Assembly: GCA_026120035.1 (NCBI GenBank)
Contig: JALRME010000029.1
Span: 492,451 to 556,450, forward strand
Direction of reading: 5' to 3'
Origin: Coleophoma eucalyptorum
Taxonomy: Eukaryota; Ascomycota; Leotiomycetes; Helotiales; Dermateaceae
DNA length: 64,000 bases
A program made the position numbers and the translations under genes. Positions 1 through 64,000 of the stretch are shown one piece after another. The notes beneath the pieces were generated by a model. That model worked only from the letters and a program-made list of their open reading frames with translations, was not told the origin of the DNA and did not search any database. Numbering within the stretch: the stretch's first letter is position 1; every line of letters begins with the position of its first letter.

Positions 1-167
1 GACGACTTCTCGAAGATAAAGGCTGAAGGAAATGATTTACTAAAAGTATAAATATATCTGCATAATTCCTGATAATATCAACAGCCCATCAGTCAACACT
101 ATCTCTTCTCAAGCAAGCATCCTGTATTTTGCATTGTCTTCTCCAGTTTTCAATAAGTCCTATCATT

Positions 168-1548
<1,381 letters not shown>

Positions 1549-2479
1549 TGGGTTGATATTGATTTACCAATTGTGGAGTGGCGTAGATAGCATGGCCAGA
1601 AATTTAAGCGACCATTGGAATGATTAAGGCGGTGAAGATGAAGCCTGACGGAAGTACTGTTTGCTGCTACTCTTATTCTATACTCTCGTTAATTTTGGGG
1701 GGATTTAAGCAGGGGAGCGAAGTAGGCGGCTTCACTAGATTTGGTTTGTGGAATTGACTGCTAGCTAGCTTTTATTCTCGTAAGTGGTTCGATGAATGCT
1801 ATTCTGGTTTTAAATTGAAGGACTTGTTTATTGTCGCTTTAGCATGTTGGTTCTGCCCATATACTCGTGCAAAATGAAAAGGTGCGAGTTTTGCTAAGCG
1901 AGCACCTTATCCAGGGAAGATGTGGGGGCAGCAGTACAGCATAAGCAACAAAGCCAAGGGCCTGGAGTTGGCAAGGGACATCTGGATTAATCATCATAAA
2001 CATCTCTAAGGTAATATATATATCAAAGACCACAAACAAGCACCATTCGATCCTAGCCAATCCCATGCATTTCTTGTCATATTCCCCCAAATTCCCTCTT
2101 CCATCTGAACCAGCCAGTCATAACCAGATATCATATTGGAAAAGGGCCTCCCATCTCGTTCCACATCAGTCCCCAAACAGAAGAGAATCAAGGCAAATAA
2201 AAATAATATTTACAATAGTGACGAACAAAAGAAAAAAAAAAGTAAAGGTTATGAAAAGGAAGTGGACAGGATCTTTCTTTGCGTCGACTCTAGTAGAGTC
2301 GCGAGCGAATAAAATTCCCATACCACTCTTCCTCCTCCTTGGCCATCCCTTTGCCAAAGGATATGCTTGTAAAAAAATATGTAGAAGTAAAAAGCGCCTT
2401 TTACCATGCCATAAACGCTAAGTATCAATCGCATAGTTCTTCGACGCCACCCTGAAAGCAACAGAAAAGAAAGCATTAA
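1549..2479. other. Intergenic, convergent 3' ends
   Basis: Between the stop of the protease gene and the stop of the IQGAP gene I see no coding signal, only short shadow frames. It should hold both 3' untranslated regions. An A-rich stretch lies at 2226-2240. Confidence 0.6.
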
Positions 2480-5400
2480 TCATTCAGTTCGGTAGAATTT
2501 CTTGTAGAGAAGATGAAGGAAAAGATTGACGTTAAGCCGCATGCCTCCTTCGAAGAGATCCATGTACTGATGGTTGGCGAATTGAGCGGCCAGAAGTGAG
2601 TCCATTGGCACTTGAGCACTGGCGCCAGGAATCTGGATGCTTCCCTTACTGCCCTCAATGAAGAACACACCAACCTCATCGCAAGAAATTGTGAGGTTGG
2701 TTTTGTCCCATTCGCGATCGCCGAGACCTTTCCATGAAACGAGTACACCTTTGTCTGACAACGTACGAGCAGAATACTTATACGAGCCGAACTTTGGTTT
2801 ACGACCGGAGCGCTCGAGCTCTCTTTCGTGGTTGTACTGCTTGGAAAATGGCATCAGGAATCGTTTTTTGCTATTTTATGTTAGTAGATGGACAGATATG
2901 TATTAGTGGATGGAACTTACCCCTTCTTCTGCAGCGTCATCATAGCTTGTTCAATATAATTGTCATAGCTCTTCCTCTGTGATTCAAGCCATTCTGCCTT
3001 CTCATTCAAATTACCCAGTGTGAGTCGAACACCTTCCAATTCTCGTTGGCGTTGAACACGTCTGCGACTCTTGGTTCTAATATCGACAGCAATGGCATTA
3101 AGGATATCTTGGTAGAAATTGTGCCTCGAGATCCTTCCGGATTGTTCCAATCGCATGATATTCTCTAAGGCTGTTCGCTTCAGCTCAGCATAAGACATTG
3201 ATGTAATATCCACCATAGTATTGACGTCCGAATACGCTCCGCGACTGTTATTTCCAGCAGCAAACTCTTCGCGCAACAATGCGTGCCACTTTTGGTCATC
3301 TTCCCTGCTAATAGGTCGCACGAGAATCTCCATAAGATTAGGGCCGGATTGGATACGGATGATGTAGAGGACACAACGCTTTGTTTCCATGAACAGGGCC
3401 TTCACATCAGCTTCCGGATCTTCAACATCGTGCAGCTTAGGAGTAAGTGTCATCTGTATTTCTCCTGAAGTGACACCGAGCATCTCGTTTTCGTTGTTCT
3501 TAGCGCTTCCTAACTCCTGCACAATTTCTCGAAGCATGTCATCTTTGTTAGGGCAGATGAGTGGAAGATCAGCTGCGATGAGATTGTGAATGGCAAAGAT
3601 GTCGGCCATCTTTATGTAAAGCGTTGGCTTTAATTTTGCATAAAGATCGTTAAACTCGTCAATATCAAAAGTGCTCTCGGCATCTGGTACCGAGATCAAA
3701 TCAGAGAAGATAAGCTCGATTCTTTCGATGGCTTCCCCGACATAGTTGTTCAGTGGTTGCAAGTAGATATTGTCTCCTCCGAATAATCGTCCAGACGTTA
3801 CCTGGCTCAGCACCTTGCCAACTTCGCCAAGGTTACGTTTCTGAAGTGGTGTAAGTTGCCTGTCTATCACTCCACCCTGTTGTGGTTCGAGTAATGCCGG
3901 TTGCAAATAAAATTTCCAGACCCAGTTGCCGACAACTTGAAGAAGATTTCGATGTGGTTCTCTCGGGAAACGTTGCAACAAAGAGTCGAAGGTTTGTTGG
4001 CAGATAAACCGCACACCGTAAGGCATTCTGTGGAGAAGAGTTTCCATGGCGAGCAAGAATTGATCAGAGATCTCTCGAAGATCGCGGAGGTGGTCGATAA
4101 ACATGTCTCGCGTTTCCGGGTCTTTGATGGCAACCTCCCGTGGAACGTCGAGAGGTCGGTTACTTGGTCGTCCTGTTCTTAGTTCCTCATTGTTGATCGC
4201 AGAGCGGTAGATCTGCATTGGGTCGCTTTCGAGATTCAGCTCAGGGTCATCGATAATGTTCGTTTGAACCAGAGGCCCGAGTAGTTCTCGAAGGAATTTT
4301 CGATCACGCGGCGAGCGACAGTAATTTGCCAAGAGCTTACTCCAAAAGAAGTTACCTCTAACGTACTCTGCAACAGTGTTCATCCCATCAATCTCTTCCT
4401 TTACTGAACGTGCAATGAGTTTCAGGAGATAGTATTCTTCCCGTCGCTTCTGTGCATAACCGAACAACCCCATCATCAACGTCTCTATACGTTTGCAATC
4501 TTTTTCAGCAGTGCCCTGCTCACGAATTCCCTTGAAAAGTCTTGCGAGATACTGTGACTGGGTTTGAAGCACAAAGAAGAGCTGTTGGTATGATTCTAGC
4601 TTCTTTCGCGAATTCCTGTTCAAGGCCTTCAAATCGAATGAATTTCCTGAGGTCATTGTAGTGTTGGTAAGAAGATTGCCAGTGTGACCACCAAAATTCT
4701 TCTGGTGTTTCACGACTTCATCTAGAGTGATTTTGTTCTTGACCAACAAGGCGATTTTGATATCGAGCTGGTCAATATACTGCTCGGCCATCTCGTTTTG
4801 TCGGACTTGTTGCACCACCGTCTTTCGGAGTCTTTCGAATTCGATTTCCTCATTGAAGTCAAAGTCGCTATCGTTGAGAAGGTGAACAAAGTTCTTGACC
4901 GTATTAACTGGGGGGTTTTTGCCAGTTGTCAAGTTCTTGTATGCTTCGCCTTGGATTTTACCACGAATGAAGCTTTGGATCTTGACCACTTTCTCCATAT
5001 TCTCCTTGAAGAACCGTTTCTTCTCAACAAATTTTGCACGGACAATGAATGCCTTGGCTACAGCTTGCATCTCAATGATTGACTCCTCTTCCGCCTCTAG
5101 CTCAGCCAAAACCATACCAATGTCATTACGAAGGAGAACAGCGCGAGAAAGGGCCTGAAGCTGAGTGATCTCCTCAGAATGCTGCTCGAGGTCTTCCAAC
5201 AACAAACCAATTCGTTGGCGCGCGAGAGAAGCTCTAGCCAGAGCCTGCAATCTTGTTATTTGTGGGGTTTCAGCTTCGAGAGCCTCGTACTCGGCTGATA
5301 GCCTCTGTCGGAGAAGAGTTCCACGTATTGCGCTCTGAACCTTCTCTACGGACTCTTCCTCCTGTTCTAATTCCGAGAGGGTTTCCGCTACTTCTCGTCT

Positions 5401-7524
5401 CACAGCAGCGGCCCTAACAAAGGCTTGGATTGTTGCAATGGCGGGTGAGTGCTGCTTCATTGCTTTTCTGTCAGCTGCAATCTGCTCACGAACCAAGTTG
5501 CCCCTTCCTACAGCCTGTAAGGCCCTCCAGATTGGATTTGCTGCTTTCAATGCTTCTTGTTGGAGAGAGATATGTTTCCTGGTCAACATTGCTCTTGTGA
5601 GTGCCTGGCAAGCTGCAATGGATGGTTCTTGATGCCAAAGAGCCTCGTGATCGTCTGCAACTGCTTTGCGTAGCAGCATGCCCCGAACAGCTGCTTGAAG
5701 ACTCTTTACTGGACCCGCCATCATTCTCGTCTCCTTCTCTTGAGCTACCATCTTCCTCCGCGCAAGTAAACCCTTGATATTTGCCTGTAGTTCCCTAACT
5801 GCAAACTCTTCTTGTCGCAATTGGGATTTCGTCGCGCGCACCTCATCACGAGCTTTCTTAGCCCTTATCAGATTCTGGAGCTTCAAAATATCACTTTCTC
5901 TGCTCTTCCAAAAAGCGTCCCGGTTAGACTGTCTTTGCCTTACCAAGAATCCACGGATACCACTTTGAAGGTTGATAGCGAATCTGCGCATACTGAGACG
6001 GTATTCCGCAATCTGTCTGGCAAAATCTCCTCGGATTCTTGATTGGAGATCAATCAAAAATTGCTCGGAATCCCACAAATCCTGCATGGTTGTGCCCAGT
6101 CGCATTCGAACCGCAGCACCGCGGATTTGAGCTTGCAGGTCAATGATGACCATTTCATTTTCGCCCAGTTCCCGATCAATACGATCCTGTTCAGACTCCA
6201 CAGGTTCTGGTTCTGGCTCAGGTGTTGGCTCGACACCAAAGTCTGCACCCATGTTTCCAAAACTAGGCATACTGACACCGGCCTTATCCAAGCCCTTCTG
6301 CATCGCTTCAAGCTCATGGTGCTCGAACTCCAATTGACCTACCAGATTGCCAATTCGGAAATCCACAATGCCCTTCCGGTAAAGCAGCCAACTGAGAGCA
6401 TGAATGCAGTAAATGACCTTGGGAATGTTTTTCTTCTCATACAAGTCGATCAGCTCGAATCGGAACAGGTCTGGTAGCTCTACTTCGCTGAGAAAGCGGA
6501 AAAATATAGCAATATTGTCGGAGTGTCGAAACTGCAGTTTTGGATGTCGGAATATGCGGACGCGACGTTCTGGATATAGTGCTTCTACGATCTCAGCTAA
6601 AGTCACACCATCTCGGAGTGCTTCTTCGAGTTGAACAATTGCAGGAATAGGTCTGTGTAGAATGTCTTCAATCCACTCTTTCGCCTCTCCAATATGACAT
6701 AGATACTCGTACGCTTGTAGAAATTGTCTTTGTTTGTCCATCCAGTTTCTTCCTTCCCAGCCATAACCACCTGGCCTGTTCGAAGCCACATTGTTCTGAC
6801 CTCTCGAATTGTCACTCCTCTGCAATCGCCGTCTTCCATGAAGACCAACAACCTCTTCAGCAGGAGAAGTGATAGAGAATTGTTCAGGAGAAGTTGTCTC
6901 GGCAAATTGTGACAGTGTTCGCAGCTGACTTGTAGAGGACCTTTGCAGACTCTGTAGATCTGGTTTTGTCAATGGGGGAGCTTGCTGTGGGCCATGGGTT
7001 CGTAATGAATTGCTTCTGCTTCTACTAATGGAATCTGATCTGCCTATCACCATCGAAGTAGGACGTGCTGCTGGACGTATGGAGGCAGGAACAGCAGACA
7101 GTGGAGTAACATTGGCATTCATATATGAAGGCTTCACATCCATGCTCTGGGTTCGACTGTGTTGAAATGCTTGCTTGTTCTTGATTGGGGAAGAGCTTGG
7201 AGACGAGTTCGTTGACCCATTTGGGGGTTGAGGTAGTGGCCGGAGAGTCTCTCGCACACTCTTATAAGGGCTTGTCGGAGATGAATTCAGACTCCCTCGA
7301 GATTCATGCTTAGAAGGAGCCATGTATGTGGCGTCGCTGATTCCTCTTCGGTGCCCATATCCGCTAGAAGCCGTGGACGAAATTGTATTTGTCCGACTGT
7401 ATTCGAATGCGGCAGACGAGTTCGAGTAGCCAGATGAGATGGTTGAGGCGTTCGAGATTTGTCGTTTGTTGCCAAAATAATCTGTGTCTTGTTGCACCGG
7501 GCGGAGTTGCTGACGGTACGACAT
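2480..7524 (-). CDS. RNG2: IQGAP-family cytokinesis scaffold (Rng2/Iqg1/SepG type)
   Basis: Two exons, 7524-2921 and 2870-2480 (50 bp intron), give 1664 residues. The order of domains is typical of fungal IQGAP: a long Ser-rich disordered N-terminus (1-250), a calponin-homology domain (about 270-385, actin binding), a row of IQ-like calmodulin-binding repeats (about 455-850, recurring pattern of hydrophobic-Q plus R-G-x-L-x-R), a Ras-GAP-related domain (about 1000-1310) and a RasGAP C-terminal domain (about 1460-1640) that runs across the intron. The family organises the contractile actomyosin ring and septum at division sites. The start codon is the ATG at 7524; a GTG lies just before it. 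The gene is divergent from IMP dehydrogenase, with 749 bp between the start codons. Length fits the ascomycete family. Confidence 0.95.
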
Positions 7525-8273
7525 CACGACGTGTTGATCGGCAGCGAATGCTAAGTGGTTGTCTTCGCCGGTTCACCAAAGGCTGACAACATCTATGTCG
7601 TACTCATGCAATTCAGGGCCGCCTTGTTGGCCGGCAGGGTGTATTAGGTTCGAGTAGTGCGAGACTTGGGAATATCTTCTGGTAACTGGCTGGATGTTCA
7701 GCTTTCCGTCTATAAAGTCCCAGATGTGTACGGTTGCTAGGTGCGCGCAAGAGCTACTGGTCTTGTTGTAAGGAAGCGTGGAAAGTATCAGAGCGCACAG
7801 CGCAGGAACAAAGGTGCCGAAGTTCTGGATGCCGAAGTGAGGAATGCTGGGGGAGTCAGCCACGTAACAGCGATCGAGCTCTGAAGTATTATTATAGAGG
7901 GAGGGGTTAAGAGGGAGGCAGGTTTTGCTTTGTTTACCTGAGCCCAGCCATCTTTGTTTATGAGTAGCATGCGGCCAATCACACGACTTCTGCACTTAGG
8001 TTTGTCTGACAGATTCGGAGGCGGTGAACTAATTCGTTAATGCAAGGGCGGCCGCGAACCGCCTGATAATGGGCTAAGTGGCTGGGATGGAATTACTATA
8101 TTCCGCGTCAAGAATTTTTTTCATATTGTTTCCACTCCGCTGCTGCTCTCTTTTTTCTAATTACTTGGGAGAAGGATACTTCAACCCGTCGACCCTACTT
8201 TGACGTCGACTATCTCTCTGTCATATACTTCCTTATATCTCACTTTTCACTTGTCCTTTTTCAGCATTACACG
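7525..8273. promoter_or_regulatory. Divergent promoter, IQGAP / IMP dehydrogenase
   Basis: This gap carries both 5' leaders. On the IMP dehydrogenase side it holds CT-rich stretches near 8130-8160 and 8210-8265, and two GTCGAC hexamers (8188-8193, 8205-8210). The second overlaps TGACGTC (8201-8207), a near match to a CRE/bZIP site. A 140-codon minus-strand frame at 7573-7995 has no recognisable content and is judged to be leader sequence. Confidence 0.4.
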
Positions 8274-10173
8274 ATGCCTCACACAAACGGCGCAAGCAAT
8301 GGCACCTCGGCCTTCTTTGGAGCTCCTAAGGACATCTTGGACCACACCAAGGCCTTGGAAGCCTTGAAGCAGTACGAGGACCATGACGGTCTCTCCGTTG
8401 AGGATCTTCTTGACTCCAAGAAGCACGGTGGATTGACCTACAACGACTTCCTTGTCCTCCCAGGCTACATTGGTTTCCCCGCATCAGATGTCATTCTCGA
8501 GTCGCCAGTCACCAAGCGTATTGCTCTCAAGACTCCGTTTGTCTCCTCCCCTATGGACACTGTTACTGAGCACGAGATGGCCATTCACATGGCACTCCAA
8601 GGAGGTCTTGGTGTTATTCACCACAACTGCTCTGCAGATGAGCAAGCCGAGATGGTTCAAAAGGTCAAACGATTCGAGAATGGCTTCATCCTCGACCCAG
8701 TTGTTCTCGACCGCAATACCACCGTTGGAGAGGTCAAGGCCTTGAAGGAAAAGTGGGGTTTTGGAGGTTTCCCTGTGACAGGTGAGCATAATATTTCTTC
8801 ATCGACACAAACATTACACACTTATATGATTATCAAAATTGATAAATAACTTTCGTTCATCCGTATTGACCGCAAGGTCGTGGGGATCAAATCTATACAC
8901 TTTATGAACCAGTGGAATTAGTCATCTGTTTTATGGAATACTTTTATCTTCATATACTGACTGCTGTCAACAGAGAATGGAAAGCTTGGCTCCAAGCTTA
9001 TCGGCATTGTCACCAACCGAGATATCCAATTCGAATACGATGACGAGTCCCCAGTCTCCTCTGTTATGGTCACCGATCTGGTTACTGCTCCCCACGGAGT
9101 TGATCTCAAAGAGGCCAACGACATTCTTGCAAAGTCCAAGAAGGGAAAGCTCCCAATTGTTGATAAGAGTGGCAACTTGGTTTCTATGATCTCTCGTTCT
9201 GATTTGATCAAACACCAGCACTTCCCACTGGCTTCCAAGCTCCCAGACTCCAAGCAACTGATCTGCGCTGCCGCCATTGGCACTCGTCCGGAGGATAAGA
9301 TCCGTCTTCAAAAGTTGGTTGACGCTGGACTAGACATTGTTATCTTGGACAGCAGTCAAGGTAACAGCATGTACCAGATCGAAATGGTCAAGTACATCAA
9401 GGAGAAGTACCCAGGCCTTGATGTCATCGGTGGTAACGTTGTTACCCGTGAGCAGGCAGCTTCGCTCATTGCTGCTGGTGTCGATGGTCTTCGTATCGGC
9501 ATGGGAAGTGGCAGTGCTTGTATCACTCAAGAGGTCATGGCAGTCGGAAGACCCCAAGCCGCCGCAGTGTACAACGTCAGCTCCTTCGCAGCCAAATTTG
9601 GTGTTCCATGCATGGCCGACGGTGGTATCCAGAATGTTGGACACATCGTTAAGGGATTGGCACTAGGTGCTACCACCATCATGATGGGAGGTCTTCTCGC
9701 GGGAACCACTGAGTCCCCTGGTACTTCCTTCGTCAACCGCGAAGGAAAGCTGGTCAAGGCTTACCGTGGCATGGGTAGCATTGACGCTATGCAAGACAAG
9801 AAGGCTGGTGCTGGTGGAAACAAGAAGGACAGCCAGAAGAGCAATGCTGGAACTGCCCGCTACTTCTCTGAAGGAGACAGTGTTCTCGTTGCACAAGGTG
9901 TTGCTGGTGCAGTTGCCCACCGAGGGTAAGTTTTCACCAGTTTTAATTTTCAAAAGCCACCCACTTACATTTTCTTCCAGATCGGTCACAAAGTTTGTGC
10001 CATACCTCGCGGCTGGTCTCCAGCACTCTCTCCAAGACTGCGGCCGCAAGAGTCTGCACGAGCTCCACCAATCGGTCGCCAACGGCACAACTCGCTTCGA
10101 GTTGAGAACTGCCAGCGCGCAACTCGAGGGAGGTGTCAACATGGAGAGCTACGAGAAGAAGCTTTACGCATAG
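8274..10173 (+). CDS. imdA: Inosine-5'-monophosphate dehydrogenase
   Basis: Exons 8274-8781, 8974-9925 and 9981-10173 give 550 residues. IMPDH oxidises IMP to XMP with NAD+, the committed step of guanine nucleotide synthesis, in the cytosol. Two CBS domains (about 120-240) interrupt the TIM barrel. The catalytic loop [11 protein letters not shown] contains the nucleophilic Cys, and the mobile flap region shows [10 protein letters not shown] and ARYFSEGD. The alanine before the Cys is normal for filamentous ascomycetes as I recall the family. The Tyr in YRGMG, which is replaced in the mycophenolate-resistant Penicillium paralogue, is retained, so nothing here suggests drug insensitivity. The first intron (192 bp) is the longest found in the window. 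The C-terminus ends EKKLYA, as in fungal IMPDHs. Confidence 0.97.
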
Positions 10174-10957
10174 AGTTGATGGGTAACTAAGGATTTTAAA
10201 AATTTGGGACTGGATTTGGCCGGTAAGGAGTTATTGGTGACCCGGCGTAGGATATGGAGTGGCCGAATATGGCAGATGTCAAGTACGCTTTTGGGCCAGA
10301 AAAATGCAAAACGAATTCTATCTACCACATGTGTATTACACTTTTCCATCTCTGAAAGTGCCTTGGATTGAGTTTGGAGGCGTCCGTTCTTCCGTAGAAC
10401 GTGCATGAGCTACATGAGCTAAGCTCATTAACCTAGTGGCCGACGGTCACTATCAAGTTGCATACAAATACTATGATTTCGAATTTGGAATTGGGAATTT
10501 GGAATACTTAGGAGCCTGCACCAAAGAAAGTGGAGTCCTCCATGCGATGGGCCACTAGGAGCTACTCCAGTCTATGACGAGCTTAGATGTAGCTCCAGTT
10601 ACGAAGCAGGACAGTGACATCCTTTTAGCAGTACAGTAAGTCCGGCAACTACGGATCACCTAGCCACACATGCTAGAGCAGATATGGTCTAGCTAAAGCA
10701 TCCCTACCCCGGGTTCCCAGGTTCCCACGAATGGTCCGGTAAGCGCTATTCGCCTCGCTATTACGCGACGGAGTTTGGATGGCAATTATCGTCATGCCTG
10801 CTGGTCCAGAGAGACAGAGTGAGCGAGTGAGTGAGAGCTCTATGTGAGGTGCCAGGTCATCTTTGTAACTTATAAAGCCTACGATGCTCCTTTTCTTTTC
10901 GTGCTTCCTACAGACCATCCCATCTGACTTGAATCAATCAATCATTCAACAGCCATT
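10174..10957. other. Intergenic
   Basis: No gene was seen. A short GAGT/GAGC microsatellite-like run lies at 10815-10835. A TATA-like TATAAA at 10871-10876, 82 bp before the next start codon, is a plausible core promoter for the downstream hydrolase. Confidence 0.4.
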
Positions 10958-12310
10958 ATGTATTTGTCGAGCTCTTTGGCATTCGCGGCGTCCATCGCTT
11001 CGGTGACAGCCAGTATATGCACCAACAGGACTGTGCCCGTTACTATATCGGCTCGCCAAGCTGTCTTCGACATTGCAGTTCCGCAGACAAATCTCGAGGT
11101 CACTGATTTTATTGTCAACATGACTCAACAAGGTCGCAATTTCACCGATGTTGCCCTCGTTGGCTATAACACAACCACGGGCACCTACAATATCAGTACC
11201 ATGTTCTGTACCCCGGATAACGACACCAGTACCGATCCTACTGTACAAGTTCTCACACATGGAGTTGGCTTTGATAAAACGTGAGTGCCCTAAGTTGTCC
11301 GATGATATTGTTACTTACTGCCTCAAGTTACTGGCATCTATCCTACAATGACTACAACTACAGCTATGTCGACTACGCAACCAAAAATTCGTACAGCACA
11401 CTTTCCTTCGATCGTCTTGGTGTTGGCAATTCCTCGCATGGAGAACCCCTCAACGAGATCCAAAGTTACCTCGAAGTCGCAGCAACAGCAGAACTCACCA
11501 AGATGCTACGTGACGGCACATTCCCTGGCGTGAATCACAGCTTCACCAAAGTCGTGCACGTCGGCCACTCGTTTGGATCAGCACAAACTTATGCTCTCGC
11601 CAATTTGTACCCCAACATTACGGACGGGATCATTTTGACGGGATTCTCGCTGAATTCGTCTTTCGTGGGATACTTCGCAGCCGGTGGAAATTTCGTACTG
11701 GCAAATCTCAATCAACCCCTTCGGTTCAACAGCGTACTTGGTACCGAGATCCAAACTTTTTTGACCATGTATGCGCAACCAATCGCTGATTATCTGGCAC
11801 CGGTGGACTTTTCCTCATTGCCACCTCCGCAGAACCTACCTAACGGATATATCATCTCATCGAGCATTGAAGCGAATAAATACTTGTTCTTGAAACCCCA
11901 GTTCTACGACCCAGGTGTTCTTCAGGTCGCTGAGCAGACCAAGCAGCCAGTGACCCTCGGTGAACTTTTGACTCTCGGTAGTGTGCCAGAGGTGAATAAT
12001 TTTGCGGGTCCTGTTATGGTTATAACTGGAGGTAAGTTTGGTATATTCATGATTGATACAGATTTTTTTATTAAACATTTCAACAGATTCTGATCTCCCA
12101 TTCTGTGGAGGCGATTGCTTCGCCACTGGCGGGGCCGCCCCTTCTGTCATCTCATCCGTCTCCAAGAGCTTCCCAAACGTCGAAGCTGAGAACTTCACTG
12201 CTTATGTCCAACCAAATACTGGACATGGTATCAATCTGAGCTACAATGCGACAGGTGCTTATGCAGTCATTACAAGCTTCTTGGAGGGAAGGGGGCTTGC
12301 ATCCTCTTAA
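10958..12310 (+). CDS. Secreted alpha/beta hydrolase
   Basis: Exons 10958-11280, 11328-12031 and 12087-12310 give 416 residues. The N-terminus is a signal peptide (about 1-21). The mature part carries many N-glycosylation sequons. The hydrolase triad is readable: nucleophile Ser in GHSFGS, acid in the ITGDSD stretch just across intron 2, and His in NTGHGINLSY near the C-terminus. A Cys pair in LPFCGGDCF is likely disulfide-bonded. The introns are 47 and 55 bp. The family is a fungal extracellular alpha/beta hydrolase group of unknown substrate; a lipase or esterase role is plausible but not shown. Confidence 0.85.
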
Positions 12311-12611
12311 ATATAATGGTTCCGACGCACAGGAAACTAAGTATATATAGCATATATGTTTGGTCACCTCTGTATATACATTGTTCTCTCTAGGTTAATT
12401 AGATGATGTGTTAGACATAAATTCAGCCTTATACTTGTTGTCAAATATCGTTCTTCTACTATCATAAGTCCTGGAACTGGCAAGGAAGGAGCAATGGCAC
12501 TCGTCGTACTGGCGATGAGTACCTTCTCTCTATTAAATGAGTGAAAATAATTATCAGTTCTCAATGTATGGGATCCTCAACCCTTTAAGTTTGAAGGATA
12601 GAAAATGCTCT

Positions 12612-14111
12612 ATGAAGATGATACGCCTCCCTGTCCTCCTCCACCTCGGCCTCGCAGCATCAATACCAACTATGCTACAACGGCAGCTCACAACACCGTC
12701 TCAATTCCCCCAAGCGGTCATCACAACCCCACCCACGCTATCCGACAATCCAGCATGCAGACTCGTAGGCACAGCATTATACATCTGCGAGAGTCTGACT
12801 CCGATATTCACCGCGCTGGATCCGACAGCTCAAGCGCCTTGTCTCTGCTACTCTAGCACTAGCTGGGTCCCGAACATCTTTGACGCAGCAGTCAGTCTCT
12901 GTGTATCTTATGCGAGTACAGCTGTCCCAGAATCTTTGGGAAATGTTGAAGTCCTGTGGGGGTTTTGTGGACGGGTTGGAGACGTGAGGGCCTTTGAGAG
13001 TATGAAGACGAAGACTTTTCCAGCAAGCACCGCGCAATCGGGTACTACCACCACAACTACAGCCTTGGATATATCGACAGGCTTTTCGCTAGTTACTGAG
13101 ATTACCCTTCTTACGCCATTGGGTTCCAGTATTTTGGTCTCTTCATCAACCACAATTGACATAGAGACTACATTGACTACGCAGCCCGCTCAGAGTCCTG
13201 TTTTAATCACAGATATGCCCAGCTCCCCAACGTACAGTGTCCCTACTACCACAACACCCTTAACCCTGGTATCCATGTCCTTCCAGTCTCTGACCACGGT
13301 GAGCATATCAGTTACGACTTCTTCTATGAACACGGAGACTATCATATCTCCAGCGCTTATCCCAAGTACCTCTGATAGTAAGCCAGGTATATCGGACACT
13401 CTCATAATCTCTAGGTCATTCGATACGATTGAAAGTCTCACTCTGACTTCCTGGTCTACAAGCTCAGCTTCAATTTCTAGCTCAATGATCATTTCATCCA
13501 CAATGGCCGATACAGAATCAGATATCACTCGGCTATCATCGACTTCTGACACATCATCGATATCTATCGCCGAATCATCCACAATTCCAAGATTAACTAG
13601 CATCAGTATATCTTTGGTCTCCTCTACAACGATCTTGTCTTCGTCTTCCATTTATATCACAACAACTTATTCAGTATCTGAAACAATACCAACATATACA
13701 TCGGCATATTCACCAATATCAACACCAACCCCTATAACTCAAATCTTCCCAACAGCCATCACAACACCACCAGCCCCAGTCGCTTCGAAAACCCGTCCAA
13801 GCACCAGGAGCAGTGAGTCCTCTATAGCAAAACATTCTACAGCCATTTCATCTACAGTAACGATGCAAGCATCGGCACAACTTGCAAAACCAAATTGGCA
13901 CAAATATGAGGTCGTAATTCTAAGCTGTATTCTGGCGATGCTGTCGACCTTCCTATTGCTCGGTGCAGCGATCTTGGTCAATTGTATCTATGCGAGATTT
14001 TGCGTGGCGAATGCGATAGGGGGAGGTAATAGTCGTCAGAGAGGGTTCAAAAGATTGAGTTCTTTAAGTGCTATGAAGGATACAGATGTTGATTATCCTG
14101 CTATGATATAG
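12612..14111 (+). CDS. Secreted-type Cys-rich, Ser/Thr-rich single-pass membrane protein
   Basis: One exon of 499 residues. The start at 12612 is chosen because it begins a plausible signal peptide; an in-frame ATG at 12537 would bury it. The N-terminal region (about 40-130) has six Cys (NPAC, YIC, PCLC, SLC, GFC). Residues 140-420 are dominated by Ser and Thr with many short SS and TTT runs, typical of heavily O-mannosylated stalks. A transmembrane helix of about 25 residues follows (VVILSCILAMLSTFLLLGAA), then a short cytoplasmic tail. I do not recognise a catalytic domain. The architecture resembles wall-stress-sensor or adhesin-like proteins, but no WSC or CFEM pattern is clear, so a sensor role is only a possibility. 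Confidence 0.7.
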   Translation: MKMIRLPVLLHLGLAASIPTMLQRQLTTPSQFPQAVITTPPTLSDNPACRLVGTALYICESLTPIFTALDPTAQAPCLCYSSTSWVPNIFDAAVSLCVSYASTAVPESLGNVEVLWGFCGRVGDVRAFESMKTKTFPASTAQSGTTTTTTALDISTGFSLVTEITLLTPLGSSILVSSSTTIDIETTLTTQPAQSPVLITDMPSSPTYSVPTTTTPLTLVSMSFQSLTTVSISVTTSSMNTETIISPALIPSTSDSKPGISDTLIISRSFDTIESLTLTSWSTSSASISSSMIISSTMADTESDITRLSSTSDTSSISIAESSTIPRLTSISISLVSSTTILSSSSIYITTTYSVSETIPTYTSAYSPISTPTPITQIFPTAITTPPAPVASKTRPSTRSSESSIAKHSTAISSTVTMQASAQLAKPNWHKYEVVILSCILAMLSTFLLLGAAILVNCIYARFCVANAIGGGNSRQRGFKRLSSLSAMKDTDVDYPAMI

Positions 14112-14582
14112 AAATAAATGTGCCGTGGCTTCGGTTCTCTTGGGGGGGGGGGGTAACAAATATCTTAACAAATATCTTATTTGTGCTTATTGTTGCAAGA
14201 GTTTTACAATTATTGCATGAGACAAAATACATAATTTTTATTTCTTAAGGGAAAACTTTATAGTCTGTTCTTCTTAAAATGATATTGCGGCCGTCTAGAA
14301 TAACGTATGGCGTGTTGTTCAACTACTACTTGCGAAGCAGTATTTTTTGTTATTTACCTAGTGTTTTTCTCTTATTGAATCTCCCCCCCCCCATTTGACC
14401 TTTCTCGAACACCTGAGCAATAATCTTTACGTTTATCAGTAAGACTTATTATTATATATTATTGGTAATTCAAACAAATGTCAAGTTACTACTGTGGAGA
14501 ACACACTTTCAATCAAGGATTAGAGGTATTCATAAATTCATCCATATCATAACACAAATAGCAAGTAATACAGAGTTTTCCC
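14112..14582. other. Intergenic between convergent genes, with G and C homopolymers
   Basis: A 12-nt G run (14142-14153) and a 10-nt C run (14383-14392) lie about 230 bp apart in an AT-rich stretch. They could pair as arms of a long weak hairpin. No gene was seen. Confidence 0.5.
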
Positions 14583-15980
14583 TCAGGCCCTGAAAACATC
14601 CAAGCACTCCTTGATGCTCTTCTCTTGCAATCCACGATACACGACCATCTCGTCAAGGATATCAAGCCCAATGGCATTCACCAAATCTCCTCGTCCGTGG
14701 TCATCACTCTCATCCTCCGTTTCATAACTCTTGAGACCTTCTTTCTCCCTGCCTAGATTACTTTGGAAAATCCCCGCTGCGGATAGAGGTAGGAAGTCCT
14801 CATAGGTGATTGGTTCATACTTGACCCAACCACCAGCGATCAAAGCATTTAAGTCCGCACCAGGTTCTGGGGTTCCCTGGGGTCTACTATCTGGGATGTA
14901 GTAACGTAGCCATGCTAGGTCTTCTTTCCTGAGTGCTTCCCAGGAGTCGGGGAACGGCGAGAAGATTTTCGCGTACGTTCCTGTCTTCTCGGGCCCAATG
15001 CCTTTGGACTTTGCTTCACCTACCAGGTCATCGTAGAGTTTCCTCCCCTTCGGCGTCAGTGCTGCGCCTCGTTGCTCTACTTCTCCGAATCTCGCACAGT
15101 GCCAGCCTTCGACGCCCACTCCTTGGTCACCACGGAAGAGAACTTCGTCTTCCATTGCCTTGAAGCTGGTTTGCCTCAATAAAATTTGACAGTTGCGGCT
15201 CCCCGGTGGTCCTTCGATGCTCTCTTTCATGGGGAGGCCATACGATTTCATCCCGGCTTGTACGGCTTCAATATCTAATGTTCGTGGCGTGAGATGGTTG
15301 ATGTGTGCTGTGGGGAAAGCGACAATGTCTGCCAACAGAGGAGAGCTGCATTTCAGCATCTGATACTCGGTAGTTGTGGCTGTTGAAGTCCGTGTCCACT
15401 TGAAAGTTTCAAGGCCATTTGAGATGTATTCTGAGACTTGGTTCGGAGTTAAGCCTCCTTGGTGCTCGGCAATCTTGATGAGCTCTAGGGTCCGGGGGGA
15501 GAATATGGCTCGTTTCGACAGAATGCCATCTACCAGCGGATGAAGTGCTTCTGGGATAAGCGAAGGTCTGAGAAGAGAGACGAAGAGTCGGAATGGGTTC
15601 TTGTTGAGAGAATCTAGATCTAGAGTTCGAAAGCAAGTTGAATGGACAGGTAAGGAGGCAAGCGATAGGTCATAATATCCAACAGGTTGCATGTCCATCA
15701 CCGAGAGAAAGCGTGCCATCATAGCCATCTCTGAAGCTGTACCGAGTCGTATAGCACCATGCCGTTCGTACTGTAAACGGGAGAATTGATCCGTCTCTTC
15801 CAAATGCTGCTTCAAGCACGGGTCTCGATCCAGAAACGAGCTATTGACATCGCTAACAAGACTGAGGAGGTTGCTATAGAGCGGAACCTCGGCCTTGTAG
15901 ATGCAGGACATGGCATTGGAGAATTGATGACGGATCATCGACGGGGCGACATACTGAGGTTTGTTAGTGATAGAACCCAT
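14583..15980 (-). CDS. hglS: DUF1338 / HglS-type 2-oxoadipate dioxygenase/decarboxylase
   Basis: A single exon of 465 residues, full length for the family. HglS enzymes are Fe(II)-dependent and convert 2-oxoadipate plus O2 to 2-hydroxyglutarate and CO2; they are known from bacterial lysine catabolism and from plants. The N-terminus RHQFSNAM...YKAEVPLY is a family hallmark. Candidate metal ligands are His74 (ERHGAIRLG), His226 or His229 (FPTAHINHLTPR) and a Glu near 300-302 (GEVEQRGAAL). The gene is divergent from the cupin gene with 861 bp between start codons, which suggests co-regulation with the catabolic cluster. What it does here is inferred: it could consume 2-oxoadipate from aromatic-ring catabolism, or simply serve lysine breakdown. 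Confidence 0.88.
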   Translation of the reverse strand: MGSITNKPQYVAPSMIRHQFSNAMSCIYKAEVPLYSNLLSLVSDVNSSFLDRDPCLKQHLEETDQFSRLQYERHGAIRLGTASEMAMMARFLSVMDMQPVGYYDLSLASLPVHSTCFRTLDLDSLNKNPFRLFVSLLRPSLIPEALHPLVDGILSKRAIFSPRTLELIKIAEHQGGLTPNQVSEYISNGLETFKWTRTSTATTTEYQMLKCSSPLLADIVAFPTAHINHLTPRTLDIEAVQAGMKSYGLPMKESIEGPPGSRNCQILLRQTSFKAMEDEVLFRGDQGVGVEGWHCARFGEVEQRGAALTPKGRKLYDDLVGEAKSKGIGPEKTGTYAKIFSPFPDSWEALRKEDLAWLRYYIPDSRPQGTPEPGADLNALIAGGWVKYEPITYEDFLPLSAAGIFQSNLGREKEGLKSYETEDESDDHGRGDLVNAIGLDILDEMVVYRGLQEKSIKECLDVFRA

Positions 15981-16841
15981 TCTGCAGGACTGCTATCGGG
16001 CGATGAAGTATAGACGGGAGAGGATTATCTGTCTGTTTGCTTCAACGTAAGAACAGTAAGAAGTAAATCTGGGGTTGACGCCCCAACATGCGGCAAGTTT
16101 CGGCTTTGAGTCTCACATGTTGCAGCCATAGTATCTAGGAGGAGGTGTTAGCCTTCCTCATTCAGCTACCCAGCTACCTTCTGGATGCATAACCCACCAA
16201 TAGCCATGGCACGTGAGACGGATTTCTAGCAGCCGTTTCCGTGTTGATAATGCGGAACGGTATTAACGGATGTAGCGGAATCCTCTTGAGTATAATTGGT
16301 AGACTATCAAGCCTAGGAGGTGCATCTGGAGCCTCTGATCCCTCGCTCAATCCAGTGTCGACGCCTATACTCAGCCAGATATCTAACTAAGCACATCGTC
16401 ATTTGCTCTCGGATATAGATTTACACGAAGGGCCGGATAGCTTTCCGGAAGTTTGGCGTGGCACCCACCACCAAGCTACCCCATACTTTGTGACGACGCG
16501 TAGCGCATAGGTAGCTGAGGTGAGGTATCCTCAGTGGATTACATGATATCCGATTTGATAACATATATCCCTCTGAAGGGTGGGACCTCGATTTCACATG
16601 TTGATATTTTGTGGAGATAAGAGACTGTTATCGAAAACGACGGCCGTCGCTTCAATGATTTTGGCCATTGGTTCGGATACCGGTCCGCGGTCCGAAGAAC
16701 ACTTCCAGCAAGAGCCGAACAAGCACAATCCAGGAAATACCCAGACAGCATGAGGTTATGTATTGAAGACTCAGAAGACAACGGGACGCCAACATTGTAT
16801 ATTGATCTGTGTCTTTGCCCAGAGTAACCATATTTTCCAAC
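15981..16841. promoter_or_regulatory. Divergent promoter hglS / cupin dioxygenase with CGG-type inverted repeats
   Basis: This gap holds two inverted CGG-containing repeats of the kind bound by Zn2Cys6 factors. CCGGA-N6-TCCGG lies at 16433-16448. TTCGGA (16672-16677) faces TCCGAA (16691-16696) with GGTCCGCG (16682-16689) between them. A CGGA-rich stretch lies at 16250-16285. Binding by the cluster regulator is inference. Confidence 0.4.
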
Positions 16842-17926
16842 ATGGTTCCTTCAATCGCCCAACTGCCCGATGAGTCTGTCGATGTGCTTGTAGGTGGTCT
16901 CAGAAAATCTGTAGACTCGAAGCAGAACCTCGAAAAGGTCATCCGTGGGAAAGAGCTCGTGCCGTTATGGAACACTGGCGGCCCGCCAACTGCACCAGAG
17001 CCTCATACAAAGCATATTCCAGCAGTATGGCGATATGAGGATACTAAAAGCCTTCTTTTGAGAGCTTCGGAACTGGTCGATGCAGCTGAAGCTGAGAGGC
17101 GTGCAGTGTTGATGATCAACCCGGGCCCCCGACAATCTCCCTTTACGTTGGATACTTTGCTTGCAGCCCATCAATTAATTTTGCCTGGCGAGCAAGCAAT
17201 TTGTCATCGGCATACGCCTTTTGCTGTTCGATTCTTAATTGAAGGCGATCAAGGTGAGTCCACAAGATTACAAAATGACATCTGAAGCTTACAAGCTCAG
17301 GGTATACTGCTATTTCTGGCAAGAAGATGTACATGGTTCCTGGTGACTTGATTATCACTCCAATGTGGAACTGGCATGACCATGGCAATGAAGGGAAGTC
17401 CAATGTAATCTGGCTGGATGGGCTTAACATCCCTCTTTTCAAACCATGGCCAGTCGATTTCACAGAGCACTATGATGAGCAGTTTGGGAAAACCACGCAT
17501 GAATCAAGAAAAGTGGCGGACGAAGAATGCGCCGAGATGAAGTTTCCATGGAGCGTTATGCAAAGTCGCCTCGACAGTATTTCTGGAGATCATGCAACGT
17601 GCGAGTACACTTTGCCTGACGGGAAGTCCGTCTCAACTACAATCGGAGCGTACGCGCACCGTATAGCTCCTGGAAAGGCAACAAAGCCTTGTCAAGAGAC
17701 CTCCAACTACGTTTTTCAAGTTCATGGTGGGTCGGGCTATGCTGAGGTCAGCTCATCGAAGGGGGATCAGACCTACAATTTGAAATGGAGTCGAGGAGAT
17801 GCGTTCATAGTTCCTAGCTGGTATCGATTCAAAATATACGCAGATGAAGGAGAGCCGGTGTATCTGTTCTCCTTTTCGGACAAGCCAATGCTACAGAACT
17901 TGGGATTCTGGAGGTCAAAGGAATAA
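16842..17926 (+). CDS. Gentisate 1,2-dioxygenase-family cupin (ring-cleavage dioxygenase)
   Basis: Exons 16842-17253 and 17301-17926 (47 bp intron) give 345 residues, normal for gentisate dioxygenases. The enzyme is a bicupin. The N-terminal cupin has the iron ligands His122 and His124 (CHRHTPFAVRF), with a third in the HDH of WNWHDHGNEG (163-165). The motifs LWNTGGPP, RFLIEGDQG and IWLDGLN match the family that cleaves gentisate, 1-hydroxy-2-naphthoate or amino-substituted analogues between C1 and C2. Lying in a 3-hydroxyanthranilate-type cluster, it might act on a hydroxylated aminobenzoate instead of gentisate; no maleylpyruvate isomerase or fumarylacetoacetase gene is in the window to complete a classical gentisate route. 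Substrate is therefore open. Confidence 0.9.
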
Positions 17927-18341
17927 ATGAAATAACATAATATACTGATTTTGATCTGGACTATCAGACCGAAGGGAAATTTGGATGCTGGGGGGGGGGG
18001 GGGCTGATGAAGGTGGATGAAGGTGATTTTATCCGGTTGGGATATACACAGTACCTTAGGGAACCCAGTGCGGATATTTGATAATCCCACAATTACTTAT
18101 TATTTGAGAGAGCTTAGTGCAAAAATCATCAGTCAATCTCATGAGCTCTTTCACGAACACAAATCTAAGATGTATCTCAGTCGCGCGCAAGCTGTACCCC
18201 AAGATCTGCTTAAATCTAGGTGGATTCAGGGGTGACGCAGGCCGATAAGATAAGTCTCGGAACCAAAATTTATAAGATGGCGCAAATCCCCCATTTTACA
18301 GCTGGCGCAGTAGGCAACGTTGACAGCACGCTAGATTTACA
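17927..18341. promoter_or_regulatory. Upstream region of the cluster regulator with tandem GATA sites
   Basis: Overlapping CGATAAG and AGATAAG (18244-18254) lie about 90 bp before the regulator start codon. Both fit the HGATAR consensus of AreA-type nitrogen regulators. A 14-nt G run at 17990-18003 follows the cupin gene. CGGAT-type half sites occur at 18030 and 18072. Confidence 0.4.
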
Positions 18342-20984
18342 ATGGATCACCAATTAAATGAAGCTGCTGCCTCAAAGACGACTTACTCACAAGAAAGGGT
18401 TTCCATTGCTCGAAAGCCTGATAATACAACGCGCCGTCCAATTGCACCTCCCAACATCAATCACCCTCCACATGATAGGCAGCGCGTTCGCCGAGCATGT
18501 GAGTGCTGTCGGAAGAAGAAGATTAAGTGCAATGGAGAGGAGCCTTGCCAAAGGTGCATCGACTATGGAGTTCAATGCGAATACGCGGATTATGTAGCTC
18601 CAGTGAAGCCGGGAGATAGTGGACAAGTTGAACAATTGGAAAATCGTATTGCTTCTATGGAATTACTATTTCGTCAGTTCCTGGAACGTTTTGAGAACAG
18701 CACTATAGCTCCCGCTTCATCAAACCCAGCGACTGCGACAATAAATACATATACAGCTGAGCCTCCAGTATCAGGGAATAAAGAGGCGTTAGAAACACTA
18801 GTTGAGATCAGAAGTCCAGGTAGAGATACTTTGGTAGATGGTCAATCTCTTGGGTGCGACGAGGCTGGCGAGTTTCAAGTAGCCAATGATAACTGCAACG
18901 ATAACCCCAGTCTAGACAACGAAGAGCCCGAAAGTCCATCAAACAGCCATTGCTATGCAGATGGGTTCGGTGAACTAGATGCGGATATGACTGGCCAGCT
19001 CAGATATGTAGGGCTGGGGTCTACAGCTTCTGTTGTGGATACTTGTGTTGGATTACGGCGGCACATTCATGAAGGTCTGGAAAAGAAAGGAATTGAAAGT
19101 GAAGAAACCATCTTCAGAAGCCCAGAGGCAACAGTCACTGAAGCAGAAACGCTAACGGCACGAGACGTGCTCGCAAGGGAAATGCCACCAACACCATTGG
19201 TACGCCTCTTCTTGAACACGTTTGCTGCTGACCTTTACTTTCTATTCCCAATTATTACGAAGGACGATATATATGCCATATATGAGAGGTTACAAAGAGA
19301 TGAACTGGTAGATACGGGATTTGCGGCTATCTTCTTTGCTGTGCTGGCCATTTCTGCTCTGCTCATTCCCTCAAGCCATGAAGTCTTCACCCAAATCGAC
19401 CGTAGCTATCAGGATATGGACTTTGGCGCAACTTTCTATAGTGCTTCTCTACGGTTTTCAAAATTTGCCCAAGGTACTACAGCTAGGAGAAGAGGGAAGC
19501 TCCAGGATAATGTTGTGGCTCTTGGGCTTCTGAGTATGTATCTAGCAGCCATCGGAAGCCAAGCAGAAGGGTGGATAATGGTAGGGAAGGCTATCAGGCA
19601 TGGACAGGATCTTGGCCTTCACGTAGGATTATGCAATAGATCCATTGTTATTTTATTGACTAATTCTTCTCAGAGATCACCCGAAAGGCTGCAGCTACCA
19701 CAGAAGGAGAGGAGTAGACGTCGTTACCTTTGGTGGTGCCTTTATGTTCTGGAGAGGCAGCTTAGCACCGCCTTAGGTAGGCCGTTGTCTATTGACGATG
19801 CCGACTGCGATGTGGAAATCCCTTGCAGAGAGACTGATCCATCACACATCGAAGAGACTGCTGGATTTGTCTCTATGATATATTTGCACAGAATCTTGGG
19901 TACTATTCTTAAAACGGTCAACTCAGTCAAGAATGCCGATAGTTGGCGAGAGGTGACCAAGTATGACGAACTTCGAAAGCGAATTCGGGACTCAAATGTG
20001 GCTCTTCACACTTGGGCAAAGGAACAGGTTCCTCATGAGATTAGGACTGCTCAATCAGGGAAGAATCTGATACAGAAGCATGTTGCATTATCTGCATTCT
20101 TTTGTGCTGTTATGCTCCTCCATCGAATTTTCATGAGTAATCCTCACAGGCCGTCACCTCTTGCAGACCCTCAAGCTCAGTTACAATGCGCAAAGGCTGC
20201 AAGAGACTGTATTCAAGGTGCTAAAGACTTTCTTCGGTGCGTCCCAAGAAGTCATTACCTTGTGTTTCACGGCCAGTACGTATTCGTCAGCGCAATCGTG
20301 CTTCTTCAATGTATTCGAGGATCCAACGATCCTCAATATATTGCCAGCGACTTGTCCCATGTCCAGTCCGCTCTTGAAAGCCTCAGAACCTTGGAGTCTT
20401 CTTGGATTGGGGCGAAGAAATGCAGGGCTATTGCGGAGGAGTACCTTGAATTTACCTATCATGTCCTCCAGGCTGGTCGAAAAGGCGTCTGCAATTTTGA
20501 ACACTCAACATCCAGGAGCTCATCTTCTAGACGGCATTCTCATACCCGGCCAACTATGAAGCGTGTATCAGATTATGTTGAAAGCAAGTCCCACTCTCCC
20601 GCTAAGTCCTTCAAGAAACGTAGGCTTCAAAACCCTCGACCACACTCTTCGACACAGACAAATATTAGCTTGGCATGCCAGAACTCTACTGAACTCGGCG
20701 AATCAACTCTAAGATCACGCAGCAACAATACATCAGAAACACCTCCACGGCTACGTGGGATTTTGAAGAAAGCCCAAGTGCATGTTCCTGATCCCCTGGA
20801 AACAGATGGTTCTTATTTCGACAATGTTATTGACAATGGTCTTGGACCAATGCTGTTACCTCAAGGTGTTTCTTTTCTACCTGAAGCATTCTTTCCTACC
20901 GCCGATTTTGAATTCGGCTCATCAGATACCTCAATGTTTCTTCCGGAGTTATGGAATACGTGGGACGGAAGTGATGTTTTCTAG
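18342..20984 (+). CDS. Zn2Cys6 transcription factor, probable cluster regulator
   Basis: Read with a 51 bp in-frame, stop-free intron (19623-19673), the exons 18342-19622 and 19674-20984 give 863 residues. The zinc cluster fits the consensus exactly: Cys53-X2-Cys56-X6-Cys63-X5-Cys69-X2-Cys72-X6-Cys79, followed by a short heptad-like dimerisation stretch (QLENRIASMELLFRQF). The middle region (about 280-620) is the fungal-specific transcription factor domain, with the WWCLYVLERQLSTALGRPL signature. The intron is preferred over a longer uninterrupted protein because removing it restores DLGLHRSPERL, and it has a branch-like TGACTAAT and a pyrimidine-rich TTCTCAG end. The C-terminal third is basic and disordered. 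It lies between the cupin and ACMSD genes, so pathway-specific activation is likely. The inducer is unknown. Confidence 0.9.
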   Translation: MDHQLNEAAASKTTYSQERVSIARKPDNTTRRPIAPPNINHPPHDRQRVRRACECCRKKKIKCNGEEPCQRCIDYGVQCEYADYVAPVKPGDSGQVEQLENRIASMELLFRQFLERFENSTIAPASSNPATATINTYTAEPPVSGNKEALETLVEIRSPGRDTLVDGQSLGCDEAGEFQVANDNCNDNPSLDNEEPESPSNSHCYADGFGELDADMTGQLRYVGLGSTASVVDTCVGLRRHIHEGLEKKGIESEETIFRSPEATVTEAETLTARDVLAREMPPTPLVRLFLNTFAADLYFLFPIITKDDIYAIYERLQRDELVDTGFAAIFFAVLAISALLIPSSHEVFTQIDRSYQDMDFGATFYSASLRFSKFAQGTTARRRGKLQDNVVALGLLSMYLAAIGSQAEGWIMVGKAIRHGQDLGLHVGLCNRSIVILLTNSSQRSPERLQLPQKERSRRRYLWWCLYVLERQLSTALGRPLSIDDADCDVEIPCRETDPSHIEETAGFVSMIYLHRILGTILKTVNSVKNADSWREVTKYDELRKRIRDSNVALHTWAKEQVPHEIRTAQSGKNLIQKHVALSAFFCAVMLLHRIFMSNPHRPSPLADPQAQLQCAKAARDCIQGAKDFLRCVPRSHYLVFHGQYVFVSAIVLLQCIRGSNDPQYIASDLSHVQSALESLRTLESSWIGAKKCRAIAEEYLEFTYHVLQAGRKGVCNFEHSTSRSSSSRRHSHTRPTMKRVSDYVESKSHSPAKSFKKRRLQNPRPHSSTQTNISLACQNSTELGESTLRSRSNNTSETPPRLRGILKKAQVHVPDPLETDGSYFDNVIDNGLGPMLLPQGVSFLPEAFFPTADFEFGSSDTSMFLPELWNTWDGSDVF

Positions 20985-21071
20985 CTTTTTTTTGTATTTC
21001 TTTTGGGTGTTGTTAGTTTCAAATAAGCCGCTAAATACAATACAGATTAACAATGAAAAAAGCACCAAAGC

Positions 21072-22331
21072 TTAAGCATCGCCTTTCACGAATTCGTCAA
21101 ACCTGCGTCTGAACTGTTTGCCAAAAGTTGACTCCAACCCAAGTAGTGCAATGGTATTTCCTGCCAACATATGCGCGCGTTCTTCCCAACCCAGAAAATC
21201 CCCTAGTTTATCTTCAGAGCACAGCATCTTTCCTGCCATTGGGACTTCTCCAAGCGGGAATGGATAATCACTACCCATTACAATCCTGTCAGAGCCAATC
21301 TTCTTGCACAAAAACTCAAGGAGATCTGGATCATGCACCAAGCTATCGATCCAGATATTCTGGCCGGATGCTAAATGCGCGGTCGGTGTCACTCCTCCTG
21401 CGTTGACAGCTACCAAGTCAGGACGACAGTCAAAACCGTGCTGAATTCTTCCTAGTAATGCTGGGAATGCACCTCCTGCATGAGCGAAGCAGAGCTTGAG
21501 CCCTGGGAATTGGAGGAGGACTCCGGATGATGTTAAAGCGTGTATTGCGAGGGCAGTCTCGCACGGCCTTGTTTTATGTCAGCTCATTACTTCAAATATC
21601 TTTCATGGAAGTACTCACATTCCTACAAGCCATGATGACCAGTATTTTGCCCATCGGTTTGGGTTTTCTTTCGGTAATGAATATCCAAGAGGATGTACGA
21701 ATACTGGCATGTCCAGCTCTTCGCATGCTTGCCAGAAAGGCTCCAAAGCAGGGTCGTCCAAATTCATATCAGCTATCGTTGTTCCAATCTCAACACCCTT
21801 CAGACCTAGCTCTTTTGACCTTCTCAATTCTTCCACCGACGTAGCCACATCTTGTAAAGGAACGGTAGCTAAACCAACGAATCTGGAAGGATACTGTTGA
21901 CATAAACTGGCAATATGATCATTTAAAGCTCGAGCAAGAATAGTAACTGGTTCGGCATCCTCATCATAGAAGAACAAAATTGGGATCGTGCTTAGCACTT
22001 GCACATCCACACCCGTCGCATCCATCTCACGGATTCGCGTTCCAGCATCGACACAATTCGCCTCTACCGTCCTGAAGAACTTATCGCCAACATACATGTC
22101 GATTTCTCCTACACCACCGTTCTTGGTGGGTAGAAGTTGTAGCCATGGGGATGAAGCGCCTGGAGTAGTGTATGAGGAGAGATCTGGTAGTGTTGATGGC
22201 ATAATATGAGTGTGCATGTCGATACGGAAAAGTGATGTCCCACTCTGCCCAACTGACCTGCTAGCAGCATCTGTGCGAGTAGGCGAGTGGCCGCAGCTCG
22301 TGCAACAATCGGATATGCGAGAGGGAGACAT
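21072..22331 (-). CDS. ACMSD: 2-amino-3-carboxymuconate-6-semialdehyde decarboxylase (ACMSD)
   Basis: Exons 22331-21619 and 21567-21072 (51 bp intron) give 402 residues. ACMSD is a Zn-dependent amidohydrolase-superfamily decarboxylase that turns ACMS into 2-aminomuconate-6-semialdehyde, diverting it from quinolinate/NAD synthesis. Matches along the protein are strong: metal site DMHTHIMP (His40, His42), [16 protein letters not shown], and [10 protein letters not shown] with the metal-binding Asp. [14 protein letters not shown] also follows the animal and bacterial enzymes closely. Compared with them it has about 35 extra N-terminal residues with several Cys (CCTSCGH). The reading frame is open further upstream to 22475, but the ATG at 22331 is the more conservative start. 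It is divergent from the 3-hydroxyanthranilate dioxygenase gene, whose product it would act on. Confidence 0.95.
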
Positions 22332-22702
22332 TTTATTTGGACACGGCAGAACTAACAACTTGGTGGAATATTTTCTGTATTGATGAAATACGGAGATTGG
22401 GAAGATAATATGCCTGGGAGGAATCTCCCACCCTTCTCTTGGTTTCAAGATCTTGCTTTTGGGACGCCGAGACATGGGGGCGGCTTGTGATGTTAATGGG
22501 TGTCACTGACACGGGCCGCATCCGGTCACGACACCCAAGTCAGGAATCCGCCGGCCCGAGCTCGGAATTGGCGATAGAGGGTGATTTGTTAAAAGACCGT
22601 CTTCTTCAACTTGAAACTGTATAGGAAATAATAATTACCAGGGACAATCTTTGAATTTTGACAGAATAGCATAATTATTATCATTACTGATACTCGTCAA
22701 AA
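22332..22702. promoter_or_regulatory. Divergent promoter ACMSD / 3-HAA dioxygenase
   Basis: A 371 bp bidirectional region. It contains CCGCATCCG (22516-22524), repeated exactly at 29282-29290 before the Rid gene, and a GC-rich TCCGCCGG just after it. Both could be regulator sites. Confidence 0.35.
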
Positions 22703-23342
22703 ATGGCTTCTGTCCCACCATCTCTTCCCCCACCTCTAGCTTTTGCGTCCTGGCTCTCTGCAAATGGCAACAAGTTACAGCCTCCTGTGAACAACTATTG
22801 CTTATTCTCTGGAAATGATTTCGTTCTTATGGTTGTTGGTGGACCGAACTCAAGAAACGATTTCCACAGTAAGATTCCCTCATGCTCTGTTGTAAACTCT
22901 TTTACTTAAGTGGTACACAGTCAATGAAACAGAGGAATGGTTTTACCAATTGAAGGGCAAGATGTGTTTGCGCATCGTAGAGAATGATGCATTCCGAGAT
23001 GTAATAATCGAAGAAGGAGAGATGTTCCTCCTTCCAGGTGAGTCTTATCCACCTCGTTCAAACAGCACCCACTCAACATTCCCAGGAAACACACCACACA
23101 ACCCCATCCGGTTCGCAGAAACGACCGGCTTGGTAATGGAACGTATCAGACCAGAAGCCAGCTTGGATAGACTACGGTGGTATTGTTCAAAGGGTAATCA
23201 CGAAAAGCCTACTGTCATCCGCGAGGAAGTCTTTCACTGTACCGATCTGGGTACGCAGCTTAAGCCCCTGATTGAAAATTGGATGGGCAACGAAGAATTA
23301 AGGAAGTGCCCCGTGTGTGGCCTTACTGAAGATCCCAAGTAA
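22703..23342 (+). CDS. 3-hydroxyanthranilate 3,4-dioxygenase
   Basis: Exons 22703-22868, 22921-23037 and 23086-23342 (introns 52 and 48 bp) give 179 residues, the size of yeast Bna1 and bacterial NbaC. The enzyme is a cupin that opens 3-hydroxyanthranilate to ACMS. Fe(II) ligands are His55, Glu61 and His99 (RNDFH...TEEWFYQLKG...LPGNTPHNP). The substrate-binding Arg is present in VVGGPNSRNDFH. The C-terminus keeps a CPVCG motif, part of the rubredoxin-like metal site of bacterial and fungal forms. It could serve NAD synthesis, but its head-to-head pairing with ACMSD, which removes the NAD precursor, argues for a catabolic paralogue. Confidence 0.96.
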
Positions 23343-23991
23343 TCCAACATCAATTCGCTTTCTTCCATCTTCGCTCTTCTCTTGTACTCTCGTCCAAGAG
23401 AGAAATTCCCATCACTTCTCTGTGCTCAATGGCTTAAGTCAGCTTGATGGTACATGAAGCGTTCTGCCTCTCGTTACGCACAACACCCCTTTCAACCAAG
23501 CATATAAGCGAGAAAAGAGCCAGAGCAGCTCCCACCTTTGCATCTCAGTGTCCCACTTCCTATCAAGAGCCAATACCATCAAAGAGTCCGCGGACCGATT
23601 TCCGGATAAAGCTTGGGCTTTAAAGTTATCAATATTGAAGATAGACCCCTAGTTCCGCCGTCTGCTATCTGCATTATCATCCAAGGGAGAGTTCACTTCA
23701 GCCGCGAGCTCGACAGCAGGACAGGCCTGCACCCTAATGCACTGCAGCATGTAGACAGATTGTTCGGTAGCAAGGTTTAAGGCACGTAAGATAGATAGGC
23801 AAGACCTGCATGCAACGACAACGAATGTATGCATCTTGTAAAGATTGCACAATTGTATACAAAGAGGAAGCCCCCTTGCCCCATTCGTGATACTTATCCG
23901 GGGTTGAAATTTCTTCTTTCTTACGGCGGAAGAATATATTTCGACAGACAGAAGATCGCGTCGTCGCCGACTGTCGCTGTAGTCAATTGCA
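23343..23991. promoter_or_regulatory. Upstream region of the cluster transporter
   Basis: A perfect 10-bp palindrome GTCCGCGGAC (23586-23595) is followed by TCCGGAT. This resembles the sites before the cupin and FAD monooxygenase genes. No gene was seen. Confidence 0.35.
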
Positions 23992-25853
23992 ATGGCTATC
24001 ATCCAGACGTTCAAGAAGCACAAGGGCGCTTTCCTTGTCTCAGCTGCTGTCAACATTGGCTCTATACTCTTTGGCTTTGATACTGGTGTTGCTGGTGCTG
24101 TTGTTGCTTTAGCTAGGTGAGTCTTATGAAGTCAAGCCCCAGATGAATGTGCCCATTTATTCGGTACAATTCTCAACCAAAGTACCGCCTTTCTCACGCC
24201 ATCGTAAATAGCTTCAAAAAAGATTTCCACCTTGCTACGGATCCCGCTAAGCTCGCATACACATCTGGGAACATTGTCGCACTCCTCAATGCGGGTGCCT
24301 TCTTCGGCGCGATTGTTCCAGCATTGTTTACACGATGGATTGGACGCCGTCATCTTCTCGCCATTGCAGGCTGCTTCTTCCTGCTTGGTGGGATCCTACA
24401 AACAGCAGCACAAGCACCACATCTCTCAATGATATACGCTGGCCGTGTTTTGGCTGGGTTCGGTGTCGGAATGATCTCTAATACCGCACCTGTATTCGTG
24501 GCCGAATGTGCGCCCAAGGAACTTCGTGGCTTGATGATGTCTACATTCGAAATGTTCCTGGTATCTGGTGGCATGCTAAGTTACTGGACGACATACGGCT
24601 GTTCAGTGCATCTCCCCGCCGTTTCAAAGCAATGGCGAACACCGCTCTCTCTCCAGATCATCCTTGCAGCCCTCGTTGTGATCTCCTCCTTTACCATCTG
24701 CGAATCCCCGCGCTGGCTTGCAAAGCAAAATCGCTGGGAGGAGGCTGCTTCCACGCTTGCGCAATTGCGCGGAGCTGCAGTAGGTGATTCGGAAATTGTG
24801 GAGGAATTGGCCGAGATGCGCGCACAGCTTGACGAGGAATTGGCGCTCACGAATGGGAGGAGCATCAAGGAGATGTTCACGCCAAAAAATTTCCAGAGAC
24901 TTCTCTGGGGCTTGACTGTTGCGCTATTTGCTATGTGGTGCGGACATAACGCGATCTTGGTATTTTCCCTCATTTCACCCGATTTTCCACCTCCCGTGAA
25001 GAATTCTTGTTTGGCCTGACTGACACCACAATAGTATTACGGACCAAGTGTATTCAAACAAATCGGCTACACGTCGCAAAATGCTGCGCTGCTAGCCTCG
25101 GGCGTATTCACGTGCCTGAAGTTCGTCAGCACCATTATCTTCATCGCAGGAGGCGTCCATATCTTCAAGCGAAAGACAATGCTGATCATCGGTGCCTTTT
25201 TCATGGGCGGCTTCCTGTTTGCACTTGGTGCGATATTGAAGGCGTACCCACCTACAATGCCTGGAAATGGGAGTGGAAGTTCTAGTGCCAAGGCGATGGT
25301 ATGTATCTTCCTTTGCTTTCTGCATATGTAAACCAAATACTGCAGTTCGAAAGCTAACTTTTTTGAAGATGGCGCTCATCTACCTCTTTGTGGTGGCTTA
25401 CTCCGTTTCCTGGGGCCCACTGCAATGGATATACATGGGCGAGATCTTTCCCACGCGATTGCGTGACTATGGTATGGCAATGTGTGCTATGATGATTTGG
25501 CTGATGAACTATATCGTCTCCAAAATCGCGCCGATTGCTATTCTGAATATTGGTTGGAAGACGTGGATGGTATGTTCCTTTCCCTTTCTTTTTTGCTCTG
25601 TCGCGCTTTGAAGTGCTAGACAATCCGATGTTATTCAGAAATACTAAGTCCAGCACAGATCTTTGGAACAATGAATATCGCTGCAGCTATCTTCTCGGTG
25701 TTTTTACCCGAGACCAAGAACTTAGGTCTCGAGGAAATGGACGTGCTATTTGGCGTTGTCAAGGAAGAAGTCCGAGCCAGAGATGTAGAGGCAAAGATTT
25801 TCGAGGAAGTTAATGGAAATGGTGCTGTTGCTGAGAAGGGCGCATCTTCTTGA
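23992..25853 (+). CDS. MFS transporter, sugar-porter family
   Basis: Exons 23992-24116, 24212-24959, 25035-25298, 25369-25569 and 25659-25853 give 510 residues with about 12 membrane segments. Family motifs are ILFGFDTGVAGA in helix 1, TRWIGRR in loop 2-3, ESPRWLAKQNR before the central loop, and LPETKNLGLEEMD at the end. Sugar-porter members include carriers for quinate and other carboxylic acids besides sugars. Sitting in the middle of an aromatic catabolic cluster, it most likely imports the pathway substrate or a related aromatic acid; that is inference. Introns are 95, 75, 70 and 89 bp; that after residue 291 splits the HNAIL-YYGPSVF substrate region. Confidence 0.9.
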
Positions 25854-26687
25854 ACCGATGAGTTCAGGACGTGGTCAAAATATCTAGTTAATGTTTGTGA
25901 AAAGTTAGTGTTATAGGAGAGATACTAGAGGAGAATTGCACTCTCATGGCAATTTGGTTTCTATAATCGAACTTCTCCTGCTTAGTCTGGCAATTATAAC
26001 AGAATCAGCTAAAGCAGAACGAAATCAGGCTTGTGTATTTATTCCGTTGAAAGTCTACCTTGCAACAGAATTATGAAGCTACAAATCACTATCCTCACTG
26101 ACTTCCCACTTAATAGCTCTTAATAGCTCGTCCTGCTGCGTGAGCCGCAGTTCCATCATTGCAAGCTCGTGGGAAACCTCGGATCCGGTCTTTACTTCCT
26201 TACAGCAAAGACTATTATGCTGCACAAAACACATGGCAAAAAACAGCCCATAACGACTCAAGTTAATTTATGATGACTCCTCCTCGGTCCTCGCACCGAC
26301 TGTACCTTGCATTAGCCCAGTTAAATATTGCTTGCAAGGATTCGCAATTAGATGCTTATCCGGCTCGCTTGTCCCCATCTTCCCCTCGTCAGCACTTCCG
26401 GTCCGCGTTATCAACGGCAGAAGATTCGTGGAAACGAGGCCGGTGAGTGGAAGGAGGGGTCCAGCTGATATGCATATGCATGCTCTTCATTGCATCTTGA
26501 CATGAAAGGACAGCGGAACACATCATACCAGAATCGGTGCGCAAAATTATCGCGTCGCATTGCATGAGTAGTGGCCCGACCTTGACATCGAGCAGGGCCA
26601 TCATAGCGTCTCTTTATGTCTACCTAATATATCCACTCAGAAATGAGAAATAATCACAACTCAGTCTGACAGACAATCCTTCTCGCC
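25854..26687. promoter_or_regulatory. Intergenic, upstream of FAD monooxygenase
   Basis: AT-rich 3' sequence of the transporter is followed by the monooxygenase promoter. TTCCGGTCCGCG (26396-26407) shares an 8-mer, GGTCCGCG, with 16682-16689 before the cupin gene. No gene was seen. Confidence 0.35.
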
Positions 26688-28166
26688 ATGGGATCCTACC
26701 TTTCCTCCAGAGGGTCGAACAGTCACACAAGTGCTGCCAAAGATGATAAAGAATTCAAAGTCTTGATCGCTGGAGCCGGTATCGTCGGCTTAACTATCGC
26801 ACAGGGCTGCTTGAATAATGGCATCCCATTCGAGATCTTTGAGCGAGATCAGAAAGGCTCCAGGGCACAAGGCTGGGCACTAACTCTGCATTGGTGTCTG
26901 AGATCACTCGAGAGGACCATTGGGCCAAAGATATCTGCCTTGCTTCCAACTGTAATCCCTCCTTTCAACTACGTATCCCTTCTATAGGAGAGACATGCAC
27001 ATTTTCTAGACTATATACTGACACCAAGGAGGCAGCAGTTGATACCACCCTCCGCGAAGACGAGGGAAATTTCCTCTTCTACAATTGTGCCACCTGCAAA
27101 CCGAGGTACAAGATCCCACCCTCCAAGCGACGGCTCAGACTCTCGCGACAGAAGCTGCGTGATCTCATCGCGACAGGAATCGACGTGCAGGAAGGTAAAG
27201 GCATCAAGAGCATCGAGACACTGCCAGATGGCCAGGGAGTGCGAGCGCATTTTGGAGACGGGACTAGTGCAGAGGGTTCAATAATTATTGGTGCCGATGG
27301 CAACAATAGTGTGGTGCGCCAACATCTTTTGCCTGAGAAGGCAAAATTAAATCTCCTGCCTGTGAACTTGGTCGGTGTTGTGAGGCGATTCACACCTGAG
27401 CAGGCAAAGCCAGTCAGAGAATTAGATCCCTTGCTCTTCCAGGGTTTGAATCCCGAGACGGGAAATTATTTGTGGTTTAGTTTTCAAGTACGTCTTATTT
27501 CAAAACCCTCCTCTTCTGCGAGCATTATTATTGACATACTTCCAGGAATGCATACCTTCTCCCACCGCCCCAACCGACAATGATCAAAACTCATATGACG
27601 CCCTAGTGATCATCTCCTGGCTGATCAAGGATCCTGTGGCGGATGCCATCCCAAAAACACACGCAGAACGTATCGCGATGATGAAGAAGCGTGCAGAGGG
27701 CTATGCAGAACCCCTACGAAGCATCGTTATGGATATTCCTGACGACCTAGATTTCACCACACCATTACGGCTCTCAGACTTCCCTACCATTCCTTGGGAG
27801 AATTCTCAGGGGCGGGTCACGCTTGCAGGAGATTCAGCACATGCTATGACAATGTAAGGATTTCTCTTCCCCTAAATGCTTTATTCGCTTTATTGGGTTC
27901 GAATGTTGACAATACGAAGGTATCGAGGCGAAGGTGCCAACCACGGAATTCTAGATGCGGCGCTTCTGATTGATGAGCTTGTGAAGGTACACCAAGGAGA
28001 GAAGAATCTTAAAGACGCTGTTGATGCATATGAGGCAGAGATGATTCCGAGAGCTCATGGAGCAGTCTTGAAGAGTCGGCAGGCGGCACTTGATGCCCAT
28101 GATTGGGAGGCGTTGACGGAGGATAGTCCCAGTATTGGAGCTAGAATTCCGCCTGTCACAGCTTGA
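26688..28166 (+). CDS. FAD-dependent aromatic monooxygenase
   Basis: Exons 26688-26951, 27029-27487, 27546-27853 and 27920-28166 give 425 residues. The Rossmann FAD motif IAGAGIVGLTIAQG lies at about 25-38, the mid DG motif is GADGNNSVVR, and the second FAD motif is GDSAHAMTM-YRGEGANHGI split by intron 3. These mark a group A flavoprotein hydroxylase using NAD(P)H and O2. The first intron was resolved by frame and alignment: acceptor at 27028 gives LLPT-EAAVDTTLRED; nearer AGs give too short an intron or a wrong frame. The protein ends soon after the FAD domain, without the C-terminal thioredoxin-like domain of phenol hydroxylases. In this cluster it could hydroxylate anthranilate or a related benzoate; substrate is not shown. 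Confidence 0.87.
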
Positions 28167-28598
28167 AGAGCCTGAGATGAAATAAATGTTTTGAGATTTG
28201 ACATACGGCTGTATAGATTTATATGGAGGTTGTAAATTAAGAGACTCCATGACAGCCCTGTCGTTTGGATTATATATCTATCTCTAAGTGGGTTCATGAC
28301 TATAGAAGAATTATGTTAATTTTGAACTTGCAAGGAACTCAAAAGGGCGCCATGCAACATGCAGGTTAAGTAAAAAATATACTCATCAACTGATTAACTT
28401 AATCTTACTTAAGGTCATCCTGTCTGTAACTTATAATAGATGGATGACGGAGGATCACTACACCAATAAGACATTTGCGAGAAATCAGACGGTACCATGA
28501 ACATACCCAAGTCACTTTTAAGCGGAGCAGCAAGAGATTTATTTGTATATCGATCACCAGCAGTCTCACATGTCTCATAAATATTCATAGAGCCATGC
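28167..28598. other. Intergenic, convergent 3' ends
   Basis: AT-rich, with no coding content seen. It lies between the stops of the monooxygenase and Rid-family genes. Confidence 0.5.
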
Positions 28599-29051
28599 TT
28601 AATCCAGAACTACAGCGGTGCACTTAATCTCAATACACAGCCTCTCATTTGGCAGAGCTGCCACTTGAATACACGTCCTTGCCGGGGCCTTCGACTTATC
28701 TGGCCAGACCTTATTCCACTCAGCATTCATACGCGCATAGTCCTTCATATCAGTCAAGAAGATTGTCGCATCAATGATGCTTTCCCATCCACACTTGCCC
28801 TCCGTGGCGCCATTGATCACGGTCTTGATGTTTTGCAGGACCGCAGCTGTCTGTTCTGCAACGTCCAGAGTGTGCGTTCCATCAGCGGCTGTCGTGCATC
28901 CTGCGTAGGACCCGTCACCTCGTCGTGATGATATCCCGGAGACAAAGAGTGTCCTGCTGCTTGGAGGAGTTGTGCGCGCGTGTGGGTAGTTGGCGAGACC
29001 TTGCGCGCCGGTTGCTGGGAGGAAGTAAGCGGTTCCGTTGGGAGAAGCCAT
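28599..29051 (-). CDS. Rid (YjgF/YER057c) family protein, probable 2-aminomuconate deaminase
   Basis: A single exon of 150 residues. The Rid fold signatures are present: LFVSGISSRR (strand region), QTAAVLQNIKTVI, DATIFLTDMKDYARMN, and the C-terminal PNERLCIEIKCTAVV. Bacterial 2-aminomuconate deaminases (AmnD, NbaF) belong to this family and end in a very similar IEIK-A-AV pattern. They release ammonia from 2-aminomuconate to give 4-oxalocrotonate. Generic RidA proteins instead hydrolyse 2-imino acids. The neighbours (HAA dioxygenase, ACMSD and an ALDH8A1-type dehydrogenase) make the specific deaminase role the better guess. The Arg and Glu of the usual active site appear as NER and EIK. Unlike housekeeping RidA, it has a Pro/Ser-rich extended N-terminus. 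Confidence 0.85.
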   Translation of the reverse strand: MASPNGTAYFLPATGAQGLANYPHARTTPPSSRTLFVSGISSRRGDGSYAGCTTAADGTHTLDVAEQTAAVLQNIKTVINGATEGKCGWESIIDATIFLTDMKDYARMNAEWNKVWPDKSKAPARTCIQVAALPNERLCIEIKCTAVVLD

Positions 29052-29364
29052 GTCGAAGATTGCAGGAAAGTGAAAGAAGAGGAGGGTTGATTCTGGCGAG
29101 CAGTTGGAAAATGAAGTTTACGGATGGAATAAAAAATGTAAAGTGGTTCAGTAGGTTAAAGAAATCCGAATCCCACCAGGCTGAAGAATGTTTCTCACCT
29201 GAGCAGCATGGCGGGGTCGTTTCCTCATTTCAACCCCACTCTGAGCCGGAAGTTAGCCTTTCCCTCCACAAACTTCACGGTCCGCATCCGTGTTTATATT
29301 CCCTCACTTTCTTATAACACATCAGCCTTGGATACATCGGCATACCAACTTCCAAATATATTCA
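29052..29364. promoter_or_regulatory. Upstream region of the Rid-family gene
   Basis: CGGTCCGCATCCG (29278-29290) contains both the GGTCCGC element seen at 16682 and 26400 and the CCGCATCCG 9-mer seen at 22516. The site is about 230 bp before the start codon on the minus strand. Confidence 0.4.
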
Positions 29365-30434
29365 TTACAGCGCAACGAATTCTAAAATCCTCTTCCCAAG
29401 CCTATCACCATCTAATCCGAGCCCCAGGAAGTAACTAATATGATTTTGACCCTTCAGAACCTCCAATATCGGCATGCGCGCAAACCGCTTCCGATACGCA
29501 TCTACAAACATCAGATTCCCGTGCACTATTTCGGTCGGATCAAATTCTCCCACGACAAGCAGGATGTTCATGTTTTTTAGGTTATCGGTTTTTGAATCAA
29601 GGAATTGTGCTACACCCGTCTTACTCATAATATCATCGTTCGTGCTGGCGCCGTGGTAGGAGAGCATGTTCTTCCTGCGCCGTTCCTGTCGGAGGTCGTA
29701 CCAAAGCGGGGCACTCAGCAAGATCGCACCGTGTAGAGTGATACCGGCGTCGCTGATATTGTTACTAAATAGTGCGGATGCGAGATGGGCAGCTCCTGCA
29801 CTTTGGCCGATAGCCGTGAGGTGGTTTGGGTCGCCGCCGTACTGTGAGACGTTGTCCTTGATCCATGCGAGTGCTGCTGTCACATCTTGTGCGCCGGAGG
29901 GATACACAGCTTCGGGGATTACGCGGTAGGTTGCTAGTGCACAGATGGTGTTTTCTGATGCGAAATAATTACCTGGTTTTGGTATGTTAGGTGTGCACGA
30001 ATTGTTGAATATCGATGTAGACCGGCAGTGGTGATAAATGCTGCGATTTGTACGTACCGATGTGGCCATGCATCGAAGGCGTGATGTCGTTATCTCCAGC
30101 AATAAATCCGCCGCCGTGAAAGAAGACCACGACTGGTAGTTCCTTGACGGACGTTGTGATCGGAGTATATAACTTTTCTCGAGTACTCAAGTCAGAAACC
30201 ACTTACTTCATCTACTAGCTAACAAAGCTGTAAAAGAACATAAGGTGAAGTACATACATCAATGCGATGTCGGTCAGAAGAACCGTACTTCAATCCCTTC
30301 TCGACCTTTACACTCGCTTTATAGCTCAAGGCGCGAGCTTCATGTAGAGGCTCGAATAACCTCTCCATATCGGAATTGGTGGCCAGTGACCATACATTGC
30401 CGTGTTTGGCAATACATGCTGCGACCTCGTCCAT
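29365..30434 (-). CDS. Alpha/beta hydrolase, HGGG type (possible amidase, formamidase or esterase)
   Basis: Exons 30434-30258, 30172-30058 and 29972-29365 (two 85 bp introns) give 299 residues without a signal peptide. The oxyanion motif FFHGGGF lies at about 77-83. The nucleophile is Ser155 in GQSAGAAH, the acid is Asp in VVGEFDPTE and the base is His in KGQNHISYF. The N-terminal YGSSDRHRIDLYTP is typical of the kynurenine-formamidase-like and esterase branch. In this cluster a deformylase or deacylase that frees an anthranilate or kynurenine derivative would make sense, but a carboxylesterase cannot be excluded. It is divergent from the aldehyde dehydrogenase gene. Confidence 0.85.
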
Positions 30435-30916
30435 TGCAATATGATCGCTTGACTTCTCGGATACGGGACGGGATAACGGGATCTACGCTTTGCAGCTGGA
30501 TAAGGCCAAGAAGAGGGAGATGAAGGACACCGAGTTCAAATTTTGAATATCTGATTGAGTAGCAACATTTGTATCACAATACAATCATATAATCTGCTAG
30601 AAAATAGAACTGATACCGCTGTCCCTCCAAACTGCTGACTGTCACATCGCTCGTAAGTGGGACGGCAACAGGGGGCGGATGCCAGTCCGGATGTTATCCG
30701 ACGCTATCCACCTATGACCTTCCTGCTCGCATAAATCTCCATGACGACCCCTCCAACGGCGCAGGTGGGGGATAAGGAAAAGCCGACGTCAGTCTCAGAC
30801 AAAAATTATATCACGATATAGACATAGCTTTAGAAAGTGAGCTTTCAAGGGAGTGTTTAATTAGCTACTGCGAATTTGATTCTCCTGTATAGCAGAGCAG
30901 AGAGTAAGCTACAGAC
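30435..30916. promoter_or_regulatory. Divergent promoter hydrolase / aldehyde dehydrogenase
   Basis: 482 bp between two start codons. GTCCGGATGTTATCCGAC (30685-30702) carries two CGGA half sites facing each other, about 215 bp before the dehydrogenase. Confidence 0.35.
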
Positions 30917-32575
30917 ATGGGTTCTAGTAGCGACGCCGCCGACAAGGTCGGCACCGAGACCATCACCGCACTCTGGGAGTGCAACACTCTAGAAAAGGCC
31001 GAATCTCTCCTCTCCTCACAGGGCAGCGCAGGCTTCCCGCTCCAAAACTTCGTGTCCAGCACATTTAACACCTCTGCCTCAACGGAGTATCTCGATTCCC
31101 ATAACCCGAAAACCGGTAAGGTCTTCTCACGCGTGCCCATCTCGTCCGCGGAGGAAGTAGACCGCGCAGTTCAGGATGCCACCGAGGCATTTTCAGAATG
31201 GAGCAAGACGACAAGAGCAGCACGCAGTGCGTACTTAAGCAAGATTGCGGGATTGATCGAGGAGAACCGAGAACTGTTTGCGGTTTGGGAGAGTATTGAT
31301 CAGGGAAAGACGCTAGAGCGGGCTAGGATAGAGGTTGACCGGGCAGTGTCGAATTTCTCGTAAGTCCTGCAACGATAGATTTCATTTTATATTATATGGG
31401 AAAGCTTACAGGATTTCAGGTATTTCTCGACGTATATCCTACATGAAGAGAATACCGTCCGCATGATTGACAATGTAGCACTAACCTACGAACATCGATC
31501 CCCCGCCGGCGTATTTGCACTCATCTCCCCTTGGAACATGCCCCTGTACCTTCTGACCTGGAAAATCGCGCCCTGCATTGCATTCGGATGCACAGCCGTC
31601 GCAAAACCTAGCGAAGTAACCTCCATCTCGGCGTTTCTCCTGACTGAGATCTTCCGTCAAGCGTCTTTGCCCGCAGGTGTGGTTAATATGGTTTTTGGTA
31701 ACGGTGCAACCACAGGCTCGGCCTTGGTCAAGCATGAAAAAGTTAAGGGCATTAGTTTCACGGGGGGAACAGCAACGGGTATTCAGATCAGGAAGGATAC
31801 GGCACATCAAATTTATAAACATCTTAGTCTGGAGCTTGGGGGAAAGAACCCTACTCTTGTTTTTGATGATGTTGATATGGAAAAGGCAGTTGCAACGGCA
31901 GCAATGGCAGCTTTTGAGAACCAAGGAGAGGTGAGAGGATCTATATTCTTCTTTTCTTCTGAGGAATAATGCAGTAAATACTAACATCTATAGATCTGTC
32001 TTTGCGGCTCGAGAATCTACGTTCAGAAATCCATCTACGCCACCTTCGTCACGCAATTCACTGCTCACGTCGCAGAAAAATATAAAGTCGGTCAACGTAT
32101 CGGCGCCGTGGTGTCCTTACCACATTACCAAAAGATCCGCTCTTATTTGTCCCTTGCCGAAGAAGAAAAGGCTGTCTTCGAACTCGGTTCCCTCCCGCCC
32201 ACTACACCCGAGAAGGGATATTGGATCGCGCCCTCAATCCTCACATCTGTCTCACCAACTTCCCGAATCATGACGGAAGAAATCTTCGGGCCTGTCGTAA
32301 CGATCCATCCTTTCGAAGACGAATCAGAAGCTATCTCGCTGGCCAACGGGAATCCCAACGGCTTGGCAGCTGTATTGCTCACGAAGGATGGAGCGAGGAT
32401 ACGTCGTGTTGGTGAGAAGATTGAAGCGGGGCTTGTGTGGGTTAATTGCTGGTTAGTGAGGGAGCTGGGAACTGGATTTGGGGGAATGAAGAATTCCGGG
32501 ACTGGTAGGGAGGGAGGTGCGTTCTCAAGGGAGGTTTTCACGAATTTGAGAACGGTACACGTGCCTGACTTTTGA
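30917..32575 (+). CDS. Aldehyde dehydrogenase, ALDH8A1 type (2-aminomuconate-semialdehyde dehydrogenase)
   Basis: Exons 30917-31359, 31420-31930 and 31994-32575 give 511 residues. The enzyme oxidises 2-aminomuconate-6-semialdehyde to 2-aminomuconate with NAD+. Diagnostic stretches are ISPWNMPLYLLTWKIAP, LSLELGGKNP (general-base Glu), NQGEICLCGSRIYVQKSIY with nucleophile Cys320, and LVWVNCWLVRELGTGFGGMKNSG. The Arg in WLVREL matches the substrate-binding Arg of bacterial AMSDH and human ALDH8A1. Two small regions are shorter than in relatives: KYKVGQ runs almost directly into IGAVVS, lacking about seven residues, and the segment before GYWIAPSIL is trimmed. The N-terminus has about 50 extra residues. 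The catalytic Cys codon lies just after intron 2. Confidence 0.93.
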
Positions 32576-32847
32576 GTGTGAGCGGTGTTTAAAGATAAGG
32601 CGAAGAAGTTTTTGGAAGAAGTAAAAACACAATGTCTAAAGATCTAATTGCTAGGTCACTGGTGGCTCCCACGCAATAAATTGAAGTAAGATCAAAGACA
32701 GCCATTTTCCAGAACTCCCAGCGATGGACAGTAAACCAGAACTATCTAAAAGCTGATAACCAAAGGCGCGAGTAGGGTATCATACACCAATCCCACCATT
32801 TCCAGTGCATCGAGGTAATTAATCCAAAAAAATCAATTGCTAGGCCA

Positions 32848-34008
32848 TCATGCCCAAGATGTTGTATCAAGAGACATTTGGTTTTCCTGAGTTCGGCGCT
32901 CATTGTTTGCCTGCTGATATGATGAATTGATGAGACGGGTTCCTTTTTGCTTCACTGACTCCCCGAACATGTGGCGCAGAATCGGGAGCGAGACGACAAT
33001 GAGAGCACAACACAGCTCAGCCGTACCAAAGAGGACTGGGCAGAATCTTGTGTTAGAATAATACACAGTTGAGGTATTGGAGAGAAACTAATGGCAAATA
33101 CGTACTCGTCTCGGGAAGGGCCCAAATGATCGCCCCGACGGTATATCGCGCAATTCCCACTAGAATAGTTACAACACCGAGAGCAAATGTTCCAATCAGA
33201 CCTATACGCGCTTTCTTGCTAATTTTCATCTTATTCAGGAAGGAGAATGGCAGTGCGAAGACTAGTGGGATATGTCAGATACTATCAAGACCATTGCAGG
33301 GTCAGGGAACTGTTACCTAGGATATCACAGACCATGTTTAATACAAAGTTAAGATCATATGTGACCCATGATGTCCATGAGGAACACTGGCCAGGAATAA
33401 TAGAACTGTTGCTGTCAGTTGATGTTTACCAAAAGGACTTGAGGGGGGGGGGTAAAACGTTACAATTGTAAGGAGAATGGATGGCAGAGGGACATGTCTA
33501 CGATAAAACTTGTCATACAACCTAGTGTTATAAATGCGGTAATGATATGAAGGGCAATTCTGGTCTTTCGGAAGCATTCGTTGATAATGGTATAGTAGAG
33601 TGCCAACAGGCTAAATTTGGGGAAGTATAACCCCGTATCGAAGAGGATTTCGGCGGCGAAGAGACACTGGCAGGAGTCAGATAGAAAAGAAAATTGCAGA
33701 GAATTTATTTTGCTTACCTTCTGCAGTGGAACATTTAATTCATCGGAAGAGTCGTCAGCCCACGAATAGCCGTTAAATTTTAGGGCCAATCCAGTTGATA
33801 TGTCCCATCCTAGTACACAAAGCCATCCCGCAAGAACAAAGTAATCAGAAGCGTTGAGATGCGTGTTTAGTTTGTACAACCGGACATATAATCTGCCTAT
33901 AATAAAGCTTAGAGCAAGGAGAAGCATGAAACACTCCAGGGCCTGGCCATCTCTGGTTAGAAAGGGAGAATTGTTGCCGTACGCCGGACGAACTCACGAT
34001 GGTCGCAT
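32848..34008 (-). CDS. PTH11-like integral membrane protein (fungal rhodopsin-domain family)
   Basis: Six exons on the minus strand, 34008-33998, 33952-33718, 33666-33464, 33411-33317, 33261-33106 and 33035-32848, give 295 residues with about seven predicted membrane spans. Family marks are DYFVLAGW after helix 1, CHPFSL, CSSWTSWVTYDLNFVLNMVCD and ALPFSFLNKMKISKKARIG. Members are Pezizomycotina membrane proteins related to the PTH11 receptor; most are uncharacterised. The 11-nt first exon is a reconstruction: it is the start giving correct phase to the next exon. Intron 3 carries a 10-nt G run (C run on the sense strand). The protein is shorter than many relatives, with little extracellular N-terminus and no CFEM domain. 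Confidence 0.75.
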
Positions 34009-35311
34009 GCAATGTCACTGCCATAGAGGAAGCCAGGAATCACTCATCCGCCTCCGAGGCTGTGGGATTGTAGAAAATACATTAATTATCAAGTAAAACC
34101 AGGGAGCAGAGCAGTATTAGTAGCTTGTATTCAAACTTTCTTTGAGAAGTGAGAGTAGCCCATCTTCATGCCTCGCTTGTTATACTTCACTAGATCGCTC
34201 GATGGCCGGATCGAAACTCCAACGTATAGGGATGTCCGCATGCGGCAGGCTCACGAATCAAATTACAGCAAAAGACGATTAAATTGACACTAGTCAACCT
34301 CCTAGCTGCCATGTGTAGACTGCCTTCAATCATGGAGGCAACTCTGAGTAAATTCCTCTGTGAAACGGCCTATTGATATCAGCCGGCAAAATCTAAATGC
34401 TGGTTGGTTTAATAGCTCCCATGGGTATAAATATTCTCCGCCTCTTACAAGAGCATGGCGTTGACTAGATACTGGTGATTCAGCCGCAAGCCGTCCGTCC
34501 CCTCCATGATCAAGTGAGGGGGAGCTTGCCACAAGATAGAGAATGCGATTGGCAGCATCTGTGTAGAAATCTGTATTCACAGTATCGCAGCTCTTTGTGG
34601 CACCCAAGAATAACAAAGCAATTATGCTGTCAGGCCATATTTAACAAGGACTAAATGGGAGCGGTAGTTTCATATGGATCATGTGACTAGCACCTCCCCT
34701 CTCGAGACCTTACGAGTTATATATCCGGGCAAATGTCGTTATTGTGTCGTCACGCCTGTGGGGATCATCGCCATCATAACATGACAACAACAAATGTTGC
34801 ATGTTCTTCGACCGGAATCGTGTGGTTGCAACATCAAGCATCAGGTAATGGGCCCACGACTTTGTGCATATGTCTTATTGTTGAGTGCATTTTCCTGGCA
34901 CGAGAACGCAGGGTCTAATTGGTAGATAACCCAGCAAAACCCTGTAAGCAATGGCCATAGCACGACACGCCTCATGCCGGACTTAATGCTGTAACCTCAT
35001 AATATTAGTGGTGCTGCAAAACTGGCGCAATTGGTGCTGTAATATCGGTAGTGCTGCAAAATTGGTGGAGTTTACCCCGCATGAAGTCATGGACATGATA
35101 GGAGATAAGAGCTGTCCTTCACCAGTTTAAGCGTTGGGGTATTTTGCAACAGAACTCTCTTTTCCCTAAGTGCATCACCCCGAGGTCCAAACTCGCGATC
35201 GCATATAAAAAGCTCATGTCCTTGCTGGAAGATCTAAGTCCATTTCCATCTCTCCCCAATCCTCTCACTACTTCCCCGACCATCAGGGCCCCAACTCACA
35301 CTATTCCAATT
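34009..35311. other. Intergenic
   Basis: I see no gene. Two imperfect copies of a GTGCTGCAAAA-containing unit lie at 35008-35030 and 35043-35066, with a further GTGCTGTAATAT between them: a short decayed tandem repeat. An additional in-frame ATG for the next gene lies in this gap but adds nothing conserved. Confidence 0.4.
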
Positions 35312-36382
35312 ATGCCTTCACTTCCAAAAACCTACAAGGCTGCTGTCTTTGAGAAAGCAGATGCTCCTTTTGTCCTTAAGGATATCGAGCTCAAGCTCCC
35401 AGAACGCGGCCAAGTCCTCGTAAAGGTCCTTGCTACCGGCGTCTGCCACTCTGATGTTGGTGTTCAAGCAGGGCAAATGGGAAATTCCTTCCCTATCATT
35501 CCAGGCCACGAAATTATTGGCGACGTTGTTGCTGTTGGTGAGGGAGAGACTAAGTGGAAAGAAGGTGACCGTGTTGGAGGGGCCTGGCACGGAGGTGAGG
35601 AGTCAATTTTGCCCTTTCATGAAGGTAACTAATCGAAAATAGGTCATGACGGCACATGCACTCAATGCCAACGAGGACAGTTCCAGATGTGCAAGAACGA
35701 AGAAGTTAATGGTGTTAGTCGTGATGGAGGATACGCGGAATACGTCCTTTTGCGTACCGAAGCTGTCGTCAACGTCCCTACTGACGTGGATCCTATGGAA
35801 TACGCTCCTATTCTCTGTGCCGGTATAACTGTGTTTAATTCCATTCGGAAGGCAGACATCACAACCGGAGAGATTGTAGCCATTCAGGGCCTTGGTGGTC
35901 TGGGACATCTTGCTGTGCAGTTCGCGAACAAGATGGGTTACCGTGTGGTCGCCCTGAGCAATGGCAGTAAGAAGAAAGACTTCGCCACGAAACTCGGAGC
36001 ACATGACTATATTGATACCACGAAAGATGACCCATGTGAGAAGCTAATGGAAATGGGAGGTGCAGCACTAATCGTTTGCACCGCTCCCAACCCAAAATCC
36101 ATTGGTCCCTTGACAGGAGGTCTCTCCCCCGGCGGAAAGGTCTTAGTCTTGGCCCCTTGCGGAAACATCGAGATAAATACCCTTCACCTTATTCTAAAGG
36201 CCACCACAGTCTGTGGATTTCCATCTGGTCATGCTCTTGATGCTGAGGAGGCTATCGCATTTACTAAATTGCATGGCATCAAGTGTATGGTGGAGAAATT
36301 CCCACTGAAGGATGTGCAGAAAGCTTATGATCATATGTTGAGTGGGGATGTGCGATTCAGAAGTGTGCTTGTCATGCCATGA
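35312..36382 (+). CDS. Zinc-dependent medium-chain alcohol dehydrogenase
   Basis: Exons 35312-35594 and 35643-36382 (48 bp intron) give 340 residues. Catalytic-zinc residues are in GVCHSDVG and PGHEIIG, and the second Cys is within LCAGITVF. The nucleotide-binding motif is GLGGLGHLAVQ. The structural-zinc loop reads HDGTCTQCQRGQFQMC, that is three Cys with Asp where the first Cys is usual. The fold matches the fungal Adh1/CAD-like group acting on primary alcohols or aldehydes with NAD(P)H. It is 2.7 kb beyond the aldehyde dehydrogenase and separated from it by an unrelated membrane protein, so membership of the catabolic cluster is doubtful. Confidence 0.92.
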
Positions 36383-36854
36383 ATGCTAAATGAGTTATGA
36401 GTTAGTTAAAAGCAATGGAAAAGTCAGTGCTTTCTTTGGGAGGAAGGTGAGCGCAAATGGGATCTATGAGAAACAAGGGTTAAAATTGTAATATTTTACA
36501 AATTGCCAAAAATTAGTTATTCTGTCAAGATCTGCCGTGCCACAAACACTTTTAATATTTGGGATGGTCAGTTTGAAGCTTGGGTCTTTTGAAAATGATC
36601 CTGTTCTGTCATAATTCGTCGTGAAATCACAAGACATGTCGACCGACCGAACTGCTACCCCTGGCATCAAAGACCTCAACTACCGTGTTAAATTGGTTTG
36701 TCGGCGATCTCTTACTCCATAATGATTTTTTTAGTACCTGTTTGTCGATTGAGGCCGTCGCTTAACTATTACAAGCAATATATATCATGATGCTACTATA
36801 TATACTATAATAGCGAAGCACAATTCAACAACCAGCCATTTAATTGACTCAATA
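36383..36854. other. Intergenic
   Basis: 3' sequence of the dehydrogenase gene followed by an AT-rich TATA-repeat stretch (36778-36812) just before the tRNA gene. No coding content was seen. Confidence 0.4.
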
Positions 36855-36926
36855 GCCCTCGTAGCTCAATGGTAGAGCGCGTCACTAGTAATGACGAGGT
36901 TGCCGGTTCGATTCCGTCCGAGGGCA
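36855..36926 (+). tRNA. tRNA-Thr(AGU): tRNA-Thr (anticodon AGU)
   Basis: A full cloverleaf in 72 nt without an intron. The acceptor stem GCCCTCG pairs with CGAGGGC. The D-arm contains GCTC AATGGTAG AGC (A box). The anticodon stem CGTCA/TGACG encloses CTAGTAA with AGT at 36887-36889, read as AGU (A34 normally becomes inosine). The B box GGTTCGATTCC is intact. One mismatch (C-U) is present in the T stem. A T-run follows at 36934-36939 as a Pol III terminator. Confidence 0.93.
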
Positions 36927-37737
36927 TCGAGTTCTTTTTTGGTTTTCTTTTTGGTTCTTTCCTCGAAATCAATATAATAATAACCCAGTACAAGACAAAT
37001 TCTCCTTTTTCGCTTCCGCAGAGAAGAAGTTCATGACTTGCTCGAGTTTGTTTTTGACTTGAATTTGTTTTCGCTTCGCTTGGTACGTAAGGAAGATGAG
37101 CTGAGTTACGTAAGATACCGTGAGCTTAAGCGACTCTGGTAGCGAGGAGGCTTGAGGCGGGGCGAGAGGGTCCAATTTGATGTTTTGATAATTTTGGTGG
37201 TAACGTCTGATTTGAGTAGTGTCGTCTCTTGATTGTGGACATGGGTGGGCCATGTATACTCTTCAAATATTGCATGAGATCTGAAAGTTAAAGCTAGATA
37301 GGCATATAGCCCATTTTGCTTAATCTTTGGTAAGGTCCAAGCTGCAGAGTCTTAAAACCATTCCCGTTCTCCACCCACTTGTGGGATTTCTTGGAATATG
37401 AGTTGTACTAGACGAAATGTATACTATACAGGGAGAAACCTATAACATAAACTTAGTCGTGTGGGTTATTAGAATACAGGTGTGATCAGAGTTTTGTCTA
37501 CGGTTTCACTACGGCTCAAAGAACCAGGACATGTAAGGTATGTATTGTGTTTTTTCTGCCTCATCCACCATAGAATCACAAGAAAGAAATTCTCATTGGT
37601 AGTATGATCACTTTGAGAGAAGAAGGTCCGAAATAACCTTCAATTGCATGTTTTGGATTGGTTCTGGTAGTGTCAAGTACTTCCGTTGTCCAATTTTGAA
37701 ATCTTCCAAGTACTTTCCACCCAATCTCAAATTAAAC
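36927..37737. other. Intergenic
   Basis: Pol III terminator T-runs immediately after the tRNA gene, then AT-rich sequence. A 94-codon minus-strand frame at 36969-37253 has no recognisable content. No gene is supported. Confidence 0.4.
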
Positions 37738-38347
37738 TCAGTTTTGAGCTTCGTCTTTTATTCCATGCTCTTTAAAGCCCTCTAACTCTTTCAATCTATC
37801 CTCATCCTCTCTATGTGCAAGCAATAGCCTGATCAACTCCTGCTCCCTCTTCTTCTGCTCCTGCTCAATTTCCTTGATCTCACATTCCCGCTTAGTAATA
37901 CTCAACGCACGGCTCTTCCTTCGTTGCTCTGTCTTCAAGGGTGGTATGTCATCTGTCTCTAGCATCTCAATATGCATAACTCCTAGCTCCCTGTTCATCT
38001 GTTCCTCTATTTCGCAGAAATCTCGCTCACGTCGCTCAATCGTCCCTGATCCGGTGCCCGCCCTGCTACGTCGCTCGCGCGGACTGAGTGGACTGTGTGT
38101 GTTTCCGCCGCGCTGGTGGTCGAATGTTGGCACGAGAAACAAGTTCAGACCCTGTTCTTAAAGTTTTGGGTGGAGAATTCTTACTTTCACAGCTCTGAGT
38201 CTGTAGCTTGGGCGGCATTGGTGCCGTCGGCGATGTTGGTCTTGACGGTCTTGGGCTGTGGCTGTTTGTGGAAGACATGTTTGGTATCGCTATGAACGTC
38301 GCTATCGAGGCTGCAGGAGCGCCGGCAGTGACGCTAGAGCTGCTCAT
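37738..38347 (-). CDS. Doubtful two-part coiled-coil protein, splice unresolved
   Basis: Two overlapping minus-strand frames look protein-like. From ATG 38347 one reads a Ser/Pro/Thr-rich N-terminus (MSSSSVTAGAPAAS...) to about 38180. A second frame from about 38160 to the stop at 37738 reads a basic stretch and then a long charged coiled coil (KRECEIKEIEQEQKKREQ...). The only obvious donor between them (AAGTAAG near 38190) would need an intron of just 28 nt, too short, and no other consistent splice was found. It may be a gene with a small frameshift or sequence error, an unusual intron, or two chance frames. Function unknown. Confidence 0.35.
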
Positions 38348-38863
38348 CGTGGTGATGGCAAGTAATGATACGAGATGGACTTTGTAAGTCGATTTTGGTA
38401 GGACATATCTTTGGTAAGGAATGTGGCTGTCGAAAATCAGGGATGAAAGTAACCGATTTTGTGTTTCGTTCTTTCCCTTCTTAATAGACTCATACCACAC
38501 TGTATGATCAGAGAAAGACACGAAGTAATAAGCCAGTAGGATCAATCTGTTACTTAAGGACGACCCTATGCCATTGTTAGTAGTAGTTCAGGAAGCAGAA
38601 AGTCCGTGTGGTGTTACTTCTTGACTGTCTATCCAATCGATATCCAAAACTCTTCAAGTTCAATAGCCTTCAACTAAAAAACATTTAACAGACCAACATG
38701 AAGAAGTACACCTACTGTGCGTGTATGTTTACTATCTTCAAGGCATAATATGGCGAAGTGCATCGCATGCCTATGAACTATAGTCAAAGTATTCTAAATT
38801 CAAGTTTTGATCTTTTGCAAGAATTACTATTAACATACAAATGAAAATCATTAACACGGAAGA
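38348..38863. other. Intergenic
   Basis: Nothing recognisable: upstream sequence of the doubtful coiled-coil gene and the 3' side of the next PTH11-like gene. Confidence 0.4.
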
Positions 38864-40232
38864 CTAGAGAGGAATCTGAGCCTCTTTCACTCTTTGATCC
38901 TCGGAATAGATGTCCGCCTTCCAATTGACCAAGCTCCTCTCACTGCCTTCTCTACTTCTCCTATCCACGTCATCAGTCCGCTGATAGACTTCATGTTGCA
39001 CAGTGACATTGAAGTCTTCTTTTTTATCTGGTTTTGATCGACTTCGCAGCGTCTCCGCATGGTTACTGCCACCCATTCCCGATAATGGGTACATGTTCGA
39101 TTTGTTCCTCGAGCCGATGCTCGAAAGTAGGCCAGGGAAAATTTTGCCAATGAGTGGCTTCAGCGCTGGGAGGGACGCGCAGCCGATAGCTACATTGATC
39201 TCAATGCCGGACCAAATTGCTGTTGATACGCCGTCGACTGTATGCTTGTTAGTCCTCGGGTTACTTTAATGTATGTGTGTAGTAACTTACGTGAAGAGTC
39301 CGTGGAGATTGAGATTTGATAAAGCGCCTTGAGACGAATGACACTGGTGACACAAACACTATTGATATTCTTATCAGTAGAAGGTTTACGAATACTTTTG
39401 CGGTCCACTCACAAGGCTCCGAACGCAAAGACAAAAATCAATGCAATCTTCTGCTTCTTCGGCAACTGTAGCTGCCTAACCAATGGGATTGGAATAGCAA
39501 AGATCATGATATCCGTGGTGATATTAAGTGCAGCGTTGGAGAACCAGAAGGCGAGTTTGTTCATGCAGCGTCCTTTTATACTCGTATCCCAGAAGTAATT
39601 GACAGGTACGCACATGAATGCCGATCCGAACACAGTCCAGCAGCCATATACGATCAGTACGCCTAGCATGATCTTGCATAGTCTGTTGACGTTATGCGTT
39701 GTGAAGATCCGCATGTATTGACAAATGATAGAGAGTTTGCTGAATAGAAGTGATAGGTTGTAGATAGGAATCGTTGCCCATAGACACTGTCGTATTGTTA
39801 GAAGAGAGCATTACCCTTTTGTGCACTTCATCTAACCTGCAAAAACTTGGCGCCTTGATCTCCTTTGAAAGTAGCGATTGGTGTGCCCAGTCCATATTTG
39901 ATCTCTACTCTCAATCAGTTTTTCTCTTCTATGACAAAATCTGAATACCTACGGAATAAGATTACGGTCATAAAACCGAAAGAGCACATCTAGTGTGCAA
40001 GTCAGCATGGTGCGTATGTCGATTCTGGTATCTTAGGGATATTTCACGAGTACATAGAAGTTGAGGAAGAAGTCATGTAACTCACTATGGCAACAAGCAT
40101 GAGCCAGTCATCAGCACCGGCATTCTTGAGGATGACAACCCGTGTAAACAGTCTGCATAGGACAATAGTGGCGGCAGTAGCAGTGAAAGCTATACTCGTT
40201 GCGAGCACAGGTACTGCCGGGCCTGCAACCAT
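38864..40232 (-). CDS. PTH11-like integral membrane protein (fungal rhodopsin-domain family)
   Basis: Six exons on the minus strand, 40232-40086, 39989-39953, 39904-39837, 39786-39413, 39358-39291 and 39237-38864, give 355 residues. All junctions keep frame and follow GT-AG. Seven membrane spans are apparent, with the family marks GADDWLMLVA, YGLGTPIATFKGDQGAKFLQ, LWATIPIYNLSLLFSKLSI, FAFGAFVCVTSVIRL and AIWSGIEINVAIGCASLPALKPL. A basic Ser-rich cytoplasmic tail of about 90 residues follows. No CFEM domain is present. It is homologous in family, but not similar in sequence, to the shorter protein at 32848-34008. It may be a receptor-like membrane protein; the ligand is unknown. Confidence 0.85.
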
Positions 40233-42390
40233 GATGGTAATGGCAATGGGCAATAACTCAATGAGACGGGAAGGAAAATATTGCGGAAGTTTTCACGACC
40301 ACAAGAGAATGGACCAAGTTCTCGACATATACGAATATTCAGCAGGAGGGAGTGGTGGCGCACCCCTCAACAGCATTACGTGTATAAACGGCATATAACA
40401 CCAAGCTATAATATGATACAATCTAAAGGAACGCAGGTACCAAACTCTGTAGCCGTACTGTCCCAAGTGTACGAACTGCGAACCCCGTTACCACAAGTTA
40501 CATCAGCCACCAAACGCCCCCTTTGTTTCTCCAGGGTCTAGTAACATAACAGGGGTGGATACCAGGACTTGTCTTATAGTCCCATGCCTTGGATAAGTTT
40601 ATTCGCAACAAATACTCGAAAGGCTGAACGCCAGAATTCAAATAGCGGTTGCACGGTGGACCTTGTCTGGAAAGACTGGGTTACTGTACACTGCGAATCC
40701 AAGATTTGAGCAATAAAATGCGCATAAATCTCATCAATACATCAGCCCAGACGGCAGTATGCTTCAAATGAGACAAGTCGTATTCCGATCCATCGGAAGC
40801 ACCCTGTACCAATAGTATTCTGAAGAGTACGTTGGTACTGCCAAACGTGTAAAGTATAGCCGATATACATATATGACAGGCACGTTCTACTACTGAACCA
40901 CGGCAAAGGATGCAAAGCTGCGCTCACATACCGGCAACGGTAATCGTGTCATTTCTTTTCTCATATACCTTGGCATCGCGGCCAATGCAACCTGCCTCGT
41001 CTTTGAAGAAACTGCACCCTGATCACATTTTGAGCCTGGAAACAAGGATTCTTTTTTCGGGCCATTCCCGAATCCGGGTCTCCTGGGATCCAATAATCAT
41101 CTTGGTACCTCATATTGAAATCTAAATCCTTACAACGCACCCGTTGTGCCGTTCTGGGGATCCAACGGCGTTGCCGCACACGGCCACCCAGCGGAAGACG
41201 ACATCCGTACGGCTGAGATCTCACCCTGACGAGAGATCATTTCCAGGAAGTATTGCCTTGTCGTTGACTTTGGTCTCTTGTTTGGTAGAGCGCAATGCGT
41301 AACGCAGGAATACAAAACATCGTAACTGGAATCTATGTCAAAAGGCGGTATTCAAGTCAGCCTGAAACCACCAGCTGCATAGCTAGCTACATTTGCCGAG
41401 CGGAAAACGGTGGATGGCTAACAGGGCATTAAGCGACGCTATCTTCTGGATTGTACGTACTTTACCACCATACAGATATTCTCCTCGGTGAACATGCGCC
41501 AAGCTATCAATTCGGCGTAGTGCCTTGAAACCCTACCCCAGTCTTTCCCCCAAGCTTCGTACGAGTATCGCTCGGCGGAAAGCCTCTAAAGTGGAAAAGT
41601 GGTGCGAGATTTTCGATCAGGTAGATCAAGGGCTGGCTTCTCATCCTACTGTATTCACATACCCATACACTGAACGGGGAACGATCATTAGTGGTTCCGG
41701 ACTACCATACAGGGGCTTATTAATGCTTTATTAGGGGTGGGGGTGCCTTTTTTTTTACCTAAATTGTGGGTCATAAGCCTATATAAGGCCATGTTAGTGG
41801 TTAAATCCAGGCACTGGCCTGTGTATCGAACCAGTGTGCTCATACAGTATCTCAAAGGTATCTGGATGCCTCCTTGCCTATAATTTGAGATGTTAAAGCA
41901 TCGATTTTTATTGCTATTGCACCCTTAATAGGCTTTCCCAAACCCTGATGCAAGATCTGGTGGAGCATAGTAAATATCAACTATTGGTCAGGGGTAATAT
42001 GGCCGCGGGTAATCGGTGCGCGCGCGAGACAGAGGGAGGCCTGGGACCTGTTCAACTGGTCGCTTAAGGTAAAATCCTCAGTCTGAATAGTCCTTTGCTG
42101 ATTGTTTTTTTGGCCGCGTCACTCGCATATTAAAGAGTCAAGGGTTTCTTAGATTACAGGCTTTTATATGTTTTATGCTCCTACGTAGCATACTATCTTT
42201 TGGACAATAGTGAAGTTTGACATCATTGGAAATTAAGATAGTTTATATAATTAAATTCTACAATTTTATTGGAACATTGGAGTTTCCGAGATAGATGCGA
42301 GCCGTATCGTGAGTTCCAGTTTATAGTCTATCAGTGTTTAGTGCTCGAAAGGCATAGGGAAAGGGTATATGTGTAGGTGAATCGCGCATT
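40233..42390. other. Gene-free interval of 2.2 kb
   Basis: Only short shadow frames are seen. From about 41740 onward the composition changes: a T9 run, then AT-rich sequence with a CG-repeat island (CGCGCGCG near 42019) and T7 runs. This may be an old transposon fragment, but I could not identify ends or coding remnants. Confidence 0.35.
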
Positions 42391-44413
42391 TTATACTGCA
42401 TTGTGGGACGTAGGTGTTTCATAGATGTCCTCGACCTTTTCAGCTGGAGCATCGATGAGTTTGTTGAATTCCTTAGCCGGATCCACCAGGAAAACAGCAC
42501 CTGCAAGAAGAGTCAGAACGTAATGAATGTGATGTTTTGAAGATAAACTTACCAACTGCAGCAACAACAGTAAAACAAGCTGCTGCAATCCACACATATC
42601 TGAAGGCAATGCTATAGGCCTCGTCTAGACCTCCAACTCCAGCTCCAATTATGGCTGGTGTTACACCCGGGACAGCTGCAAGCGCCGCAGTATCACTAGC
42701 CGCAAGATCGGTGATGAATTCGGTGAGAGAAGACTCTGGAAGACCAGCGGGTAAGACTGCAGCTGCAATTTTAGTGCCCAAGTTTGCAGACAATTTGCCG
42801 GCAAAGATGGCATTGTCTTGTGATGGTCAGCCTGTTATTCAAAAAAGTTCGATAGTGAAAATACTTACAGATTGCCAAACCGACAGAGCCTCCGAGTGAT
42901 CTCATTCCGATCATGAGACCACTCGTTGTGGCGATGAGTTCCTTTGGTGTGCTGAGCTGTGCCACGGTGACTAGAGCACAGAGACAGACACCAAGTCCAA
43001 CACCAAGTAGAACGGCATATCCCCAGAATGGATTGGAAGATGCTGGAGTGACAGTCGCCATGCAGATGAAGAAGACAATAATAAACACAAATGCTGTGAC
43101 GGTTGGCAGACGGATGGTCTTCGTCTTTGCACAATAGATACCTCCCACGACAGCAAAGACAGCGTAGCAGATCATTGTGATACCATATCGAAGGCCAGTG
43201 CGAACTGCATCAGTTTCAAACAACACTCCAGCCTCGAAAGCAAAATAGTTGTTTGCCGTGAAGAATACAAGACCTTCCACGAATATGCACAAGAGAGCAA
43301 TAGGGAAATTGCGCCCATTGCGGAAAAGGCCGTGGTGAAACATGCCATCTTTCTTAACCTTCCACTCATAGAAACCCAAGCAAAAGAGGAGAGCCACACC
43401 AATTAAGAATGGTGCGAGTACATGCGCATCAGTCCAAGCATAAGGATTCTGTGCCCATGAAAGTCCCATGCAGAACAATACCAAGCCAGCGGTAAGGAGG
43501 AGGTATCCGATCCAATCAAGCTTAGCTAGCTTCTCAGCATTGGTGAATTCGAGTTGAGATTTCTGTGGGGGTGGAGTGTAAAGCAAGAAGCAAAGAACTG
43601 TTGCAAAAGCATACAGTGCGGTGGCGAAATACCAGTAGTTACGGAAACCCTCTGGATTTGATCTTGTGAACGCACCGCCAACCAAAAGGGCAACAAGGCC
43701 ACCCAGTGCTGCGGAAACGTTAATTGCAGCTTGCGCAAACGGACGTTGCTTTCGAGGCAAAACTTCAGAGGCCACGGCGTGGAGGAGTGGTTGAACACCG
43801 TAAGAAAGACCTGCTACAGTTTCTCCTGCGATGACCATGCCCATCGAGTTTGCACGCGCAACAATAATTGAACCAATTACTCCACAAGCGGTCAGGACAA
43901 TTAAGAACCATCGTCGACCCCAATAGTCTGCAGCTTGAGACACAGGAGGACTCAGCACGACAGTGCCGATGGAGATAGCGGAGGTAATCCAGACGCTATT
44001 GGTGGAGCCTCCAACAACACTCGCAATGCCTTGAGCACGCTGGAGTCGATTAGAAATACGTCTGTGAATTAGTTTGATACTTTACTTACAGCTCCAGCAC
44101 CAACAACATTCACTAATTGTGCAAAGTAGATCAGACACACGGTAAAGACGGTGAGATAGGTCTTTGCATGCAAGTGAGGATCTAGTCCGTCATCCCCGAT
44201 GCTCTCCGGGATATCTGTAGGCTGTTTCTCGGATTCGACTTCGAAGCTGCTGTCCACGGTCGCAGATTGACTTTCGACGGGCTTGCTTTCTGCTTCAACA
44301 ATACCAGTGGGCGAGGAATTGTCTCCCTCTGGTTTTGTGTCTACGTTTTCAGTCGATGTCGCCATGGCTGGATGTTGCAGTTCTGCGATTTGTGATATGG
44401 CCTCCTTTTCCAT
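42391..44413 (-). CDS. MFS efflux transporter, TRI12-like 14-TM family
   Basis: Exons 44413-44090, 44039-42869, 42816-42553 and 42500-42391 (introns 50, 52 and 52 bp) give 622 residues. A polar acidic N-terminus of about 80 residues precedes the first helix (AKTYLTVFTVCLIYFAQLVNVVGAGA). Motifs GSTNSVWITSAISIG, QAADYWGRRW and ETVAGLSYGVQPLLHAVASEVLPRKQRP follow the fungal trichothecene-efflux-pump and siderophore-transporter-like branch. Members are plasma-membrane or vacuolar proton antiporters for toxins or drugs; the substrate here is unknown. It is divergent from the FAD monooxygenase at 45699, with 1.3 kb between start codons. Confidence 0.9.
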
Positions 44414-45698
44414 ATCAAATTAAGACGTGAAACAGAAAAGAGCTGAAAAGAGGGAATGAAAGAACGAAGGGAAATTCTCGAAGGAGTTCAAAAAGTCACG
44501 GCCGGGAAAGGGTTGCTTCAAGCGCGCTGGTGCATCGCGTTTTGTTCTATCATCGCAAGAGTTCAGGGTTCCTGGTCTGCATAATTCTTGATCAAATAAA
44601 GGATAAAGCAGCTGGCAACAACAGGGACAAGTGAATAACATCTCGAATTGAGTACTCTCGGTTCGACTTACCCATGGTCTCATGCCTGTCCGTATGAAAA
44701 TACTCGAGCTATTTTGTCAATGGTAGCGATGCATGTGCCACAATTGTAGGATTGTGGGTGTGATTGGTACTTCGGAGCAAGTGCCTTTGTAGCATCCAGC
44801 TAATATTTTGTCTGGAACGCTGCAGTGTTCAGCAAGGTAGTCTTGAAAAGCAAGCTCGAATTGACCCAAACATAACCCTTGATCCCATGCTTAATTGCCG
44901 ACCTGGGGGTGCAAATACCCTTGACATATACCTTGCCATGCTCTCCGCCCATGCACAGACTCACTCAATTTGTGGGATGTGACAGTGTACATTAATGCCA
45001 AGTCCTTTATAATCATTGCCGTCGTGTAACAATTAAGCTCGAAGAACATACGACTTTAACGAATGATTGCACGACCCCGTGGAAACAAACTGAATATCTG
45101 CTCGCTAAAGTAAGCTACCTAGAGCTTCTAAAGTCTGTTAACTACTCGCTTTGTTATTTATTCATGATGGAATAACTCGAGATCCCATCTCGCAGTCGTG
45201 AATAAATACAGCAAGCATAAGGATTCATGGATTACGAATGAAATCTCAATTCGTAAGTCTCGACCGTTGTGTGGCTGCTGCAAGTTTTCCACGTTACAGA
45301 TGCATGTAAGACTCTTAGAAGTCAAATTCGCTACAAGGGAGGGCTATCGAGCCGAGTGGGTTCAACGATTGCATCTTCCCAGCATCCATGTAACCCAACA
45401 GCATATGTGCGCGGCTTCGGAGAGACCCGTTTATGAGACAACATCCGACAGCATACATGACTGCGAAAACATGCAGCGTTGTACTTTCTTCTTCCGCCTG
45501 GCACTAACCCTTGAAAATTGCTCAGGGTCTTCAGAATAGGAAATAGTCATTTGCAAGTATGTTCAACTAGGGCATAAGTCTAGCTACCTACTTGCCATAG
45601 GATTTAACCCTTTGCTACTTTTGCAACGCTGTCGCTGCATTTGCATCTGCTCGAATTCCCCAAATCTCTGTATACCATTTAAAAGCCAAGACACTGTC
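44414..45698. other. Divergent intergenic region, efflux pump / FAD monooxygenase
   Basis: 1.3 kb holding two 5' leaders; no third gene was recognised. Short frames on either strand lack family features. Confidence 0.4.
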
Positions 45699-47397
45699 AT
45701 GCCTTCTGCCGATCCGAAGCCGCCTGTTCCCCTCGAGATTCTTATCGTCGGCGCAGGAATAGCTGGCCTGTCGGCAGCCATCGCATGTCGTCGCGCTGGC
45801 CATAATGTAACAATCTACGAACGAAGGTCCCTGAATAATGAGCTCGGTGCTGCAATTCATGTCTGCCCCAATGCATCTCGTGGGCTTCTGGCCTGGGGAC
45901 TAGATCCTGTGGGAGCGCGATTTGTGAAGGTCAGGCACAGCTATAGAGCTAAAGGAATAACGTTAGAGAAATTTGCGACGAGTGATGATAGTTATATAGA
46001 GTCCGCATTTGGCGCTCCGTGGTACTTTGCGCATCGCGTTGATCTTCATGAGGAGTTGAAGAGACTGGCCACAGAATATGAGGCCGAGGGCAAGCCGGCA
46101 AAAGTACACCTGGAATCTTCTGTGCAATCTTATGTCAGTCTATGTCCTCTTAATACCCAACACGAACTCTTTTCTTACGAACTACTTTCTTCAGGACACT
46201 GAAAAGGGTTCAATTATCCTGGCAGATGGCCGCACTGTTACAGGAGACTTAGTCATTGCCGCTGATGGCGTACATACCGGCGCTGTCGAAGCCGTACTTG
46301 GAGCCCCTAATCCTGCAATCCCAACAACCCATTATAATTTCGCATATCGATTCCTGATTCCAACCAGTGACATTGCAGCAGATCCTGTCACAGAGAGTTT
46401 TCTAGAAAATGACGATGGAGCTATGAAATTCTTTGTTGCAGATGGTCATCGACTAGTATGGTATCCTTGCAGGAAGTACGTGGAGAAATCTGCAACGCTT
46501 GATAGTAAAGCTGACTGGCATTAAAGCAACCTAGAGCACAACTTCGTTGCTATCTTCCATAACGATGAGGAAGTTTCTCATGAAGGTAAGGAAAATTTTG
46601 ATAACCCTTAAATAAGCTTCGGTATCCGAGGAATTAATGCAGGAACGTAAAGCTTACTGTGCCATGTAGACTGGCATACACCAGTAGACCAGGAGACTCT
46701 GGTAGAGAGATATTCCGATTTCCATCCCAAGCTTCTCGCGGTCCTAAAGTAAGTCCATGCCCGAATATCTTCAAAGTACCAAAATTAAAGAAACGATTTG
46801 ACATCTTGACACAGGAAGGCCAAAGAAGTAAAGCAATGGCCACTCCTCTACCGGGCTCCGATCTCAACCTGGCACAAGGAAAAGCTCGTACTCATAGGCG
46901 ATGCAGCACATCCAATGCTTCCACGTAAGTCTAACCAAATAAAACTTCATTCGCATATACTAATACCCATTGCTAGACCAAGGCCAAGGTGGCGCCCAAG
47001 CAATCGAAGACGCCGTAGCCCTAGGCATGGTCCTCTCAAACTGCCCTGTCGAATCAATTCCAGCACGAATCAAGATCTGGGAGGAACTTCGCATCAAGAG
47101 AGCAAGCGTGCTTCAGGTCTTCAGTAATGCCGGACAGGATGAACCAGAGAAGATACATGTGGAAGCTGCAAAGCTCATTGGCGACGAAAATGTACCGAGT
47201 AAGTGGCATTCACGTCCACCAGACAGGTGTCGAGCATATACTGACACGATGCAGAAACACAAGAGGACTTCTTCAAGTACAACTTCGGATACGATGTCGT
47301 GAAGGACACCACGAAAGCCATGACTGCAAGCTTCCCCGCCTGGGAACTGCCTGAGAATTTCTTCCAGTCAAAACCTGGAGAGGGGGTGTACCCATAG
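45699..47397 (+). CDS. FAD-dependent monooxygenase, salicylate-hydroxylase-like
   Basis: Seven exons, 45699-46133, 46195-46475, 46527-46585, 46670-46748, 46815-46924, 46977-47198 and 47255-47397, give 442 residues. All six introns are 51-84 bp with GT-AG ends. FAD motifs are [22 protein letters not shown] near the N-terminus, the DG motif [10 protein letters not shown], and [23 protein letters not shown] near 320-345, the pattern of salicylate, 6-hydroxynicotinate and related hydroxylases. Donor 1 is an uncommon GTCAGT. The protein is cytosolic and uses NAD(P)H. It does not match the FAD monooxygenase at 26688 closely and lies 13 kb from the catabolic cluster. Substrate unknown. Confidence 0.9.
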
Positions 47398-47928
47398 GCG
47401 ATATGGAAGCGTAATCTAGAACTATGTATTTTTGCGCGTATATACATTTCTGTAGAGTTGAACATATTCGGTGTGTCTAAGGCTCTGTTATCCTCCCTGC
47501 CTATCTGTACCTGTGGCCCCCAAACCTCTGTGTGCAAGGGTATTGCCATGGACAGATTAAAAGCTCGCTTCCGTCGGCGATCTGTCGCTTACATCACCTC
47601 CTACTGAAAAGCTTTGGGGTTAGGAATTTCCCAACCAGCAACTGACCTAACTAAGTAGACGGAGGAAGGCACTATACAGTTGGCAGCTGTAGCTATAAGC
47701 AAGGGTACTCAGCTTATTTCATGATTACACGCCTTATATCTCGTCGCCAGGTGCTGTGAAGGTCATAATCTCACCCGGGGCAAATTCTCAACAATTGCCT
47801 CGCACCCAAAGCCGGACTTGACAGAACCAAGATAAAATCATACGACACATCGAACGCTGCGATACATATCAGCCAACAAGTAGCACATATCTCACAACAA
47901 CTGACAAAGAATATCTTCTCAGAGAAAG
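47398..47928. other. Intergenic
   Basis: No gene seen; 3' sequence of the monooxygenase and promoter of the next small gene. Confidence 0.4.
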
Positions 47929-48555
47929 ATGGCGCCTACTGCCGTCACTCTCGGGGATTTTGCAGACTCTATACAACCATATCCATTTCACCCTCCGCAC
48001 CATTGCCACCACCACACCGCCCAAGCCATAAGCTTAATACCTGCTCTACTACTGTGCATTATTCTCGTTGCACTAGTCGTTTTTTGCATCTCTCTGATGC
48101 AGTGGGTCTTGGAACCTTGCTTAGATCCTAATACCACCTCAAGGTATACGGCTGTATATGATAGAAATGCAGGTACTGCGGAGACTCAACAGCAGAGTGA
48201 GAATCAGAGCGAGGAGAGTGAGGATTCAAGTGAGTCGGAGTCGGAGTTGGATTCGGAGTCGGACTCCGAGAGTGGTGGGGAGCAGGTGGATACTAAGTGG
48301 GAGGAGGAAGAGGAGGTTGAGGACTGGTGGACGGAGCTTGAAGAAAATCTCTATCTCGGAGACAATGAGGACGATGACGAGAATCCAACTTTTTCCGAGC
48401 AGAGCTCAATCATGGCTATGAGTGATAACGAGGACGCCGTAGAGGAGCCACCTGATCCTGATGAGGAAGACAATCCAAAGGACGCTTATGTTGAGGAGCC
48501 TTCGCCAATGTTGCTGGGGCACGGCGTCAGTTTTGAATATGGAACGTTTGAATAG
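47929..48555 (+). CDS. Acidic single-pass membrane protein, unknown
   Basis: One exon of 208 residues. A short His/Pro-rich N-terminus (HPPHHCHHH) precedes one transmembrane helix (about 34-60, SLIPALLLCIILVALVVFCI). The rest is a very acidic tail with repeated Ser-Glu and Asp-Ser runs (SESESELDSESDSESG) and further Glu and Asp blocks, probably disordered and open to casein-kinase-2-type phosphorylation. I do not recognise a family. Because the tail is low-complexity, coding status rests on the uninterrupted frame, the N-terminal helix and the start context. Confidence 0.6.
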   Translation: MAPTAVTLGDFADSIQPYPFHPPHHCHHHTAQAISLIPALLLCIILVALVVFCISLMQWVLEPCLDPNTTSRYTAVYDRNAGTAETQQQSENQSEESEDSSESESELDSESDSESGGEQVDTKWEEEEEVEDWWTELEENLYLGDNEDDDENPTFSEQSSIMAMSDNEDAVEEPPDPDEEDNPKDAYVEEPSPMLLGHGVSFEYGTFE

Positions 48556-48958
48556 ACTCATGAAAGGACCCACTTTGTACTTTATTATGAATTATGAAAT
48601 TTACAACTCTTCTTCTGGAGATTGGTCGCCCTAACTAGCATTATAGGGTACAGGTAGATGCGTGCTTGTCGCTTGACGCCTAAGTGTTTTGAACAGCATG
48701 GCTTGGAGGCATGCCTTCTAAGGACATTGCATCCTGCTCGGTGTTCCGGTGATCACCACACAAGATTGACAGTGGGAAATAGCAGGAAATTTTAAAATAA
48801 TAGGCTTTGCAGTGACATCCATCACAATCGTTGGATATATATGTGAACACATGTGCTATAATATACATTTTTGGCCCCGTAATGAATATTTACTCCGAGT
48901 ACAAGATGATTAAAAACCAACCAACGACAATGGGACAAGTCCAGCTAGAAATCAGAGA
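48556..48958. other. Intergenic between convergent genes
   Basis: AT-rich 3' sequence; nothing recognisable. Confidence 0.4.
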
Positions 48959-50410
48959 TTACTGAGCACCCAAAGTTTGTAACGCAGATTTTAGTTCCTT
49001 AACAGCTGTTGCCACATCATCAAAGTTCAAGGCGGATATCGCAAACTTTGCATGTTTCTGCGCCTTTGCGACCGAAGCATCGTCATCATTAAAGGGCCCC
49101 TGGCTAGGTTGTACAGGTGGCGGAGGCGCTGGGGTGCGAATAGGTGCCACAGGAGGAGGTACATAGGCTGGCTGGGCTGGAGGTGGTGGAAAATATGGCG
49201 CTGAAGGCGGAGGTGCCTGTCTGTAGAAGTCTTGAGGTGGAGAGTTTGGCGGCTTTTCATCCACGCTTGGTAGAGAGAAATCCGGATCAGGTTCATTGTG
49301 AGATCCTGGCGGCGGTAGAGTAGATGGATCTGGTAGACCAAGGTCAACTGCATCATCAGATGGTGCTGTTGGAAGAGTTGAAGGTCCAGTTTCAGAGGTG
49401 AAGGTGGGGACATCCGGTGGCACTTCTGGAAAATATCCACCTCCAACCGATCCATTCCTGTCCTTGGGAGATTCCTCCATGGGAGATACTTGATCGTTAT
49501 CTATAGCTGTATATGGAAATCCGTTTCGTGGGTATGGTTCTAACTTGGCAGGGGAAACAATAGGAGACACGCGTGCAGAGGGTTCCGCAGAAGGACGTAG
49601 AGATTGATCCAAAATCGATTGCTTTGCAAGTCTCGCCTCCTCCTCATCTTGTTCGTCAGGAACCTCAACTACTGATGGCTGACGGGCTTTGGCTTGATTC
49701 AATGCCTGAACCTCAGGATCATTAGGATCCAATTCTGGCAAATTCTCTTCGGGGGTAGGTTCAGGCTTGGGATTCGATTCATTAGGATCCTTGCCTTCTT
49801 TCAATGCTCTCAATATCCTGATCGCATGAAATTTGGCATACTTAATCTTTTGCAGGGTTTCTGCATCTGGAGTTTGCCATATATTGATGAGCTCGAAGAA
49901 GGTCGCAGCAGCTTGGAATGTATCTGCAGTTTGTCTGTATTCATTAGTACTTGACAAGGAAAGCCGAGTTGCTTGACTCACCTTGTAACCTTATTTGCTT
50001 GAACCGTTCTGTCAGCCCTTGCAAATGTTTCCATAGCAAATTGCTCCACATATGCCTGCCCAGCAGTGTCATCAATAATGGCATCATTCGTGGGATTTTC
50101 CGTCTTGGTCTACTCGAAGTTCAGTATTATTTCGGATTCCTGGAGCTGAAGACCACCCACCGCTTCCAATTTATCCATCAAGGTTGTGGTATACTGTAGA
50201 CATTCTGAATCTGCAGTATGCAGACCTCTCGCCAGAATCTGATTCACAATCCAGTATTCACCTAAAAACATGAGCCATAGACATGAATACTGGAAAAACA
50301 CCCTTACACCAATATGCAATGACTGGCTTGGCTGTTCCGAGTTGTGCAGCTCGTACGATGAACGGCGCAAGATCTGGCGTCTTCAACTTGGCGGGGATTT
50401 GTGCGGCCAT
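48959..50410 (-). CDS. VTA1: Vacuolar protein sorting-associated protein VTA1
   Basis: Exons 50410-50308, 50261-50161, 50109-49982 and 49934-48959 (introns 46, 51 and 47 bp) give 435 residues. VTA1 binds and stimulates the AAA ATPase Vps4 in ESCRT-III disassembly at multivesicular bodies. The N-terminal tandem-MIT region starts MAAQIPAKLKTPDLAPFIVRAAQ and continues YWCEYWIVNQILARG and QTADTFQAAATFFELI. A Pro-rich linker (about 200-390) follows, then the C-terminal VTA1 helical motif (AQKHAKFAISALNFDDVATAVKELKSAL) for Vps4 binding and dimerisation. The ATG at 50410 matches the family start. The frame stays open upstream to an ATG at 50989, which would add 193 acidic residues (628 in all). Confidence 0.93.
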
Positions 50411-51988
50411 GTCTTCAATGTATTGGAATTCGATGGAATCGTCGTCTTGGTGGTTCTCTTCGTCGGGGAGCTTTTGATCGATCTGCGTTTCGTGTAAAGC
50501 TTCCGCTTCGACAGTGGATATTTCAATGTCGGCTTCGCGCGTTGGCTCGTGCTGATCCTCGTAGAGAACTTCGTGCTCTTGCTCTGGCAGATTTTCCGAC
50601 TCGTTTCGTAACTCAGCTTCGTCTTCGTCTACAAATTCGATTTGTGCCTCGATATCGTGTTCGAGATCGCTCGGGGTATCTTTGCCCTCAGTCCGTTCTT
50701 CCTCTTGCGATGGAGCTTGTACCGCTATGCTAGGTACTGCTGCAGTGATTGTGACACTCTCGGCGTCTGCAACAGTATATTCCGTTTCCAACGCAGTAGC
50801 GACAACGGGTTGCGATGCAGCAATTGCGCTCAATGTCTGTTCAGAACGGCCGGCGGCGACGACTGGGGTCGTTGTCGCAGAAGTGGCGCTTGACGGAGAA
50901 GCAGATGTAGAAGCTGGAGTGGTATCGCAGTCTGGGTTATGAACAGCAATGGGACTGAGGTCAATGATAGGCGGCCACCAAATCAGCATTTATTTATGCT
51001 CTGTGGTGCTGCCTATCTATGTTCGATGGCGAGGTGGAGGTGGATGACGACCACGTGCAGAAGGCAAGGGGGCTGAAAAGGTGGGGTTCGAGGTCTCCAA
51101 TGAGGCTATTCGCGGCTGATCCAGCGCTAGTCTAGTCCAGTCCTGTCCTGTCGGTTCGGATGGACTTAGGTGACCAGGTGGACTACGTTGTGTTCATCTC
51201 ATTCATCAACAACTGGCTTTCTGAGGTTATGAAGAGGTCGGAGATGGGATGTGCTTTTAAGAACGCCTGACCATTGTATTGCACTATATGCACGGACACG
51301 AATTGGTACCCTGATGCATGTTTGAACTGGGCATAAGAACCCTTCCCTCAGGTAAATCGTTGCAAAACTCTTAATGTCTAACGGCCTCAGATTTATCCAA
51401 GCAAGGTCATTTTGGTTTGCTTTTTTTATTGCTACAGCTGACGTGGTTCTGGTTAAGTGCCTGGCGGCTAGGCAGAGACCATAAGTAGGGTATGGTACTC
51501 ATGTGTCCTCCAACGTATCAAGATCAGCAAGTCCCATGTCCAGCTAGTCCTGAGGGGAACAGGCTGAAGTGGAGCCTGAGACTCATGCTGGAACCCGAGG
51601 GAGAATGTGTGGACTCGTGCGAGATAGATGACAAACAGCTGTGTCATTACCCAAAGCACTGCGACCCTAGACCAACCGGCCATACAAATAAACTCGAACC
51701 AGTAGAACAGGCGACTAAGAGGAGGGCGGGGACTATTGTAGGACAATGTTAAAGCAAAAGAAGAATAAGAATTAGAGCTGGGCCGAGCTAACGCCCAAGC
51801 CCCAAATCAAGCTAATGTACCCCGGATTCTGACATAAGGAAAGTCAAAAAGGCCACTTCTCCAATACTGAAAAGCAACACGTATTTAATTTGTCAACGGT
51901 CTCTACTTAAATTTCCCTTCTGTTTTATGTACTGAACCTTTCCCTTTATCATTCACTACAGCCCTCGTGGTCGTTTGAATTAAAAACC
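50411..51988. other. Upstream region of VTA1 and PDI genes
   Basis: The first 580 bp is an open minus-strand frame contiguous with VTA1 (see findings). Beyond 50990 I see no gene. Possible Hac1/UPR-type elements before the disulfide isomerase are TGACGTGG at 51439-51446 and ACACGTA (complement TACGTGT) at 51877-51883, about 105 bp before its start codon. T-runs lie near 51421. Confidence 0.35.
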
Positions 51989-53596
51989 ATGGTGCATACT
52001 GCTGCTCTGACAGCTGCGGCTGCCGCCCTGCTCTGCGCTCTGCCCGTCCAAGCGGGTTTGTATCCCAAGAGCTCCGCCGTGCTGTCTATCGATGGCAAGA
52101 ACTATGATCGCCTCATTGCCCAATCCAACTACACTTCCGTAAGCTTCTCCTGGTCTCACTTTTACCTTTTTCACCAGCTAAGTGCAATACTACAGATTGT
52201 CGAATTCTACGCCCCCTGGTGCGGCCACTGCAAGAACCTCCAACCCGCGTACGAAAAAGCTGCGCAGAACCTGAAGGGCCTAGCAAAGGTCGCCGCCGTA
52301 GACTGCGATGAGGAATCCAACAAGCAATTCTGCGGAACCTTCGGCGTACAAGGCTTCCCGACGCTGAAGATTGTCAAGCCGGGCCAGAAGAATGGTCGTC
52401 CGATCGTTGAGGATTACAATGGACCGAGAACTGCCAAGGGGATTGTGGAGGCGGTTACAGACAAGATACCAAATCTTGTGAAGAGGGTCACGGATAAGGA
52501 CTTGGAAACCTTTTTGGCCGACGCCAATGAGACTCCAAAGGCGCTCTTATTCACGGACAAGGGAAAGACCAGCGCCTTGTTGAAGGCCGTGGCTATTGAT
52601 TTCAAGGGAAGCATTAAGGTTGCACAGATCAGGAATACGGACAAGGCATCGGTGGAGCTTTTCGGCGTGACTAAATTCCCAACTCTGGTCCTCCTGCCAG
52701 GTGGCAAGGAAGCAGCCGAAGGGATTGTGTACGACGGTGAGCTGAAGAAGGATGCCATTGTCACATTCTTGTCACAAGCAGCCACTCCAAACCCCGATCC
52801 AGCTCCTCCCAAGGTCAAGGTCCCCAAGAAGAAAGACAGCAAGATGGATGCAGAGAAAGCCAAGGCTGCCTTCGAGAAAGCATCCAAGTCCCATGCAAAA
52901 GCCGACGGATCAACCGCTGGAGCCTCAGCAACTGAAGAAGTTTTGGAAGAAGGTGCAAAACCAACCGAGTCACCAAGTCCCGAGGTCGACACCGAGAAGC
53001 CAGTTGCTCTTCCAGATCCAGCACCGGCAATCCCTACTCTAGCCACCGAAGCACAGCTGAAGAAAGAATGCCTGGGCGAGAAGACTGGAACATGTGTTCT
53101 CGCTTTCGCATCGGATGAGGAGGATGCTACTACCAAGAAAGCCCTTGAGGCATTGGCGGAGCTCGCTCACAAACAAGCCATTTCCAAGAGAAACACCCTC
53201 CCCTTCTATGTCGTTCCCAAGTCCAATGTTGCACAAGATGTTGTCAGAGCAGCTATCAGCCTTGATGCACCACTCGAGATCGTAGCTATCAATGGTCGAC
53301 GAGGCTGGTGGCGCAAGTTGCCAACAAAGGCATCTGCGATCAAGGATGAGGATGTGACGATTGAGGCTATCGAGATCTGGGTCGATGCTATCAAGATGGG
53401 TGAGGGCAGCAAGGAGAAATTGCCTGAGGGCCTTATTCCCGCCGAGCCTGAAGCACCAGAGACTCAAGCCGAGCATCCTATTGTTGTCGAGGAGATTCTC
53501 GAGGAATTCGATGCTGAGGCTGAGATACCAGCTGCCAAGGAGGCAAAGCCTAAGACTGAGGAGACGAAGGCTGATGATAAACATGATGAATTGTAA
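51989..53596 (+). CDS. ER protein disulfide isomerase, single CGHC domain (Mpd1/P5-like)
   Basis: Exons 51989-52138 and 52196-53596 give 516 residues. A signal peptide (about 1-22) and a C-terminal HDEL place it in the ER lumen. One thioredoxin domain carries the redox site [12 protein letters not shown]; a redox-inactive thioredoxin-like domain follows, then a Lys/Ala/Glu-rich linker (about 265-340) and a C-terminal domain. It catalyses disulfide formation and isomerisation in secretory proteins. The 57 bp intron (52139-52195) is a multiple of three without a stop, so an unspliced mRNA would insert 19 residues directly before the [11 protein letters not shown] active-site strand. The family has one or two CGHC domains; this has one, as in Mpd1. 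Confidence 0.93.
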
Positions 53597-53890
53597 GTCG
53601 TGAGTGGAACAGTTAAGTGAGCCTGTTGCATCTTTTGCATCTTTTGCATCTTTTCGGGCAGTAAAAGTATTTGAAGTGGGAGAGCACCATTTATGAGACC
53701 TCTATTATATCTAACCCATGGATGTATTTTTATAATGACTTTTGCAACACCAAATTCCAGGCTTGAGTCCTTTACTCTACCATGATGATCGTGACATGTT
53801 GACTACCAATCATGCAATTCACGACCGCGGGTATCTTTTGTCCCTTTGCGCATCCCAAGCTACTATTCAGCACCTACATACACCTTGCCC
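53597..53890. repeat. 3' intergenic with a 9-bp x3 tandem repeat
   Basis: GCATCTTTT is repeated three times perfectly at 53628-53654, just after the disulfide isomerase stop codon. Nothing else is seen before the RRP41 stop. Confidence 0.7.
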
Positions 53891-54752
53891 TCAAGCAGCA
53901 GCGTTCTCCAAAATTCGCCTTCCCCTCCTCCTGACTACACCGTCCAAAATCTCTCGCACCTGTTTACACCCATCCACGCCAACGGCCAACATACCCTCCA
54001 ACCTCCCCATCTGGACCCGCGTCTCCAAGACCAGCACCGCAACCTCATCACTCTCGCCCACGGTTGCAACCGTCAAGAAAGGTAGCTCCTGCTCCTCGAG
54101 CGTATTCAAGTCGAGCAGCGGGTCGGCGGCTTCGTCATTGGCGCTGTGGCTTGAAGTCGAGCCTGCTGTGCAGGCGCAGATGTAGTTTCGCATCGGGATG
54201 CCGGCATCGATGAGTGCGAGGGTTGAGGCATTGAGACAGGCGGCGAGCAGAGAGCCGTCTTGGGAGAGGATGTGGATGTTGATGTTGATGGTGCTGTGGG
54301 GGTATAGGTGCGTGAAGAGGCTGGAGGCGAAGGTGTTGCTGATGGTTGTTTGCATTTCGGAGATACGTCTAGATAGGGATCATTTGTCAGTATAAAAGCA
54401 ATCTCTGGGCTGCAGAGGCAGTGCAATGCCGTCCGTGAGGATATTTGGCTACGGCTACTCACTTGTCATTCCTCCCCCTCCTCTTCCGGTCCACACCACT
54501 AAATCCAGCAATGCCAATCTCAACCCTAACCTCTGCATCATTCCCACCGCCGGTCCCAGCACCACCAGTTCGCTTTCCCTCCGCAGGTCCTGTCACCGTG
54601 CATATCACCTTGGTATTGCCCATCTCCAGGTACGACGATCCGTCTGCAGCGGCTTGTGTGCTGATTTGCGCAGTCAGACGACGCAATTCGTTCCATCGTC
54701 GGCCATCTAGCCGCAACAGCGCGAGGGAGTATGTGGAGGTATCAAGTGGCAT
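53891..54752 (-). CDS. RRP41: Exosome core subunit RRP41/SKI6
   Basis: Exons 54752-54463 and 54368-53891 (94 bp intron) give 255 residues. RRP41 is an RNase-PH-like subunit of the six-membered exosome ring, in nucleus and cytoplasm; the eukaryotic ring is catalytically inactive and channels RNA to Rrp44. Family marks are RLDGRRWNELRR, YLEMGNTKVICTVTGP, ILSQDGSLLAACLNASTLALIDAGIPM and the GRLEGMLAVGVDGCKQVREIL end. The start at 54752 (MPLDTSTYSLALLRLDGRRW) matches the family; an in-frame ATG at 54827 would add 25 residues. A Ser/Asp insert (STSSHSANDEAADPLLD) occupies a loop that is short in yeast. Confidence 0.95.
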
Positions 54753-56005
54753 GCTTGCGAGAGTTGAGGGGGGTGTGTTGGTGCAGCACAGTAGAGGCGA
54801 TAGGGTTGATAAGATTGGAGCTCTCAAAATTTCTGGACGGATCAGATAAGATTAGATCGCGCTCTGGATCTGGAATAGCGGAAAGCGAAATGGTCAGATT
54901 AAACACGTGATTGCTGTCGAAGGTCTCCACTGAAAAGAGTCTCCCCATCTTTTTGCTTTGCTTCTTCCCCAACTCCCTATTCCCCGGGTCCGAAGAACAC
55001 ATGCAAGTTCATTTGCAAGGCCAAGCCCCACAACCGAGATACGGTATCGCAATGATTCTTTCTTCTGAGTACGACCAACTTTACTTTTCGTTGCACATCA
55101 TGAAATTGGGATACCGGCTGAGTTTTTAGCCTGCCTACCTTTCCTTCGTCTGCACATGACGAATGAGCCTACACACTCCGCGTTGGCGGACCCATGATTG
55201 GTTGGTAGACTTTAGGCGTTTGCCCGTGTGAGCTTGCTTGGAAGGATAGATGGCGGACGGGATGAAAGCTTGTTTGGAGGCCGATGTGGGGTGGGTGGAT
55301 GAACTTTGGTGAGTTCCTCCTTGGATTCTCGACTCAGATCAGAAGTAGTGAGGTATGTAGGTGGTGCACTTGCGAGGAAAAGAGAAACAGACATCCCCGT
55401 ATACGCCAGTCCTGGACGATTATGGGATTTCGGCTCTACAACAGTTTATCGAATTCGACCCGCTCTCCTGGCACAGGCTCAAAAGGGATATGATCTCCGA
55501 AGAATAACTTCGGGTTCCATTGATGCTTGTCGGCCGCTAAGACTGCAACTGCATGTGCCTTCCCATCTCTTCGTTGTCGGCTCTGATCCCCATGAAGGGC
55601 TCCAACATGAAGCAACAGCATCGGGTAAAATCTCTGCCAAATCCCCTGCTGTGTTTCGCCATCTGTCTAGCTGTCTATCGCATCTCATATTCTCTTTGGC
55701 TCAGCCGGCCAGGATACGGGGAGTCCGGGGTACTGATTTGTTATTTCTCGTTTGCGGGGTTGCTTACGTTTTCTTCTCCTCAAGGCAAATGGAAGCAGAC
55801 TGGGGTCTCCACTGTGGAGTGGGAAAAGATACTTCCTCTCATTTCTTTCGTCGCGATTGCCTCGCTCTTGACTCGCTGGTGACTGGGGGGCTACCCTCTC
55901 GGTGTGAGTTTGTATAAGAAGCCTCGTCCAAACCACGGTCGTGACAAGTTTTTACTGCTCCCCCATCAATCTTTTCACAGGCGACCCCGAGACCACTTAC
56001 GCACA
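54753..56005. other. Intergenic, upstream of RRP41 and quinate permease
   Basis: 1.25 kb between divergent genes. A 203-codon plus frame (55306-55917) shows no domain and unusual composition, so I take it as chance. No other gene was seen. Confidence 0.45.
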
Positions 56006-57939
56006 ATGGGCCTACTCGCCAAAGTCGAAGACCGGCCTACGCCTGCCGCCGTCTACAACTGGCGCGTCTACACTTGTGCAGCCATTGCCGGTTCGGCAGC
56101 TATCATGATTGGATACGACAGTGCCTTCATCGGAACCACCATCGCCCTGACGTCTTTCAAAGAGGAGTTTGGTCTGCAGAAATTGTCAACTGCCAAGTTT
56201 GCCGTCATTAGCGAAAACATTGTGTCGGTGTACCAAGCTGGTGCTTTCTTTGGTGCTCTCCTCGCCTATATCATTGGACATTTCATAGGTCGCAAGCGTG
56301 GCTTAGCTATCTTCTCTGGCATTTTCTTCCTTGGTGCTGGGCTGATGCTTGGTGCTAATGGAAGCCGTGGTCTTGGACTGATCTATGCTGGACGAGTCCT
56401 TGCTGGGCTCGGTGTTGGTATGTATTGTATATCTAGACCTAAAATGAACTACGCTGATGTCTCCTAGGTGGTGCTTCCAATCTTACACCCATTTATATTA
56501 GTGAAGTTGCTCCACCGGCTATTCGTGGTCGACTTGTGGGATTCTATGAGCTTTCGTGGCAGATTGGTGGTCTGGTTGGATTTTGGATCAACGTATGGCT
56601 CTTTGGCCTTCTTTCGAAAATAGCGGCTAACGGGAGTAGTACGGAGTCAATACAACCATGACACCAAGTCACAAGCAATGGCTGATCCCTTTTGCCATTC
56701 AGTGAGTCTTATACCACTGATGTTATAGCTGAAGCTAATACATGTAGGCTCATCCCCGCTGCCGGACTTTTCCTCGGAAGTTTCTGGCTGCGCGAATCTC
56801 CTCGATGGCTCCTCTCGAAAAACAAGCGAGATCAGGCTTTACAGAATCTAAGTTGGATCCGACACCTACCTTTGGATGACGTCTATATTAAAGAGGAGGT
56901 ATACGCCATTGATACCGCTTTGGAAGAGCAGCGATCGACCGTCGGACTTGGATTCTGGCAACCATTCAAGAAAGTTGCCAACGACCGGAAGACTCTATAT
57001 CGATTCTTTTTGGGCGCTTCATTGTTCTTTTGGCAGAATGGATCAGGAATCAATGCTATCAATTATGTACGCTTCCAGGAACTCAAATTTCATTTCGACT
57101 GTGTTGCTAACATTTGGATTCATAGTATTCGCCAACAATTTTCAAAAGTATCGGCATTACGGGACTGAACACACAATTATTCACAACTGGATTGTTTGGT
57201 GTTGTAAAGACTTGCCTAACGTACGTGAACTTGATATTCTGTTGCCATGGCATTTTCTGACATTATTTATAGACTGATCTGGCTCTTCTACCTTGTCGAC
57301 AAATGGGGTCGACGAACCATCCTCATGGTTGGAGCCATTGGTGGTTCATTGTGCATGTGGTATGTCGGAGGCTTCATCGCAGTATCCGACCCAACCTCCC
57401 ACCCGAGCACCAAGCTCAGCTCTGGCGGCATTTCAGCCGTCTTCTTCTTCTACCTCTGGACAGTAAGCTGAACCCTTGCCCTCTATTCTACTTACCCAGC
57501 CACTAATAACCTACAACAGGCATTCTACACCCCATCCTGGAATGGAACGCCCTGGGTCTATAACAGTGAAATGTTCGACCAGAACGTGCGCACTCTCGCC
57601 CAAGCCAGCGCTGCCGCCAACAATTGGCTGTGGAACTTCCTCATCTCACGCTTTACGCCGCAGATGTTCGTGAAGATGGGCTATGGCGTCTACTTTTTCT
57701 TCGCATCGCTCATGCTCCTTAGTGTTCCGTTCGTGTTTTTCCTTCTGCCGGAGACCAAGAGTATTCCTCTTGAGGCTATCGATAGATTGTTTGATAGGAA
57801 GCATGCATCCCCTAGAAAGGCACATGGCATGGTGTTGCTCGAGTTGAGAGCAGAGGAAGCAGTCTTGAGAGCAGGTCTTGAAGGAGAGAGCTTGTCGGAT
57901 GAGAAGCAGGAGGTCTTGCAGGTTGAGAACCGTGTTTGA
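56006..57939 (+). CDS. qutD: Quinate permease (QutD / QA-Y type MFS transporter)
   Basis: Seven exons, 56006-56417, 56468-56592, 56640-56701, 56748-57066, 57126-57220, 57273-57462 and 57520-57939, give 540 residues with 12 membrane spans. The whole protein follows Aspergillus QutD and Neurospora QA-Y: VEDRPTPAAVYNWRVY at the N-terminus, IMIGYDSAFIGTT, GANGSRGLGLIYAGRVLAGLGVG, GGLVGFWINYGVN, GLGFWQPFK, FFWQNGSGINAINYYSPT and SRFTPQMFVKMGYGV. It imports quinate (and probably shikimate) with protons at the plasma membrane for catabolism through protocatechuate. None of the other quinate-pathway genes lies in this window. Introns are 46-59 bp. Confidence 0.95.
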
Positions 57940-58660
57940 AGAACTGAGGTAGCATTATAATGACATTTTAAAACCAGCATATTTGACTCGCACAATCGTG
58001 AAGTACAAGTGCCTTTCAACCCTAAAAATTCACCCAAGGCACTCGCACTCGCCCCTCTCTTTCACGAGCTTCTGTACCCACGAAACCCAAACGCAAGCAT
58101 GGAACATCAAAATTTCAACCGCCCCATCGCCCTCGCCAATTCCACATCCAGTCTTCGATCAAACCTGCTAGCCGCCGCTTTCATCGATCTACCACCAACC
58201 TGCAGGTCCTGCATCATGCTCGAGAGAACTTCATCTCGAATCTCATCCTCTAATCTGGAATGTGGTGATAATGAGAGATTGGCGCTATTTCGGGGAAGTT
58301 AGTTCCGCGATACTCATGATGGGATAGTAGCTGGGGGGTGTAGAAGGGGGGGGGGCATACAATGTCCACGTCTGCTTGTATGCGTCATAGATTGTTTGGC
58401 CTCTGCTTGATAGGGTGGGAGTATTTGCAGATGACATATTCAGGATCTTGAATCTAGAAATTGTGCAAAGGGTTTGGGTGGCTGAATGGCAAGAATAATG
58501 TGAATGGTAAATGTTGGAATACCTCTCATTTCAGCTGTACCAATAACAGTCAAAATGCGTGAGGTAAAATGTGTATATCCTTTTTTTCTCTGTTCTAAGT
58601 GAGTGTGATGGAGGTCTTATCAATACCTTCATCTGTTTGTAGAACAACCAGAATAGGTAT
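57940..58660. other. Intergenic, 3' side of quinate permease
   Basis: Includes a 10-nt G run (58346-58355). A 97-codon plus frame (58009-58302) has no recognisable feature. Confidence 0.4.
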
Positions 58661-58740
58661 CGATTCAACCTCCGTTCGTAATGCTACGTAATGTAGGCAT
58701 CGATCCGACCTCTTGTTCGTAGTACTACGTAATTACAAAC
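58661..58740. repeat. Two imperfect 40-bp tandem units
   Basis: Unit 1 (58661-58700) and unit 2 (58701-58740) both start CGAT, contain ACCTC and GTTCGTA, and share CTACGTAAT. They lie just outside the recognisable copia coding region and may belong to its terminal sequence. Confidence 0.6.
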
Positions 58741-58984
58741 AGGTGGTGTTTGTAGTAAGTACGAACGAGTGTTCGATCGAGGTCGAGATCGAGATCCAAT
58801 AATGATATACCGACACTGGGAACTCTCTTTTATAGAGAAGAATCCATGTGTTCCAAAAGACCCAAATTCGAAGTAAAATAAGAATATTAAGTTCAATACC
58901 GAGTGCTGTATACGAGGTAAAGTATACGCACTATCCCCTTTTTCAACTACTTACTCTTTCTACCTATTCCACTCTATGTAGGTT

Positions 58985-59340
58985 GATTCGATTCGTATCG
59001 ATCAATTGCTTTAGAGCTGATGAAGGATTGCTCTTGGTCATAGAATCAGTAGGGTTGTTACTACTATCAATCCACTTGATTTCGGCAATTTCCCGTCTTT
59101 CGTACGACTGGCGGAGGCACATAATGTCGATCATAAGCCTCTTTTCTTGTGTGGTTCCTAGCTTGACGAGGCATTCGTATATCGATTTGGAATCCGTGTA
59201 TAAGACTAGTGGTAACTTGATATTGAGCTATAATTCGACTGTCGATTTTAGTACCGTACCGATGTCGAATCCATAAACAATAGCGTATAGTTCGGAGGTA
59301 AGAACACTACGTATAACCCTCTTGCACTTGGTCGAGCTCT
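58985..59340 (-). pseudogene. Copia RNase H remnant
   Basis: Minus-strand reading shows SELYAIVYGFDIG, LVLYTDSKSIYECLVKL and IKWIDSSNNPTDSMTK, the conserved RNase H block of fungal copia elements. It contains at least one stop codon in the Glu-Leu stretch before LNIKLP. Confidence 0.8.
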
Positions 59341-59848
59341 AATGAATGATATTGGCTCTATTCTAAGCATCTACAAGCATACATACGAACCCAATCTAGG
59401 AACTAAGGTCCTTGTTATTAGCAAAGGATGCATCAGTAAATACGACCAATTTAAGTATCAATAGGTCCAATTTAACAAAGGTAAGACCTTTGGTATAGTT
59501 ATCCAATTGCTACTGAATACGCTTATTAAGCAGCTTGGTATCGTTCTCTGTAGGGTTGACCACCTAGGTAGCAATAGAGAGGTCAAACGATACCTCTGGT
59601 TGACATACAGAGGCAATATAAGCACCTCTGGCTCTTTGAGCAACGTATTAATCCTTTGGTGTAAGGGTAGAGCGTACGGTGCCTCTTGAACTAGTACTTG
59701 ATATAACCTCCTTGATATTAACCAATTTGAGGTTCTTATAATAGCGTTCCTAAGTCAATTGGATGTTGGTTCCTACCAATTTGATAATACTACTATTGAA
59801 CTTGATTGGATGATTAGGTATTAATTGCTTACGGTCCTTTGTAGGAAA

Positions 59849-60202
59849 TTAGGCTTTATCGACTGCTAATTGCTCTATAATAGCGAACGATTCATTAGCT
59901 AGGAATAGGGTGTCGTTAGTCTGTAAGCCTACTATTCCAAGTGCTCCGTCAGGCGAATTGATATATAATAAGCATGAATCGTACGTAGATTGGGCCATAT
60001 AGAGCTCCTGAATATAGTGTTTGTGATATATGCTAAACCAATGGTTTCCAGCTTTAGGAATGCTATACAAGGGTCGAATAACTTTCATGATAGAGCCTAC
60101 ATCCGTATCCATTGCTATACAAAGCTCGCGTGATACTCGGATGTAGAAGTCTCTATTTAGGGTGGTCTTCGATTGAACGTATGCTTGTGAGATATCACGC
60201 AA
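59849..60202 (-). pseudogene. Copia reverse transcriptase remnant
   Basis: A 117-codon open piece of the RVT_2 domain with DISQAYVQSKTTLNRDFYIR and IRPLYSIPKAGNHWF. The usual DD of the catalytic motif before TLFLAN reads ND, so even this open piece looks inactive. Flanking RT sequence is interrupted by stops. Confidence 0.85.
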
Positions 60203-61009
60203 GAATAGGTATATATTTTTATCCTAGAGTATTACCATATGGCTAAGAATGAGTCTCTGGCTCATTCGCTGAATTATAGGCGATTGGGTAAGCATAAGAT
60301 CTTTACGAGTATCGTTATATACTTGTACTATTAATCTTGACTTCTCGTAAGCTTCCTTCGACCTAGGATTCTTGACTTTATCGACGAATCGAGAGTTGAA
60401 TACTCGGATGTTCGATAGTATATACTTAACGTCAACGAGCTAGAATACACCCTTTTTAACTAGTCCTTCGACCTCCTTTTGGCGGAAAACTACGAATAAC
60501 GGAGTGCTCTAAATAGTATCATCCTAGATATAAATTAAGATATCAGCTTGGTTAATAGGGTATTTGCGTAGTCTTCCTCTAGGTCTCTTTAGAGGCGGTA
60601 CTATAGGTGCTATAGTATCAATAGATTGAGGTGGTAGCACTATAGGCGTAACTATAGTATCGATTCGAGTATCGATTCTAGTGTTAATATTGCTTGGATT
60701 CATCAAATAAGGCTTAACCGATATAATTCGAAATTAGGTAGGCCCGTGAGGCAATTTTACGGTATACGATTCGTCCTATAGGCTCAGGAGGGTATAAGGA
60801 CCAGCCCAAAATCTAGGTTGGCCAGTTGGACCTTCTCTCTATACCAACATAGGTGAATTCAGGGGTAATTCGTACACGGATGCCGTGGAGGGGCCGTTAC
60901 GTATTTGAAGTACGTCCGAAATCTGGCGTTCAGCACGTAATTTCTTAATCTCGTCTATTGCCTTTTTGAGGGCTTTCGTACGTTAAGCTACTATAGGATT
61001 TAGAGTATC

Positions 61010-61440
61010 TGATTCGCTCATCCGTGGATACGCTCCAAATACTAGTAATATAGGAACGAGGCCATTCGGACCTACTATATCATTCAATGCTTTAAAAGCC
61101 ATCTGTAGAGTTATTTCCTTGCTCAGATCTAGGAGCTCTATAGAGATAATACGATACGTACGTCAGAGGGGTCTATAGTATCTTTCGACTAGTCCGATCG
61201 AATTGTGTACCTTAACAGACGCTGATTTGGTTGTAATACCTAAGTCAGAGGCGTAATACTTGAATTCCTAGCTCACGAAGTTCTTACTAGCATCGTATGT
61301 AATAAAATCAGGTGGACCTAAATAGGTGTCGATCTAGTATATACGAAGATAGTCCTATATATGTTTAGCTATAATACTCTATAGCTATCTACCAGCTTAG
61401 AAACGAGTGTACTCGTCGACTATATAAAGCATAGGAGTAC
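61010..61440 (-). pseudogene. Copia integrase core remnant
   Basis: Minus-strand translation shows DEYTRF, then GPPDFITYDASKNFV, a stop, ASDLGITTKSASVKVHNS, LVERYYRPL, a stop, and LQMAFKALNDIVGPNGLVP. It is the rve integrase core of fungal copia elements, in a single frame broken by TAG and TGA. Confidence 0.8.
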
Positions 61441-61825
61441 TATCGATATACATAATATCTATAATAATAGTATAGTTGAATTAAATATTATCGCGTAATA
61501 TAAAACGAAATCTACTAGGTGATTTTCTATAGACCTAGTAGTAGTAGTAGTATCTATTCAGGTACTAAAGGGTCGACTTTTCGACGTTATACCTAGCTCG
61601 CTCTAATACTCGCTATAGTCTATCTATAGATAGGTGACCGAAACGCCTATAGAGCCGACGTAGTTCAGCGGAGGTTAGAAAACAAGGGTCTATAAGTGAA
61701 AAAGATCCTATAAGGTATGTTTCCAAAGATGTATTCTATAGTATAAATAGGTGCCTAAAACGTCGTATAACAGGCACTTGTGTAGTTAATATAACAAGTA
61801 TATTTTTTAGGTTGTTATAGTATAC

Positions 61826-62071
61826 CTATATATTATCTATATCCGCTAGGTATAGTAAAAATGGTATATCGACCTCGACTATATAGAATGTGATTATTCC
61901 AATAGGTGTAGTTACGTCAATAGATCCAACTAAAGATATAGTGCCTATACCAAATTGTATATTGATATTACCACATATAGAGGTATCTAGGTCTACACTA
62001 GTGAGTTTCTTGAATGTCTGGTATTGCCTATGCCCTACGGTTGATCGTTTGGAGGCTCCTATATCAATCAT
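61826..62071 (-). pseudogene. Copia aspartic protease region remnant
   Basis: An open 81-codon piece containing IDIGASKRSTVG, where a retropepsin would have D-T/S-G-A. The replacement of Thr/Ser by Ile would be expected to inactivate it. Confidence 0.65.
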
Positions 62072-62968
62072 AACACCTAGGAATTTGTTAGAGGTGTATC
62101 GAGCCTATGATGTATAGGTGAAGGGATCCTCGACTGGTTGATGATTTACCCCGCTGGGCGGGTTAAATCGATCCAAGTGGAGGCTATATAGAAATGCGGT
62201 ATCAGCCAGGTGTAAGGCTATATTAGTTGCAATATCCTAATCAGCCTGATCGTATGATGTATAATATTAAGCTACAACCATAGTATTAGATGTAGGCTTA
62301 AGGTTAGGTATAGGAGGATCCTATGATTCGATGTCGATCGAGAGTGCCTGGAAAGAGTGTTCAAATTCGTCTATATCTTCGATATTATTGCCTTTATATT
62401 TAGTGACGTATTGACGAAATCGAGTATCGAAACGCTTACTTTCAAAGCTAGGTTTTTGTGCTATTTTGTCCCTAAATCGCTATCTTGCTTCATCCTATTC
62501 TTCCTTGGTGTATCGATACGATCGATAGTTCTCTTTCTAATATATATAGTATCGTGGCTTTCGTCGAAAACTAGGCTAGAATCTAGCTTGCTTTGGTCGA
62601 GAATTATAGTATCTACGATCTATATAGTATACCTCTGTATCCTCGTTCGCATCCGTATTGAATGCTTGAGCCTTTAGTTTAGGATGCTAATCCTCCTATG
62701 TATTAATTAATGATTGTATAAGGCTAATCAAAGGTCCTAGCTCTCGAGGAGGGTTGGATAGGGCGAATTGATAGATAGGAATGCCGTTATATGATATTAG
62801 TACCTTGGTTGTAAGGAATGATAATGTACGTAATTTAGGTATAAGACTATACTATAATTCTAATAATTTGTCGACTAGAATCTGAAGGTATTTCTTGGTT
62901 GATATACTAGTATTATTATTTATGACTTTCTGAAGCGTAAGGCTGTTCTATTCACCTAGTGTCTGAGT

Positions 62969-63850
62969 CTATAATATTAGGCCTTCGAAAAAATTACGTA
63001 GGTATATGTATGCTTGGTCGAAAGTAAGGAGAGCCAGTTTGGTATTATAGTATTGCCTTAACGCTAGTCCTGAAAGTATAGCTAGTAATACTCTAATGTA
63101 GGCTTTAGGTGGTACTTCTAATCGATTATATATATCTAGGAAGATCTCTAGCTTATAGTCGAAGCTACTAGTACCATCAAACTTGAGTTCACCCTCGATT
63201 TGCTTAGTAGTATAGGTGATCTCCTTGCTGTAGTTAGTAACTACTGAGGTCACTAGGTGAGGTTAGTATAGTGATACTGGTGCTGGTGCTAGTGGATGTA
63301 CCATAGGTACTGTGGATCTAGGTGCTATAGGTGCTATCGATCCATATGCTATAGGAGCTATCGATAATACGGGTGCTATAGTAGGTGCCGTACGTACGGA
63401 CACTAGAACAGCTGATGCTTAAAGGTTTTCGAGTCGATTTGAGAGCCATCCTTCCTTTGGAATCTAACTTTGCGCTATTAGAAACTCTTCGGCTGTCCAT
63501 ATGTGTGGCTCCTCTTCCTAAAGCAATTCGTAGATCAAATCGGCGTATATGAGTGTCTTAGACTTGTTTTTCATCCATACACCTCGACGAAGGAATTTAG
63601 TATAGATAGGTCGAATTAAGGCTGTTGATACCTCTTTTAGATCTTCTAAAGAGAACTTAGCAAAGTCATCCTGTATTGTATACTAGAGTAATTAATCTAT
63701 AAGGCCTTCCCTAACGTATTGATCCAACCTGAATTAGATAAATTGATTAATGTATTCTTGGTCGACTGGTGTAAAGGTGGAGTATCAGTTCTCCCAAAAC
63801 TGGGTATCTCTAAAGGTTGCTATCGAAGCTAAAGATGTAATGAACGTATT
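62969..63850 (-). pseudogene. Copia Gag remnant
   Basis: The open piece at 62969-63253 carries the Gag-like KFDGTSSFDYKLEIFLDIYNRL and AYIYLRNFFEGL. Upstream, near 63840-63700, TFRDTQFWEN and TPVDQEYINQF are readable between stop codons; Gag probably starts near 63850. Confidence 0.65.
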
Positions 63851-64000
63851 GAATGAGTGAAGGTATAAAGGTAAAGGTGTTAAATATAGGTTGATGTATT
63901 AATGTCGAAGGAGGGAATAAATAAGTGTTTTGTACTAAGAATTTGATAAGAGAATGACTATAAAGTATCCTTCCTTCGGACCGTAGTTCGTTTGAAGGAT

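Follow-up and report, generated by a model that had tools for sequence, protein, structure and literature searches.

An extended 3-hydroxyanthranilate gene cluster in Coleophoma eucalyptorum with a likely pathway end at HglS

This locus raises the question of how far a fungal gene cluster carries 3-hydroxyanthranilate (3-HAA), and which enzyme ends the route. In the window, that is the whole stretch of 64,000 nucleotides that was analysed, 3-hydroxyanthranilate 3,4-dioxygenase (3HAO), ACMSD, an ALDH8A1-like dehydrogenase of the 2-aminomuconate 6-semialdehyde dehydrogenase (AMSDH) type and a Rid protein resembling 2-aminomuconate deaminase lie together in 11.5 kb (21072-32575). A preliminary description had recognised these four genes, and their positions were borne out, with GT-AG introns. 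The Zn2Cys6 regulator, MFS transporter, FAD_binding_3 monooxygenase, esterase-type hydrolase and cupin that it also named were confirmed by Pfam, but its list omitted the first gene of the interval, HglS. Enzyme identity and published recurrence give good support to its reading as a eukaryotic cluster dedicated to 3-HAA degradation. The statement that no standard description as a fungal cluster existed was wrong. Martins et al. (2021) named and drew the set in Ascomycota as a fungal 3-hydroxyanthranilate catabolic cluster, with the route below 2-aminomuconate left open in the available part of the article (PMC7842363), and novelty of the core cluster is therefore rejected. The core of four enzymes is thus already known; HglS and the gentisate-type cupin are additions, which apparently occur in some other fungi as well. 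We consider it fairly likely that the window holds a cluster of this type in an extended form, including the likely pathway end, which would lead from 3-HAA through 2-oxoadipate to D-2-hydroxyglutarate and bypass glutaryl-CoA.

Gene content of the cluster

The features are collected in Table 1. Re-translation of the spliced models gave no internal stops in nine of the ten genes, and the hydrolase, the tenth, was stop-free with the exon ends listed. For the first intron of the FAD gene, several ends are possible.

Table 1. Positions of cluster genes and candidate regulatory sites in the window
Feature	Position	Strand	Description
HglS, 2-oxoadipate dioxygenase/decarboxylase (DUF1338)	14583..15980	-	single exon, 465 aa; PF07063, PDB 6w1g
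HglS/cupin divergent intergenic region	15981..16841		two CGGTCCG sites (16681, 16688)
CGGTCCGC, candidate shared regulatory site	16681..16688	+	motif search
Gentisate-1,2-dioxygenase-type bicupin	exons 16842-17253, 17301-17926	+	345 aa; PDB 2d40 E=3e-50
Zn2Cys6 transcription factor	18342..20984	+	880 aa as one open frame; PF00172, PF04082
ACMSD	exons 22331-21619, 21567-21072	-	402 aa; human ACMSD 2wm1
3-hydroxyanthranilate 3,4-dioxygenase (3HAO)	exons 22703-22868, 22921-23037, 23086-23342	+	179 aa; PF06052, TIGR03037, 1zvf
CGGTCCGC, candidate shared regulatory site	23590..23597	-	motif search
MFS (sugar_tr) transporter	23992..25853	+	five exons, 510 aa; PF00083 346 bits
CGGTCCGC, candidate shared regulatory site	26399..26406	+	motif search
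FAD-dependent monooxygenase (FAD_binding_3)	26688..28166	+	four exons in model used, 432 aa; PF01494
Rid-family protein, probable 2-aminomuconate deaminase	28599..29051	-	150 aa; PF01042, 6izh
CGGTCCGC, candidate shared regulatory site	29278..29285	+	motif search
Esterase-type alpha/beta hydrolase	exons 30434-30254, 30201-30058, 29972-29365	-	310 aa; PF20434/PF07859
2-aminomuconate 6-semialdehyde dehydrogenase (AMSDH, ALDH8A1-type)	exons 30917-31359, 31420-31930, 31994-32575	+	511 aa; 4i1w

3HAO scored 183 bits against PF06052, lay above the TIGR03037 cut-off and matched 1zvf at E=5e-48. A second 3HAO, 57% identical over a 134-column alignment, lies on contig C5. ACMSD matched human ACMSD (2wm1) at E=1.2e-80 and the top non-ACMSD chain at 6e-28. 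Its residues H40, H42, H213, H267 and D338 line up with human H6, H8, H174, H224 and D291, which we take to be metal ligands and catalytic residues. An assignment as 2,3-dihydroxybenzoate or resorcylate decarboxylase was rejected by the PDB match scores. No model of the NCBIfam library, which is curated for bacteria and archaea, matched ACMSD. Judged by score, the predicted identities of ACMSD and 3HAO are firm.

AMSDH and Rid lead the nearest other families by about 4-5 bits, and both score under every NCBIfam cut-off shown. The best match of the dehydrogenase was P. fluorescens AMSDH (4i1w; 332.4 bits, E=4e-98), with betaine aldehyde dehydrogenase close behind at 327.7 bits. R142, N187, E286, C320 and R474 line up with R120, N169, E268, C302 and R464 of the P. 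fluorescens enzyme, presumably its key functional residues. With this narrow score margin, the AMSDH call leans on the conserved substrate residues and on context. The Rid protein matched 2-aminomuconate deaminase 6izh best (49.6 bits, YabJ next at 45.5) and is probably such a deaminase, a prediction that leans on context.

The cupin reached 221 bits against TIGR02272, below the equivalog cut-off of 442. In the alignment with 2d40 it keeps the first-domain histidine site HRH...WHDH, which we take to be the metal site. It is a recurrent partner in such clusters and probably a dioxygenase that cleaves the ring of a related aromatic acid. The FAD monooxygenase matched PDB 4hb9 best (E=8e-24), and the hydrolase matched esterase 4zrs (E=8e-35). 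Its top matches are esterases, and a role as kynurenine formamidase is unsupported. Among the cluster genes Pfam revealed no Aspergillus-type BVMO, SDR or amino-acid transporter, which are drawn for some Aspergillus clusters and are not core (PMC7842363). A flavin/NAD Rossmann fragment was seen at 45540-46199, 13 kb from the cluster.

The Zn2Cys6 factor is a probable regulator of the cluster genes and the MFS protein a probable substrate importer, and the FAD monooxygenase and esterase probably supply aromatic precursors. These accessory genes bear on the source of 3-HAA. The cluster might use or detoxify an outside aromatic amine or ester through esterase, FAD monooxygenase and transporter, with 3-HAA as the point of convergence, rather than serve tryptophan turnover. 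No kynureninase lies in the cluster, three loci being on other contigs of the genome; an esterase-type hydrolase and an FAD hydroxylase lie inside it; and the A. terreus cluster goes up on salicylate (PMC7842363). We regard this source as possible, if on the unlikely side; it is compatible with the extended pathway, and both can hold.

HglS and the predicted end of the pathway

HglS scored 461.8 bits against PF07063 (Pfam scan, cut-off 25), and its best solved match was PDB 6w1g (E=1.2e-120). With 535.5 bits it falls just below the 550-bit cut-off of the NCBIfam HglS equivalog. In the alignment with the P. putida chain the metal triad H74, H229 and E300 and the substrate arginine R78 are all present. 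We take the P. putida triad to be numbered H70/H226/E294, and the aligned P. putida chain reads H, H and E there. Its substrate arginine is Arg74 in the numbering of PMC7286885, and DUF1338 proteins with this arginine are predicted in that article to act on 2-oxoadipate. Where the P. putida enzyme has Val402, the window protein has Leu.

Across the 45.26-Mb genome a single HglS match was found, the one in the window, and one close copy of ACMSD, the next match being 31% identical. Since the sole HglS and the sole close ACMSD found both sit in the cluster, a chance co-location is argued against.

From the enzyme identities, 3HAO would open the ring of 3-HAA to ACMS, ACMSD would decarboxylate ACMS to 2-aminomuconate semialdehyde, AMSDH would oxidise this to 2-aminomuconate, and Rid would deaminate the product to 2-oxo-hexenedioate. 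A reductase, not recognised among the cluster genes, would then yield 2-oxoadipate. HglS, to judge by family, active site and linkage, would convert 2-oxoadipate to D-2-hydroxyglutarate and CO2, and the carbon would reach 2-oxoglutarate without glutaryl-CoA. The path to 2-oxoadipate is incomplete, because Pfam revealed no clear 2-oxo-hexenedioate or 2-aminomuconate reductase among the cluster genes. A Zn-dependent ADH at 35.1-36.4 kb was considered for this step and rejected; nothing pointed to such a role, and a rhodopsin-domain gene lies in between.

Linkage in other fungi and a candidate promoter motif

Among the matches listed, at least eight contigs of other assemblies carry HglS and/or the cupin together with ACMSD, or HglS together with the cupin. 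These are contigs of Pestalotiopsis fici (PFICI_02119/02126), Pleurostoma richardsiae, Sporothrix thermara (HglS, cupin and ACMSD together), Coleophoma cylindrospora (BP6252_03868/03869; a near relative of the window), Acephala macrosclerotiorum (BDZ45DRAFT_715845/715846), Xylariales PMI_506 and Capronia coronata, and a contig of 1,906,144 bases. Linkage was read from shared contigs and gene numbers among the matches listed, not from neighbouring DNA, and on three of the contigs the gene numbers are adjacent or close. The contigs with HglS or cupin plus ACMSD presumably span Leotiomycetes, Sordariomycetes and Eurotiomycetes. ACMSD and cupin fall on separate contigs in the matches listed for Thozetella PMI_491 and Xylariales AK1849. 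Of the other HglS and cupin rows on long contigs, most lack a partner among the matches listed. In the HglS tree of 38 rows, the six with known linkage, the window among them, belong to a single clade of 16 rows (95/90).

The 8-mer CGGTCCGC occurs four times in the 4443 intergenic bases of the cluster, not at all in 45 kb elsewhere in the window, and three times in 200 kb of the genome. The Poisson P of this motif, which was found post hoc, is 1.4e-6, or about 0.05 over all 8-mers. Random segment sets contained some 8-mer (at least 40% GC) common to at least four segments in 69 of 300 cases. As a motif common to the cluster promoters, CGGTCCGC is a candidate and suggestive only. The AT-rich 7-mer AGATTTA shows a stronger excess, with 7 occurrences where 0.26 are expected (P 1.1e-8).

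These data bear on the reading that the four-enzyme cluster stops at 2-oxo-hexenedioate, handled by unlinked genes, while HglS and cupin form a separate nearby module, for instance for lysine or gentisate use. HglS is known from D-lysine catabolism in P. putida (PMC7286885), clusters without HglS and cupin are described in Martins 2021 (PMC7842363), HglS and cupin are a divergent pair at one cluster edge, and no cluster gene was seen to make 2-oxoadipate. However, HglS or cupin recurs on ACMSD contigs across three fungal classes among the matches listed, one HglS was found in the genome, and CGGTCCGC stands in the HglS/cupin intergenic region and three other cluster intergenic regions, a weak and post hoc sign. 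We judge a separate module unlikely. That HglS acts directly on 2-oxohex-4-enedioate, the unsaturated keto acid, to yield 2-hydroxyglutaconate with no need of a reductase, seems improbable: it would suit the lack of a recognised reductase among the cluster genes (Pfam), the C3 methylene of the published reaction, which on chemical grounds should be free in this tautomer, and the Leu at the Val402 position, but P. putida HglS reportedly turned over 2-oxoadipate alone among the 2-oxo acids assayed, a panel listed without an unsaturated acid in the available part of PMC7286885.

For the extended pathway beyond this locus the chances appear evenly balanced. A subset of Ascomycota would carry a longer 3-HAA cluster, with HglS as the end of the route from 3-HAA through 2-oxoadipate to D-2-hydroxyglutarate and a diverged gentisate-type cupin as recurrent partner, which may explain the link between gentisate and 3-HAA. 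If true, the physiological role of fungal HglS would be in aromatic, not lysine, catabolism, and the step left open by Martins 2021 would be closed. The widespread fungal DUF1338 family would gain a role, and D-2-hydroxyglutarate would be tied to aromatic breakdown. Recurrent neighbours in HglS-bearing fungi would be the place to seek the reductase of 2-aminomuconate or 2-oxo-hexenedioate.

Comparison with known systems

Bacterial 3-HAA loci, to which we take the names nba/onb to apply, hold 3HAO, ACMSD, an AMSDH-like ALDH and Rid together, as the window does. The set compared was the best 80 of at least 578 confirmed 3HAO loci, with flanks of 10 kb at most on each side and several contigs shorter. 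HglS was near 3HAO in 0 of these 80 loci, and HglS as a part of bacterial 3-HAA loci is rejected on this set. Among the 33 that bear ACMSD, 20 have an FAA-hydrolase-like gene, and neither HglS nor the cupin occurs in any of them. The window shows the opposite pattern: one query found no FAA-hydrolase-like ORF in it, and no aldolase or tautomerase family appeared among the 30 window proteins and ORFs scanned, small ORFs aside. A bacterial-style pathway ending was thus not seen in the window, and HglS is present instead.

The cluster of Martins 2021 shares with the window the clustered 3HAO, ACMSD, AMSDH and YjgF/Rid (AMDA) candidate, and in A. terreus also a nearby FAD monooxygenase (PMC7842363). 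Unlike that cluster, as far as the available part of the article describes it, the window has HglS, a gentisate-type cupin, an esterase and a Zn2Cys6 factor inside. The words DUF1338, hydroxyglutarate and cupin are absent from the main text of Martins 2021 (PMC7842363) and of FAMeDB (PMC13094099). We found no report tying HglS or the cupin to a fungal 3-HAA cluster in the open-access literature, including the available parts of PMC7842363, PMC7286885, PMC13094099, PMC13151070, PMC8478523 and PMC8929692. FAMeDB (2026) counts 3-HAA among eight fungal central ring-opening intermediates, and its fungal gentisate and gentisate-like clusters have a gentisate-dioxygenase-type cupin, as does the window (PMC13094099). 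The likely canonical gentisate type of this genome is on contig C10 beside FAA hydrolase and ALDH genes, unlike the window cupin, for which one query found no FAA-hydrolase-like ORF in the window. The two cupins are 42% identical over the largest matched piece.

P. putida HglS and plant FLO7 have the family, the metal triad and the 2-oxoadipate-binding arginine in common with the window protein, but the latter is linked to genes of aromatic-ring catabolism, whereas P. putida HglS belongs to lysine catabolism and has Val402 in place of Leu (PMC7286885). Some fungal and animal steps also coincide. The glutarate branch of the animal kynurenine route runs through 2-aminomuconate. Up to this compound its enzyme steps are identical to those of the window; the animal route then continues to glutaryl-CoA (PMC13151070), whereas the window HglS would give 2-hydroxyglutarate.

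The 3-HAA core enzymes

The window spans C23:492451-556450 of a 45.26-Mb fungal assembly whose proteins here resemble those of Coleophoma closely. Gene models place ten genes between 14583 and 32575. To their left come an IMP dehydrogenase and two further ORFs, one with alpha/beta-hydrolase matches that stay below threshold and the other lacking any Pfam match. To their right are a protein with a rhodopsin domain and an alcohol dehydrogenase of the Zn-dependent type. The ORF at 12537-14111 (+), of 524 aa, is Ser/Thr-rich, has no Pfam match and, read by eye, has a possible transmembrane segment close to its C-terminus. A flavin/NAD-type Rossmann fragment, part of an oxidoreductase, was seen at 45540-46199 (+), 13 kb right of the cluster.

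Genes of the cluster in window coordinates (3HAO, 3-hydroxyanthranilate 3,4-dioxygenase; AMSDH, 2-aminomuconate 6-semialdehyde dehydrogenase; Rid, probable 2-aminomuconate deaminase; HglS, 2-oxoadipate dioxygenase/decarboxylase)
Order	Gene	Position	Strand
1	HglS	14583-15980	-
2	gentisate-type cupin		+
3	Zn2Cys6 factor		+
4	ACMSD		-
5	3HAO	22703-23342	+
6	MFS transporter		+
7	FAD monooxygenase		+
8	Rid		-
9	esterase-type hydrolase		-
10	AMSDH-type ALDH		+

The preliminary description had noted 3HAO, ACMSD, ALDH8A1-type ALDH and Rid genes together. This was confirmed, and the top solved-structure match of each is an enzyme of the 3-hydroxyanthranilate (3-HAA) route. All solved matches listed for 3HAO were 3HAO, and for ACMSD the margin was wide. 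Margins were small for AMSDH (332.4 bits versus 327.7 for betaine aldehyde dehydrogenase) and Rid (49.6 bits versus 45.5 for YabJ). 3HAO passed the TIGR03037 cut-off and was the only one of the four above NCBIfam cut-offs among those listed; ACMSD had no match to NCBIfam models. In alignments, ACMSD and AMSDH conserve the residues aligned with known metal and substrate residues. The 3HAO positions aligned with Cupriavidus R47, H51, E57, H95, R99 and E110, which we take to be functional residues, are invariant.

A search of the 45.26-Mb genome found one close ACMSD; among the matches listed, it is 96% identical over 89% of the query to a protein of Coleophoma crateriformis. A second 3HAO copy on another contig, C5 (57% identity, 134-column alignment), presumably serves NAD synthesis. 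At the second metal site, the cluster 3HAO retains one Cys pair (CPVC), whereas its first CxxC is replaced by CSKG; both pairs (CTNC, CNKC) are present in the C5 copy, as in bacterial and yeast chains. The genome has three kynureninase loci (C13:1123536, C73:40981 and C68:322301-324038), none on the cluster's contig.

HglS and cupin genes

The first gene matched P. putida HglS (6w1g) with E=1.2e-120, and the metal triad and substrate arginine are all intact in the alignment. It was the sole PF07063 match found in the genome search and is 89% identical to a C. cylindrospora protein among the matches listed. PMC7286885 predicts that family members bearing this arginine act on 2-oxoadipate, and calls for study of what the fungal homologues do.

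The cupin is of the gentisate-dioxygenase type, with 2d40 as its top match. Its score lies far under the gentisate equivalog cut-off; the histidine motif is intact, and identity to a C. cylindrospora protein is 96% among the matches listed. The C10 paralogue is adjoined by an FAA hydrolase, whereas the window cupin is not. This second gentisate-dioxygenase-type cupin (G000:C10:912000-920000) also neighbours an aldehyde dehydrogenase, and the locus is probably a canonical gentisate-type cluster.

Linkage was surveyed by comparing the lengths of the longest contigs, names and gene numbers by eye in the best 120 rows per protein search (of 7995 scored for ACMSD, 8000 for HglS and 497 for the cupin). 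Among these rows, ACMSD and HglS fell on the same contig in Pestalotiopsis fici (PFICI_02126, PFICI_02119), Pleurostoma richardsiae and Sporothrix thermara. HglS and the cupin did so in Coleophoma cylindrospora (BP6252_03868, 03869), on a 1,906,144-base contig and in S. thermara, and ACMSD and cupin in Acephala macrosclerotiorum (BDZ45DRAFT_715845, 715846), Xylariales sp. PMI_506, Capronia coronata and S. thermara, two rows of which were joined to its contig by identical size (194,650). In total at least eight contigs carried shared pairs, one of them belonging to a species closely related to the fungus studied here. Gene numbers were adjacent or close in three cases; a common megabase contig is weaker evidence than adjacency. 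ACMSD and cupin rows lay on separate contigs in Thozetella sp. PMI_491 and Xylariales sp. AK1849 (cupin just 43% identical), and the majority of the remaining long-contig HglS and cupin rows had no partner among the rows listed.

A midpoint-rooted HglS tree was built from 38 rows, the window's own and 37 of the 120 listed. All six rows with known linkage, the window included, fell inside one clade (support 95/90) of 16 rows, of which they make up six. Two other groups, Fusarium avenaceum/Leptodontidium and Torrubiella/Xylogone/Penicillium, stand apart from this clade.

Proposed pathway and known systems

Enzyme families, residues and linkage are the basis of the pathway we propose. 3-HAA would yield 2-oxo-hexenedioate by way of ACMS, 2-aminomuconate semialdehyde and 2-aminomuconate. 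A reductase that is unlinked or went unrecognised would then form 2-oxoadipate, which HglS may convert to D-2-hydroxyglutarate. A candidate regulatory site shared by cluster intergenic regions, CGGTCCGC, was found post hoc and is suggestive only. CCGGATA (5) and AGATTTA (7) were also over-represented in the intergenic regions of 15981-30916 versus 200 kb of genome.

The preliminary description had proposed a dedicated eukaryotic degradation cluster, with no standard description of it known to its author. This interpretation is supported in part, but the novelty claim falls because Martins et al. 2021 (PMC7842363) had already reported a 3HAO-ACMSD-AMSDH(-Rid) cluster from Ascomycota, which in A. 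terreus is induced by salicylate, and FAMeDB 2026 (PMC13094099) lists 3-HAA as one of eight fungal central intermediates. A word search of the main text of PMC13094099 returned no 2-oxoadipate, HglS, DUF1338 or cupin, and an HglS and cupin extension of the fungal 3-HAA cluster was not found in the open-access literature searched. The core is already published and HglS and cupin are the addition, which turns an open step of the pathway into a testable one.

As a bacterial control set, the best 80 of 578 3HAO loci were examined (+/-10 kb where available). ACMSD was present in 33/80, ALDH in 49/80 and Rid in 36/80; HglS was found in 0/80 and a gentisate-type cupin in two, neither with ACMSD. The 33 ACMSD loci of this set carried ALDH (29/33), Rid (30/33) and an FAA-hydrolase-like gene (20/33), and HglS and cupin in 0/33 each. 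The same FAA-hydrolase query found no such ORF in the window. When two bacterial loci were scanned with Pfam, FAA hydrolase turned up at L060, and none in the ten ORFs covered at L033. L060 (Amycolatopsis palatopharyngis) unites ALDH, FAA hydrolase, Rid, 3HAO, ACMSD and kynureninase, a near-complete bacterial counterpart. From the FAA-hydrolase versus HglS and cupin counts, bacteria and this fungus have a common core with different linked ending genes.
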